Of a stretch of DNA of 64,000 bases, positions 1 to 64,000 are shown one piece after another. Each line of letters opens with the position of its first letter. The stretch's first letter is position 1. The stretch covers positions 744,001 through 808,000 of the forward strand of contig BPQB01000002.1 in the NCBI GenBank assembly GCA_019973155.2, given 5' to 3'. Source of the DNA: Phanerochaete sordida (lineage: Eukaryota; Basidiomycota; Agaricomycetes; Polyporales; Phanerochaetaceae). The position numbers and the translations under genes were made by a program. The notes beneath the pieces are model-generated. The model saw only the letters and a list, made by a program, of their open reading frames with translations, was not told the DNA's origin and ran no database searches.

Positions 1-458
1 GGGTTGACGAAGGACATGGTCGGGCGCCGCTGCTGGGGGTTCTGGCGGAGGTGCGGGGCGCGAGCGTTCGTGTTCCGCCTGCTGTCTGCAGCTCCGGTGG
101 ACTTGGTCTGTCTCGAAGCGTTCGAGACGGCACGGCCGCGAGACCTGTCTTGCTCAGGTGCGCTCGCTGCGTGGGACTGCCTTGCGTCGCGCGGTGACGC
201 GCCTGCACCTCGCCTGCCCTCGTCCTCTTCCTCCGAAAGCACCTCGTGCAGCATCTCTCCCCAGCTGTCTCGGCTGCCAGCGTCATGGTTGTTCTTCGGC
301 GGCTGTTCGATGGGCCCGTTGTAAGGTATGTACCAGTCGTCGTCTGGGTCTTCGTCCTCTCTGTTGAGCGGCGATGAGGGGCCTGGTTTGGACGGGCCCG
401 CCCTCGAGGCGAAGATACCGAGACGAGACATGCGAGAAGGCGAACTTTGAACGGCCAT
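1..458 (-). CDS. Unknown protein, 5' part (cut by window edge)
   Basis: An uninterrupted minus-strand frame of about 152 codons starts at the ATG at 458 and runs off the left edge with no stop. The protein is polar and low in complexity: a Ser/Pro-rich start (MAVQSSPSRMSRLGIFASRA), an acidic patch followed by WYIPYNG, a Glu-rich stretch, then an Arg/Gln-rich region. I recognise no domain. An overlapping ATG at 462 in another frame stops after about 56 codons, so the 458 start is preferred. The gene is divergent from the MAPEG gene at 1000, so the 541 bp between them must carry both promoters. Confidence 0.6.
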   Translation of the reverse strand, partial: MAVQSSPSRMSRLGIFASRAGPSKPGPSSPLNREDEDPDDDWYIPYNGPIEQPPKNNHDAGSRDSWGEMLHEVLSEEEDEGRRGAGASPRDARQSHAASAPEQDRSRGRAVSNASRQTKSTGAADSRRNTNARAPHLRQNPQQRRPTMSFVN

Positions 459-999
459 TCATGTGCCTGAGTGAAGGCTAAGGAGTGTGAGATTGATTAT
501 CAGAAAAAAGAGGTATCTCTGGTGAGCAACCCGTCATCAGCAAGTTGCACAGATGTCCATGCGCGGGTCTACGCACATGACATTATTCGCCACGACAAGA
601 TGAAGGGGAAGGGAAGATGGATGTGCTGGTGGTGAGCTCATGCCTTGAAACCAAGGCTGGAGTCACGTGGCAATCTTTAGCTTACCATATATGGCAGGTA
701 GCTTCAAACCGTCTCCTCCGGCAGGTCTCTCACCGTCCACTACGACTCCGGGCTCGCTCTCTACGTCGGCGGCGGGCAAAGACATGGGTGTAACCGAAAC
801 CAGATGAATTTAGGCATCAGGATCTTCCAGTCGTCCTATAACCGCGAGCGTGTCGCGCATGAGTGCTTCGTCGCCCACGCGTACCGCGTCCAGGTATTAG
901 TCCTCCTTTTGGCTCCCAGCTTCACCGGTCCCATAAAAGGTTCCCATGGACGCATATCCCTCTGATATACCTGCTTGCTTTTTGCCACCACGACCAGCC
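459..999. promoter_or_regulatory. Divergent intergenic region
   Basis: 541 bp between the minus-strand gene starting at 458 and the plus-strand MAPEG gene at 1000. An ATAAAAG box lies at 933-939, about 60 bp before the MAPEG ATG, which is a plausible TATA-like element. No ORF here looks real. Confidence 0.4.
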
Positions 1000-1864
1000 A
1001 TGAACCTCAGCCTCGACACTCCTGGACTCGCCCTTTACTCTATCCCAGCAGTTTGGGCTACCGCGTTCTACCCAAATGTCGCCAGGGTACGCGTCTTTGA
1101 GGGCAGAACTGGGCTGTAGCTGACATATGCGCTTATTTACAGTGGCTAGTCATGAAGAACATGCGTGGATACACCAAGTGAGATATACCCTCTGTCCAAT
1201 GGCCCCGCTCGCTAACCTTCTAACAGCGTGACACCACGCGAAAACATGGGGCTGTTGAAGGACTCTCAGCAGCTTGACGAGTCTACTAGGAGCCGGTTGC
1301 TGCGCATGGCTGGGGCTCATCAGGTCAGTGACTCAGTGCGCTCTCGCGCTCTCTGAGTAACCTCAGCTGACTGGTAGCGGCGTTCTCACGCAGAACGGCA
1401 TGGAGAACCTTCCCATCTGGTTCGCTGCGGTGGCAAGTCCAATATGGTTCGTTCTCATGGTATGACGTCTGAACAAAGCCTACGCTTTAGCTCTCGGGCT
1501 ATGTTGCCGGTGTGCCTCATGACACCATGAACAGGCTTGCTGGTGGATAGTGAGTGTCCAGACTAGTAATAAACGATGATTTTCATAGTAGGCATACTCA
1601 GCCTCGCCCTTCGTCTTGTCTTCAACTACGTATACTTCAACCACACCACTGAAACTCAGAGCCATCTCCGGTATGTAGGACTACTGGACAGGCGCGAAGC
1701 TTGGCTGATAATGATTTTATCCGCCAGTACTTTCGTCTACTTCGCTGGCCTTTGTGAGCAATTATTTCCTGAACGTTTCGTGCCCTTGCTAATACGAGTC
1801 ATTAGCTCTTCCTTTGACTCTACTCATCAAGTCGGCGAACAAGCTTAGCGCGTCCGCATTCTAA
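1000..1864 (+). CDS. MAPEG-family membrane protein, copy A
   Basis: Eight small exons code for about 156 residues, the usual size for a MAPEG (membrane-associated, eicosanoid/glutathione metabolism) protein; members are often membrane glutathione transferases or peroxidases. The start matches both neighbours (LDTPGLALYSIPAVW). The exon after the third intron opens with NGMENLPIW, corresponding to the N-x-x-E-x-x-P/L signature. Later segments (SGYVAGVPHDTMNRLAGGY, LALRLVFNYVYF) fit four membrane helices. Exon 1 is 1000-1086. Intron 4 (1433-1490) starts with GCAAGT, so it is a GC-AG intron; copies B and C use GT there. The TAA stop is at 1862-1864. Substrate is not predictable from sequence. 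Confidence 0.88.
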
Positions 1865-2201
1865 GCGCATATCTCGACCGTGATATTCTGTACGCTTTCA
1901 TGTACCAATCAAGGTTCTTTGATGTCGTGGTTTCATTCAGGTTATCTCGAGCTCGGAGCTTCTGCGCAGATCTCGCGTCGTCCAGAGCGCATACGAAAGA
2001 GAGATGCACTGCACAACTTGGATATTTAATATTTCGGAATCGTAGCGATTTCTCTTCTTACGGTGGATGCCGCCCCGAACCCAGGACTTGCCTGAATGAC
2101 AATAGTGGCAGGCTTGACGTGCGTCTACGTCACAGGTTCTGTGGTGGCACACATCGCGTCGTGGTCCTGCCACTTTGGGCAAAATCGGTCTTCGATGTCG
2201 G

Positions 2202-2208
2202 TATAAAA
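2202..2208 (+). promoter_or_regulatory. TATA box of MAPEG copy B
   Basis: TATAAAA lies 59 bp upstream of the ATG at 2267, preceded by GTCGG and followed by CGTGCATGC. Spacing and sequence fit a core promoter TATA box. Confidence 0.6.
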
Positions 2209-2266
2209 CGTGCATGCATCGGCGCATACACCAAGGCCCTCTCTGCTCACTCGACTTCCTGCCACC

Positions 2267-3153
2267 ATGTCCTCCCCCAGCATCAACCTCAGCACACCTG
2301 GCCTTGCCTTGTACTCCCTGCCCGCGGCATGGGTCGTCGCGTTCTATCCCAACTACATGAGGGTACGTGCATGCCGCTTTGGGAGGGTTCGCGATTGATG
2401 ACCGCGACGTCGTCCGTCATTCACAGGCTCAGTCGATGAAGAAGTTGCGCGGATACAGCAAGTAAAGCATTGCATACCACCTTTTGACGGGCTGCATTCT
2501 GACTCTCCTTCCCGACTCTCAGCGTGAAGCCGCGCGAAAACGCGGAACTCCTCAAGGACTCGTCTGAGACGCTCGATGAAACTACCAGAAACCGTCTCGC
2601 GAGGATGATCGGGGCTCATCAGGTGCATACAATCAGTTAAAGCGCGCATACACGGACTGAGCAGTCCCGCCTGTGCGCAGAACGGCATGGAGAATCTTCC
2701 AATCTGGTTCGCCGCGGTCGTGAGTTGGCATCTTCCCTGGGAACACAACATCTGATGGCCATGATACCTAGCTTGCAGGACATGTCGCAGGCCTTCCGCA
2801 TCGCACGATGAACATGTTCGCCGGCGGATAGTGAGTTCCAGTCTTCCCAGACGATCCTGATACCCGCTGATGCTCTACAGCCTCGCTCTCCGGCTTCTCT
2901 ACAATTATATCTACTTCAATCAGAGGACCGAGGCTGAAGCCAGATATCGGTATGTACCCACAAACGCTGCGCAGCATACCCAAACCCTGCTGACGCGGAA
3001 TATATCTCCAGTACTTTGGTCTACTTCGCCGGTCTTGGTAAGCGCGCAACGCCCATACCTCTTCGCCCCATACCGATCTGTTTCCCCCCGACAGGATTCC
3101 CCATCACGCTTATGATCAAGGCAGCGAACAAGCTGCGCGCCGCTGCGTTCTGA
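2267..3153 (+). CDS. MAPEG-family membrane protein, copy B
   Basis: Second tandem copy with the same eight-exon structure and intron phases as copies A and C. It starts at a good Kozak context (GCCACCATG). The N-terminus is longer by a few residues (MSSPSINLSTPGLALYSLPA). The MAPEG signature is NGMENLPIWFAAV, followed by LAGHVAGLPHRTMNMFAGGY and LALRLLYNYIYFNQ. It ends in a Lys/Ala-rich tail (IKAANKLRAAAF) and TGA at 3151-3153. All seven introns have GT donors. It is probably a recent local duplicate of its neighbours; any difference in function is unknown. Confidence 0.88.
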
Positions 3154-3450
3154 AAGCTCTTTTGTTGTCACGCAGACTTCGCGATGTAAGCTACACAGTC
3201 TGTGATCATTATTTGACGCAGTCATGAAAGTGGACCATTTATCCGTGTTCGCCTTGAGAGCGTGCCACGACCCAGTCATCCTCCGCGCTTGCGCCCAACT
3301 TACGCCAAGCACGCATGCGCAAGAAAGTCTCTCAATAACACACTACATCACTGGTTGCTATGTATATGCACCCCGAGAGCCGATCTCTGCCCGCATATTG
3401 TCAGATCGAGCAAGAGTGCTGGGACCACGTTTGTGCAACGCCCGTCCTGA

Positions 3451-3456
3451 TATAAG
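3451..3456 (+). promoter_or_regulatory. TATA-like box of MAPEG copy C
   Basis: TATAAG follows CCTGA 58 bp before the ATG at 3509. This is the same spacing as the TATAAAA of copy B, so it is likely the equivalent promoter element. Confidence 0.45.
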
Positions 3457-3508
3457 ATGCACTCTCGTCTTGCTTCGCAGGCTAACCATTACCACGACCT
3501 TCTGCACC

Positions 3509-4373
3509 ATGCCTTTCAGCCTCGACACCCCTGGACTTGCTCTCTATTCCATCCCCGCGGTGTGGTTCACTGCGTTCTACCCGTCGTTCATCCGCGTGAG
3601 TGTCAGGGACGAGTCTGACATTCGCGAAGCTCACTCTGGGCGCATACACAGTTCATCCAGATGTCGAACACTATAGGGTACAACAAGTAAGCATCCGTGC
3701 CGCCTTATTTTCTGGGAATCCAAATTGAACTACGGTTTCTAGCGTCCTTCCTCGCGCTAACATGGCGCGCCTCAAAGACAACCAGAAGCTCGACCAAGCG
3801 ACGCGCGACCGCCTCGCGCGCATGATCGGTGCCCATGAGGTGAGCAGCAGGCCCGGAGCCCACACCTCGCATCGAGCACTCACGTCCTCGCGTCTAGAAC
3901 GGCATGGAGAACCTCCCGCTCTGGATCGGCGCAGTTGTAAGTCCGGTTTCCGCGGCGCAGCCTGCCAACGCGCTCACGCCTGTTACGTAGCTCGCGGGGT
4001 ATATTGCGGGCCTCCCGCACAGCACGCTGAACACGTTCGCACTGGGATAGTGAGTTGTGCTTAAGAGTGGCTGCTCAATTATGTTGGCTGACATGCTACT
4101 TGCAGTGTTGGCCTCCGTGTGCTGTATAATTTTATCTACATCAACCACACGTCGGAGGCTGTAAGCAACCTGCGGTAAGCTGTGTTGAAAAGCCCACAAA
4201 CAAGCTTTGCTGATGAGATCCGTATCCCAGCTCCTTGACTTTCTTCACCGGTCTTGGTAAGTCAAAACCCTTCCCCGCTCTCGCCACGTCTGATGGTACA
4301 GTATGTGCGTGTCGCAGCGTTCCCCTTGACCCTGCTCGTGAAATCTGCAAACAAACTCGCAGCGAGCGTGTAG
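3509..4373 (+). CDS. MAPEG-family membrane protein, copy C
   Basis: Third tandem MAPEG copy with eight exons and conserved phases. The start is MPFSLDTPGLALYSIPAVWF. The third exon contains LDQATRDRLARMIGAHE, then NGMENLPLWIGAV, LAGYIAGLPHSTLNTFALGY and LRVLYNFIYINH. The last exon ends LLVKSANKLAASV with TAG at 4371-4373. It is the most diverged copy in the second exon (FIQMSNTIGYN rather than a Lys-rich MKNMRGYTN). All introns are GT-AG. The family usually acts in endoplasmic reticulum or other internal membranes on lipid or glutathione substrates; I cannot say which applies here. Confidence 0.88.
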
Positions 4374-4901
4374 ATTCTCATGACCTCATGCTGTACATAC
4401 GTAGCGACCATCTGTCATACCTCTGAATCGTGCTCAGACTGCACTCCGGTCCTTTCGAAAATTCATCTTGTGATTCAATTTCTTGGAATCTTGTCGCTTT
4501 CCTCTCATGTGGCGGCTTGCGGATACTGCGGTCCGGAGAGCTGTTATGGCGCCTAATACTTGATGAGGTCATCGCGTTATTTCGGGCCAATTTCTTGGCC
4601 AATTTCCGGGGATTTCTCGCCTCGAGTGACCGCGTAACGGCCGCAGCGCGTCTCTACTCTGTACTTCCACCTTTCTGTGTTCTCGCTGGTCGTCGCGGAA
4701 ACCACTTGCCCCCAGACTTACGCAGAATTTGCGTGCAGCCACGGTCCGACACGGTGAAAATGGCGAACGGAGCACATGTCCAGGTGCAGTGATCGATAGC
4801 ATCCGCGGGGCAGCCGGACCGCGTGCTGCCACCCTCGGACAGGGTACAAAAGCGCGAGCTGTGGATGCCCAGGAGGACCCACAAATCCCACGGACGCAAC
4901 C
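4374..4901. promoter_or_regulatory. Intergenic region before the aldo/keto reductase
   Basis: 528 bp without a convincing gene. A TACAAAAG box lies at about 4845-4852, 50 bp before the aldo/keto reductase ATG, in the position expected of a TATA-like element. Confidence 0.35.
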
Positions 4902-6240
4902 ATGGTCGACCAGCCCAAGATCAAGCTCAACAACGGCGTCGAGATCCCCGCCCTCGGCCTCGGTACGTCGGAGCGCGTGCCACCGCGCTCAGGCTCTGCT
5001 GACGGACGGCTGCGATACAGGCACCTGGCAGTCGAAGCCGGAAGAGGTCATCCACGCTGTCGAGTACAGCCTGAAGGAGGTTGGGTACAGGCATATCGAC
5101 TGTGCTTGGTAAGTTTGAGCTGCGCTTTGCTTTGGTGTCATGACCAACGTCTGTTAGGGCGTACGCAAACGAGAAGGAAGTCGGCGAGGGAATTCGTCGC
5201 TCCGGCGTCCCGCGCGAAGAGATCTTTGTGCGTGTCTCTGTACGTATACGCACCCGGTCTGGGACTGACGGACAGTCGCGACTTCTAGGTGACCAGCAAG
5301 CTCTGGAGTACGCGCCACAACAACGTCGAGAAGGCTCTTGACGAGTCTCTCGCGAACTTGGGCCTGGAGTACCTGGACCGTACGTTCGCACAAACGCCCC
5401 AATCCAGCCCGTCGTGCTGATAGCCATGCTTACACGCAGTGTATCTGGTCCACTGGCCTGTCCACCTGAACCCCGACGGCAACCACCCCAACATCCCCAC
5501 GAAGCCCGACGGCACCCGTGACGTCGTCGAGGACTGGCACATCCGGCAGACGTGGGAGCAGATGGAGGCGGTCTACAAGAAGGGTACGTTACCCCTCTCC
5601 CACCACAACCCTCACACCCCCTCACATCCCCCAGGCAAAGTGCGCGCGATCGGCGTCTCGAACTGCTCGGAGAAGATCCTGGAGCAGCTGCTCCCGCACG
5701 CGACCGTCGTGCCCGCGGTCGACCAGCTCGAGATCCACCTGTACAACCCGCAGCACGAGCTGTGCGCGTACCTGCAGTCCAAGGGCATCGTCCCGCAGGC
5801 GTACTCGCCGCTCGGCTCGACCGGCTCGCCGCTCCTCCAGGACGAGCGTGCGTCCGCGATCGCGCAGCGGCACAACCTGCAGACTGCGGACGTGCTGCTT
5901 GGCTACATCCGTACGTTGGCGTTTGCTGGTTTTTGGGTGTCCGTGCACTGACGAAGGCCGCAGTCGCCAAGGGCTACGTCGTCCTGCCCAAGTCCGTGAC
6001 CCCGTCGCGCATCGCTGCGAACTTCAAGGGTGCGCTGGCCGCGCACAAGACGCTGACGAAGGAGGACATCGAGCAGCTCGACAAGGTCGCCGCGGCTGGC
6101 AAGCAGAAGCGGTTTATCATGCCGCCATGGCGTAAGTACCTTCGGCTCTGCACAAAATTTTAGTACTGACAGTGTTGCTAGCCGTGGACCTTGGTTTCAG
6201 GGATTGGCCAGGACACACCCCCTTGAACATGCATATCTAG
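4902..6240 (+). CDS. Aldo/keto reductase (AKR superfamily)
   Basis: About 310 residues over eight exons, a full-length NADPH-dependent aldo/keto reductase. The fold starts with KLNNGVEIPALGLGTW. The catalytic tetrad is visible: Asp and Tyr in HIDCAWAYANE, Lys in VTSKLW, His in LVHWP. The cofactor-binding end has VLPKSVTPSRI, with the Lys-Ser and Arg used for the NADPH phosphate. The tail PWPVDLGFRDWPGH is coded by the last exon after an intron at about 6132-6180. The subgroup resembles fungal glycerol/aldehyde reductases (GCY1/YPR1 type), but substrate is not determined. The TAG stop is 6238-6240. It converges on SMC1, with about 210 bp between stop codons. Confidence 0.9.
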
Positions 6241-6449
6241 AGGTTTCGTAGAAATTGTAACAGTAGATCAAGGATTCTTTGACTGAACTCAGAAGGGGGC
6301 GTGGGGGACGCCAACGGCGGCTCGAGCCAACGACTGTTTCCTGATGTTCAAGATATATTACATGGGTCCTAGCGTCACAAGCATAGCTGAATCTGACAGC
6401 AAATTCGACACAGAATACAGAGGCGTGGTGGGTATCGATGGTATCGCAT

Positions 6450-9400
6450 CTACTCAGCGTACTGCGTAAGCTGTGGAAGAAACCTGTTAGCGGATGTTTT
6501 GGCGAGCGTACACCCAGCATGCACTCACATCCAGCGTCAGCGTGCGCGAACTGTTCACATCCTGGTCGCGGTAGATGCCGACGAGCGAGCTGCTGCGCTC
6601 GTAGAGCGAGCCCTTGAGGCTGATGACGATGAATTGGAACGCGTCCGACGCGTGCGCGCGGATGTAGTTCGCGATCTTCGCGACGTTCGTGTTGTCGAGC
6701 GCCGCGTCGACCTCGTCGAGCACGAAGAACGGCGCGGGTTGGTAGCTGTGGATCGCGAAGAGCAGCGCGAGCGCCGCGATCGTCTTCTCGCCGCCCGACA
6801 GCTGCTCCATGTCCCGGAACCGCTTCATGGGCGGCATCGCGTGGTACTTGATGCCTGCGTTGTACGGCTCCTAGAGGAGGATCAGATGCGAGAAGGATCG
6901 TGGTCGACAGAGTTACGTACCTCGCTATCCTCCAAACTCAGATATGCGACACCGCCCATAGGCGCAGCTTTGCCCTTCGTGAGGTCCTTGTAGACTTGGT
7001 CAATGCGTTCCGAGATGTGATTGTAGGCCTTGTTAAACATATCGCATCTGGCAAGAACGTAAGTTCACCGTCCTCGAGTCTTCCAGAAGACCACATACCT
7101 TCGCTTCTTGATGTCATTGAACGTATCTCGAGCGGCCTTAGACTCCTTACGAGCCTTGTCCGCTTCCTTTTCGGTCTCGAGCAGCTTGTCCTCGACGTCC
7201 TCCAGCCTGGATGACTGGTCAGAGTCAACCATGAGCGACACAGCGAGAGTACCAACCTATCAATCGCCTTCAAATTGGGAGCCATCTTCTCGATGTCAGA
7301 AGTTAATTTCGCAATCTGCTCGTCTAGCTGGCCAAGTCTTTCTGCGGAGCCATCCTAGAGCATCAAAATCAGTATGTGGGGTATCGACAAGAGAAGTACA
7401 GCAGACTAACCTCGAGGTCTTCCTCATCCAATGAAGAAAAGTCGACTTCGATGCCGAAGTCTGACACCCGCTTGACTTGTTGGCTACCTTCATCGTCCTC
7501 GTCCACATCCATGGCGACTTCGTCACGGAGATTCTGCAGGACATGTCAACAGCGTGGAAGGGGAGGCAGATAAAGAACCCTTACCTCTTCCATGGGGACG
7601 TTCTTCAAGTTGCCCTGGATGAGCGGGAGCTTGATCTCTTCTAGGCGGCACCTGCGATAGATCGCTGACCGCTCGAGACCAAGTTTCTCAATTTCGTCAT
7701 TCTACAGACTTGTCAGTGCATCTTTCAGAAAACCCCACGAAGCATGCACCTTGGTCGCAATCTCCTTCAACACTTGATCCAGAGCCTTGGCCGACTTCCC
7801 TGCCTTCTTCTTGACTTGCTCAACGACCTTGTTCTTCTCTTCCAGGTCCTCATTGGCGGTCTTGAGCTCTTCCTGTAGCTCAGCGATGGCCTCCTCGGCC
7901 TCGCGGAGCTCCTCCTGTATGCGCTCCTTCGTCTGCTCGTGCGTCTCGAGATTCGCCTCCTCCGTCTCGATGGTCGCGTCGAGCGTGCGTAGGCGCTCCT
8001 CCGTCGCACGGAGCTGCTCCTCCTCGAACTGCGACTGATGCGTCAGCCGCGCGATCTGCGTGTCGAACTGCAAGCGCGCGGCGCTCGACTCCTCAGCTGC
8101 GCGCAGCTGGCGCTCCTCGAACTCGCGGATGCTCTCGACGCCGATGTCTTCACAGAACTCGGCGAAAACCTCAGCCTCGGCCTCGTCGATCGTGGACTTG
8201 AGCGCTTCGATCTGCTCCTGGAGCCGGTCGTGTTTCGTCTGCGCCTCGCGCAGGGCGGGCTGCTCCTGGCGCAGTTGGCCGTCGACGTGCTTGATCTCTT
8301 CTTTGATACCATTGAGCCGCAACTTGCAGGCGCTCTGCAGGGGAAGAATATTAGCGGTACGAAAATTCAGTTCAATGTGGTGCCTACCAGGTCATCCCTG
8401 GCGACAGCCAGCGCAGGCTCTAATCGCGAAATCTCAGCAAGCAAGTTATCATCAGCCTTGCCCCGTGGCTTGTTTTTGTTGAGTTCTTGCAGGTCGTTCA
8501 GTAGTCTGTCGCGGGAACGCTGAAGACCTTGCACGTCCTTCTCTTCCCACTTCTTGCCGTTGCCGTGGGTGCTCCGACCACCAGTCATCAGACCGCTCTT
8601 GTGGATGATAGTGCCATCCAGAGTCACGGCTGTGCAGTGTCATCAGCTTCAACAATGGTATAGTCGCGAGCGAAGTGTCTGACCCTTGATTTCCTGCCCT
8701 CTTTCGAAGCAAACGTGCCTCGCAATTTCGATGGTGTCGCACACCAAGGCATTTCCGCATGCGTGGTGAATCGCACGCTCAACGACTGGGTCGTACTGAA
8801 TCACATCAACGGCAAGACGCGCGCCCTTCGCGAACGAGCGGAATTTATCGTTGATAGGCTTCGCCTGGATGGTATCGAGTGGGATGAAGGTCGCCTGACC
8901 TGCGCGCTGATTGCGCATATACTGGGAAAACCATGAAGTTGAGAATCGGTTCCACTCGAGATATCGCAATAAATACCTCGATGCAGTCTATGGCAGTTTT
9001 CTCTTCGTCGACGACCACAGCATCAATATTGCGGCCAAGCACCGTCGAGACGGCCAGTTCGTACTTGCGCTGGGTCGGCTTGCAGAGATCGACGACGCGT
9101 CCCCGCACGCCTGGGAAGATACGCTGAAGGTTCGCGAGCGTCTCCTTCAGCTTCGCCTCGCGCTCAGACTCCTTCTGGTCGACGCCAGCTTGTAGAAGTT
9201 GCTGGTGGACGCTGACGAGCTTCTCGTTGAGCTCCTGCTCGAGCTGACTGTGCGAGTGCACGCGTCAGTTCAAAGCCGGATGAAAGTGTGACTATAGAAG
9301 GCGTACGTGATACGCGTGCGCTCTGCCTGCTGGTTTTCCAGCTCAGTCCTGGCATTCTTCAGCTGGTCGTTCAGTTCTTTGATCTTCTCCTCCAGCTGTG

Positions 9401-11154
9401 TATGCTCATCAACACAGCACAACTTGGCGATAGACGATTACATGCCTCAGTCCGACGCCGCCTGGCAGTCTCCTCATCCTCGCCGAGCTTTGTCCTACGG
9501 GCAGTCAGCTGCTCAATCTTGTCCTTCAGCTGCGCAAGATTGCGCGCTGCGGTCTTCTCTTCTCGCGAGAGCGTCTCGAGCGACTGGCGCTCCTCGACCG
9601 CAAGAACACTGGCTTGGGCCTTCCTGCATGACGCGACGCGCATATATGCGCCTCCGGTGAGTACCGTGGGAATAGCAAATAATGGAGAGTGCATACAGTC
9701 TGCGGTACTCCTCAAGTCTCTCTTCGCTCAGGGCAAGATTCCCTTGACTCGCTTGAAGGGCCGCTTCTGTGAGTGGTAGAACGGTCAGCATGTCTGTCTC
9801 GCTATGGAAGATGGCACGGACCTTGTGCAGCGTCAGCCGCAGTCTGGACGACCTGGAGGTCCCGCCGGAGCTGCTGCAGCTTCGCGCGCTGTTTGTCCGC
9901 GTCTTTTCTGACCTGCTCGGAGATCTTGCTTGCGTTATCCCGCTTGCGCCTTGAGTGCGCGATCTGCGCTTCGATCTGTACCAGCTCAGGGCGCTGCGCG
10001 AAGCATTAGCACTGCGCTTGTTGTGTCAGCGAGTGCGCGCACCTTGCCCTCGAGGGCCTTCTCCGCCCGCTTCACGCGTTTCTCCCTCTGCATGACAGCG
10101 GTGCGCGCGCGGGCCTGTTCAGCGCGTGCGCCTTCAAGCTCGGCATCGTTTTCGCGCTGTTCCTCCCGCAGGTCCGCGAGCGTCTCGTTCTGCCGCCGAA
10201 TGTCTTCCGCGTGGGACGTTAGGGCCTGCTGAATGTGATGCAGCTTGAACAAGATACGGTGCAGAATCGCGTCGTCCTGTCAAGCCGTTAGTAGTCTGGC
10301 ATTAGTCGTGGAAATACAATATGGGGGCGTACCCTGTCCTGGCAGAGCTGCTCGAATCTCTCAGCCTCCCCCTTCTGTTCCTTATACTGCTTAATCTCGC
10401 CGGCGATGCCCCTCCGCTTCGTGAAGTTGAAGGTCGCGTTCTCCGTGGCCCGCTCCTGCTCCTGCTTTGCCCGCTCATATTCCGGTGCGAGTTCGAGCGA
10501 ACCGCTGATCTGGTCGATGAGGCGTGAGAGTTCCTTCGGTGACTGCGAAGCGACGGCCTCAACGTCTCCCTGGAAGACGAGGAAGTTCTTGGCTTTGACG
10601 AGGATGTTCAGAGACGTAAGCCGCTCGTTGTATGCGCTGTACGTGACGACTTTGTTATTGAGCCTGTACTCAGATGCTCCTGTAGTTGAGATTCTGAGTG
10701 TACCAGTAAGCTTTCCGCCGCTCAGGTAGTCCCTGTGGCACTCACGTTCTTTGGAACTGCCATTCCTTTCCATCTGCGTCCTGAATGACAGCAAGTACCC
10801 AAGCCTTTTTCGCTGTTCCTTCGCCGTCGCCCTCATCCTCGTCGTCTGGCGTAGCCTCTGAAGGTAGCTCCTCCCCGTTTCGTGCTAGCCGTCGGCCACG
10901 GTAAACGAGATCCTTGAGTTGACTACTCCTCAGCTGCGCGCTTTTTACGCCAAGCACAAACGAGATGGCGTCCATGAGGTTCGACTTCCCCGCTCCATTT
11001 GGGCCGATGACCGAGGTGAAGTTGTGGAAGGGCCCGATAGTTTGGTGCTCTCTGTGTGAGCCGTCGCGCTCTTGAGCCTCTTAATCGTGCACCGCGGCAA
11101 AGCGACGTACCTGTACGACTTGAAGTCGCACACTTCTATGCGTATGAGCGGCAT
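6450..11154 (-). CDS. SMC1: Cohesin subunit SMC1
   Basis: A large multi-exon minus-strand gene for the SMC1 ATPase of cohesin, which with SMC3 forms the ring holding sister chromatids. The N-terminus is [15 protein letters not shown], then an intron splitting the Arg codon. The next exon has [19 protein letters not shown] (Walker A, about 10980-11010) and [19 protein letters not shown]. Long coiled coils flank a hinge at about 8650-9260 ([38 protein letters not shown] after it). The C-terminal head has [20 protein letters not shown] (ABC signature) and [15 protein letters not shown] (Walker B) near 6690-6810. The last exon holds only LTQYAE and the stop at 6450-6452. The [12 protein letters not shown] and SSRTLTLD motifs identify SMC1 rather than SMC3. 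Confidence 0.95.
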
Positions 11155-11618
11155 TCCGGTCGCTTCTACGAAAACTGGGGAGGAGGACCGACGGGGAGCG
11201 CGGTGGTCAGACGCGAGGAAGCAATTGAACGGCGTGACGCGCGTATCGCGTTGTGTCACGCGGCCCTGTTTGGGAAAACCCCGAGCACGTGCCAAGGGCG
11301 GGCCACAACTTTCCGCTGACCTGCGGTCAGCCTGTTGACAGTTGTCAGTCTCGTCTCTCAAAAGCTGGAATTTTCAAAGCATATGGAAAATGCGTATACT
11401 GCCAGACGGCCCCAAATATTTCTTGCAAAATCGTTGCAGGTGAGCGCGGTGCCACCGCTTTTCGTAAAGCCGTGTTCGTCAAGAGCGTATGGCATACGAT
11501 ACGATATATATAACAGGTGCGTACACGAACTCTAGCGGCAAGTAATACCCCAAGCCCCAAGCATATGTGAAGAACGTCACTTGAACAAAGGTAAAACAAT
11601 AAGTGTTGAGGCAAGATT
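11155..11618. other. Intergenic region between SMC1 and the peroxidase
   Basis: 464 bp holding the SMC1 upstream region and the 3' end of the manganese peroxidase gene. I see no gene and no clear TATA box for SMC1, as is common for housekeeping genes. Confidence 0.4.
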
Positions 11619-13090
<1,472 letters not shown>

Positions 13091-13183
13091 TGCGTTTGTG
13101 AAGCGATATGAGGCTCGAAGAGCGAGGAATGAACTGGCTGGAGAACCCGGCTGTCCTGGGGTCCACACTGGAGTCCTTTGTGG

Positions 13184-13191
13184 CTTTTATA
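13184..13191 (-). promoter_or_regulatory. TATA box of the manganese peroxidase gene
   Basis: TATAAAAG on the minus strand, about 95 bp upstream of the ATG at 13090. An inverted CCAAT (ATTGG) lies near 13210 and a CCAAT near 13245, both common in promoters of this gene class. Confidence 0.65.
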
Positions 13192-15887
13192 CGCTGCATC
13201 GAGCGCGCCATTGGTGCGTCTGGTGAGCCTCACAGCCAATGAAATGTATATTATTTGGACGACTCACAGGATTGTGAACGACTTCGCGACGCGTTTGCAC
13301 GACGAGCTGTCGGTTGGGCCTTTCCCGGCAGGCGTAGCCCACATTGTTGGGTGGTCACTTGTGGGCAAAGCGTGCTCTACTGGACAATTTGGAAGCGGCA
13401 TACCCATGGTGCACGGTCTTTCGCCATGCCGTGGGTAATATTTTGCGTTCGCATGGACGTATGCCAAGGGGTCGGGCTGCTGTCCATCAATATCCGGTGG
13501 TAGCGCTGCCTGCTGAGGCGTGCATGAGAGAGAGCTGATGCGACCCGGCGGCGCTCCCGTGCACTCGGTAACGTCGGTCTCTCCTATGGTGGTAAATATC
13601 TCAGGGTAACTGTGGCTGAAGACACGGTAAAAAGCTTGGTACGCGCATGCCAAATTGCTGGCAACGTCATTCATCTGACTCGCAATTTCTCATGGGAACT
13701 CTGCAGTGATACGGAGCGTCAGTGGTAGCGGTGAGCATAGAAATGCAACGCACCACGTATGTTCTAGGAGTGTGAAGAGCTCGTAAACAAGCTCTTCGAT
13801 CCTCTGCACGCTTGTCTCGACGGAGGAAGAGACTGTTGGGACGTGGCGCGGCAGATGCAGGCACAGGCATCCATACATGATTTCTACAACAGCATCGGTT
13901 CCGATGTGTTTGTTACCCATGATAGCGCAGCTGCCAAGCACAATTGATTAACGTATGATGGCCCTAGAAGCGTAAAAATAGAGCGTGAGTCGCGGTCCTC
14001 GCACGAAAAGTGTGAGATACCGGGCTCCCGGTGGGAATCGGTCGAAGAGCACCTTCACCCGGGCGTGATGAGAGGACCGCGGCGTTGCAAAGCACGCGCA
14101 GATTCGTAGTGCAGTAGCTTTCCAGGCGGAACGCATAGGACCGCAGCTCAACTCTTGGGTGATACAGGATCCGCAGGTCGTTCTGCAGTGAGCATGACGG
14201 ACCACTGTGCCACGTCGTCGCCCGAGCCGACTTGGACAAGCACAGCCCTACTCGCCTTGGCGTCTTTGAGCTTAGACAGAGGCAAAATTTGTTACTGTCT
14301 CTCTGCGGCCAGGTGTCTGCAATAAATCAGTGGTCACCCGCTTGAGAGGATGGTCAATTTGGTGGAAGGTGAAGAGGCCATCCGACGATGTCCCGGGGGA
14401 TTTGTGGAGACCACGTGGATCTAGCGTCCCCGCGGTTCCGGGGTCCGCGCGCGAGGCCTTCGCGGCTCGGCCTCGATTCGACATCCACTACGTCTAAGCC
14501 GACAGCGACGTGGACGCCTTCCTGTCCTTGCAAAACCTTTTCATTTCGGTTTGGTGAGTTTATGGCGGTGTACTACAATTACGGTTTACCTACCAGTCAA
14601 AGTATTTGCTATTCAGATTTTTGAAGTGCTCAGCTCGAGGAGAGATGGTCTCTGAAGCCGCTGCATTGTCTAAACATACTGTGCAGACAAAATGCTCTTT
14701 ATCTAAAAGCACCCGGCGCCCCAGCTCTCCCAGCACCGACCCTTGTTCAGTACGGGGAGGGTGAGGCTTATGAATAGACACATTCATCTTGACGAACTGG
14801 GCGTCATGAAGCCGTACGCCACGTGCGCAGCTGAAGATGCATCGCTGAGAAAATGTGTTGAGCTGACCGAGTTCAGCGTGGATGTTACTGCAGCCCTGTG
14901 TACATGCCTGCGAGTGGAGACTAATTTTTGTCCTCGATATAACTCTGCAGCTATGCAGACTCGCACGCGACTATCATGAACAACAGTTATCCAGCGCGTT
15001 TTAGGTCGCACTCCGTATAAATACAAGCCGTAGGTTGCCATACTCATCTCAGCACCCATGGCTGTACTGACTCCGATCTCGCTCCAGCCTACACGTCGGT
15101 GCCAGTGCCACACGCCGTCTGCAGATTGCCGAACAGCCTTTGTCAGCGGACCATGCCGTGCGGAGTCGCCGTGCGTGCTACTGCTGGACAGCCTCGTGCT
15201 CGATCTCACGCGGCGAGGCTGAAGACATACCGCGAGAGGCACGACGTCAGGCGTGGGCATAATCCCATGCCGAAGTGGTAGTGCCCCTATCCTATGCAAT
15301 GGTTCGTCCTGTCGCGCTCTCAGCGCCAGCTTTTCTGTCCAATGGCCGCCGTTCACTTCGCTTTACTTTTTGTTAGCGCGCCATCCTATGATTTCTTACA
15401 CAGGCCAATAAGCGGATCTCTGGCAGGATCATCTGAGCTGCCAATGTCAGCTCAAGGTGATATGTGCGTACGGCACCCGCCGAGAGCTGTACACTCACAG
15501 CCCTTGGTTTACGGGCGAAGAACGGAGCAAACCTCTCCGCCACTTTACACAGCCACGGTATGTTTCTCGATCTTTGTCATTTTGTGATTTGCCGGACGGT
15601 CGGGATGTCCTTCGTTCCTGACATCCCACCTCATGATGAACCTATGAATAGACGGTAAGCTCAACAAGTCTCACGATTACGACGATGGCATCTGATTTTT
15701 GCTGCGGCACTTTGACATTTTGGTACCACGCATATTCTCGTATCAAGGCTATTTGCGCCCTGATACTAGTAAGCTTAATGCAGAGTTCGTCGCAGTCTCA
15801 GACGAGCTATTCCCATAGGTCTCATTACCTCCCTCCCTCCCCAGAGCACCGTCGCACACTTCCACAAGTTCTCTCAGCGCTGGCTCA
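13192..15887. other. Long divergent intergenic region
   Basis: About 2.7 kb between the peroxidase (minus) and the first DUF6533-type gene (plus). Several open frames of 60-190 codons occur, for example a minus-strand one at 14784-15356, but none shows a domain, sensible splice structure or family resemblance. One TGCACTC match to the TGCRCNC metal-response consensus lies at 13560-13566, no more than expected by chance. I see no repeat or element. Confidence 0.4.
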
Positions 15888-17406
15888 ATGCCAAATAATA
15901 TTGGCGACCTCAAAGTCTTGCAGGGCTTGTGAGTTCGTCTACAAGAGCGCTGTGCAATATGTTAACTATCACGTTTGGCTAGCAACATAGTAGGGTCCTC
16001 TTTCGCAGGTGAGCGTTATGCACTATATGTACTAGCTGACGCTGAATTCCATCTTTCGAAGCTCTGGTTTTGTATGAACACAGCATCACGCTCGCACAAG
16101 AGGTCGAGACGATCTGGAGAAGAAAGCTTACCGTGCCATCCGTTCTCCTGCTGGCCACCCGATTATCCCTGTTACTATTCGCTGTGACATGCGTAATGTC
16201 TCTCTCAGGGTGCGGTGCAACATGAATGATGCTGTTTACGTCTCAAGCTGAGTCATTCCTTGACGACTTAGGTACCAATGTGTTATCTCGGGAAATATTG
16301 GAGAGATCATAATCGCCGCCGGATACCTGCCAGTGTACTGTAAGTGAGCCTCGTTCGGACTCCGGTACATGCCTTCATTGACCTGACTACAGTGTTCCTG
16401 TCGTTCAGAGTATTCGCACTCTGGACACGCAACTGGACATTGTTCACCGTAGTTTTTGTTCTTGGCCTCACGCCCACTATCACGAACAGTGCGAGTAGTA
16501 TTCAGCCAGTACCATGTGCTCAAGACTAACACCTGCCACCGTTACACAGCAGTTGACTGCAGCGGCCTACACATACACACCATTACTTGGGCCAGTCACA
16601 ACCTGCCTTACTGTTATCAAGCCGTGGGCTGTTTCGGAGCTCAACCGAGGCTATACCATGTATGTTGACTTCCTCAGCAATGTTAAATTTCATAGCTAAG
16701 CTCTGGATAGCGGTGAGCCTCGTTCCTGCAACCAATAGGTGCATCGTCGCTCGTGGCTGACTGTTCACGATGCGCAGGTGATTATTTTACACAGGGAGCG
16801 ATTCTCTGTCAAGACATTCTGGTTCTGTGCTTGACATGGCATGCATCGTACCAGAGCTGGAGGAATGCAAGGAGAGCAAAAATTCAGGTTACGATATCGG
16901 AGTGCATACTGCAGGATGGTATGCCGCTCATGACGTCCTCCAAGCTACTGACCCTAGCTCTTCCGTTACCAGGAACGGTATACTTTGTGTATGGGCTTAT
17001 TCTTTGCCTCGAACCTACGGCTTATAGCCTCTCACAAAGCATCATGTTCGCGATAAATGTCGCGCAAATGGCGATATTTAATGTACGTCCATCCCCGTCA
17101 CGTCGATGAAGCGTTACCGTACATAATTATATATTCTAGGATGAAGTTGGAGAGATGCTTGGAGTATACGTCAACGGAATGGTGAGCATTCGGATCGTTT
17201 GACAGGGACTTTTTCTCTTTTTCTGACTGGCCTGCCAGCCACTTGTCTTAGGGGCCCGGTTCATGATGAACCTTCGTCAGGCCAGTTATTGCAGCAACCT
17301 GCTACCGTACTCGGCCACCGCATCCGTGCATCAAACAAGTATGCTGGGTAATATTGCTGAACCCCTCGAGTTTCATGCTTCGCAGTCCAGTGGAGATAGA
17401 TTTTGA
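15888..17406 (+). CDS. DUF6533-type integral membrane protein, copy a
   Basis: Multi-exon gene of a basidiomycete membrane-protein family of unknown function. Exon 1 (ATG at 15888) codes MPNNIGDLKVLQGF and is followed by a 26-nt exon 2 at 15983-16008. The hallmark is LVLYEHSITLAQEVETIWRR, then a helix LLLATRLSLLLFAVTCV, then SFRVFALWTRNWTLFTVVF. The intron after LTPTITNS starts with GC (16491), while the paralogues use GT at that site. A 2-nt microexon (16711-16712) is needed to keep frame; every other splice I tried gives an immediate stop. Later exons give DYFTQGAILCQDILVLCLTW, RAKIQVTISECILQDG, then GARFMMNLRQ and LGNIAEPLEF. The TGA stop is at 17404-17406. Role unknown. Confidence 0.75.
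16711..16712 (+). other. Predicted 2-nt microexon (CG), DUF6533 copy a
   Basis: The upstream exon ends at 16659 with AT; intron 16660-16710 (51 nt, GTATGT...TAG) is followed by CG and then intron 16713-16777 (65 nt, GTGAGC...CAG, with CTGAC as a likely branch point). Joining AT+C gives Ile, and G+GT gives Gly, entering the frame GDYFTQGAILCQD. No single-intron alternative keeps the frame open. Confidence 0.75.
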
Positions 17407-18417
17407 TTCGAGGTGAGCTAATCCAGCAGTCAATCTTAGTTTGTAGGGGTTGACTGAGTTCCCAGATCATGATTGCAGGAGGGAAACGGGACTTCAGCGT
17501 CAGTGTATCAGTCTGAAGAGGCTTGCGTCGGTGCAGGGCTCGCAGATCCTCCGATTTCTCTCGAGCCCGTCGCCTGTCAAAGTTTATTGCGCTGGTGCTT
17601 GAGCTACCTTTGTCCCCCAGGTCGATGGGTTGCCTCTCAATATTGTTCGTGAGCGCATGCGTGCAATTCCGAACTGGCTAGACTATTCCAGCTATTGCCG
17701 GTTTGCGCATTACCAAAGTCTGGATGGAGATGTCCCGTTACGGTCGCAAAGCGGTAATAAGGTACGTATCGCAGTCGATTGTCGACTGTAATTGCAAATG
17801 ACTAGACCTCTAGGGAATAATGTTCCCAGGTGCGGAGCGTGTACAGATGTAACGAAGCCAAGATCTACTTCAGCAAGGGCGTTCGATTATGCCAAGTAAA
17901 GTGACTAGAGATCCATAGGCATACAATCTTTTCCCACCTCTTCTCACACTTCCCCCGTGAAGCCCGCCCTGTCATCGCGAAGCCCAACGCAATCATCGTC
18001 GGGAGATAGGGCCCAACGCGACTCACGACTGAGAGCGCGGCGGGTGAGCTCCATCCACCTAGACCCTGACACTCCATGCAAACGAGCTGATATCTCACTG
18101 CGCCGGCGTTGCATCTCTGATCATGGCACAGCAATATGTATTGCCCAGCTCCCGCGCGTGCGGTCCGCGACCGGGCGCCCAGGGTAGCGCGCCCGCCGTA
18201 GCGCGTCTCTCGGCGTAATGCAGGCAGGTAGGCATCGACAACGCGGTAACTATGGCAGATCTCGTCCCTGGACGAGCCTAGAAGACACCAGCATGGAAGA
18301 TTTTGGACTTTGTTCTTATTAGGTGCATTTCTTTCAGACCTTATAGGAGGCCCTGGCGGCGGCCTCCCTTCGTGCCACTCCTCGGCTTCGCATTTTCACT
18401 GAGGCACGACGCCGCCC
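17407..18417. other. Intergenic region between DUF6533 copies a and b
   Basis: About 1.0 kb with no gene that I can support. It should hold the terminator of copy a and the promoter of copy b. Confidence 0.4.
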
Positions 18418-20040
18418 ATGTCTTTTGACTACGACAGCGAGCAACTAAGGAGCTTCCAGCTCTCGTACGATCTTTCTTTATGCCACAATTTACCTAATAC
18501 TCACAGTCACTCTAGGAACTATGTAGGATGCTCTTTCGCAGGTCCGGACCAGTGGCTCCCGCTCACACACAGTAGCTGACGATGTGCCACCAAAGCGCTG
18601 ATCATCTACGAGTACAGTATCACCTTCGGGCAAGAAATCGAGACGATCTGGAAACGAAAGGTCACGGTCGCGTCTGGCTTAGTGCTGGTGGCGCGATGGA
18701 TGCTCCTACTGCTCGCTGCGGCGTGCATATTGACCCCGACAGCGTATGTCGCCTCCACCCTATTCTAAATCCCTACTGACCGCATATACCTTCTCTTTAG
18801 CCGCGGCTGTACAGCAGCGGGAAATATAGTACATGTGATGTTCGCCGTGGGTTACCTGCCAGTAAACTGTGAGTCCTCAGCGTACTCGCGAAATGCTGTC
18901 TCTATGCTGATGTGACACCAGTGTTTCTGTCTCTCCGTATTTTTGCGCTCTGGGGGAGGAATTGGACGTTGTTCACGATTGTTTTTGTCCTTGGCCTTGC
19001 GCCCTCCCTCACTAACAGCGTAGGTTTCGCGGAACGTGTACGACTAAACGGTTACTAAATCGGACGGCATACTAACAGCTCGGAGCCGCGGACTTTACAT
19101 TTGCCCCATTCGTCGGACCTGTCTCCGCCTGCCTGGATTTTCTGAAACCCGTTTACGCTGCTAACTTCAACCGAAATTACACTATGTGAGCCCTGACATC
19201 TGTTTGCTGGAGCCGACTCAGCTTCTAACGCTCACGTAGAAGTGCGCTCATTACTGCTTATCTATTCTGCGATAGTTCTGATCTGAACGCGACCGACTAG
19301 GCGATTATACTGCGCAGGGCGCACTGCTTCTGCAGGACCTCACGGTGATCAGCCTGACATGGATCAAGTCATATCGCAGATGGAAGGATGCGCGCCGGGC
19401 CAAGGTCCCCGTCTCAATTCTGGAATGTATTCTACGTGATGGTGAGCCCTCATCGATGTCTGGATTTATTTCTTGACTGATCCTACCTTCGCCCCCAGGC
19501 ACCGTATATTTTGTGTACGCACTACGCATCTCCGTCTGCTCAAAGCTGACTAGTAGCTGGCCATAGGATCATGTTCGCAATCAACATTACGCAGCTTGTC
19601 ATCTTCAACGTAAGTATGTACGATCTAGTCTCGTATGTCAGGCTTTGATCGCGATGCTCCTGAATCCAGGCCGAGAGCGGAGAAGTTCTCGGAGTATATG
19701 TCAACGCCATGGTACGCTTGTCAAATGTCCGACTCCAAGGTCTCCATCTCACTGCGTGGCCCAGCCCCTCGTCCTGGTATCGCGGTTCATGATGAATCTA
19801 CGCCAAGTCGCTGGCCCAGCGGACTCCTTCTCTATCTCAACTGTCGCTTTCCAGGCAAACACAGACATGCTAGGGAATATCGCGGAGCCGATTGAGTTTC
19901 ACGTCACGCAAGCGAGCAGCGTTGGTTCTTCGGAGACACGTTGCAGCGAAGATGGCGAGATCCCCATGTTTACGCTGCGAGAAGGCGGGACGCAGACATA
20001 CGACACAACGGCTCAGCATGGGGGCTCTACCTCGGCATGA
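18418..20040 (+). CDS. DUF6533-type integral membrane protein, copy b
   Basis: Tandem paralogue of copy a. Exon 1 (MSFDYDSEQLRSFQLS) and the 26-nt exon 2 (18516-18541) lead to LIIYEYSITFGQEIETIWKR, the DUF6533 hallmark. Membrane segments follow: VLVARWMLLLLAAACIL, IVHVMFAVGYLPV, then LSLRIFALWGRNWTLFTIVF. A 2-nt microexon lies at 19240-19241. After it come DYTAQGALLLQDLTVISLTW and RAKVPVSILECILRDG. A short intron (donor GTACGC at about 19515) removes stops before IMFAINITQLVIFN. The C-terminus has VSRFMMNLRQVAG, NTDMLGNIAEPIEFH, and a polar tail ending at TGA 20038-20040. Topology fits a multi-pass membrane protein; function unknown. Confidence 0.8.
19240..19241 (+). other. Predicted 2-nt microexon (AA), DUF6533 copy b
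   Basis: The upstream exon ends ...NRNYT+AT at 19185. Intron 19186-19239 (54 nt, GTGAGC...TAG, branch CTAAC) precedes AA; intron 19242-19300 (59 nt, GTGCGC...TAG) follows. AT+A gives Ile and A+GC gives Ser, entering SDYTAQGALLLQD. Reading through instead reaches TAG and the wrong frame. Confidence 0.75.
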
Positions 20041-20703
20041 GGTCGCTATTATAGTGCTTCCTGCATAGTAGCTCATTCAACATACTCATAATTTTGAGCG
20101 CAATGAAGCCTGACCGCCGGCTATCTGGCCTGCCGATTCTGTTGCGAGGCTCGCTCTCGCAACCTGCGAGCTAAACTTAGAGAAGGCCGGCGGGATGTCT
20201 TGTCCCGGTGTCGGAGGGCGCATCAGTGTATCGCTACGGCGCTTGAGGCGTTAGGCGCACACGCAAGCAGCTCTTCTCTCTTCCACCACGATGTATGATG
20301 TCGAGCCACTCTAAAAGAAGCTAAAATAGGTGTGTATTCCCACTCCATTCCACTCAGGTAGTACATAGTTTTAACAAGATGCTGATTATAGCTTTGAGTG
20401 ATCTAAATTGCATGCGCACGACTCGTCTCCGTGGGGCAGTGACACAAAAGGTATATATGTTTACAGTGCGGTCGCTCGTGGGCACAAACTCCTGCCACCT
20501 GTGCTCATTGTATATCACTGCATATCTAAGATAGAAGCTTAGCCCCACTATCAGCATGCGACCTAAGGCAAGCCTGAGACCCATCGAGCTCCGACGTCCC
20601 ACGGATGCGAAAATGCTTCTCACATAAATGCAGCCAGTCATGCGGGCCAGGTCTCGAGGCTCTTCCCTCTCCGATTACCTTCAATTGCGGCGCATTGACG
20701 ACG
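20041..20703. promoter_or_regulatory. Intergenic region before the permease
   Basis: 663 bp with no recognised gene. An in-frame ATG exists at 20605 upstream of the permease start, but its 33-residue extension is Cys/Pro-rich and unlike permease N-termini, so it is treated as leader sequence. Confidence 0.35.
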
Positions 20704-22454
20704 ATGGCTGAAGTCGACAAAGAGGATGGCGGAACGATGCTAGAGGTCGCCGACGCTCTTGGCGCCGCCCAGCAAGCAAGCGCACACGACGAGCGAGACA
20801 TGAAGCGCATGGGCAAGCAGCAAGTGTTCTCGCGCAACTTCCGCATAGCCACCTCCATCGCGTTCACTTCATGTGTCATGGGCACCTGGGAGCTCATCCT
20901 CACGACCTCAACGCCTGCTCTTGTCGCAGGCGGCACCGCTGGCCTCTTCTGGTCGACTATCTGGGGCTATGTCGGACAGGCGTTTATCGTTCTATCCCTG
21001 GCCGAGATGGCTAGCATGGCACCGACGGCGGGCGGGCAGTATCATTGGGCAAGTGCTCGTCAAGCGCGAAGCTGTTTTAAACGCTGACTTTGCATAGGTC
21101 TCGGAGTTTGCACCTCGTCAATATCAAAAGATCCTCAGCTATACTTCGGGCTGGCTCAGCACGCTATCCTGGAACTCTATGTCTGCAGTTCTCTGCTTCG
21201 AATGCGCGCAAATTGCTCAAGCCATGATCGTCTTGAATAACCCAAATTACGTCTCCCAACGATGGCACACGACCCTGCTGACTATCGCGTTCACGTCCCT
21301 GCTAGGTACGCGTCTGCGTCGCTGTTGTCATACTCCTTTCGCTCACAGCCAGTTCAGGCGCATTTAACGTATTCGCCGCCCCATGGCTCGCGACCCTCGA
21401 GGGAATCTTCGCCTTCTTGCACTACCTCATCTTCATCCCCTTCATCGTGGCAATGTGGGTTCTGGCGCCGGAGAAGCAGCCCGCGCACACGGCGCTGCTC
21501 ACGTTCCAGGACAACGGCACGGGCTGGGGCCCCGCCGTCGCGACGCTCGTCGGGCAGGTCACCGCGATGTTCACGCTCGTCGGCTCCGACGCCGCCGCAC
21601 ACATGTCCGAGGAGATCCGCGACGCCGCTGCCGCCGTCCCGCGCGCGATGTGGTGGAGCTTCCTCGCAAACGTCCCGCCTACGCTCGCCGTGCTCGTTAC
21701 ATTCTGCTTCTGCCTCGGCCCCGCTCCCGCCGCGCTCGACAGCGCGACGGGCTTCCCCGTCGTCGATATGTTTGCCCGCATGGCGCGCGGGCCCGCCGGC
21801 GCGACCGGCCTCACATTCGTCACGCTCGTCCTCGTCGCGATCGTCGCCGCGGCGGCGCAGGCGAGCACATCGCGCGCCACGTTTGCGTTCGCACGCGACG
21901 ACGGGCTGCCCTGTGCACGCTTCGTCGGCGGCGTGCACCCGCGCTGGAAGGTCCCCGCGAACGCGATCATTGTCAACGTCGCCTACACGGCTGCGCTCAG
22001 CCTCATCAACATCGGCTCGACGGCCGCATTCGATGCCGTCCTCAGCGTCGGCGTCGTCGCGCTCATGGCGACGTACAGCATCAGCATCGCGTGCGTGCTG
22101 CTCAAGCGTGTCCGCCGCGAGCCCCTCGTACATGCGCGGTGGTCGTTCATCAAGAAAGATGCCGAAGGACGCAGAGGCGACGGGAGCTTTGGGCGGTACG
22201 GCATCTATGTCAACGGCATCGCCCTCGCATACTCGCTCTGGTCGTTCTTCTGGTCTTTTTGGCCTGCGATGAAGCATCCGACGCCGGAGGGTATGAACTG
22301 GGCTGTCGTGATCTTCGGAGCGATCATGATATTTGCTATCTTCAATTATGTTGTCCGTGCACATCGCGTATACGAGGGCCCTGTAGCCAAGGTAGTGGTC
22401 ATAGAACAGGAGAGCGTGGAGACGTTCTCGGAGGGCAATGAAGAGAAGAATTGA
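20704..22454 (+). CDS. APC-superfamily amino-acid/GABA-type permease
   Basis: About 550 residues with some twelve membrane segments, a typical fungal amino acid/choline (GABA-permease-like, UGA4/HNM1 group) transporter of the plasma or vacuolar membrane. After a polar N-terminus comes QQVFSRNFRIATSIAFTSCV. Family motifs include LAEMASMAPTAGGQYHWVSE, SWNSMSAVLCFECAQ, the conserved SDAAAHMSEEIRDAAAAVPR, and RATFAFARDDGLPCA. Exons: 20704-21048, 21098-21305 and 21358-22454. The first intron (21049-21097, 49 nt) is GC-AG (GCAAGT donor) and sits exactly inside the HW/VSE motif, which supports the splice. The substrate cannot be fixed from sequence. Confidence 0.9.
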
Positions 22455-23026
22455 GGCTGGATCAGTCGCATACATGCTGTAATAGCTTACGAGCCATCTG
22501 CAACATTTTGAGTATCATCCTCGTGAGGAACCGAAGGGTCAGGTTGCTGTTCATTGGGGTAAGTGATTCCCAGCGGTGCCTGCCGTCCGCACATGCGCTC
22601 GACGGTGTCCCTGAACGTCTCCTCCCAAGCATCTTCTATCTTCAGGGTCCCCTCGGTATCGGCCTCATACCCAATGTTAGAGTTGGCGAACAGCCAGGGG
22701 ACGTCGAGGCCCATGCACGGCGCACGGATAGCGAACGCGATGACGCCGACTTTGTCGCCTCGGGCAAACAGATCGCGGGCGCTGGCCTGCTTGGAGAGAA
22801 CAAACCCCAAACCTTCGCCCGTGATAGAACCCCAACGCTGTGCCTCCATGACTTCGATGGTATCGACGGTGTGCCGCTGCCAGAGCTTAGCGGAAGAGCG
22901 CAGGCCCGGTACGCGCTTGAGTGTAATGACGACCACGTTTGTCCGCCAAGCGTCTGGGACTTTAGGAAGGTTTAATATGTTGAACGACGCCTGGAACACG
23001 GCGGCCAAAAACTTGTCTTTGAATGC

Positions 23027-23030
23027 GCGG
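23027..23030. repeat. Target-site duplication, left (GCGG)
   Basis: GCGG directly abuts the left end of the foldback element and is repeated directly after its right end. Removing the element plus one copy restores the reading frame seen in the intact paralogue. Confidence 0.75.
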
Positions 23031-24066
23031 CACTGCAGGCATCCGAGGATTTCGTCCCTGCTGAAATGACTCGGAAATCCTGCGCAAAGATGACATGCTG
23101 TACCACTTTCTGAGTCGTGTTAGTAGAACAAAAATGTATCCTTTTGTAGGCCTTTTTGAGCAATGTCGGGCCTGCGGACACGACGCCTGTCGTGTGGGCT
23201 GAAATGATCACGAAATTGCCCTAAAAGGTAGCATGGCGGAGCGCCAGAAATGACTGACGAAGTCATTATTTCCAAGCCCTTTGTGCTGCCTTTCAGCACG
23301 TCTGAAATCCTTTATTTCTGCGGATATGAAAGACAGCCAATCACATGGATCAAAATTGAGATGAAAGGCCTCATTTCCGCCTCATTGTAGACATGCGGAC
23401 ATTGCCCTGAAACGTCGCCTTTTTGAGGCATGTCAGCAGTCTGAAAAGGGCAGCTTTTGGACCAATTGTCGACCCATTTCTGCCACTCTGAAATGAGGCT
23501 GAAATCTCGGTTGCTACCAGGTGCTCCTAGTTGCTCCCGGATGCGCTACAGCGCGCTGAGACGCAACCAGTTGCAACTGGCTGCAACCGAGATTTCAGCC
23601 GCATTTCAGAGTGGCAGAAATGGGCCGGAAATTGCTCCAAAAGCTGCCCTTTGAGGCTTGCTGACATGCCTCAAAAAGGCGGCGTTTCAGGGTAATTTCC
23701 ACATCTCTACAATGAGGCATAAATGAGGCCTTTCATCGCAATTTTGACACATGGGATTGGTTATCTTTTGCCACTCCGGAAATGAGGGATTTCAGATGTG
23801 CTGAAAGGCGCCACAAAGGGTTCGGAAATGATGACTTCGTCAGTCATTTCTGGCGCTCCGCCATGCTACCTTTTAGAGCAATTTCGTGATCATTTCAGCC
23901 CACACGACAGGCGTCGTGTCCGCAGGCCCGACATTGCTCAAAAAGGCTGAAAAAAGGATAGATTTCAGTCCTACCGACATGACTCTGAAATTCCACTGCC
24001 ATGTCATCTTTTCAAGGGATTTCCGAGTCATTTCAGCAGGGACAAAATCCTCTGATGCCTGCAGTG
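23031..24066. mobile_element. Foldback (MITE-like) DNA element
   Basis: 1,036 bp, almost wholly an inverted repeat. The left arm 23031-23514 and right arm 23583-24066 are each 484 nt and closely complementary, around a 68-nt centre. The ends are CACTGCAGGCATC and its complement. No transposase frame is present, so it is non-autonomous. CACTG termini recall the CACTA superfamily, but the duplication appears to be 4 bp (GCGG) rather than the usual 3, so the class is uncertain. The arms are crowded with TGAAATG/CATTTCA words. The element lies in the coding sequence of a MYND-finger gene. Confidence 0.88.
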
Positions 24067-24070
24067 GCGG
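24067..24070. repeat. Target-site duplication, right (GCGG)
   Basis: Second copy of the 4-bp GCGG duplication, directly after the right terminus of the foldback element. Confidence 0.75.
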
Positions 24071-24476
24071 ATTTCCGCGTATATCTGTGTTGGGGCGATG
24101 ATCGAGGAGCGGTCCTTTGCCTGGGCAAAGGCGATTTCGTCGAGACGGGCTTCCTCGCGCAATATCTGCCTCTTCCACAGACATTCGTCCTTATGATCTG
24201 GCCAGTGCTGTTTCTGGCACGCCGCACTCTAAGTGGACGTGATGAATGAAACAGCGAGGATATTTGGTGGATCCGAGACGCACACAATAATTGACCACTT
24301 TGCAGCCCCCGCACAGCATGAGCTTCCTCCCTGCAGCCTCCCTGTCTTTTGCACCTAATGCTTCGTCAGGGATAGATTGCGCAGCATCTCATGCTGGTGC
24401 ACTCACAGGTCTTGCATTTGATGAATATATGGCGCGCTGCTCTAGATTCGATGTTCATCTGCCGGGAGGTCGACAT

Positions 24477-24931
24477 CGCTGGAGTTACCGTGCTCTGGTG
24501 GGATTGAGAAACAGGATTGACGGCGGGGAGACAGCTAGAAAGAACCGGAAAATATGCGTAGGGAGAGATGGAAGTCAATGCAAGTGGAAAGGCAGGGATG
24601 GTGGACGAAAAGCATCCGTGTCAGAGCGCGTCGCGTTGGCGGAAGGTAGTTCCCACGGTTCGTACAGTCTGTCCGCGGCGGCCGCGGCGGAATACTCGAC
24701 GGTGTCGTCACCACAGGACCCCTACCAAGCAAGTATTTCGGCCACAACAGTTCGATACAAATGATAATCATGGTGTAGGAAGACGTGCATATATCAGTCA
24801 AAGATGTACAGCGGCACACGAAACGAAGCAGGAGTATATAGCACGACTAGCGGCAAAGTTGTGGGTACAGAACTCAGCAGGAAAGGAGAGAACGCGAGGG
24901 CATGTCAACGGCGTAAATATGTTGTATGGCC
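24477..24931. other. Intergenic region between MYND paralogues
   Basis: 455 bp. It includes the promoter of the disrupted MYND gene and the 3' flank of its intact paralogue. No gene is recognised. Confidence 0.4.
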
Positions 24932-25880
24932 TCAAAGATTGTCTGAAGAATCTTCAATATTAGAGCCATGAGAATCGGAACCTGCGGGTTGCTCTTCATC
25001 GGGGCAAGTGATCGCAAGGGGAGCCATCCGCCCGCACATGCGCTCGACGGTATCCCTGAACGTCTTCTCCCAGGCATCTTCGATATTGAGGGTCTCCTCA
25101 GAGTCAGCTTCGTAGCCGACGGTGGAGTTGACGTGCAGCCAGGGCACGCTCAAACCCATGCACGGCGTACGTAGGGCATACGCGATGACGCCGACTTTGT
25201 CGCCGCGCAGGAACAGGTCTCGTTCGTACGCCTGCTGTGTTAGATGGTAGTTCATGCCCTCGCCCGTGAGAGTGGCCCAGCGCTGCCGGGTCATGACCTC
25301 GATGGCGTGGATGGTGTAGCGCTGCCACGACTTCGCTGGGGGGCGGGGGTCCCGCACGCGCTTGAGCGTCGTAACGACGATGTTTGCCTGCCACGCGTCC
25401 GGCTTCGCGCGCAGGTTCAGCGCGTTGAAGGTCATCTGAAATATCGCAGCCATGAACTTGATCTTGAACGCGCGCATGTCGGCGTAGATCTGTGTCGGGA
25501 GGACGACCGCAGAGGGGTTCTTTGCGCCGGCCAGGACGATTTCATCGAGGCGCGCCTCCTCGCGCAACACCTCTCTCCGCGCCAAGCAGCTGGCCTTGTG
25601 AGCTGGCCAGTCCTGCTTCTGGCACGCGGTACCCTATGTGGCCGTGAGGAAACATGTAGTGTGGACAGCGGGAGTCGATGCGCACGCAATACGTGGTCCC
25701 CTGGCATCCGGCGCACAAGCTCAGCTTTTTTCCGGCGGCATCTCTATCTTTTGCGCCTGCTGACGCTTTAGAGAGAGCTCTGGGAGACTGACAAAGGGCG
25801 CACTCACAGACCTTGCATTTGATGAATATATGGCGGATGTCCTTCGCCTCAACGTCGATCTTGCGGGACGTCGTCGACAT
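24932..25880 (-). CDS. MYND-type zinc-finger protein, intact copy
   Basis: Start MSTTSRKIDVEAKDIRHIFI, chosen by alignment with the neighbouring copy rather than an in-frame ATG further upstream. The MYND finger is complete after splicing: CKVC (intron inside the second Cys), LCAGC, TYCGTACQKQDWPAHKASC. This domain binds zinc and usually mediates protein-protein contacts. The rest is a conserved region shared with the two paralogues: LREEARLDEIVLAGAKNPSA, FMAAIFQMTFNALNLRAKPD, VGVIAYALRTPCMGLSVPWL, FRDTVERMCGRMAPLAITCP, with an acidic tail. I do not recognise that C-terminal domain. Two introns of about 60 nt lie inside the finger. About 270 residues. Confidence 0.82.
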
Positions 25881-26785
25881 CGATGAAGATTTTGGAAGAC
25901 AGAGGGATGGTATTTTGTCTGAGTAGATGATGGTAGCTGTATAGCAGAACTGTAGGTCTTGTAAAGTCGCGCAGCTATAGCGCAAGTCAATGTGAGTAGT
26001 ATGGGTGTTCGAATGAACAGGAACTCAGCCCGAAATTACGTCATGCCAAGGTGGTTCCCACGGACAGTAGCATTTATTACTGTGGGAACCGAGGATGTAT
26101 GGTCTGTAAGTAAAGAATCCGCGAATGCTTGCAACTTGGTTACTACCGTAGCTACACATCCTGCAGTATTCCCGCACCAGTACGCCGCAGGATACTCGCT
26201 CAACATGGGAGTCAATACCTAGCTTTAACGCGTAATATTTGTTCTCTACCATCTCAATTCGATGCTCACACAATCCGAGTTGGCGGCAGATCATCTTCTC
26301 GATACCTGCGTCTGACTCTTGGAAGAAGGCGCAGCACACTGTTCACGAACTTGACCAGCCGTGTGCGTGGGGCAATGAGTCCTCAAACCTATACGCAGAT
26401 CTGCAGCGGAGCACAAACTTTCGACCTGCGCAGAGACTTGCGAGGCACGACTTATGTAGGCAAATTGTATGTACTTATAGCGGCACAAGCCGACCAGCAA
26501 ACAGAAATACACGAGACTAGCGCGTACGATACAGCGACTCTACGGAGCGCGCGAAGAAGACGAGCTCTACTCAGTACAGCTGCGGTGAGAGAAACCAGGC
26601 GCGGACCAGGGCGCGCCGGCAGAGACAATGCTACAAGGGACCGAGACTATGCGGAGCAGGGACAGGAAACGACAGCAATTGCAAACGACAGCAGTGCGAG
26701 GCGTGGATGCGTGCGGAGAGCGGGCTTGCGCTCCCGCGAGAGCGAAGACGTGCGTGAGAGTAGCGTGTGTATGCGATAAAAAAAG
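25881..26785. other. Intergenic region, no gene recognised
   Basis: About 0.9 kb between the MYND gene promoter and the 3' end of the DUF1996-WSC gene. Open frames on both strands (for example minus 26025-26339) are Cys-rich but show no domain or splice pattern. Confidence 0.35.
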
Positions 26786-28618
26786 CTAGAGGCGGTTCGT
26801 GCGGCGGTGGTGCTGGCGGCCGTAGTGCCTGGCGCGCCGCTGCAGCGGGGCCGTGGTGTTGGCGGATGCGGACGCGGACGCAGAGGAGGAGGCGGAAGCG
26901 GAAGTGGAGGCCGATGCAGAGGCCGAGTCGGAGACGGTGGACGAGACGAGCGACGCGACCGACGAGCTGGCGGAGGACACGCCCGACGCGTTCGGGGCAG
27001 GCGCGGGCGCGCCGCCGGTGGCCTGCAGGAGCTCGAGGCGCTGCGGGCCGCCGCACTTCTCGTACTGGGGGTTGCCCGCGCAGGCGGTGCTGCACTGGTC
27101 GGACGCGACGGGCGTCTGGGACGCGCCGTTCGCGAGCGTGTTCCCGCAGTAGCACTCGTCGCCGAACTCGACGCCCGCGAACGCGAAGCCGCCGGCGCCG
27201 CAGTACGCCGCGCACGCGTTGAGCGTCATGTTCGGGGACGTCGTCGACGCGCCCGTGAGCGCGCGCCCGGACGTGCCCTCGGCGATGCAGCCGAGGTCGC
27301 TCCAGCCAGGCGTGAGTGCGGCGACGGTCTTGCCGAACTGCGGCGAGGCTTGCCCCGGGCAGGACGCGGGCGTCGAGAAGTCGGTGCGCACGGGGTTGCA
27401 GCCCGGCAGCGCGCTGAGCTGGGAGCCGTTGAGTCCAACGTCCTCGTTCACGACATCGGCGGCGAGCGTGCAAGCCTTGGCAGCGTTCTGGTCGATGTAG
27501 GGCTGGAGCACCTGGCATGCATTGATGTCGCCGTTCATGTTGTGGCAGTTGTCGACGGCGTCCTGGAGCACGCTCTGGTCCCAGCCCATCAGGAAGTCGG
27601 CGTGGTACGCGAGGCCAGTCGGGTCACCGGTGGTGAGAACGTATGCACCCTGGCCCCAGTACTTGTACTGGCTGACGGGGATGATCTGCTCGTAGAAGAT
27701 GGCGACGGTGTGGACCGGGTGCGACGAGGGGCAGGTACCGCTGTTGTAGTTGTCGACGGGGTAGGCCATGTGCGACTTGTGATCGGAGCTGTCGAGGTTC
27801 TGGCCATCCCAGCACTGAGGGAAGAAGACCTGCATGCGGATGCCATCCTCACACTTGTTGGGATCCGGGAAGTTGAGATCCTGGCGCTCGGCGTACGCGG
27901 GGTCGTTCGAGACCGCTCCGCTGTAGTCAAGGCAGACGAAGCTGATGGCCTGGTCGGCGAAGTTGGAGGCGTTGTACGTATCACGGGTCGGGCTACCAGC
28001 GACCATCTGCGCCGGACCCGTCAGCGCTGTCTCAGATTGAACGGGACACCACACTCACCCTAAGACCCTGAGGGAAGGCATTGACCTTCTCGCCAGGACC
28101 GTTACGATCGAAGAAGTAGTAGATGTTGAAGGTGGACTCTGAAATCTCTGATAGTCAGTAACATGCACAGGCATGCACGACGAAATGAGCTTACGCATCA
28201 ACGTGAACTGGTGCGTGTTCTGGTCCTGGTAGTAGGTATTAGGCTGTGTGACTGTTAGCAAATAATTTTTAGGGTTGACAGCACGGCGCTTACAGCCCAG
28301 TAGACACTCATGTCGACCTTCTGGAACGGCGCGGACGTGCAGCTCGCGGTGCGGATGGAATCGTAGTCCGAGTTCTGGTCCACATTGTTCGCACCGATGA
28401 GCGCGTGAACGTGAGTGCTGACCTGAATTGCATGTCCTTGTCAGTGAGGTACAATACACTTCGGAAGGCAGGGTGCTTGCGATGCCAGGGTTGACGATGG
28501 GATCAATGCGCTCGTAGGCCATCGGGGTCAGACCGCCCATGATGAAGTGGCTGCTGGCACGCGCCGCGGGGAGCGCCGCAAGGACCGCAAAGGCGAAGCC
28601 TAGCTTCGAGGAGAACAT
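26786..28618 (-). CDS. Secreted DUF1996 protein with one WSC domain
   Basis: Starts with a signal peptide (MFSSKLGFAFAVLAALPA...) and the DUF1996 opening SSHFIMGGLTPMAYERIDPI VNPG. The His-rich VSTHVHALIGANN, TFNIYYFFDRNGPGEKVNA, IRMQVFFPQCWDG, SHMAYPVD and HTVAIFYEQIIPV motifs are those of this fungal secreted family, whose function is unknown. A WSC (Cys-rich, putative carbohydrate-binding) domain follows: GCIAEGTSGRALTGAS, FGDECYCGN, CAGNPQYEKCGGPQRLELLQ. Then comes a Ser/Ala-rich linker and a basic tail RRARHYGRQHHRRTNRL. Intron 1 (28423-28480) has a GCAAGC donor (GC-AG). The paralogue at 33501 has three WSC domains. Probably in the cell wall or extracellular. Confidence 0.9.
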
Positions 28619-31387
28619 GACAGCAAGAGTCGTAAAGCTAGTGAAAGACGTGAGGTCGGTGTGAAGGAGGGTGTGGAGCAGCTAGAGGGCAGCTGCGGCG
28701 GTGAATGTGGTTCGGGCGACGACCACGGGGGATAAAAAGGAAGGAAGAAGATGAAAGGGAGGGGAGAAAAGAAACCACTTGTGAGGAGGAGGACAGAGGC
28801 GCGACAGAAGCTTTATGCACATCTGAGCGCCTTGTATTGACGTGCGCTGCCCTTGCGGGTTCCCATGCAGCGGGCGGAGAAGTGCTCAATAACGTTCGTG
28901 CCCTTTGTCTGCTGCAGGCCAATCGCGCGCCGGCGGCTCCGCTAATCGGGAACGTTGCAAGATCTCCTCGCCACATCCGGTAGGTGCTGTCGTCTACTGT
29001 CGTGCGTGAGGACAAAGATTCAGCGGAGGGCAACCGTCAGAGGCAAGCCAAACCCTCTTTCTGTTGTTGAAACGGCCCTGAAGCGGATGTTACCACGCCG
29101 TGCGACAGACGAGATGCGCGAAGCGAAGATTTTGAACGGGAGGAATGACACGTTTCACTGATAGTGCCCAAAAGAGCCCCCATGGCGCCTCTATCGCCCC
29201 TCATGGTAATTCGGCACAACATCATTATTCTTGAAGAACTCACTGTCGTGCATAATGAGAAGGTTAGACGATGCCGGCATCCCGCGCGCGCAGATGGCCT
29301 CGAAGGAGGGAACCTCGTCGCCAGCGAGCGTTGCCGTCCTCCCAGGGTCGGCGCACCCATCGCCGCAGATGGGCGCGTCACCGACGATCAAGGGGCTGCC
29401 TCGTGCAGATAGCGACGTGCGCCCGTCAGCCATCCGGCCCCGGGGGGTGTCCGCAGTCGGAGTGTCACGAGAGCCTCTCCCGCTCGCCGGAGCTCGACAT
29501 CCTCGCCTCCGCCGCGCTGGATCAGAGCTCGTCCAGGGAGGCGTGGAAGGGACTGCATCTCTCGCGCGCACGATAGCAGAGCGGGTGCCGAAAGTGGCGC
29601 GCGCCTCGCTGTTTCGCATCCCCTTGGCAGGTTGAACCCAGTCGAACAGATGGTGATGATCGCGGATTGTGGTGGCGTGTCTAGGGGGAGTGTTCCAGGT
29701 GGCGATAAACAAGCAGATGACTGAGGTCGGCGGAGGGCAATGTTCCGTGGAGGTGTGTACACAGATAGAGTAAGCAGCATTTCGACCAACCATCGAAGGC
29801 GAGCGCGACGGTGAGACGATGAGGTCCGAGGACGTCGGTCCGAGTCATCATGCTAGCAGCATCGTAGTCGGCAAACCAGAGGATACCGTCACGGAGGGGT
29901 TCGTTGCTTCGTAGCCTTTCCATCTCATCCCGCGATCAGCAGAGTCAGAGGGCAGACAGAACATCGGAAGTCGAAGGGCACGAGGGAGGCGACGAAGGAG
30001 TGGGAATCGTCAGGCTCGGAATTAAGGGGGCCCATGGGAGTTTGGTCGCGGGTTTTCTAGATGGGTAGCCGATTAGAGCCCGCATGGTGGACGCGCGATG
30101 AGCCTCACATCTCCGCGCCATGAAGTCCAAGCGGAACGGCCGCAGAGCTAGGACATGAGGTTTGATGTGTGTGTTGCCTCTCAAGGAGCAGTCGCAGCGT
30201 GGCGTACGTCTCACACCTAAGAAAGGTAGGGAATGCACATGCAGGCGTGGAAGCATCCGCACGATGGTGTTGTCGCGCGGTATCGGGATGGATCGCGAGC
30301 GTAAGCTGGGAGTATGTTGTCGCAACGATGTCATCCAGTCGACTCGTTTCCAATGCCACGCGGGATGTCGCTGTTTGCTGGGCCCCTATAATAGCGACGT
30401 ACAACATCTGGCGTGGCAGAACCGTGCCCAGCGGACCACTGATAGTGCTGTAGATGAGATGTTGCTGTAGAGCGGCCTGGACAGAGTCGAAGTTTGAGGC
30501 GTGCTTCAATCGTATCCATATGCAGTATCAAAGCAGAACCTGCTCCTCAGCGTGAGACGGAGATAGACGACATAACACATGTGTTTCTCCACTCACCGAC
30601 AGCACGCGAGGACGGGCTTGGCACACCGCGTCGAGTGGCGTGTACAAGGTGCGCTGTGCACGACGAGCGTGCGTCGTGCGTCCGTTGGCCTGGCGTGTGC
30701 TAGATGCAGAGATCCAGGAGCCGGCTTCAGGCTCGTGGAACGCGACGGGCAAGGAACAAGCCTGGAACTTTGAAGCTTGCAGACTCAGAGCCTCGAGGAC
30801 TGTCGACACGCACGCAGTCGTGCTTCAGTGCGAAGGGTGTTGTGTGCATGCAAGGCTGGAAATGCAGATACACGTATGCAAGGGAGGTGTGTAGTCGACG
30901 TGGTCGAGGACTGGGAGCAGAACAAGCTCGTGTGCAGCGCTTATGTAAGCTCCGCGACGCGCGCTTCGTGTCCGCGCAACCAACGGCGAGTCCGACGCGT
31001 CGGTCCCCTATATATAGTCGCATCCCGTCGCGCCCTCCGCCCTCCGCCCTCCTCCTCTTCGCGCACCTTCTCCCCCCACATACGGAGCGTTCCTTTCTTT
31101 GCTCGTGCTCTGCCAGATCTCAGACGTCTCATTACGCTAGAGGAATGCACACACGACGATTCCTCCGTCTTTCACGTACGCCGTCCATAAATAGCAACTC
31201 GCAGATAAGATAGCCCCGCTCCCCGCGCCGATAGCCGATCCGTGGATCACCGCCGGCCCCACGCCCCGGAAATTCTGCAGCAGCAGGCCCAGCACACAGA
31301 CCCCTCCCACTGCCCAGCCCGCCATCCACAGCCATCTCGCCCCCCTAGACGTCCCCAGATAGACCTAGACGACCCCCAGACCCCGCG
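28619..31387. other. Long intergenic region with no supported gene
   Basis: About 2.8 kb. The plus-strand frame at 29231-29635 and the minus-strand frame at 29191-29793 overlap and both are open, as expected by chance in GC-rich DNA; neither has a recognisable domain. TATATATAG at about 31009-31017 and a pyrimidine-rich stretch after it may belong to the promoter of the phosphatase at 31388. No repeats are obvious. Confidence 0.35.
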
Positions 31388-32696
31388 ATGGCGACCGCGC
31401 AGCAGCAGCAGTCGGACCCCGAGGTACCCGTGAGCACGATGCCGTACCCGCCGCTGCACACGGACAAGCGTTTCGTCGTCCTCTCTGACTGGTGCGTACC
31501 CGCCCGCGGCCCGCCGAGCGGCGTTTTCGTGCGGGCTTGCGTGCTGTGGCTGAGGGGGACTGTGTGCTGACGTGTGCGCTGTCTTCTCGCTGCGCTGTGC
31601 GCGCCCCCGCCCCGCGATCCGACCGCCATCTCCCGCCGCCGCCGACACGTCGCATCGCCGCACCTCATGCACGTCCACTCGTTGCACCTGCACCCGATCG
31701 CGATCTGCGCAACGCAGGGATGGCACGATCACGACGCGCGACTCGAACGACTGTGCGTGCCCAACTCTGTTTCGGCCGCTGATTGTGCTGACGGGTGCGC
31801 GTGCGCGCGTGCCGCGCAGTCATGACGGACACCCTCGGCTACGGGCCTGAGAAGCGGCGGCAGGGCAACCTCGAGATCCTCGCGGGCAGGGAGACGTTCC
31901 GGTGCGTGGCCCGCCCGCTGTGCCGGCGCGTCTGACCGCGGCGCAGCGACGAGTTCCGGCGCATGCTGCAGAGCGTGTCCGCGAACGGACACACCTTCGA
32001 GCAGTGCAAGGAGGCGCTCAAACAGAGTGCGTTGCGTCTGCGCCGTGGTGCCGCGGAGGACACTGACGGACGCACCCCCAGACATCGCGCTGGACCCCGG
32101 CTTCAAGGACTTCTACAGCTGGTGCAAGGCGAACGACGTGCCCGTCGTGATCATCTCCAGGCACGCCCCCTCCGTCTGCGCCGCCCGCACACGCTGACGC
32201 GCGCCTCTAGCGGCATGGCGCCGCTCATCCGCGCGGTGCTCGAGAACCTCGTCGGGCCAGAGGACGCAGCGGCCATCGAGATCGTCGCGAACGACGCGGT
32301 CGTGCAGCCCGACGGGCGCTGGGAGATCGCGTACCGCCACCCGTCGAGCGGCTTCGGGCACGACAAGAGCCAGGCGATCCTGCCGTACCGCGCGCTGCCG
32401 GACCCGCCGACGATCTTCTTCTTCGGCGACGGCGTCTCCGGTGCGCCCCCCTCCCTCTGTCCGCGCCCGCGCGTGTCGCTGACGAGCCGCGCGCAGACAT
32501 GTCCGCGGCGCGCCACGCGGACGTGCTGTTCGTGAAGAAGAAGCCCGGCGCGGACAACGACCTCGCGGCGTACTGCACGCGCGAGGGCATCCCGCACCTG
32601 CTCTTCGAGGACTTCCACCGCGCGCTCGGCGTCGTGCGCCGCGTCGTCGCCGGCGAGCTCTCCGTGCGCGACGCGCTGGCCCTGGGAACCGCGTAG
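31388..32696 (+). CDS. HAD-family phosphatase, Pyp1-like
   Basis: About 260 residues in seven exons. After MATAQQQQ the first exon ends FVVLSDW; a long intron of about 230 nt then leads to an exon completing DWDGTITTRDSND, the HAD motif I with nucleophile and acid/base Asp. It continues FMTDTLGYGPEKRRQGNLEI, then NIALDPGFKDFYSWCKANDV. Motif II is VVIISSGMAPLIRAVL, the motif III Lys is in FGHDKSQAI, and motif IV is IFFFGDGVSDMSAARHADVL. This order and the LDPGFKD and GHDKS words match the yeast Pyp1 (YNL010W) group, which dephosphorylates small sugar or polyol phosphates. The end is SVRDALALGTA with TAG at 32694-32696. The cytosolic role is inferred from family. Confidence 0.85.
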
Positions 32697-33500
32697 CGGC
32701 CCTCGCCCGCGCCCACGAGCGCGACCGCAGGCAGAACGGTCGCGGCGCGCGCGTGGGTCGCCGGTCGCGCTGTGTATTTGTCAGTAGCGGCTGCAATAGC
32801 ATGCGCCTGGCGCTGCGAGTTATTGCGACCCAAATTGCCCGCGTGCTGGGGCTCGGTGTGACGCCCTGTGGGCACTCCGTGCGCGGAGGGTAATTGGCTC
32901 ATGCGTGGGAGTGCCCGATTATCGAGGGAGGTGAGTCTCGATCGCCATAGAGACGCGATCCCGGGGTCCTGCTTCTGGAATGCACGCGTGTGTGCAGCTT
33001 GGTGCTCGGTCGCAGCGTCGGCAGGCGGGGTGGCGCCGCGGCTCTCTGTGTGGCGAGGGCGGGCCCGCCACTGCGCAGGACCGCGAGCGATGGTCGGGCA
33101 GGGTGGAGCAGGGGCAGCTCCGCGGAAGAGGCTACGGGCGCGGCTGAGTCTGTTTGCCGCGGCGGGCGCCTGGCCGAGGCGGCGTGCCTGATCGCGGGCG
33201 CGGGGCCGGGATCTGATGGCCAGGCCCGCGGGCGTGGTGGCGACCATCAGTGTGCCCGGTGTGCCTCTCGGCGACCGCAACGCAGAATGACAAGGTTCAC
33301 CCTCCCCGCCGTATAAAGCCTGCGCGCGCGCATCGTGCCTCTCCATAATTTTCTCCCCTCTCCCTCCTCCCCTCCCCTCCCCCTTCTCTCCTCTCGCCCC
33401 GGGTGCCCCGCACCGCTGGTGTCCGCCGGCCCTTCCTGTCGTTCTTTGGCTCCGACCGCACCTTCATTCGCTTGAGAACCGTGCACACAGTCCTTACAAC
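32697..33500. promoter_or_regulatory. Intergenic region with promoter of the DUF1996-WSC gene
   Basis: 804 bp, GC-rich, without a gene. It contains a CT-rich tract at about 33355-33400 directly before the next gene, a common feature of strong fungal promoters, and a TATA box annotated separately. Confidence 0.4.
33312..33318 (+). promoter_or_regulatory. TATA box of the three-WSC gene
   Basis: TATAAAG about 190 bp upstream of the ATG at 33501 and followed by a CT-rich tract, consistent with transcription starting in or near that tract. Confidence 0.5.
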
Positions 33501-36420
33501 ATGGTCCTGAAAACACTCTCGACCGCCCTTGCGCTCGCGGGCCTCGCGAGCGCGAGCTCCCACATGATCATGGGCGGCCTCAAGCCCATCGTCTACGAGC
33601 GCCTCGACCCCATCGTCAACCCCGGCGCGGTGCGCATCTCTCGCCTGCCCGTGTGTGCAGCGTGTGCTGATGGCAGACGCAGCTCGGCACGCACTTGCAC
33701 GCGTTCATGGGCGCGAACAACGTCGACCGCAGCGCGAACTACGCGCAGAACCGGAACGCCAAGTGCACGTCCGTGCCGTTCCAGGACGTCGACAAGTCGT
33801 CCTACTGGGCGGTGCGTTCCCGTGCGCGCCCCGGGTCAGGCACCCTGCTGACGCGCGCGTGCAGCCGACGATGCAGTACCAGGACCAGCAGACGAAGACG
33901 TTCACGATCATGGAGCCCGTGTTTAACATCTACTACTTCTTCGACCGCAACGGCCCCGGCGAGACCGTGAAGGCCTTCCCCCAGGGCTTGAGGGTGAGTT
34001 TGCGGATCCGTCCTTGTTTTTTTTCTTCCGTTTCGGCGGTCGCCATGACGTCCGTGCGGGCCTGCAGCTCTGCACGATCTGCGGGCTGATGTCGCGTCGG
34101 GAGCGCCGAGTGCTCTGACATGCTTTACGCGTCGTTATCTTTTCCGTCGCGATAGGGCGACGGTTATGGGCGGCGAACTGCCACAACAGAGTGCCCTGGA
34201 CGGATAGCGGACATGGCGGAATACTTCCTTCTGTTCCTGGCGTTTCAGCAGAACCTTGTGTCACAGAGCTGATATTGACCCTGATTCCAGATGGTTGCAG
34301 GAAACCCGATGCGGGATACCTACAACGCTTCCAACTTTGCCGACCAGGCCGTCAGCTTCGTCTGCCTTGACTACAGCGGCACCGTCTCCAACGACCCCGC
34401 GTACGCCGAGCGCAAGGATATCAACTTCCCGAACATCAACGCGTGCAAGGATGGTATCCGTATGCAGGTCTTCTTCCCCCAGTGCTGGGATGGTGTCAAC
34501 CTCGACAGCTCCGACCACAAGTCGCACATGGCCTACCCCGTCGACAACTACAACGGCGGCACTTGCCCTTCGTCGCACCCGGTCCACACCGTCGCCATCT
34601 TCTACGAGCAGATCATCCCCGTCAGCCCGTACAACTACTGGGGTGAGGGCGCCTACGTCCTCTCCACCGGCGACCCGACCGGCCTCGCGTACCACGCCGA
34701 CTTCCTGATGGGCTGGGACCAGAGCGTGCTTCAGGACGCCGTCGACAACTGCCACAACATGAACGGCGACATCACCAAGTGCCAGGTGCTCGTGCCGTAC
34801 ATCAACGAGGACGCCGCCGGCGCCTGCACGATCGACGCCGAGGTCGTGAACGAGGACGTCGGCTTCGGCACGCAGATCCCCGCGCTGCCCGGCTGCAACC
34901 CCGTGCGCACCGACTTCTCGACGGCCGCGTCGTGCCCCGGCCTCGCGGCCCCCGGCTTCATGCAGACCGCCGTCGCGCTCACGCCCGGCTGGACGGACGT
35001 CGGCTGCATCGCCGAGGGCACGAACGGCCGCGCGCTCACCGGCGCGTCGACGACGTCCCCGAACATGACGCTCAACTACTGCGCGGGCTTCTGCGGCAGC
35101 AAGGGCTTCACGTACGCCGGCGTCGAGTTCGGCGACGAGTGCTACTGCGGCAACAACTTCGCGAACGGCGCGACCGGCCAGCCCACGAACTGGTACGAGT
35201 GCACGTCCGACTGCGCTGGCAACCGTGAGTCTCCCTCCTGCGAGCTGGTGCATGCGCATGCTGACGGCCGGCATTAGCTCTCTATGAGAAGTGCGGCGGC
35301 CCCCAGCGCCTTGAGCTCCTGAAGGTCGGCGCCGCGCCCCCCGTCGTGTCCTCGTCGTCCAGCGCCGCGCCCTCTACGTCCGCGAACCCGGCTCCCGTGC
35401 TCTCGTCCTCGGCCGCCTCCGTCCCCACCTCGCAGGTCCTCGCCGCGCCGCCGCCGACCTCGACCAAGGCCGCCGCCACCACGAGCATCGTCACGCCCCC
35501 TGCGCCCTCCTCGCCGGCCGCTGTCTCCTCTGTCGTCTCCTCTGCTGTCGCCTCGGCCGCGCCGTCGTCCACGCCCGCCGCGCCGTCGACCGGCACGTGG
35601 TCCCCCGCGGGCTGCGTCCAGGACGGCCCCGCCCGCGCGCTCACCGGCCACACCTTCACCTCGAGCTCGATGACCATCGAGACCTGCACGGCCACCTGCG
35701 GCCAGCTCGGCTTCACCCTCGCGGGCATCGAGTACGGCCAGGAGTGCCACTGTGAGTGCCGCACTCTGAGCAGCGCGTGGCCGTCCTGCTGACGCGCATT
35801 TTCCGCCAGGCGGCAACTCGTTCGTGAACAACCTCGGCCAGCAGCTCGACGCCGGCCGCGCGTGCTACATGACGTGCAACGGCAACGGCAACGAGAAGTG
35901 CGGCGGCACCTGGACGATGACCGTCCTGCAGCTCAACGGCGCCGCGCCCGCCGCGCCCTCCGCGCCCGCCGCGTCCTCCACGCCCGCGCCCGCGAACAAC
36001 AGCGGCTCGGGCTCCTCGGCCGCGGGCGCCTGGGCCTCCGCCGGCTGCGTGCAGGACGGCGCCGCGCGCGCGCTCACGGGCTACTCGTTCACGTCCGCGT
36101 CGATGACGACCGCGCTGTGCCAGTCGACGTGTGCCTCGAAGGGCTTCTCGCTCGCGGGCATCGAGTACGGCCAGGAGTGCTACTGTGCGTGCCCCCCTTC
36201 CTTCGTATGAACGCGTATCTGACCGCGCCCTGCAGGCGGCAACTCGCTCGTCAATGGCCTCGGCCAGCAGCTCAACGCGGGCCCCGCGTGCTACATGACC
36301 TGCAGCGGCGCGCCCGGCGAGAAGTGCGGCGGCACCTGGACGCTCAGCCTCTACAAGCGCGGCGCCGCGAGCAAGCGCTCGCCCCACTGGGGCCGCCACC
36401 ACGCCCGCTCGCACTTCTAG
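33501..36420 (+). CDS. Secreted DUF1996 protein with three WSC domains
   Basis: Paralogue of the gene at 26786. A signal peptide (MVLKTLSTALALAGLASA) is followed by SSHMIMGGLKPIVYERLDPI, THLHAFMGANNVDRSANYAQ, FNIYYFFDRNGPGETVKAF and IRMQVFFPQCWDGVNLDSS. The first WSC domain (about 34990-35310) ends LYEKCGGPQRLELLK. A long Ser/Ala/Pro linker leads to a second (about 35607-35925, GCVQDGPARALTGHTF to KCGGTWTMTVLQL) and a third (about 36037-36345, GCVQDGAARALTGYSF to KCGGTWTLSLYKR). Each WSC is cut by an intron at the same Cys codon of the Cys-Gly-Asn motif or near its end. The tail KRSPHWGRHHARSHF resembles that of the one-WSC copy. The intron at 33994-34290 is 297 nt against 55 nt in the paralogue. 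TAG at 36418-36420. Confidence 0.9.
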
Positions 36421-36975
36421 GGTGCGCGGGCGCACCCCCACCGCGCCGGTCGAACCGCGTTCCCGGCGCCGCCGAGGCCCGGCCCTCGGCTCCTGATCAT
36501 CGTCGATATCCCCTGCTAAAGCTCTCTCTCTCTCAATCTCGGTCCCGACCTGTTTTCACACCTGTTGTCCGCTCTCGCACCTGTTACCCGCGGCTCGCGC
36601 CCGGCCGCGTCCGCCCCGCTCTCCCTCGCCCCCGCGGCCTCGGAGAGGGCTCGCCCCCGCACGCACGCACGCCCCCACGCCCCTTTCCTGGAGAAAACCG
36701 CCCGGCGTGCCGCGTGCCGCTGTCCCTCGCCGACTGGCCCCGCCGCCCCCGGCCCCCGGCGCGCCGGCTCGTCTCGTCTCTCGGGTTTTGTTTGTTCGGA
36801 AGGGTGGCTGGACGCCGCCCGGTCTCTAGTGTCTCGTCTGCGAAATATAAGAAGGGTTCTCTCGTGCTTCGGCGGGTGTGCAGGCGTGATAGATAGGCTA
36901 CAGCGGATGCTATTGATACACGGTACGTCCCAGACGCGAGTCTAACGCTACAGAAAGATAAATATTCGCCACGGC
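36421..36975. other. Convergent 3' intergenic region
   Basis: 555 bp between the stops of the WSC gene and DUF6533 copy c. CT- and GCAC-rich low-complexity sequence around 36520-36680; no gene. Confidence 0.4.
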
Positions 36976-38646
36976 CTATACCGCGCCCTCATCGTACACC
37001 GCACCCGTGCTCGAGAACCCGATATCGTGCGTGCTGCTCCCGTCGTCCGAGCCGCCACACACCGCGAAGTCGTCCAGCTCGAACCACTCGCGCTGCGCCC
37101 CGGGCTCGCTCCCGAGGTCGAGGCTCGCGCCGATGTTCCCGACGGGCACCGTGAACGCCGCGCTCGTGTAGCCCGAGCCCGGCTGCGCATGCTCTTCGTC
37201 GGCGCCGCGCGCGCCGAGCGTGCGCAGGTTGAGCATGAAGCGGCTCGTGAGGATGAGCGGCTGCCGAGATGTCAGTGCGAGGGGTGGGGTGTGCGGGGCG
37301 AGCGTACCATGATCGAGCAGTAGCCGTAGAGGAGCTCGTTGTGCGATTTCTGCAGGCGAGGCCGGTCAGAGCCCGTGCCGGGAGAGGACGGCAGGGCGCA
37401 CCTCGAAGATGATCATTTGGGTGACGTTGAGTATGAGGAGGATTCTAGCGAGGAGCATCTAATGAGTGGCGATGTCAAGGCTATAACTCCTGGACATACA
37501 CGAAATAGGCCGTCCCTGAATTACCCCATCAGTCTGCGGACGCACTGGCGTGGAGGGCTGGGCGACTCACCGTCACGGAGAAGACACGTAGAGACTGTAA
37601 CGGAGAAGTTGCTCCTCCGTGCCACCTTCCACTGCTGCCAGGTCTTGACCCACGTCAGGACGAGCACAAGGAGGTCTTGGAGGATGAGCGAAGCCCGTGT
37701 CACGTATGCGCCTATGCGCGCTCCCGGTTCAGATGCTAAAGATATGAGGGGTGTAGACTGCAGAGACTCACATCTGTAGAGCAAGTATGAGAATTGTAGC
37801 CCGCAGTGTCGACATGTACCGTACTCACATCGTGTATTTGCGCCGAAAGTCGGGTATGAAGGGAGTCCAGACGCCGCAAACAGGGACTTCAGGAAAGTAT
37901 CTAGGATGGTTGACCGACGCAGCCATCTACAGCTCCCCTCCCATTAGGTCAATGGCAAGAGCGCTCTGACACTTCATACCGAGTTCGTGATGATGGGTGC
38001 TGCCCCCAAAATGAACACGATCACGAAGATCAACGCGTTACGTCCCCAGATGGTCGATATTCTGAGGGCGATGAAGACTTGCTGGATGTGAGAACGACGC
38101 AAGGGAACAGCGCTGTTTGACTTACGGTCTACTGCGACCCAGCCGAGGACTGAAGTGATCTGCTGGATTCTTCCTCTCGCAACGCATCTGCAAGCGATAG
38201 TCAATATTGCGCGCAAGAGCGGAAAGCGTTACGTCCCATACCCCTGCAATGGCGGCCAGTCGATGTCAGCGTCGCGAGCTTCGGCCCAACCTAGATGCTC
38301 ACTCACAAGATCGGAGTACCTGAACGGCTGGAAGAAGCTGCACATGGCAAACAGGAGCATGACCCAGCGGATCATCAACAGCAACATGGTAGTCGCGCTT
38401 TTCTTCCTTCTCCAGATCGTCTCGACCTCTTGAGGAAAGGTGATCGCGTACTCGTAGCCGACTACGACTGGCAGGACACTGCGTCAGCACGCACGACGAA
38501 CACGTCTCAGTCTGTGCAAACGGACCTGACAGAGATAGGCCTGTTATTTCGCTGTCGGATGCACATGCGCCGTCAGCTTCAAGATACCGCAACGGTGATT
38601 TCGACACGTACTAGATAGAGAATGTACTTGGAACGAGCGAGGTCAT
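36976..38646 (-). CDS. DUF6533-type integral membrane protein, copy c
   Basis: Exon 1 (ATG at 38646) reads MTSLVPSTFSIY and joins a 26-nt exon 2 (38526-38551) to give EITGLSLSVVVGYEYAITFP, then QEVETIWRRKKSATTMLLL, the family hallmark. The helix IRWVMLLFAMCSFFQPF follows. The exon ending DFRRKYT is followed by a 2-nt microexon (37772-37773), then CAYVTRASLILQDLLVLVLT and RRSNFSVTVSTCLLRDG. The C-terminus has MLNLRTLGARGADEEHAQPG, VGNIGASLDLG and IGFSSTGAVYDEG, very like copy d. The start chosen gives the same exon-2 length and phase as the paralogues; an ATG at 38695 in another frame would not. Middle exons were only partly traced. Function unknown. Confidence 0.72.
37772..37773 (-). other. 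Predicted 2-nt microexon (AT), DUF6533 copy c
   Basis: The upstream exon ends at 37829 with ...FRRKYT+AT. Intron 37774-37828 (55 nt, GTGAGT...CAG) precedes AT; intron 37712-37771 (60 nt, GTGAGT...TAG) follows. AT+A gives Ile and T+GC gives Cys, entering CAYVTRASLILQD. Retaining the second intron also stays open here, so this copy alone does not prove the microexon. Confidence 0.65.
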
Positions 38647-39251
38647 CGTTGCTGAGCCTACGCACGGCGAGGCGGATAAAGCGAGACCAGCACATTGCGC
38701 ACGAGATTATGTATATGATAGGAATTTGCAGTGTCGGGTAGCCTGTAATCTCGTAAAATGAGTACAAGGTCTCTTACGAGGTACCATCAAAGCCTATGTA
38801 AGCCCGCCCGAAGGGTCAAAGACAAGGCTTACCGAGTTCGTTGAGGCTCGTTACCAAGGTAGCCGCGTTTCACCTGCGATTGTGCAGTAAGGCAGAGGTC
38901 TACAAAGGTCATAAAATACTGGCTTGCGCAGGCATGCAGCTTCGGACGCGCCGGATTGGTATTGTCGACGGCGACCCGACATGGGGAGCCCGGTTGTCCT
39001 CTGAACGTCGCGACATGAAGGATGGATGTGACGAATCCATACGTGCCAGGTCTGAAGTCAAGCAAAAGGCTCACGGTTGACGCGACGAATCTTCGGCGGC
39101 GCAGTCGGAACACGCTAAAAGCGTAGTGTTGAAGTACAACGAGGAAGGGGTATCGAGGGTCCGGCCTTGCAAGCCAGACAAAATGGAGACCCCGGATACC
39201 TAAGAGCGTCTCGAGCAAATGAGCACCGCAAGTCAATCCTATCATTGCGCC

Positions 39252-40967
39252 TCACGAACTAGGCCCGGGCTCGTTACCGTACTCGTATACAGCACCTGTA
39301 CTCGAGAATCCGATATCTATGGTACGGGACCTATCTGGATCGGGTGCAAAATCCTCCAACTCGTACCATTCCCGCGGAACGTCGCGCTCCAGCTCGTCGC
39401 CGAGGTCGAGGTACTGGCCGATATTCCCAAGGGTATAGCTGGCGTTGGGATTAAATACCACTGTTGAGTAGTTGGTCCAAGGCTGTGCTTCTGTGTCCCA
39501 GTCGGCACGGTTCCCAAGTTGACGCAGGTTCATCATGAAGCGGCTCGCGAGAATGAGAGGCTGCGAAGAGTCATCACGTATTCAGAACTGTCTGTCACCA
39601 GAAATCGCGCGACCTACGACGTACAATTGCCTGCAGAAATTGGGTCAAGAGCGCATGCTGCGACTTCAGGGACCCGTGAGTCTAGAGCTACGGTAGAGTC
39701 ATTTCGGAGGCGCACGCACATTGAATACGGCTATCTGAGCGACATTGAGAGCGAAAAGGACGCTAGAGGGTCGAGGGTGAGCCCATGTACAGCATGCGCT
39801 TAATGCCTCTTACAAGAAGTATCCGGTTCCTGTATCAAGCCTGTAATGAGTAAAGTAAAGGAGAGGCTCCGAGACGAAGTACTTCACCGTCTCTGAGTAG
39901 ATATGTCGATAATGAGATAGAAAAGTCAGTTCTCCGCGCAATTTTCCATTGTTGTAGCGTCTTCACCCATGTGAGAACCAGCACGATGGCATCTTGTAGT
40001 ATGAGTGTACTTCTCGTGACATAGGTACCTGTCACACACAGACGGATAAGATCATTACAATTTCATCACAGCCAATGCGAGATGCATACATACTTCTAGC
40101 TCAGTGTGTAAGCGGACATAAAATGTGTACGCTGACCTGGAGGTAAACTCACATTTTCCAGCTACGCTCAAAGTTTGACGGTGGTATAGCGATCCTGAGC
40201 TTGTAAAAGCATCCGGGAAGGTGGGGCGAATATGCAGGGAGTGATATCGAGGCTGATATCTGGTATCTAGGTTCACACTGGCGTACCGCAGACTAGAACA
40301 GCTGCTTACCGTATTTGTGATGACAGGCGCAAGACCCAGAACGAATATTGCAGCAAATAAGAGCCGGTTATGTCCCCAGATCGCGGACAGGCGAAAGGCG
40401 ATGAAAACTAGGTAGCTTTCAGCACATGCGAGGGACCATATTTAGGTGACTCACAATCAATTTCAGCCCAACAGATGATTCTGACGATGGTCAGAATCCA
40501 TATTCTGATATTGCACCTAGGAGACTGGTCACTAAGGCCGCAGAAACGTCGCGGTGGGCAACATACCCCTAAGCGAGCACAATATCAGCATCGCTTCCTA
40601 CATATCCGTGAAGCAAGAACTTACGACGAGCGACTTCTGAATAGGCTGCAAGAAGCTGCACACGCCCAAGAGAACCATGGTCCACCGAATGAGCAGAAGC
40701 AGGAGCGACGTAGCATTCCACTTCCTTCTCCAGACAGTCTCAAACTCTTGTGGGAGGGTGAGAGCGTACTCGTAGAGTAATAGCACTGGTAAAAGTCAAA
40801 GGTCAGAGAAGGCCTCGGCGCATCGAAGGTAGCCAGGTAATCAGACAGCGCGCACCTCCGGTAGCGATGGAGCAAACTCCGCTAGCAACCGAGCCCTGTC
40901 AGTATGATACCAGCGGGCTAGGAAGGTATGCACTTTATATATACCCCCTCGTAGAGCGAGATGTCAT
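39252..40967 (-). CDS. DUF6533-type integral membrane protein, copy d
   Basis: A short exon 1 (MTSRSTRG, ATG at 40967) and a 26-nt exon 2 (40856-40881) lead to VLLLYEYALTLPQEFETVWR and RKWNATSLLLLLIRWTMVLL. An ATG at 40986 in another frame would need a 40-nt exon 2, so 40967 is preferred. The exon ending NFERSWK is followed by the 2-nt microexon at 40094-40095, then STYVTRSTLILQDAIVLVLT and ARRTDFSISLSTYLLRDG. The C-terminus reads MMNLRQLGNRADWDTEAQPW, LGNIGQYLDLGDELE, then IGFSSTGAVYEYGNE, closely matching copy c. Copies c and d therefore look like a recent pair. Some middle exons were not traced in full. Confidence 0.72.
40094..40095 (-). other. Predicted 2-nt microexon (AA), DUF6533 copy d
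   Basis: The upstream exon ends at 40153 with AT. Intron 40096-40152 (57 nt, GTGAGT...TAG) precedes AA; intron 40029-40093 (65 nt, GTATGT...CAG) follows. AT+A gives Ile, A+GT gives Ser, entering STYVTRSTLILQD. The only longer exon that keeps frame would require a 16-nt intron. Confidence 0.75.
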
Positions 40968-41648
40968 GCACAACAGTGCTAGGCATGCGAGTCGAGGGCT
41001 ATGGAGCTACTAGACATAGGGCCAGAGATGGACTCGGTCTCTCCGGAACTCTCATATATGCAAGTATTAATCCGGCTAACCAGCCAAAACATGCTGCAGA
41101 AGAACAACGGCCGCAGTATAGCACATGGGGATCGGAGAAGGATGCTTGCCTAGAACAACAGCTACCCGTTTTGTCGTGGAGGTAGCGGCTGCAATGATCA
41201 AGATAGTGAGCGTGACGAGTCGTGCGGCGGCGTGAACTCTGGACACGCGCAGTGCTTCGGGCATCTTCAATGAACCTTAGCAGTCGCCAAACAGCGTGAT
41301 AGTCAACGAAGTGGGGCCGCCTCGAGACCGGGGCCGCTCCACACAACTCTATCACGGTGGTCATATGGGCTATGCGGAGGCGAGACGACATACGCACTGA
41401 CAACAACTGCCCAGTTGAGCAACATGTGTGAGAAATAAACAAAGAAATTACGCACGTGCATCCACTAGCGTCGGGCGAGAGCCGGTATATCAGCCACGGA
41501 TGGCAGACCGCCACGGAGACGACAGAAGCCCGCGGACTCCGTACCACGATGCAGTCAGGGTGGTGCTCAGCAAGCCCAGTTTTCATAGCTTACGACCGCT
41601 CTACATTTACGAGAAAGAATGAGATTGCGCACCAGTCTGCCCCGGCCC
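40968..41648. other. Intergenic region between DUF6533 copies d and e
   Basis: About 0.7 kb holding the promoter of copy d and the 3' flank of copy e. Open frames here (for example minus 40999-41586) show no domain. Confidence 0.35.
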
Positions 41649-43266
41649 TCATTCCTCATCGACTCGATCCTCAGCGACCGGACGGCCGACAGACGTAGTG
41701 TTCAACAGATTGAGCGACCGCTGGACCTCTCGCGCCGATCGATGAAAATACGTCTGTCGCTGTCCCGCGCCGGGATCGCTCAGGTCGCTAGGCCCTTGGA
41801 GCATCGCCCGTAGTTCCATGATCAGGCGGCTGGTCAGGATTAGCGGCTGGCGCGAAACATCAATGCCCGCCAGTCGCCAGATATAGGCGCAGTGCATTAC
41901 GCACCATAGCAGCAAGCAGCGGCGCCATCACCATCTCCATTATGCCGTCAGGCTGTCGAAAGTGTGTCAGAATGAGACCGTCTTCGCAGTTCGCAGGACT
42001 CACTTTGACGATGCACATTTGTGCGATGAGGAGAGACATCAGGATCCTGGTTCATACGGCGGTAAGGCGGGTACGGTCGCTAATAAACGGTGTATCGCAC
42101 GTACAGGAAGTGGATAGTGCCTGAGAAAACGGCGTCAGCGGACGCGACGAGAAAGGGTTTAACGGAGAGCGCACCGCCGCGAAGTATCGATGCACTCATA
42201 GAAACTGTCATTTTGAGCTTTCGCGCTTCCCACCATTGCCCGAAAGTCTTCGCTAGCGTCAGACCAATGACAAGAATGTCTTGAGCAAGCAGCACGGCAC
42301 AGGTAGTCTGAGCGGCTTGAAGATTGCTGAAGGTCAGTCCGTAGAACATGTCTGGAAGAGGGTCTGACATACAGCTGCAGGCAAGACATCAGCTAGCCGT
42401 TACCGCGGGGGATGGGTGAGTCTTACATCATGTAGCTGCGAATTGATTGAGGTGTCGTCGACACGGGGTGCCCGTAGCATCGGAATTGGAGCGAGTAGGC
42501 GTTGCGGTAATCCGCTCCTTCGAGCTGAAACGTGGTCAAAAATTTCGATTCTTGTCAGGACCGATTGTCACCGTGAGAAGGTAGCGTACGATGTCAGTCA
42601 AGACGGGGGTCATCCCCAAGATGAAGCTTATGGCGAAAAGGGTTTTGTTGCCGCCCCATATGGCCGAAGTCTTGAGAGCCGTGTACACTGCGCGGTTGTC
42701 ATATAAACGCATGAACCATACCGGGAAATTTATGAAACTGCACCGTTGAGCAAGATGTAGCCAATCGACTCGACCACGCCGCATATCCACCATGCTGCGG
42801 TACAGCTTGCACACGGCCTGTCAGTCCACTGTCAGAGCTTCAGGGATCAAATCTGACCTCTGGGAAATTGGTTAGTCCGAAGCACGGTAGAGGTTAGCAA
42901 TGTGCTTACCTCAGGCGTTGGTCGGATGGCAAGCAAGAGATATCCGACTGCTCCAAAGAGCAGCGTCCAACGAATAACGAGGAGCACTAACGAAAGAGCC
43001 GTTGGTTTTCGCTTCCAAACGGTCTCTACTTCCATTGGGAAGGTAACGATGTACTCGTATACGGACAAAGCTTCCGGGAGATAGCGTATAAGTCATAATA
43101 ATCAAGATGAACTGGCTCACTACTACTCACCCGCGACGGAAAACATCATTCGCGTGCTGGGAAGGGGAGAGCCGACAAGGTCAGCCGACGAGCCTGGCCT
43201 AGAAGTACTGGAGGTATACTTTAGCTCTTCGTGCTGTAGTGCCGAGATCCAGTCAAAATTTGCCAT
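41649..43266 (-). CDS. DUF6533-type integral membrane protein, copy e
   Basis: Exon 1 (ATG at 43266) codes MANFDWISALQHEELK. A 26-nt exon 2 (43131-43156) supplies NTRMMFSVA, then LSVYEYIVTFPMEVETVWKR and LVLLVIRWTLLFGAVGYLLL. Further exons give CASCTAAWWICGVVESIGYI, YTALKTSAIWGGNKTLFAIS and FILGMTPVLTDIVRYLLTV. A 2-nt microexon (42373-42374) links SIRSYM+Ile to SAQTTCAVLLAQDILVIGLT. The C-terminal exon has LILTSRLIMELRAML where the others have FMMNLRQ, and its end is different and Arg-rich. Copy e is the most diverged of the right-hand three. It is divergent from BUB3, with 418 bp between start codons. Confidence 0.75.
42373..42374 (-). other. Predicted 2-nt microexon (CT), DUF6533 copy e
   Basis: The upstream exon ends at 42427 with AT. 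Intron 42375-42426 (52 nt, GTAAGA...CAG) precedes CT; intron 42316-42372 (57 nt, GTATGT...AAG, branch ACTGACC) follows. AT+C gives Ile and T+CC gives Ser, entering SAQTTCAVLLAQD. The second acceptor is AAG, weaker than CAG, and reading through also stays open, so this copy is supporting rather than decisive. Confidence 0.6.
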
Positions 43267-43684
43267 GGTATCAACGTATTCCAGATACGGTGGGCCAGGA
43301 GGAGCTGTTGAGCATGGGACAGCTCGTCCGTCTTTTAACTTGGCCTCGCGAGCATTTGAAGATGAGCTGGAAAGAAATTAGCGGCCATTTAGTGTTTAAT
43401 TTCCGTATCGCATCCCAGTTTCATGTGAATTGTTGTAAATTGCAGCGTGGTCGTGTCTGCATAGCCCGCCTGCGGATAATTTTTGTGTTGGCGGAGCGCA
43501 CGCAAGCGGGACCGCCACGCAGACTCGAAAGCGACTTTCATCCCGTTCAGGAAAGCGGCGGGATATGGCCAAATACGGCCAAACAGACAAGCGCGCTGGG
43601 CGCCCCCGACGACCAATTGGCGCACTTGTTCTCCGACAGCTTTCATCCCTCCTTCGACATCCTTGCCGACGCCTAACCTCAGCC
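43267..43684. promoter_or_regulatory. Divergent promoter region of DUF6533 copy e and BUB3
   Basis: 418 bp between two divergent start codons. No TATA box is obvious on the BUB3 side. Confidence 0.4.
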
Positions 43685-45275
43685 ATGGCTGGTGAGACTC
43701 CCCGCTGGAGCCCACATGACTTATCTAACGAACAAATTGTAGAACAAATCGAGCTGAGCTCTCCCCCATTCGACGGAATCTCCCAAGTTCGCTTCTCGGC
43801 TACAAGCCCGTCGCATCTCCTCGTCGCGTCCTGGGATACTGTAAGTCCACTTTTTCATGCGGGCAGGCGCGAGACACCAGGATCAGGTCGCAACTTCCAT
43901 CGAACTCCCTTCTGCGCAGGGCTGTATGGCCATGCTTCTGCTCCGTGGTCCTGTGCTGGTTCTAACCCGTTTGGCGGTAGTGCTTCCCTCCATGACGGCT
44001 TTGAGGGTCTGCTGGCTTTCCTAGCTCCATCACCATCGACCGTTTCAGTGTCAATGTGCGTACCAGACCACGTCGTGATCAACGCGCCTGTCCGCAGTCC
44101 GCATCTCCGTGCTCTGTGCTGACACCATCTTCCAGACAGTTCGGCTCTACGATGTCGACGCGAACGAGCAGAAGGTCAAGTTTGACCATCGGGCCGCTAT
44201 CCTCGCATGTGCTTTCGCGGATACCGAGCGTGCATTTAGTGGAGGGTTGGACGCTTCTGTCCGAGAGTGCGTACGACTTCTCTTCGCACCTGTCCTGGAC
44301 GCTGATTGTGCTACAGGCTGGAGTTCAACACCGAGAAAATCAACAATCTGGGCCAACACTCAGACGCTATCTCGAGCATGAACTGGTCAAAAGACCTGAG
44401 TACGTTGTCTGTTCGTCAGCACTGCATATAAACTCACTTGCCCCTTAGACTCACTCATTACGGGCTCCTGGGATCGGACTATTCGTTTCTGGGATCCTCG
44501 GGCAGCAACTGCTCAGCAATCCTCCACGTCGTTACCAGAACGTGTCTATCACATGGACCTCGTCAATAACACGCTCGTCGTCGCGATGGCCAGTCGCATT
44601 TTCCACATCTACGATATCAGGAACATGAGCGCGCCGTCCCAGTCGCGGGAAAGCAGCTTGAAATACATGACACGTGCTCTAGCGTGTATGGCAGATGGAC
44701 AAGGTGGGTCGGTATCTGGCTTGTTCTCGCAGCTATTGTTGACGTCTGAGCCAGGTTACGCCACGGCCTCCGTGGAAGGGCGTATCGCTGTCGAATACTT
44801 TGACCCCAGCCCCGAAGTGCAGGAGAAGAAGTACGCGTTCAAGTGCCACCGCCAGACCATCGAAGACGTTGATCACGTCTGGCCTGTCAACTCGCTCGCA
44901 TTCCACCCTGTGTGAGCAAATCCGTTCATTCGCGCATACACTCAGCGCTGATGCTGTCGCAGGTACAACACCTTTGCTTCTGCTGGCTCTGACGGCACGG
45001 TATCCATCTGGGACCACAAGCTCAAGAAGCGTTTGCGCCAATACCCCAAGTACCACTCCGCGGTGCCATCCATTGCCTTCAACTGCGATGGCACGAAGCT
45101 CGCTGTTGGCGTCAGCTACACATGGGACGAGACTGAAGAGGGTGCCAAGACTGCCGGGACGCCGAGTGTCTTTATTCGTCATGTAGGCGACGAGGTCAAG
45201 GTGCGTGCATCCGCAGGTCGCCATGCCGCGCCCGAGCTAACTTCGTTCCAGCCCAAGGGCTGGACGGGCAACTGA
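43685..45275 (+). CDS. BUB3: Mitotic checkpoint WD40 protein Bub3
   Basis: About 350 residues forming a seven-blade WD40 propeller. Bub3 binds phosphorylated MELT motifs of the kinetochore scaffold and recruits Bub1/BubR1 in the spindle checkpoint. Visible repeats include ISQVRFSATSPSHLLVASWD then TVRLYDVDANEQKVKFDH, LITGSWDRTIRFWDPRA, the Bub3-specific RIFHIYDIRNM, GYATASVEGRIAVEYFDPSP, then DVDHVWPVNSLAFHP, TFASAGSDGTVSIWDHK and SVFIRHVGDEVK. The EGRIAVEY and YAFKCHR words separate Bub3 from Rae1. Exon 1 is 43685-43840, followed by a long 295-nt intron (43841-44135); at least six introns in all. It ends PKGWTGN with TGA at 45273-45275. Confidence 0.92.
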
Positions 45276-45950
45276 TCGTGATACTGTATTGTACTTGTCG
45301 AACGTAGTGCGTAAGAGGATGCCAGGATGTTTCCATCTTTGATGTGCGTATGCATGCCCCTTGCGAGCTCCCTCGAGCCCCACCCGCCCAGGACCAACCA
45401 GGACCTTCGGTAGCGCAGCACGCCATTCGAAGCCCCGCCCCGCCACTCGGATGGCGGTTGACCCGTCCATGTCGTCGGCCCAGACTACGCGCTGATTGGC
45501 CGAGGAATGTAGGCTACGGTAGGTCCGCCGCCACAAAGAAGGTCGACTTTGAAAATCGCACGATGTCGCCATTCCGCGGTGCCTGAGAATGGGGACGACG
45601 GCGCACGTCGCGAGGCCTCCAAGAGGACTGGGCTGGATGCTCAGGCTACGTGAGCACCTCTTATGGTCATGTTGCCCTGGGAGCTCGTTAAAATTTGCAG
45701 CGACGCCGCCTCTTTGATTTAAGCGCTAGAGGCGCGGTGGACGATTGCGCAATCCCATTGCGAGTGCCCGCCTCCGGAGCGCAAAGTTCTGCCTCGCGCC
45801 ATGTTCCGTTAAGTGCGCGATCGAGAAGAGGCGGAAAATCCTGCAGAACCTTTTCCCGGACCGTCCGATTATATGTGCGCTCCTGGGCCGCGGACACCTC
45901 TTGGCCTCCTCCCCTTCCATTTCCCCCACCTATTCGCTTGCGACCTCACC
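45276..45950. promoter_or_regulatory. Intergenic region before the first Mup1-like permease
   Basis: 675 bp with no recognised gene; pyrimidine-rich just before the ATG at 45951 (CTCCTCCCCTTCCATTTCCC). Confidence 0.4.
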
Positions 45951-48285
45951 ATGTCGTTCGTAGCAAAAGTCTTTGGCAACTTCAGGAGCAGCGAGAATCC
46001 ACCCGCGGCGCCGGCGGGCGCGCCCCCGCCCGCGTACGACGCGCCCGAGGCCGAGAAGAAGACCGGGCTCTCGCGCCCGGCCTCCACCGTCGAGTCGGGC
46101 AAGTTCGAGGGCTTCGAGGGCGGCACCTCGGTCGAGAAGAACGACGTCGAGGTCGGCGAGCTCTCTCTGGACGAAGGTACGACGCGTCGCTCGCGTGACC
46201 CTGGAGGCATTTTTTCTGATGCGCTTTTTGCCCGCGCTTAGACGCCGCCGGAGGCATGGGTCGTCACCTCGGGGTCTTCAGCTGCACGCTGCTCATGTAC
46301 GTCCGCTGCCTACCGCATTGCCCGTCTTCCGTATGCTGACTGCGTCGGCAGCGTCGGTCGTGTCATCGGCACGGGTGTCTTCTCGACGCCGTCGTCCATC
46401 CTGGGCTCCGTCGGGTCCGTGGGCGCCTCGCTCTGCCTCTGGGTCCTCGGCTTCATCATCTCGTTCTTCGGCCTCTTCATCTGGCTTGAGCTCGGTACCA
46501 TGTTCCCGCGCAGCGGCGGCGAGAAGGTCTACCTCGAGGCCGCGTTCCCCCGCCCGAAGCACCTCACTACCGTGATGTTCGCCGCACAGGTCATCCTGCT
46601 CGGCTTCAGCGCCTCGAACAGTATCGTGCGTGCCTTCAGTCCAGTTTTCTTCTCGACGTCATGCTAACATCGCTGCCTGTGCTGCTATCTCGCCCCTGCC
46701 AGGTCTTTGCCGAGAAGTGAGTACTTGAATTACTCCTTGCGAACTAGTTACTGAATCTTGTAGCATTCTCGTTGCTGCAGGACATGATGCCGGACGCTGG
46801 ACATCTCGTGGAATCGGTCTTGGAGGTAGGTCTCCACTTTCCCATTTTTATTCAGTATCTCAACGGTGCTATGCGCCCTGCATGTAGTCATCGCCTTCGC
46901 CGCCTTCAGCCACGGCATCATCCCCCGCTTCGGTGTAGTGGTCATGAACGTAAGTCGCATGGTTGAATGCTTCAAGCGACCGGCCTTTGACATCCTCCGT
47001 AGGGCCTCAGTGTCTTCAAGATGGCCATCTTGATCTTCGTCGCAGTCAGTGGCTGGGCCGTTCTCGCCGGACACACCAAGATTGTGGACCCTCACATCAA
47101 CTTCCGCAACGCCTTCGAGGGTAGCTCTCACAGCAGCAACGATGTTCGTCATCCGCTGTTATGCTGCTTCTCTCAAGACTGACACCGTCCGCAGTATGCT
47201 ACCGCCCTCTTTAAGATCCTCTTTGCCTACATGGGCTGGACGAACCTCAACTACGTCTTGAACAACGTCAAGGACCCGATCCGCACGCTCAAGATCGCGG
47301 GGCCGCTCGGCCTCGGCATCTGCGCGCTGCTCTACCTCTTCGCGAACATCGCGTACTTTGCCGCCGCGAGCAAGGAGGAGATCCTGAACAGCGGCGTCAC
47401 CGTCGCGTCGCTCTTCTTCGGCAAGGTCTTCGGCGAGCAGGCGCAGAAGGCGCTCACCGTGTTCGTCGCGCTTAGCGCGCTCGGGAACGTGCTCTCCGTC
47501 ACGTTCGCGTCGTGCCGTATCAACCAGGAGCTCGCGAAGGAGGGCCTCGCGCTGCCATTCGGCAACCGCTGGTGGGCGTCCAACTGGCCAACGAAGAAGA
47601 CGCCCTTCCCCGGCCTCATTCTGCATCTGATCCCTTCGGTACGTGTGGTCCCTTTGTGTGCTGGTATCGCGTCTGACGGCTCGACCTACAGGCCGTCATT
47701 ATGATTGCTCCCCCGCCCAACGTTGCCTACCCCTTCATTCTCGATCTCGAGGGATACCCGGTCCAAATCATCAATACCATGGTCGTCTTCGTGAGTACCC
47801 ATCGTATCGCCAGTGAAGCGTGCCCTTGCTGACTATTCTCTCAGGCGCTGTTCTACCTGCGCTGGAAGAAGCCCCACCTCACTCGGCCCTTCAAGGTCTT
47901 CCTGCCGTTCGCATTCATCTTCCTGGCTGCTTGCATCTTCCGTACGCTGCGCCTTTCCTCCTTTCCTGCCTAGCGTTTGCTAACTGCAGCCTACAGTGCT
48001 CGTCGCGCCTTTCATCCGCCCCTCTAACGGTGTCGGCGATACCCCTCCCATCCCTTACTACATGTACGCCGTGGCGGGCTGGGCCTTGATGGCCTTTGCC
48101 GTGTTCTACTGGGCCATGTGGAAGAAGATCCTCCCCTGGGTCTTCAGGTACAAGCTCGTCCCGGTCAAGGAAACTCTGTCAGACGGAACTGTGCTCACTG
48201 TGGTATGTCTACCATGTGCTCGTTCGTGTGGGACCCTTGCTGATTTCCTCTTCCTTTGCAGTACGAACACAAGAAACTGGACTAA
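45951..48285 (+). CDS. Mup1-like LAT-family amino-acid permease, copy 1
   Basis: About 590 residues with a polar cytosolic N-terminus and about twelve membrane segments. It belongs to the LAT branch of the APC superfamily, like fungal high-affinity methionine permeases. Motifs: GGMGRHLGVFSCTLL, VGRVIGTGVFSTPSSILGSV (first helix with the substrate-binding break), LELGTMFPRSGGEKVYLEAA, GWTNLNYVLNNVKDPIRTLK and SALGNVLSVTFASCRINQEL. About a dozen short introns; one exon, 46703-46716, is only 14 nt (VFAEN start) and is conserved in copy 2. The last exon is YEHKKLD with TAA at 48283-48285. The substrate (methionine or other amino acids) is inferred from family only. Confidence 0.9.
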
Positions 48286-49130
48286 CTGCTATATTAGTGT
48301 ACTGTGGTGAGATACCTTAATCGCGTCCACATCCCAAAATAATTACCCGCGCATGTATCAATAGTCATTTATGGACTAGTAGACGATCTCAACATCGACG
48401 TTCTGCGAATTGTATTGCTGCGAGCATGCGACAAGCGGACATGATAGGCAATCTTTCTGCTCGGAGAGCAACCACTCTGCCTTGCCCGAAGGCAGGACGC
48501 TCAACTCAAGGGCTCCGCCCGCAAATTTGATGGAGCTTTACGCGCCTCGGCCAGGGTTGCATTCGGACTGCAGCTCGACCGCCATTTTCTGGCAGTCCGC
48601 GCTCTTCTCTGTACTGCTTTCTATCACACGACCGCGGTAAAATGCTAGGACGGCAGCGAGGATGCGTTCATGCTTTGATGGGGAGAAAGAGAGGCGCCGC
48701 GCTGGTGCCACCCCGAGTGCCGATAACGTGCGCGAGCATCACAGCTTCTCGATAACCGACCATGAGACCGCCGGGTCCTTACTCGTGAGCTGCCTGAAAA
48801 TCGTTCAGTCGCCCTTCAAACTCATCACCGTCTCCCGAGGAGCCCTTGCGCACGCCGGCCGCATCAGTCGCAGGCGGCGACCCAGGTACGGCCACCGTTG
48901 ATGCCCCGCGGGCCATCAGGACATGCAGAAACTGTCAATGGTGCAATAGGGTGCAATATGGCGATAGCACCGTGCTCCTGATGTCTGCCTACTCCAGGAA
49001 GGGGCCTTCTATCTGGATAAAAGTCACCGGGCGCGCACATATAAAGATTGCAGGTGTGCTTCTGCGGGCTCGTGGAACCCCCTCCGCCCTCTCGTCGCGC
49101 GACCCCTCCAGGCCAGTCTCCATCGCAGAC
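48286..49130. promoter_or_regulatory. Intergenic region between the Mup1-like permeases
   Basis: 845 bp, no gene recognised; carries the terminator of copy 1 and promoter of copy 2 (TATA box annotated separately). Confidence 0.4.
49041..49047 (+). promoter_or_regulatory. TATA box of Mup1-like permease copy 2
   Basis: TATAAAG 84 bp upstream of the ATG at 49131, in CACATATAAAGATTGC. Position suits a core promoter; copy 1 has no equivalent. Confidence 0.55.
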
Positions 49131-51535
49131 ATGCCGTCGTGGTCAAGGTTCCTTCCGTCGCGCGAGCAGGACGCCGCCGCGGACGCCCAAAAGAGCCCGG
49201 ACCCCAGCCATGCGGGGTCCGAGAAAGGCTTCCACGATAAGGACGCCGACTCCGCAGAGGTTGTTGTGCAGGAGGCGGAGAACATCAGTCCTGGCAGTTT
49301 GACTCTGGAAGAAGGTGCGACCCTTTGCTCTCCGCCTCTGGCAATGCGCTAACGGTCTTCGACATCCTCACAGATGCTGCAGGAGGCATGGGGCGCCATC
49401 TCGGCGTGTTCAGTTGTACGCTTCTCATGTACGTCAACCCGCCAAATGCCAGATAGCCCTGCGCTGATCCTTGTTTAGCGTTGGAAGGATCATTGGCACA
49501 GGCATCTTCTCGACGCCGTCGTCTATCCTTGGATCGGTCGGCTCCGTGGGTGCTTCCCTGATGCTCTGGGTCCTCGGCTTCGTGCTCTCGTTCTGCGGGC
49601 TGTTCATCTGGCTCGAGTACGGCACGATGTACCCACGCAGCGGAGGCGAGAAGGTCTACCTTGAGGCCGTATACACGAAGCCGAAATACCTTGCCACGGT
49701 CATTTTCGCGGCGAATGCTATTCTTCTAGGCTTCACCGCGTCAGGGTGTATTGTGAGTAGACCTTCTGCTTCTGTGCTGCAAGTCTCTTACGCAATTGTA
49801 CAGGTGTTCGCAAGCAAGTTAGTACACGTCCTTTTACGAGTGGGGTGCATTTTTTGACGTGGCGCTTCTAGCATTCTTGAGGCTGCGGGGAAGGAGGCCA
49901 CGCGCTGGGCGGAGAGAGGCATCGCCCTGGGTGGTACGTCTAGCATCGGGATGACTGAATGCGTCGAAGCTAACCTCGAGGCAGTGATCTTCTTCGTGAC
50001 AATTCTTCATGGTTTGACGCCGCGTCTCGGTGTCTACCTCATGAATGTGGGCTCCTCCGCAGAAGGCGTATTACGTACATCGACTCATTCTCCGTACGCA
50101 GGGCCTCAGCGTCTTCAAAATCGTCATTCTTCTCTTCGTCGTGATCACTGGTACGCGCTCGCCCGCGTTCCACGTATCGGCTTCGCTGACCGCGAACAGG
50201 CTGGGTCGTGCTCGGCGGCCACACACGCGTGCAGGACCCATTCGTGAACTTCCGCGATGCCTTCGCCGGCAGTTCGCACAGCTCGAACGACGTGAGTCCT
50301 TGGCCTGCGCTCCCACCGGCTCTGCTGACAACCCCCGCCAGTACGCGACGGCGACCTTCAAGGTCCTGAACGCCTACGCGGGGTGGTCGAACGTGAACTA
50401 CGTGCTGAACAACGTGAAGAACCCCGTGCGGACGCTCAAGATCGCGGGGCCGCTCGGCCTCGGCATCTGCGCGGTGCTGTACCTGCTCGCGAACGTCGCG
50501 TACTTCGCTGCCGCGTCGAAGGAGGAGATCCTCAAGACGGGCGTCACCGTCGCGTCGCTTTTCTTCCACAACGTCTTCGGCGAGCAGGCGCAGAAGGCGC
50601 TCACCGTCTTCGTCGCGCTCAGCGCGCTCGGAAACGTCATCACCGTGGTGCGCACGCGCCGCGCACTCTGTTCGGGGAGTTAGGAGCTGAGAGCTGTGAT
50701 AGACTTTCGCCGCGTCGCGCGTGAACCAGGAGCTCGCCAAGGAGGGTATCCCGCTGCCCTTCGGCAGCCGCTTCTGGGCGTCCAACTGGCCAACGGGCAA
50801 ATCACCGCTGCCAGGGTTGATTGTACACCTGATCCCTTCGGTGCGTGGCTACTCTCTGACCCTTCTGAGGAGACACTAATAGAGTATCACGGCAGGTCAT
50901 CGTCATCCTGGCTCCCCCGCCAAACGTGAGTACCAGAACGACATTTGCAAGTAGCTTGCTCACCAAGCATGTCCTAGATCGCATACCCGTTCATCCTCGA
51001 TGTTGAGGGCTACCCTGGCCAGATCATCAACTTCTTCATTGTCCTGGTACGCACACGCACTGGCTTCTGTCCGCTATGCCGCGTTAACGTGGTATGTCCA
51101 GGGTCTCTTCTGGCTCAGGTGGAAGAAGCCGCACGTCCACCGGCCGTTCAAGGTCTGGTGGCCGCTCGCCGTGTTCTTCCTCGCCGCCTCAGCTTTCCGT
51201 AAGTCCCCCTCGTGCACCCACTCCTCTTCCGACTCACCGAACGCGACAGTGCTCGTCGCGCCCTTCCTGAAACCTGCGAACGGCGTCGGCGACACGCCGC
51301 CGCTGCCGTATTATCTGTACTGCCTGGTCGGCATCGCGGTTATGGTCGCGGGCGTGGTCTACTGGGCAGGATGGCGCATCCTGCTGCCGCGCGTCTTCGG
51401 CTACGAGCTCGTCCCGCGCAAGGAGACGCTCGCCGACGGGACGGTCATCACGCTTGTGCGTCGCTTTCATCTTGGATATGGCTGTTGGAATACTGACGCG
51501 ACTCGCAATAGTTCTCCCGGAGGAAAGTAGAGTGA
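49131..51535 (+). CDS. Mup1-like LAT-family amino-acid permease, copy 2
   Basis: Tandem paralogue of the gene at 45951 with nearly the same exon structure. The N-terminal tail differs (MPSWSRFLPSREQDAAADAQ) but the core is closely related: GGMGRHLGVFSCTLL, VGRIIGTGIFSTPSSILGSV, LEYGTMYPRSGGEKVYLEAV, GWSNVNYVLNNVKNPVRTLK, ALGNVITVTFAASRVNQELA. A 14-nt exon at 49804-49817 (VFASN start) matches that of copy 1. It ends LVPRKETLADGTVITLFSRR KVE with TGA at 51533-51535. Differences cluster in the cytosolic ends, which in such permeases usually control trafficking and turnover. The copies may differ in regulation or substrate range; this is inference. Confidence 0.9.
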
Positions 51536-51758
51536 TGCCGCTGAACCTGCTTTGCCTGGGGCTGCGTGTATGCGTGTACTATAATTTAGGGATGTTATTG
51601 CGTTGCAAACTAGAGCTACATTTCGAATGTCCTGAGAAGACGAAGGCTACATGGTGCGTACCAAAGAGATAGTGCATAGGAGCTGCAGATGAATGAGGGG
51701 TGCGACAGAGCATTGAACGACACTGATGTGACATGCGACAGAGACGAGATACACGATA

Positions 51759-52752
51759 TCATCTGAGGAAGCCGTCAGATAGTAATATTGCAGCATATTC
51801 AATAGTCACGCACTTGTTTGGCTGCATTCCCTTCGAAGATACCTTCTCCACCGCATTCTTCAACGAAGCCTTCCAGTCCGGACAGGGGACGTCGTCGTCC
51901 CATGCCTCGGGCCCGTAGCCTGCCCACGAGACTAGGCGTATCTGGTGACCGGTGCTGACGCACTCGAGGAAGGTCATGATGGTGCCAACGCAGCCGACGC
52001 GGACGTTTTCCTCGTGGTATACTTCGCCCTGCTTGAGCGTTGGGCTGAGCGCATCTTCGCCCAGCGTGCGGAGCAGCGTAGCGACCGGCACGGCCTTCGC
52101 ATCCTGCACGCGGTAGCGCGCCCATGGCTTCGAGTCGCGTGGCGGGTTCTCGATGCGCTCGACGGTGAGGACGAAGACGTTGTGGCGCCATGCGTCGCTG
52201 TTCCCCTGCTGCACGCCAAAGCAGCGATAGCTCGCCTGGCAGATGACGGGCCGAAAGCGCTTCAGGAACTCGCCCATCTCTTGGTTCACTTCGAGGCTCG
52301 ACGGACGTGGACGTGTGCCAGAAATGTGGCTCTCCAGTCGCTCGAGCTCATCCTGCCGCGCCATCGCTTCGCGGTAGTCGCGATTGCTCTTGCACGCCTC
52401 TTTGTGAAATCTCCAGTCGGCTTTCTGACATGACGTACTCTGCCGACACTTACACGTGAGATGAAGTGGCGTATGAAGCAGACTTGACTCACACAGTAGG
52501 ATGTTATTTTACACGACGAGCAGACCATGAGCCGCACGCCATCGGCCTTTCTCTTCCAACCTATTGTATGCGTCTCAAACTTGATGATGACTGCAAACAA
52601 GACTGCAACGCACATTTTTGACACTGTCTGTAATGGCTCCGTGTCTCTTTCGACTGCATATCGACACAGTCGAGGTCATCCGGATCCCGCGCGAACATGT
52701 TGGTTCCCCCGACGTCGTCATCGTCGCTTGTCCTCGGTGGACTTGCTTGCAT
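51759..52752 (-). CDS. MYND-type zinc-finger protein, third copy
   Basis: Diverged paralogue of the pair near 24 kb. After splicing, the finger reads CQKC, with an intron inside the second Cys codon exactly as in the other two, then VRLMVCSSC, SYCSTSCQKADWRFHKEAC. The downstream region begins MARQDELERLESHISGTRPR and includes SDAWRHNVFVLTVERIENPP, ARYRVQDAKAVPVATLLRTL and VGCVGTIMTFLECVSTGHQI, aligning in layout with the other copies. The stop is at 51759. Three in-frame ATGs are possible; 52752 is the first, but a start close to the finger would match the paralogues better. Role unknown; MYND domains usually bind partner proteins. Confidence 0.72.
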
Positions 52753-55700
52753 GACGCAGCAAGCAGGCTTGAATCCCTAAAGCAAGGGTATAGTAAGACC
52801 CAGACAAGGGGAGATGAGGGAGGGAGACGAAGCCCACGCTCATTTAGATTTGCGCGGTTGGTACTAAGCGCCTAAAGTTCGGAGCCGAGAACTCGCCAGG
52901 CTCGACCGGTCGACCACCAACCTATGCGACGCGCCGCCTTCATTCTCACCACGGCCATGGTATTAGATATATCAATGTTACGGAGAGTAATGGACATCAT
53001 ACTCCAGCATCGCTGGACATATATTGGTATTACATACGGGTTAAATTTAATATCCTTCTCGACCTTCGGAGTCCTTGGCGTGAAGGTGGCGGTGGCGTCG
53101 CCATTTCCGTCATCTGAGAGTTTTACAAGCTATGCGCCACTTATCTGCAAGAGATGATAAGAAGGAGAGAAGCCTATTAAAGCTTATTGAAATATTGCAA
53201 GCGCGGGGCGCGTCGAGGAAGGCGTCGCGATGTTATTCACACGAGGAAGCCGCCATTACATAGTACTAGGACCCTGACAAAAAAGGCAACTCAGTATGTT
53301 CATTGCAGGGTTCAATTTACCGCCAGAGGGGAGAACGTGTGCTCGTGCGCTACTGCGGTGGACAAACCGAGGTGCAGGGTAAATTAGCTGTGAACGAGGG
53401 CCGTGGGCAGCATATACTTCGTAGCAGCATTGTCCATAGTCTAGCGGAGTTTACTTGGCGCATGATTACTGAGGTTTCGAATACCCTGTACCATGCCGTG
53501 AGTCAGGAGCATCACTGAGGGATGCTTTCATACCTGTCAGGATAAAGCGAATTCTCAGAGCAGGAGCATAGATAGATCGCTGGACTTGCTGCTGAATTCC
53601 AGGTCAAGCACAGAAGCGTTCACGCGGTAGCCGCTTTCAGCAGCAGCTAGCTGACACGCCGTGCCATGATAAGGCCCGCAGACGACGCGGGGCAACAATT
53701 TCCCAAATTTAGGCTCTGGCTCAAATAATGAGATACGACGGCTGCAGAGATGTTGCGCGCACCGCATTCGATGGCCTCGACCCCGTATGAATCATATTTC
53801 TGGCAACGTGGGGCTATAGCGAACGCGCATGTGATCGTCCTCGAGGCCAGGCACGGCACTGAAGTGACCTTCTCACCTATTGTCAGAAGCCGTTCACGGG
53901 GAGTCATTCCCAATTTATAAGGAGCCGGGCACTCACAGCGACGTGGCGTCAACCGGCTCCAACCTACTGCTCTTCTTACTGCGCCTAGAATGGCGGCTTC
54001 GGCCGTAAGTCGACATGTTGAACTGGAGAAGAACATGAGCATATGGAAACCCGGTCGAACCCGAGATCTAGACGCGACTGAAGATGGCCGAGGAGATGCT
54101 GCCCAGGGATGAGCTTGACACAGGCGATGTCCGGGAGAGGTACGGCAGGGCGAAGATGATGCCACCACCCATTATGAATGTCGCCGTTGGAACTGACTAC
54201 CTAAACCGACGGACAATGGTCAGCGCCGCGTAAGACTCACGCGATGAACCCGAGGCGGCGCGCGAGTTACTCATTGACACGACAAATTCGCGGTTCTGAC
54301 GCTGAGGCAGAGCGGAGCGTTGTCCCTGCAACCGTGTCAACTCAGTTGGACGTCCCAGAACATACGCTAGAGCTCACACCATATTAATGGGCGACATGCC
54401 TGCCATCACAGAGATCATCCATAGCCACACTGCTGCGGCACCCGTTCACACATTTCGGGTCTATGGTGCCAATACGCGTGATAGTGCAATGTGCGTGCGT
54501 GCGGACGTCGGATGCCGAGAAAAGCCACGTACTTTCGCCGACACTAATGACCTGACCAGCTCAGTAAGTAAAAAGCCAGAAAACATCAACAATAATCGCT
54601 GAGCGTACCACGAGGCGATTGTTGCCCTGAATGAGCTCTGAAAATGCTCAGCTAAACTTTGAAACTACTGGATCTGCTCAGTCGTTCTCGCGCTGTAGCA
54701 CGCGACCAGGGACGATCCTCGGAGGCGAAAGCAGAGTATACAGCATACGCACGACCAGAGACTTCCTCATGGACTCCTACAACGTGTACAGCGCGTAATG
54801 CCTTGCTGGACACGAAATGCGGCGTCGGAAACGGACGAGGGTGGAGAATCCGGCCTTGAAAATGCCAATATAAATTCCGAGAAGTTCCAGAGTCGGATGC
54901 AGTAGCGGCACCTTGTCCGAGTCGAAACGGCCGCATTCGTAACTGGTGGGAACATAGCACAGATCCGATACGAATTGGGGGGCAGCCTCTTCCGACGGGG
55001 AGCGTGCACCTGGGAAGGCGTGCCGAGCCCAGTCTGATGGCACCCTTGTCAGGAACTCCAGAACGGGGAGTGCAACGCTTCGGAGGGGCGCGTACTCACT
55101 TCCCCGTGGCCTGTCTCCGCCAGCCACAGGCCGCACGCGAACAGACTGGCGTCTCGCCCGCAGGACCTACCCGACCCTGCCTGCATCGGAGATCACGTCG
55201 GGCGCGAGAGCCACGTTCCATGCGGCCGCCTCTGGGAGCCACGGCGTCCGAGCTGACAGCGCGAGGTCAGACCCATGGGAGAAGATAGGGAAGTACGCAC
55301 TAAGTGCCCCCGCCGTGTGCTCTGCCGGGCCCCCCATCCAGTCATATGGACGGTGCCCATCCAATAATGGGCCTCCTTGTCTGTAATATGGGCGCCTGCG
55401 CTGCTGGCCCATCACGCAAAGCGTAATCTGGGAGTGTATTCCGCTGGGACGTACGGCAGGAGATAGAGTTTCAAGCTGACCGAGGTTCGCCCGTTCGCGA
55501 CTGACCTGGCCGCGAGCTGGAGAGCCGCGGCGATGGAGTGAGCAGGGGCTGGCGCAAGGTTCAACGAGGCACTAACCACCGCACAAGAGCAGCCCTCGTG
55601 CCTGATGCGTCGCCACTGCTCGTTTGCTGCGCTCGCAAGGTCCGTGGACGTGACCGTCAGAGCGTGCAAGCACAGTCGGATGCAGTGCCGGGACGTCGGG

Positions 55701-56578
55701 CGCGAGAGGCGGCGGCGGATGCCAGCATGATCATTGAGGGTGCGAAGCGTACTGCGGTGGACGATGCTCTAGAGCTCTATGTCGCGGAACAGCCGCCTTC
55801 AGCGTTACGGCGGGCAGCGCTGAAGACTGCCGCCCCGGTCATACGGGGGGACGGCACTTCGACGCTCTCGACGCAGCACATCGAGCTCCATAGGCGCGGT
55901 AGTACGTAGCCTCAGGGTGCCTGTATCATATGATTAGCTCCCGGGACGAAATGGCGCTTCCAGATGGAGAGCGTTCTCACCTGCTTCTGGATCTGAAGGG
56001 TCGCGCCAACTCAGCAATTGAGCACGGCGGAAGGCGACCCCGACTCAATAGAGACGCCGCAGAGCATCTGCAATGTGGCATACGATGACATCAGAGTTGA
56101 GCGAGCAATACGGTAGAAGAGCTTCAGGCGACTTACACTTAAGACCTGCGGATTTGCATTCCTGGGGAGGCTGATAGAGTAGAGTTTCATAATATAACAT
56201 GAGGCAGGAGACGCACCGAGGACAGAGCGCTACTGTACAGAAGAACTACATAGGTAGATACATACATCCTGAAGATGGAGACAGCATGACACAAACAAAC
56301 ACATAACGGCGACGTGATGATAGCGAGACAGGGTAAGACATAACTGAGGATCGACTTTGGCAGATGGGAAAGGCAGGGTGTTGTACAACCGAGAGCGGTA
56401 GCAATCCGTCAGGCGTGTGTATGGAGACGGGCTTTACAGAGATCGTCGAGGAGCGGGAAGTAGAAGTGGAGCGCATGATTGGAGGCGTAAACCCGAGACA
56501 GGCATGGGTGGTTCGTCGATTTGCTGGTCGTTCCAGAGGCAGCCATACACGCAGCTGCGGCATGGCGAAGTGTGAAGT
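52753..56578. other. 3.8-kb region with no recognisable gene
   Basis: Open frames on both strands (minus 53647-54168, minus 54777-55136, plus 55538-55909) have no domain, family resemblance or convincing intron pattern. Codon-level texture is unlike the neighbouring genes. It could be decayed sequence, a long regulatory stretch or a non-coding locus. I see no inverted or direct repeats of transposon type by eye. Confidence 0.4.
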
Positions 56579-58509
56579 CTAGTTGACGGGCAGGGGGAGG
56601 TAGTTGGACAATTGGACGTCGTCTCCAGGACGACAGGCGAAAGCCTGAGCACAGCGGCTGTACTCTGGCAAACACTCCCAGCTGTCGGTCCCGCGGGCCT
56701 GGGACGCCTGGACCGGACTGAATCCGAGATCCCAGGCGCCGAGATGTGCGTAGGACGCCGCTTCGAAGGCGTTCTGCATGATGCCCTCGGGGTCGTACAT
56801 CGATGGCGTCTGTGGGGTCACGACGAAGGGTCCGGCGAACGGATTGTGCCCGATGGGCAAGCCAGCCGCCTCGCCGTCGCACGCCCATGGCTTCTGCGCA
56901 GGGCAGAGCGGGAAGCGATGTGAGTGTTGGGCGTCAGGGAAGTCACTAACGCGCTCAGAGTAGACGCTAGCAGCGTCTGCATCGGAGACCATGTCGAAAG
57001 CAGAGGACATCGGGGAGTGCACCGGGCTGGAGTAATCATCCCCGTCGTTCTCGGATGGCGCAGGGTGGGGGCTGTGGACCTCGCTACCGTACGAAGGCGA
57101 AGGGAGGGTCTAGGACGTAGCAACAGGAACACGGAGTCAGCTTATTGTCTTGCTAGCATTTCAGAAAACTGACCTCTTCCCATCCTGAGTAGCCGTAGTC
57201 AGTGGAGTTCGGCGGAGGCAGGAAGGCAAAGGAAGACGGCTGATAATTCCAGTCGCTTTGCCGCATGGCCGCCACGTTCAGAGCAGCATCGTCCTGGCCT
57301 TCTACACGTGTGCCAGCCCCATGACCGACGTCACCAGGGACTGCAGAAGGCAGACGAGGGTCTGAATAGGGAGTGAACGCGCCGACAGATTCACGCCGGC
57401 CAAGGAAGGGTGCATGGTGGAAACCCGTATCCCCGACAGCTGGTCGGGCGTGCGCAGCCGGAGCCGACGAGGCACGTCTGAACATCGAGGTTAGCGGGGT
57501 GCAAAATCTGGGATTGGACAAGTCATGAGAGAATTCGTGAGCCTCAGGAAGACTGGTAGGGCAAGAGGCATCGAAGGGCTCCTCGCGGCGCGCTGGTTCT
57601 CTGACCTCGCCGACATCGTTCGAAACGTTGCCTGTCTCTGGAGGCGGGACGCTCTCCTGAGGCCTGGCAGCGAACACGCCGCATCCTTCGTCCTTGACCT
57701 TCGGTCCGTCTTCTACCTCATGGTCGAACTTCTGTATCGCTTTCTCCAAGTCCGCACCTGTCTTTCCGGCAGCTAGCAAGTCCGCGATCCTATCGCACCG
57801 TTTCTCCCGGTCCTTGACCTTCTTGTCGACCTCGCCTCGAGCCTTCTTGTTATTCTTACGCTTTGGCCCGTCCTTGACTTTCGTGAGGGCGTTCGACGTG
57901 GTTCTAAAGCGCCAGTCGGGGTACTTCTTGCGATGATCAGCCAAGGCGACGATGGCCTTCGCCTCCCAGACTTGCTTCTGCTCGGGCGAAAGAGTCTTCC
58001 AGTACTTGCCTGCACGACAACGCGTCGCAGTCAGTCGTGTGCAGTGGAGCACTCTTTATGACACGCACCGATGATCTTAGACAGCGAACTGTGATTCCCC
58101 TCGATTTTCTCCGGGATATGCTGGGCCTTGATGAACGAAGAGCGGAACAAGATGAAGGCATTCGGGGGGCGAGGGATGTAGTTCGCGTCTTTGTCTTTCT
58201 TCCTCGAGTGAGAGGTGGTGGTAGGAGGCTCGAGCTCTGGCTCGGGGTCAGGTGTGTAGATGAACGAGCGCGGTGCCGGCTGAGGCGGGATCTCGAGTGA
58301 ATTTGCATCCGTTCCGTACGCGATTGGGGTCATATTGGCGGCAAACGTGAACGTCATGCTCGTCGCGGGGTACGGGTTGTCGACGAGCGGAGGCATGTCT
58401 GTAGCATTAACGGGGGGCTTGCAACGTGCGCGTCTAAATCAGAACATACGTGCTCACCGTCATCATCGTCGACGAACGACACGTCCTGAACGACTTCCTC
58501 TGCAGACAT
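56579..58509 (-). CDS. HMG-box transcription factor
   Basis: About 560 residues, four exons. The ATG at 58509 starts MSAEEVVQDVSFVDDDDD, then MPPLVDNPYPATSMTFTFAA. The HMG box (MATA/SOX type, DNA-binding) starts YIPRPPNAFILFRSSFIKAQ, continues EGNHSSLSKIIGKYWKTLSP, and ends ALADHRKKYPDWRF; an intron cuts the Gly codon of KIIG. A basic Lys-rich region follows (KDGPKRKNNKKARGEVDKKV), with RCDRIADLLAAGKTGADLEK, then a long disordered Ser/Pro/Asp-rich region ending LSNYLPLPVN (stop 56579-56581). The box is of the group found in mushroom regulators related to Ustilago Prf1 and mating-type HMG proteins, but target genes cannot be named. Confidence 0.9.
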
Positions 58510-61201
58510 GGCTCTGGCTGGATGACTTGGGCGTCGCTGGAAGAGTTAGCACGGTTAAGCAACGTCGTCACGGCCGGAAGAGGACAAGAGACGCGAAGGG
58601 ATTGAATTCGGAGCTAAAGCGTGTGTACTGCCTTTATTCTCTTCTGGGAAATCATGCTCGAGAGGCAGATATCATCATGAACACCGCTTGCAGCCCTCCT
58701 CCGCTGCACTCACCGCTTGCACGATCGATCCCAGCTCCTCGACGTTCTTCGAAGGCTTAATAGAATTTTTGGAAGATTTTCACGGCGCCGTGAGCCGCCT
58801 CGAGGTCGTGGAGAAGGACAAATGGCGCAGCGCCCGCAGTGCCTGCGCTGCAACCGCCGCACGGAACCTGTGGGCCCTTCTCATGGCCGGCATCTCCACA
58901 GTCGTGTGGCCAGAATACGGAACAAGTCAGCGTGGGCGTCGTGCCTCGGCGGGTCATCAGCGGTGCAGTCACAGTTCGCAAGGTCAATTACGGACCGTTG
59001 ATCTTCAAATGCGGGACAATGCCCCCTGACCTTGCCTTCCTCCCAGGTCGAACTATGGCGCGAGGAAGTCGCTCAGCGACCCGCCCACGGCCAGAACACG
59101 AAAACGTGTAGCCTGCCCGCGCCTTGCAAATGAACGGGGTACCGCCCTCCGCGGGGTCCAGGCGAGTCCGAGTTCCATACGTGGCGCGCAGGTTCAGTTC
59201 TTTCATGTTGCCATGCTGCATGAACCTTTCGCCGCGCCGCTCCGCACAGTAGGAAAGTCACATGTGAGCAATGAGGTCCGGAGGGCCGCCCTCGTGGCGG
59301 TGGATGATAGACGTGCTCTTTACCGCGTACAGCTCTCCCTGTCGTCCTCGGGACGACTTCGACCTCTCCAAGCCCGCTTCAGGTCTGCCGGTGCCCTTCT
59401 TACCGATGCCGCACATGGACCCGCGCGTCTTGCGCCAACACGATGCATGCCCTGACTCGGGCTGCATGCGATTGCGCTGCGCGGAGCACGACACCTCGCG
59501 TCTCACTCGCTTGAGCTTTGCCGAGCAGTGCTCTTCCCGCGCAGAACTGAAGGCATCGCATTTGTCCTATTACAGACACTTCATGTTTATGGTATGTGTT
59601 TGCGGTTCATAGTGAGTGCGCTCGTTGCTTTCACTACCTTTTGCCTACTGCGTCGACCTCTGCGCGTGAGGCTGAGCCACATACGCTGACGCTCTGACGT
59701 CGTCGATGTTCTAGGCCGCGCTCAGCAACATACGCGGTTTCATCATTCCTCGAACTCGAGGCTGCAGGGGGATCCACAGACTAAGACAATCTGGTATCGC
59801 GCCCTCCTACAGGTACGTTCTAGGTGGCTGGTCAGAACTCAGACACCCCATCATGCGCCAACATCTGCTACCCCTCTTGACATGTTTGTCGAAGGAGCGC
59901 GACAAATAGCCGCGCTATCCGGGGTGCTGGTCCCCTATCAGACAGTGGATCTGAATGGAGGGCCTAGGTCGGGGGTGAGCACCAGTTCCTGGTGTCCTGT
60001 TTGCGCACTAGACTCACTTTGCGGCCGCAGGAGCTTGCAACACATTCGGTAACATGGAGCGCAAACCGAGGGTACTGACCGTAAGGTTGATCGCACCCTG
60101 TCATGCGTACCAGACGTTCGGTCTTCCTCGATCGCGCGGACGCTGTAGGAGCTGGTGCAGCTTATCCTTCCGCCGCCGATGAAGCCCCCCGAGCCTCCTG
60201 CGAAGCCGCCGCGACACACCGCCATGATACGCCTCGAGCGCCAGGACCCTAGTCGCGCTCTACATGCGCCCAGGACGGCGCCGCCGGCCAGCGTGACCCC
60301 CTGCGACAGCAGCAGCAGGCCTCCGCGGGTGCGCGCAGGCGTCGCACGGATCGCGTCCCGGGCGCGTTATCTCGCCTGCGCAGCCTCCGCGCGCGCGCCG
60401 TCTCCGCCAGCAGCCCCGAGTTGCGCCCTCGTCTCTATTCTGGTGCGCCCGCGGAGGCGGTGCGCGGGCCCAAGCGCTGCCGACGGATCTTGCTGCGGGG
60501 GGTTGCGTCCACGAACCCTGGCCGGCCGGCGGCGCGGCCCCGCGGGCTCTGTCCGCCTGGCCGCTGCACCGCTGCAGCGCGGCGCCGAGACACGTGTGTG
60601 CACGATCAGCCCGGGTGCGTGCGCTATCTCTGCGGGGCGATGCGATCTGTTTGTCTAGCGTCGGTCGCGCGCGGCGGCCTCAGCTGCATGGTTCTGCGGG
60701 GCGGCCTGCGCCGCGCAGGCGGCCGGCTCGCGCTGCGCCGCCGGACGCGGTGGGTAACGGCCCATGTGATGTCAATGTCACGCGTGCGCCCGCGCTGCGC
60801 GAGTGCGAAAGCGAGCCCCGTTCGGGCGGCTGCCGTCGAGTCGTCCGGGACGTGCCTCCGAGGTAGGCGCGGCGCGCGCCTCGCATGCCATAACGCCGGT
60901 GTTCTATCGAACTTCTGCTCCGCCACAGGCCACACAGGCAGACCACATGCGCGGCGGCGCGGCGGCGTCGCTGTTCCGTGTAGCTCGAGGTGCTATCGCT
61001 GCAGGCTCGTGAGCAGCATCGGCGCCCCGCTGGGCCGGCGGAGTCGGAGAGCGGGCAGGTCGCACGAAGCGGGATAGGTACAGGAACAAGCGCGGGTAAA
61101 CACACGGCGGCACATGCGCTGAATACAGTACACACTACGCTAGAATACACCTTGACGACGACACCCAAACCTTACAATAAGAATAAGACAAATGCGCGTC
61201 G
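58510..61201. other. 2.7-kb region, coding content unresolved
   Basis: Holds the promoter of the HMG-box gene and sequence I cannot resolve. A plus-strand frame from about 58811 begins MAQRPQCLRCNRRTEPVGPS, with a CxxC that might start a small zinc-binding protein; another at 59271-59612 includes DLSKPASGLPVPFLPMPHMD. No splice path joins them convincingly. From about 60150 to 61000 the sequence is very GC-rich and open in several frames on both strands, so open frames there mean little. Confidence 0.3.
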
Positions 61202-62613
61202 CTATCGCTGGGGCCCGAAGTACATCATGAACCCGTCGCCGTCCGGCGCGGGCTCGAGCCCGCGGAACATGTACCGGTCGCCGAGGAAGTCCACGCGGCG
61301 GAGCCCGGGGATCGCGTCGTCGGGGTACCACTCGACGCGCGCCCAGTACGCGCGGAAGAGCGCCTCGCGGCGCGCCGTGCTCACGCCCGCGACCTCGCCC
61401 GCCGCGAGGCACTCCTGGAAGTTCGCGTGCAGCGCCTCGAGCACGTCGCCCACGGTGACCGGCAGCGCCGCGTGCCGCGCGAGCACGACGAACGGCCACG
61501 CGAAGCCCGCGGGCTCGTCCGCGAGCGCCGTCACCGCGAGCGCGCCCACGCCCGGGTGCGTCGCGGGCTGCGCGCCGTTCGGGCCTGCGGGCGCGAGCAC
61601 GCTCGGGAGGAGCCCCACCGGCGCGCCGCGCGCGTCGAGCGTCACGTGCGGCGGGCCGACGCACACGACCGCGTCCTGCATGCGCACGTCGTACTCGAGC
61701 GGCGGGGGCCCCGTGCGCGTGTGCGCGAGGAGCGGGTTCAGCTGCAGGTCGCGCGCGGCGAGCGGGCGCGCGCCGGGCGCGGGCGACGGCGGCGGCGAGG
61801 GCCACGCGGCGGGGCGCGGCGGGAGCGCGGTGCTCGAGGCGCGCGATCCAGTTCTCGGGGTGCAGCGCGCCGTCGGGGCTCTGCAGCGAGCGCATGACGG
61901 CCTCGACGTGCGCGGGCGCGAGGTGCCGGCGGAACGGCGGCGGCGCTGCGGGGGTGGGCGCGTCAGCCGCGGGCTCATGCACGCACAGACGCTGCGGGTA
62001 CGCACTCGCGTTGCGGACGACCACGTCGCCGATGCGCGGGCGCGCCCAGTGGCCGTACGCCTTCCACTCCGCGGGCGTCACCTGCCGCGGGGCGGGCGGC
62101 TCGGGCGCGGGCGCGGGGCGCGGCCTTTTGTCTTCCGCAGGGCTGTCTTCCGCGGGGCTGTCTTCCGCAGGGCTGTCTCCCGCGGGGCTGCAGCTGCCTG
62201 CCGCGGGCCGGGGGCGCCACGGCAATGTCGATCCTGGGGCCTGATCAGCGCGTGCGGCGGGCGATCGCGTGCGTGCAAACGTGCGCACTGAGTTTGGCGA
62301 GCCAGAACCGCGGCGACAGGCGCGATCTGCGCGCCGGCGGCGTGCTGGACGCACCCTCCGGTTTGGCTGCGGGCGGCGCGCGATCGCGCGATGGCGGCTG
62401 CGGGGCACCGAGGCCTGTGTGTTCGGTCGCACTGTCGGCGTGCTGCTCGCTCGCGCCGGGCAGATCGACGGCGGGCAGCTCGGGCGAGGGCACCCACGGC
62501 GCGAAGTTCGGGTCGACCGGGTGCAGGTTGTGTTCGAGGATGGCGTTGGGCGGGATCGGGATTTCGTCATGCCATCGCCAGAGGTCGACCATGGGCTGCA
62601 TCTTGGCTCGCAC
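61202..62613 (-). CDS. DUF6699-type protein, frame broken or oddly spliced
   Basis: Exon 1 starts MRAKMQPMVDLWRWHDEIPI (a second ATG is at 62601). Intron 62234-62288 (GTGCGC...CAG) leads in frame to STLPWRPRPAAGSCSPAGDS, a Ser-Pro-Ala-Glu-Asp repeat, then AEWKAYGHWARPRIGDVVVR and SPDGALHPENWIARLE. The DUF6699 domain follows but in the next frame: LNPLLAHTRTGPPPLEYDVR, GAPVGLLPSVLAPAGPNGA, HAALPVTVGDVLEALHANFQ, LRRVDFLGDRYMFRGLEPAP, stop at 61202. The two frames join if 61742-61805 (64 nt) is an intron with a non-consensus GTGGCC donor; otherwise there is a frameshift. DUF6699 is a basidiomycete domain of unknown function. Confidence 0.68.
62130..62189. repeat. 15-bp tandem repeat, four units
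   Basis: Four units of GTCTTCCGCAGGGCT with single-base differences (A/G at the tenth base, T/C in the last unit), inside the DUF6699 gene. On the coding strand it gives repeated Asp-Ser-Pro-Ala-Glu. Unit length is a multiple of three, so copy-number change would keep the frame. Confidence 0.85.
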
Positions 62614-63251
62614 GCAGCGCAGCGGGGGCAGGAGGAAGAAGAGAAGCAGAGGGGAGAGCGGGGCACTGCGGACCCCTGCGAATCAGACTTGATCAGCCTC
62701 GAGGATACTGCGTGCAGACTCGGATGGCAATGCGCACCACGCTATCGCAAGGGGCGGTCACGCACATCGGCAGTGCACGTGCCGTGGCTGAGTGCTGGCA
62801 TATGTGGGGAGCGGTGTAGAAGGCGGTGAGATTAGAAAGTGGGCGCGGATGCTTGGACCTTCGGCTTTAGTAGACATAGGAATACGATGTATTTTTCCTT
62901 AGTTTGGGTTGGTTTGTGTGTAGTAACGGCTCTCACCGTCTCAATAGCGCTCTGAAGGGCCTGCGCTGTGCTCTCGCGGGGGTGCTCGAGAGTGCTCGCC
63001 AACCATCAATGGCAACTTTCACCTAGAAAAGGCAAGTCACCTTGATAACCGACCCCATCGAGATCCAGGTCACTGATACGTCACACATCAGAGACGTCAC
63101 ACAACCGAGACGGGGTACGACCCAGTCCAGAGACTAGATGATATAAGGCTGTAGGGTACAAAGCAGCACAGACGACTTCTGCGCTGTCCTCGTTAGCGGT
63201 CACACGCCGTGCTACAAAACAGATCCGATATTGCTCACCCCACAGAGAGCC
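62614..63251. other. Intergenic region
   Basis: 638 bp between the DUF6699 gene start and the stop of the DNA glycosylase. A TATGTGGGGAG-type AT-poor region near the DUF6699 start and an AT-rich stretch near 62880 are present; no gene is recognised. Confidence 0.35.
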
Positions 63252-64000
63252 TCAAGACTCGACATTCACCTCATCCTTGGTCTCCTCAGCGTCCTCCTCA
63301 GCCTTCACCGACATCGCCTCCAACTGCCCCTCCTCAAGCCCCTTGCGCGTCTTCATCCAGTCCTTGAGCGGGCAGTCACCACGGCCGCGGCACCCGGCGC
63401 AGCGGCGTCCGTGCCCGACCATGAGCACATGCAGCCCGTACTTGAGCGCGTCCGGGACACGCAGGTCGAGGTGCGCCTGCGCGGCGACGCGGTCCGCGCG
63501 CGCGGGCACCCACCCCAGGAGCCGCGCGAGGCGGAAGACGTGCGTGTCGACGGGGAACGACGCGCGCCCCAGGCAGAAGAGCAGCACGCACGACGCGGTC
63601 TTGGGCCCGACGCCGCCGTACGACACGAGCTCGCGCATCGCGTCTGCGTCCGCGGCCGGCGGCGCGTCTGCGCCCGCGCCGGCGAGGTGCTGCAGCGAGT
63701 AGGACCCGTGCCGCGCGTGCACGTCGGCGAGGACGCGCTGGATGACCTCTGCCTTCTTGTTCGCGAGCCCGCCGGTGCGGAGCGCGTCGACGACGTCTGC
63801 GCGCGGCGCACGCGCGATCGCCGCGAAGTTGTTGCGTCCGAACTTGGCGTCGAGGTTGCGCTTCGCGGCGGTCGAATTCTTCGAGGACGTGTTCTGCGAG
63901 AGGATCGTGCCGATGAGCGACTCGAGCACGTTCGGGACCTTGCCGCAGGTGCCCGCGGCGTCGTTCTCGGCGGACGGGCCCGCTGGCGCGAGGTTCGGGT
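63252..64000 (-). CDS. HhH-GPD DNA glycosylase (endonuclease III-like), 3' part
   Basis: An open minus-strand frame runs from the right window edge to TGA at 63252-63254; the 5' part is outside. It is a helix-hairpin-helix-GPD base-excision-repair glycosylase: VLESLIGTILSQNTSSKNST (first helix with the base-pocket Gln), LVSYGGVGPKTASCVLLFCL (hairpin with the catalytic-type Lys) and FPVDTHVFRLARLLGWV (catalytic Asp). The C-terminus has RRCAGCRGRGDCPL, three Cys where classical endonuclease III has four for a [4Fe-4S] cluster; the first is absent. An acidic tail follows (KAEEDAEETKDEVNVES). Nuclear repair role inferred from family. A possible in-frame Met is at 63929, but the frame continues upstream with NLAPAGPSAENDAAGTCGKV. 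Confidence 0.85.
   Translation of the reverse strand, partial: PNLAPAGPSAENDAAGTCGKVPNVLESLIGTILSQNTSSKNSTAAKRNLDAKFGRNNFAAIARAPRADVVDALRTGGLANKKAEVIQRVLADVHARHGSYSLQHLAGAGADAPPAADADAMRELVSYGGVGPKTASCVLLFCLGRASFPVDTHVFRLARLLGWVPARADRVAAQAHLDLRVPDALKYGLHVLMVGHGRRCAGCRGRGDCPLKDWMKTRKGLEEGQLEAMSVKAEEDAEETKDEVNVES

Follow-up and report, generated by a model that had tools for sequence, protein, structure and literature searches.

Here we report that the DUF6533 family of the wood-rotting fungus Phanerochaete sordida, a group of Snowball-type proteins with a predicted seven-helix layout, very probably possesses two widespread coding exons of exactly two nucleotides, at positions termed sites A and B, each lying between two ordinary short introns. 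These sites are best read as conserved coding exons of 2 nt, a view supported by the reading frame, the splice-site and branch-point signals, dozens of paralogues and homologous open reading frames (ORFs) free of introns. At site B, near the start of helix 5, the two bases would be the last base of one codon and the opening base of the next; at site A, where helix 3 begins, they would be bases one and two of the codon preceding a conserved cysteine. Skipping either exon would shift the frame. A separate 5' site, branch-point motif and AG appear to belong to each flanking intron, and the spliceosome most likely excises the pair successively by intron definition, since the splice sites at the two ends of a 2-nt exon lie too close together to be occupied simultaneously.

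The window, the 64,000-nucleotide stretch of DNA analysed here, holds five copies of the gene (a to e; Table 1). A sequence-only reading had placed a 2-nt exon at site B of all five, between a first intron of 51-57 nt and a second of 57-65 nt, and this layout was recovered in 5/5 copies, at the same coordinates and with the same intron lengths, by a spliced aligner as well as by extracting the sequences directly. The accompanying claim that the first base always completes an isoleucine codon holds within the window but not across the family, where isoleucine is found in 30/63 loci; since AT is fixed and three of the four bases then give Ile, the residue is in any case weak evidence by itself. 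The conservation among the five copies is real but was too narrowly drawn, as site B extends to dozens of paralogues beyond the window, and a second 2-nt exon (site A) had been overlooked in copies c, d and e, where it lies 470-485 nt upstream of site B, before the conserved Cys. The conceptual protein of copy c scores 35.2 bits against DUF6533 (PF20151; curated Pfam cut-off 24.1), and the family has a predicted seven-helix fold of the G-protein-coupled receptor kind. Among the 150 scored DUF6533 matches listed, copies a-d are present and copy e is not listed.

Table 1. Coordinates of micro-exons, flanking introns and related features in the five window copies.
Feature	Position	Strand	Details
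Copy a, intron B1	16660..16710	+	51 nt, GTATGT..ATAG, phase 2
Copy a, site-B micro-exon CG	16711..16712	+	ATC-GGT, Ile-Gly
Copy a, intron B2	16713..16777	+	65 nt, phase 1
Copy a, site A, one phase-2 intron	16210..16271	+	no micro-exon; Gly-Tyr-Gln-Cys next
Copy b, intron B1	19186..19239	+	54 nt
Copy b, site-B micro-exon AA	19240..19241	+	ATA-AGC, Ile-Ser
Copy b, intron B2	19242..19300	+	59 nt
Copy b, site A, one phase-2 intron	18744..18800	+	no micro-exon; Ala-Arg-Gly-Cys
Copy c, coding stretch	36976..38467	-	DUF6533 exon to stop; 319-residue open frame with both micro-exons; N-terminal start provisional
Copy c, site-A micro-exon GG	38242..38243	-	introns 63 + 54 nt; first two bases of Gly codon, then conserved Cys
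Copy c, intron B1	37774..37828	-	55 nt
Copy c, site-B micro-exon AT	37772..37773	-	ATA-TGC, Ile-Cys
Copy c, intron B2	37712..37771	-	60 nt; retention leaves frame open
Copy c, 16-nt exon	37500..37515	-	same place in 5/5 window copies
Copy d, site-A micro-exon GG	40567..40568	-	introns 56 + 50 nt; Gly-Cys
Copy d, intron B1	40096..40152	-	57 nt
Copy d, site-B micro-exon AA	40094..40095	-	ATA-AGT, Ile-Ser
Copy d, intron B2	40029..40093	-	65 nt
Copy e, site-A micro-exon AG	42858..42859	-	introns 50 + 52 nt; Ser-Cys
Copy e, intron B1	42375..42426	-	52 nt
Copy e, site-B micro-exon CT	42373..42374	-	ATC-TCC, Ile-Ser
Copy e, intron B2	42316..42372	-	57 nt; retention leaves frame open

A survey of the P. 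sordida genome bore out the view that coincidence is an unlikely explanation. The pattern YAG-N2-GTNNG is present at intron distance at site B in 69/80 DUF6533-type loci (window copies included), against 0-14/80 at each of the other 30 spacings tested between 0 and 30 nt, the highest of these counts, at spacing 6, probably reflecting GTNNGTNNG read twice. By manual reading, nine further loci of the 80 have the site-B pattern with weaker splice sites (five with a non-YAG acceptor, two with a GC donor and two lacking G at +5). In 66 of the 69 loci the upstream exon stays open over 20 codons in the phase needed, compared with 44 and 34 for the remaining two phases. A spliced protein-to-DNA aligner given no micro-exon prior placed a 2-nt exon at site B in 63/77 loci, at site A in 39/77 and at both in 33/77, these counts depending on the ORF P0001 with which the aligner was seeded, and at any other template column an exon no longer than 12 nt in at most 5/77. 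Site B was missed or misplaced in the remaining 14/77, of which 12 show the strict pattern, one (L034) has the pattern with a GC donor and one (L054) lacks it. The loci counted are paralogues within one genome and so mutually non-independent; L001, which is window copy d, and L055, which coincides with L002, were dropped beforehand as duplicates, together with matches scoring below 15, and forty further DUF6533 matches lie outside the counts. Three short pieces (L109-L111) are inside the 80 loci but outside the 77 aligned, and counts are softer for low-scoring divergent loci, to which the aligner fits many spurious tiny exons. The viral contigs searched yielded no relative.

The two bases are needed for the reading frame of the conserved protein. 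In an exhaustive splice dynamic programme, with matrices built from 28 other introns, the 2-nt exon was chosen in 72/78 anchored loci, although further tiny exons of doubtful standing occur in some of the paths and certain anchors are weak, with scores starting at 0.3. Forbidding exons shorter than 9 nt cost a median of 27.2 bits, and more than 10 bits in 71/77 loci. Deletion of the two bases cost more than 5 bits in 62 of 65 site-B carriers and 5 bits or less in three, the lowest value being -0.7; the carriers number 65 here and 63 above because the aligner profile was rebuilt between the two counts. When the interior of the double intron was shuffled the 2-nt exon was still chosen in 6/65. 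The spacing histogram and these interior shuffles together rule out a chance AG-N2-GT.

In the modelled set the introns flanking the micro-exons are 43-67 nt long, and their splice sites broadly resemble those of other family introns, the A2 acceptors being slightly weaker (YAG in 31/39). A CTRAY branch motif occurs in 39/63 B1 introns and 32/63 B2 introns, compared with about 8 in shuffles, and in 33-38 of 69-74 for each of three other introns of the family; the motif is found in roughly half to six tenths of micro-exon introns, as in other family introns, each having its own 5' site and AG. An origin by tandem duplication of a single intron was considered and rejected, since the introns of a pair resemble each other scarcely more than randomly paired ones do (mean similarity score 2.10 versus 1.13 at site A and 2.74 versus 1.44 at site B, with a standard deviation of about 4). 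Each site probably derives from a common ancestor. In a midpoint-rooted tree sites A and B both occur on either side of the deepest split; since its root is provisional and its inner support low in places, we draw no date from it. This tree leaves out L014, L029, L030 and L032, and the 'site B' that it shows for L079 looks spurious.

Homologues with fewer introns place the residues in register. The intron-free ORFs P0001, P0004 and P0005, all from outside the P. sordida genome, align without gaps at both sites, and P0010 agrees at site B by eye; P0004 is 77% identical to the spliced locus L003 and shares its Lys-Leu and Thr-Cys. These four ORFs, which lie on 'lgn' contigs, may be intron-free genomic copies. 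Within the family, site A is intronless in L052 and L069 and has the first intron alone in L107, L074 and L104; in certain paralogues that have one intron or none at this site, the residue sits in a normal exon. No single intron was found at site B among the paralogues examined, so that the intron-loss comparison concerns site A alone.

The expectation that gene predictors would miss a 2-nt exon and break these genes is borne out by published models. All four P. sordida models among the matches listed are truncated or altered at the micro-exon sites: two begin downstream of a site, one is out of frame at site A, and in one, PsYK624_154550, intron B1 remains as an insert of 19 residues. Mis-annotation of the family apparently extends to Irpex and may reach beyond these two.

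It is extremely improbable that a single longer intron (about 110-125 nt) or a stwintron is removed, with the two bases absent from the mRNA. Stwintrons do exist in fungi, according to the published extracts, and for L063, L081 and L087 the aligner itself preferred a single site-A intron of 103-111 nt. However, the upstream phase 2 and downstream phase 1 at site B need 2 nt (mod 3), and phases 0 and 2 at site A cannot be joined without 2 nt (mod 3); the loss incurred by paths free of tiny exons and the intron-free ORFs, which place the residues where the two bases predict, likewise speak against it. Stwintrons [D1,2], as the extracts describe them, resemble the DUF6533 sites in having two fungal introns at one place that are removed successively, but leave no exonic base between them and keep the frame, whereas the phases of 2/1 at B and 0/2 at A demand two bases. 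We also consider it very improbable that retention of either intron is the usual outcome, with the two bases forming the edge of an ordinary exon. PsYK624_154550 has this form at B1, and, as had been proposed from the sequence, intron B2 can be retained with an open frame in copies c and e, the only two in which it is also a multiple of three; in copies a, b and d its retention leads to a stop. Moreover, P0001, P0004, P0005 and P0010 contain no insert of the retained-intron type, and branch motifs occur in both B introns at about the rate of other introns.

We infer, then, that the two bases are included in the mRNA, and the manner of their inclusion may be asked separately. A real micro-exon might act as a switch, with skipping or retention causing a frameshift and premature stop that silence single genes of the family. 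The break in frame on skipping at A or B and the weaker splice site in nine of 80 site-B loci would suit such a role, but micro-exon introns have splice sites broadly similar to those elsewhere in the family and constitutive inclusion is the simpler account; we therefore regard a switch as unlikely and constitutive use as probable.

The suggestion that 2 nt is at or near the known lower limit needs qualification, since exons of 1 nt have been published (PMC4674806, PMC8831610, PMC12940212). Among the literature matches listed, we found no family-wide, two-site case of 2-nt exons, and DUF6533 itself in two papers, one of which names it in passing (PMC8955403). In the extracts available, the closest parallel is the 1-nt exon of Fusarium CYP621A P450 genes (PMC12940212), likewise fungal, exposed by a frame mismatch of conserved exons, arranged as AG-N-GT within an intron of double length, measured against an intron-free relative and wrong in gene models at the site. 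That exon is found at one site in orthologues of one gene and is confirmed by SRA reads, whereas the DUF6533 exons have 2 nt, occupy two sites in dozens of paralogues of one genome and are known here from DNA. The 1-nt exons described for plant APC11 and VPS55 are similarly conserved, missed by annotation and intron-free in some copies, but belong to low-copy genes and were established by RT-PCR and reads (PMC4674806, PMC8831610). P450 genes of Phanerochaete chrysosporium share the genus, short introns and small exons across a large family, but the shortest exon in the extract is 6 bp (PMC1184071). With Snowball (snb1) of Coprinopsis, the P. sordida family has in common the Pfam domain DUF6533 and a predicted seven-helix layout, a likeness at the protein level (PMC10949477).

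A broader picture, which we consider rather unlikely as a whole, is that two separate 2-nt exons have persisted over much of the diversification of a receptor-like family, such that one genome splices 2-nt exons in some ninety or more genes, about two in five of these having both; ultra-short exons would then be routine in Agaricomycetes and may be frame switches over which receptor is made.

If the two bases are indeed spliced in, the family would be a denser set of 2-nt exons than any among the literature matches listed, giving tens of natural replicates across both sites and, for site A, a two-intron, a one-intron and an intron-free state within one genome. The way in which the spliceosome deals with an exon that has no room for two splice-site complexes, and the gain and loss of such exons, would become testable by read counts in one culturable fungus, P. 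sordida, in which a large family with a fruiting-body gene among its relatives would prove to be mis-annotated.

The five DUF6533-type paralogues of the window (copies a and b on the plus strand, c, d and e on the minus strand) had each been assigned, by a sequence-only reading, a 2-nt exon between two short introns, here called site B and introns B1 and B2. All five positions hold, as do the intron lengths (51-57 nt for the first and 57-65 nt for the second). That reading missed a further 2-nt exon, site A, which lies between introns A1 and A2, 470-485 nt upstream of site B in copies c, d and e; copies a and b are without it. A 16-nt exon occupies a common position in all five copies, and the intron after the ITNS exon of copy a (16491-16552) apparently uses a GC 5' site.

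Coordinates of small exons in the window copies (window positions) and of two exceptional loci (contig positions)
Feature	Copy or locus	Position	Strand
Site-A 2-nt exon, before conserved Cys	copy c	38243-38242	minus
Site-A 2-nt exon, before conserved Cys	copy d	40568-40567	minus
Site-A 2-nt exon, before conserved Cys	copy e	42859-42858	minus
16-nt exon, constant length	copy a	16973-16988	plus
16-nt exon, constant length	copy b	19499-19514	plus
16-nt exon, constant length	copy c	37515-37500	minus
16-nt exon, constant length	copy d	39829-39814	minus
16-nt exon, constant length	copy e	42120-42105	minus
Sequence ahead of downstream exon unlike family	L054	C16:531478-534091	
Sequence ahead of downstream exon unlike family	L110	C2:615490-615860	

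The window occupies C2:744001-808000 in a genome of 40.8 Mb and 222 contigs. This genome was searched with PF20151, the DUF6533 profile, yielding 203 candidates, 150 of them with a score, and with the exon downstream of site B, yielding 128 matches; 108 loci and three short pieces were retrieved for analysis. Among the 80 distinct loci, window copies included, whose downstream exon scored at least 15, the pattern YAG-N2-GTNNG stands 45-95 nt ahead of the acceptor of that exon in 69, and the remaining spacings within 0-30 nt occur in 0-14. By our own reading, nine of the 11 loci lacking the strict pattern have the same layout but a weaker acceptor or donor; in L054 and L110 the site-B layout is absent, strict or weak, and these are possibly insertions or dead genes. 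A GC 5' site follows the site-B micro-exon in L034 and L058, and an AAG or GAG acceptor precedes it in L002, L072, L078, L081 and L100. When gene regions were scanned in bins, a spacing of two peaked at -100 to -40 (68/80 loci) and at -600 to -500 (35/76), with counts of at most five in other bins and a maximum of 14 for any other spacing in any bin; the -600 to -500 bin is site A.

A splice search was given nothing but an open frame, intron lengths and matrices of splice sites built from 28 other introns. Of the 78 loci anchored for it, some of them weakly, 72 received a 2-nt exon ahead of the downstream exon; having no coding term, the search also proposed some doubtful small exons further upstream. 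A spliced protein-to-DNA aligner, seeded with the database ORF P0001 and then iterated to a profile, recovered the site-B exon at 63 of the 77 loci, 54 times exactly on the template column and with phases 2 then 1. It recovered the site-A exon at 39 of them, 35 times exactly on its column and with phases 0 then 2. Both were found together in 33, about two in five and not a majority, and exons of 12 nt or less at any other template column in at most five. The strict pattern is present in 12 of the 14 loci where the aligner gave no site B. In 35 additional DUF6533 loci of greater divergence site A was found in 18 and site B in five, counts to be read with the spurious small exons that were also fitted in low-scoring alignments. 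Across the 108 loci placed in a tree, 88 carry site A, site B or both, and 38 of these carry both; the branch around L006, L018, L022 and L038 has neither. This branch, together with L057, L070 and L065, represents divergent DUF6533 branches with different intron layouts.

Banning exons shorter than 9 nt cost more than 10 bits in 71 of 77 loci, and removing the two bases cost more than 5 bits in 62 of 65; with the interior shuffled, a 2-nt exon was still chosen in 6 of 65. The exon upstream of site B is open in the required phase in 66 of 69 loci, compared with 44 and 34 for the other phases, the choice of donor being crude. The branch motif CTRAY occurs in 24/39 (A1), 19/39 (A2), 39/63 (B1) and 32/63 (B2) introns, and in 33-38 of 69-74 for three other family introns. 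Each of A1, A2, B1 and B2 thus looks like a full intron, since shuffles predict only 5-8 occurrences, well below all four.

Four intron-free homologous ORFs from outside the genome were retrieved only after both sites had been recorded; P0004 and P0005 were obtained with the aligner's spliced product of locus L003, site B having been recorded earlier. All are contiguous, compared with 7-14 introns over the aligned region in modelled P. sordida genes. All carry the source label 'lgn', which we take to denote assemblies of sequencing runs, perhaps of RNA. P0001 (350 aa) shares 50% identity with copy c across 98% of the latter's length and has EVGCSIRIW at site A and DYTICAYVTRSTLILQD at site B. 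P0004 (340 aa, contig of 1277 nt) and P0005 (331 aa, 1170 nt) are 77% and 59% identical to the L003 product, align with it gap-free at both sites and have Lys-Leu in common with it at B. P0010 (353 aa, 1903 nt) reads, by eye, SSTCERY at A and LNTIMLYLTRG at B, where splicing of L080 gives LNTIMLYFTRC. Within the P. sordida genome, paralogues L052 and L069 have no intron at site A, L107, L074 and L104 have the first intron only, and a group including copies a and b has one shifted phase-2 intron. Judged from sequence, the intron-free ORFs and these intron states form the pattern expected for a true coding dinucleotide.

Intron definition is thought to be the splicing mode of short fungal introns, and at sites A and B intron definition with successive removal of the two introns would most likely fit. 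For a 1-nt exon, intron definition with successive removal has been proposed (excerpt of PMC4674806). Exons usually end in G ahead of a 5' splice site, in about 80% of cases in a fungus (excerpt of PMC12940212). The second base of the site-B micro-exon is G in only 1 of 63 loci, and since it is hardly ever G, the two bases do not look selected for the splice site; at 49 of 63 loci the codon they begin encodes Leu, Phe or Met, and this speaks for the protein instead.

The excerpted literature already holds 1-nt exons in plants (PMC4674806) and Fusarium (PMC12940212), whereas the exons of the P. sordida DUF6533 loci are of 2 nt, at two sites; exons of 2-5 bp in Arabidopsis, Drosophila and humans are cited by the latter source. 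Among the matches listed from the open-licence PMC literature, as excerpted, we found neither a 2-nt exon in any fungus nor a micro-exon in DUF6533 genes.

The expectation that gene predictors would break these genes was borne out, all four published P. sordida proteins among the matches being truncated or altered. PsYK624_052390 begins past site B and matches the end of L003 residue for residue; PsYK624_154550 (L069, intronless at A) keeps intron B1, with 19 additional residues; PsYK624_169310 starts downstream of A and has three residues fewer at B, in comparison with L003 rather than its own DNA; and PsYK624_011430 (L020) loses frame at site A. At the protein level and by eye, Irpex rosettiformis models have inserts and gaps at B, and those of P. 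carnosa, Cytidiella, Daedaleopsis and Fomes are apparently in register there. The PsYK624 tags point to strain YK-624, which has a published draft genome of 41.2 Mb; P. sordida genes were called by BRAKER2 with manual curation (excerpt of PMC8530024).

Site A codes for residue 86 and site B for residues 170-171 of a protein whose predicted model, for P0004, has a seven-helix arrangement with one helix split and a hairpin in the second outer loop. Across a nine-sequence alignment Cys87 and Cys157 never vary, but they fall outside the 90% columns of a wider 20-sequence alignment, which includes broken models. The solved folds closest to the predicted model are G-protein-coupled receptors, Ste2 ranking first by VIA-align and 40th by Foldseek E-value. 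In Coprinopsis a DUF6533 protein, Snowball, is reported to be necessary for fruiting-body patterning (excerpt of PMC10949477).
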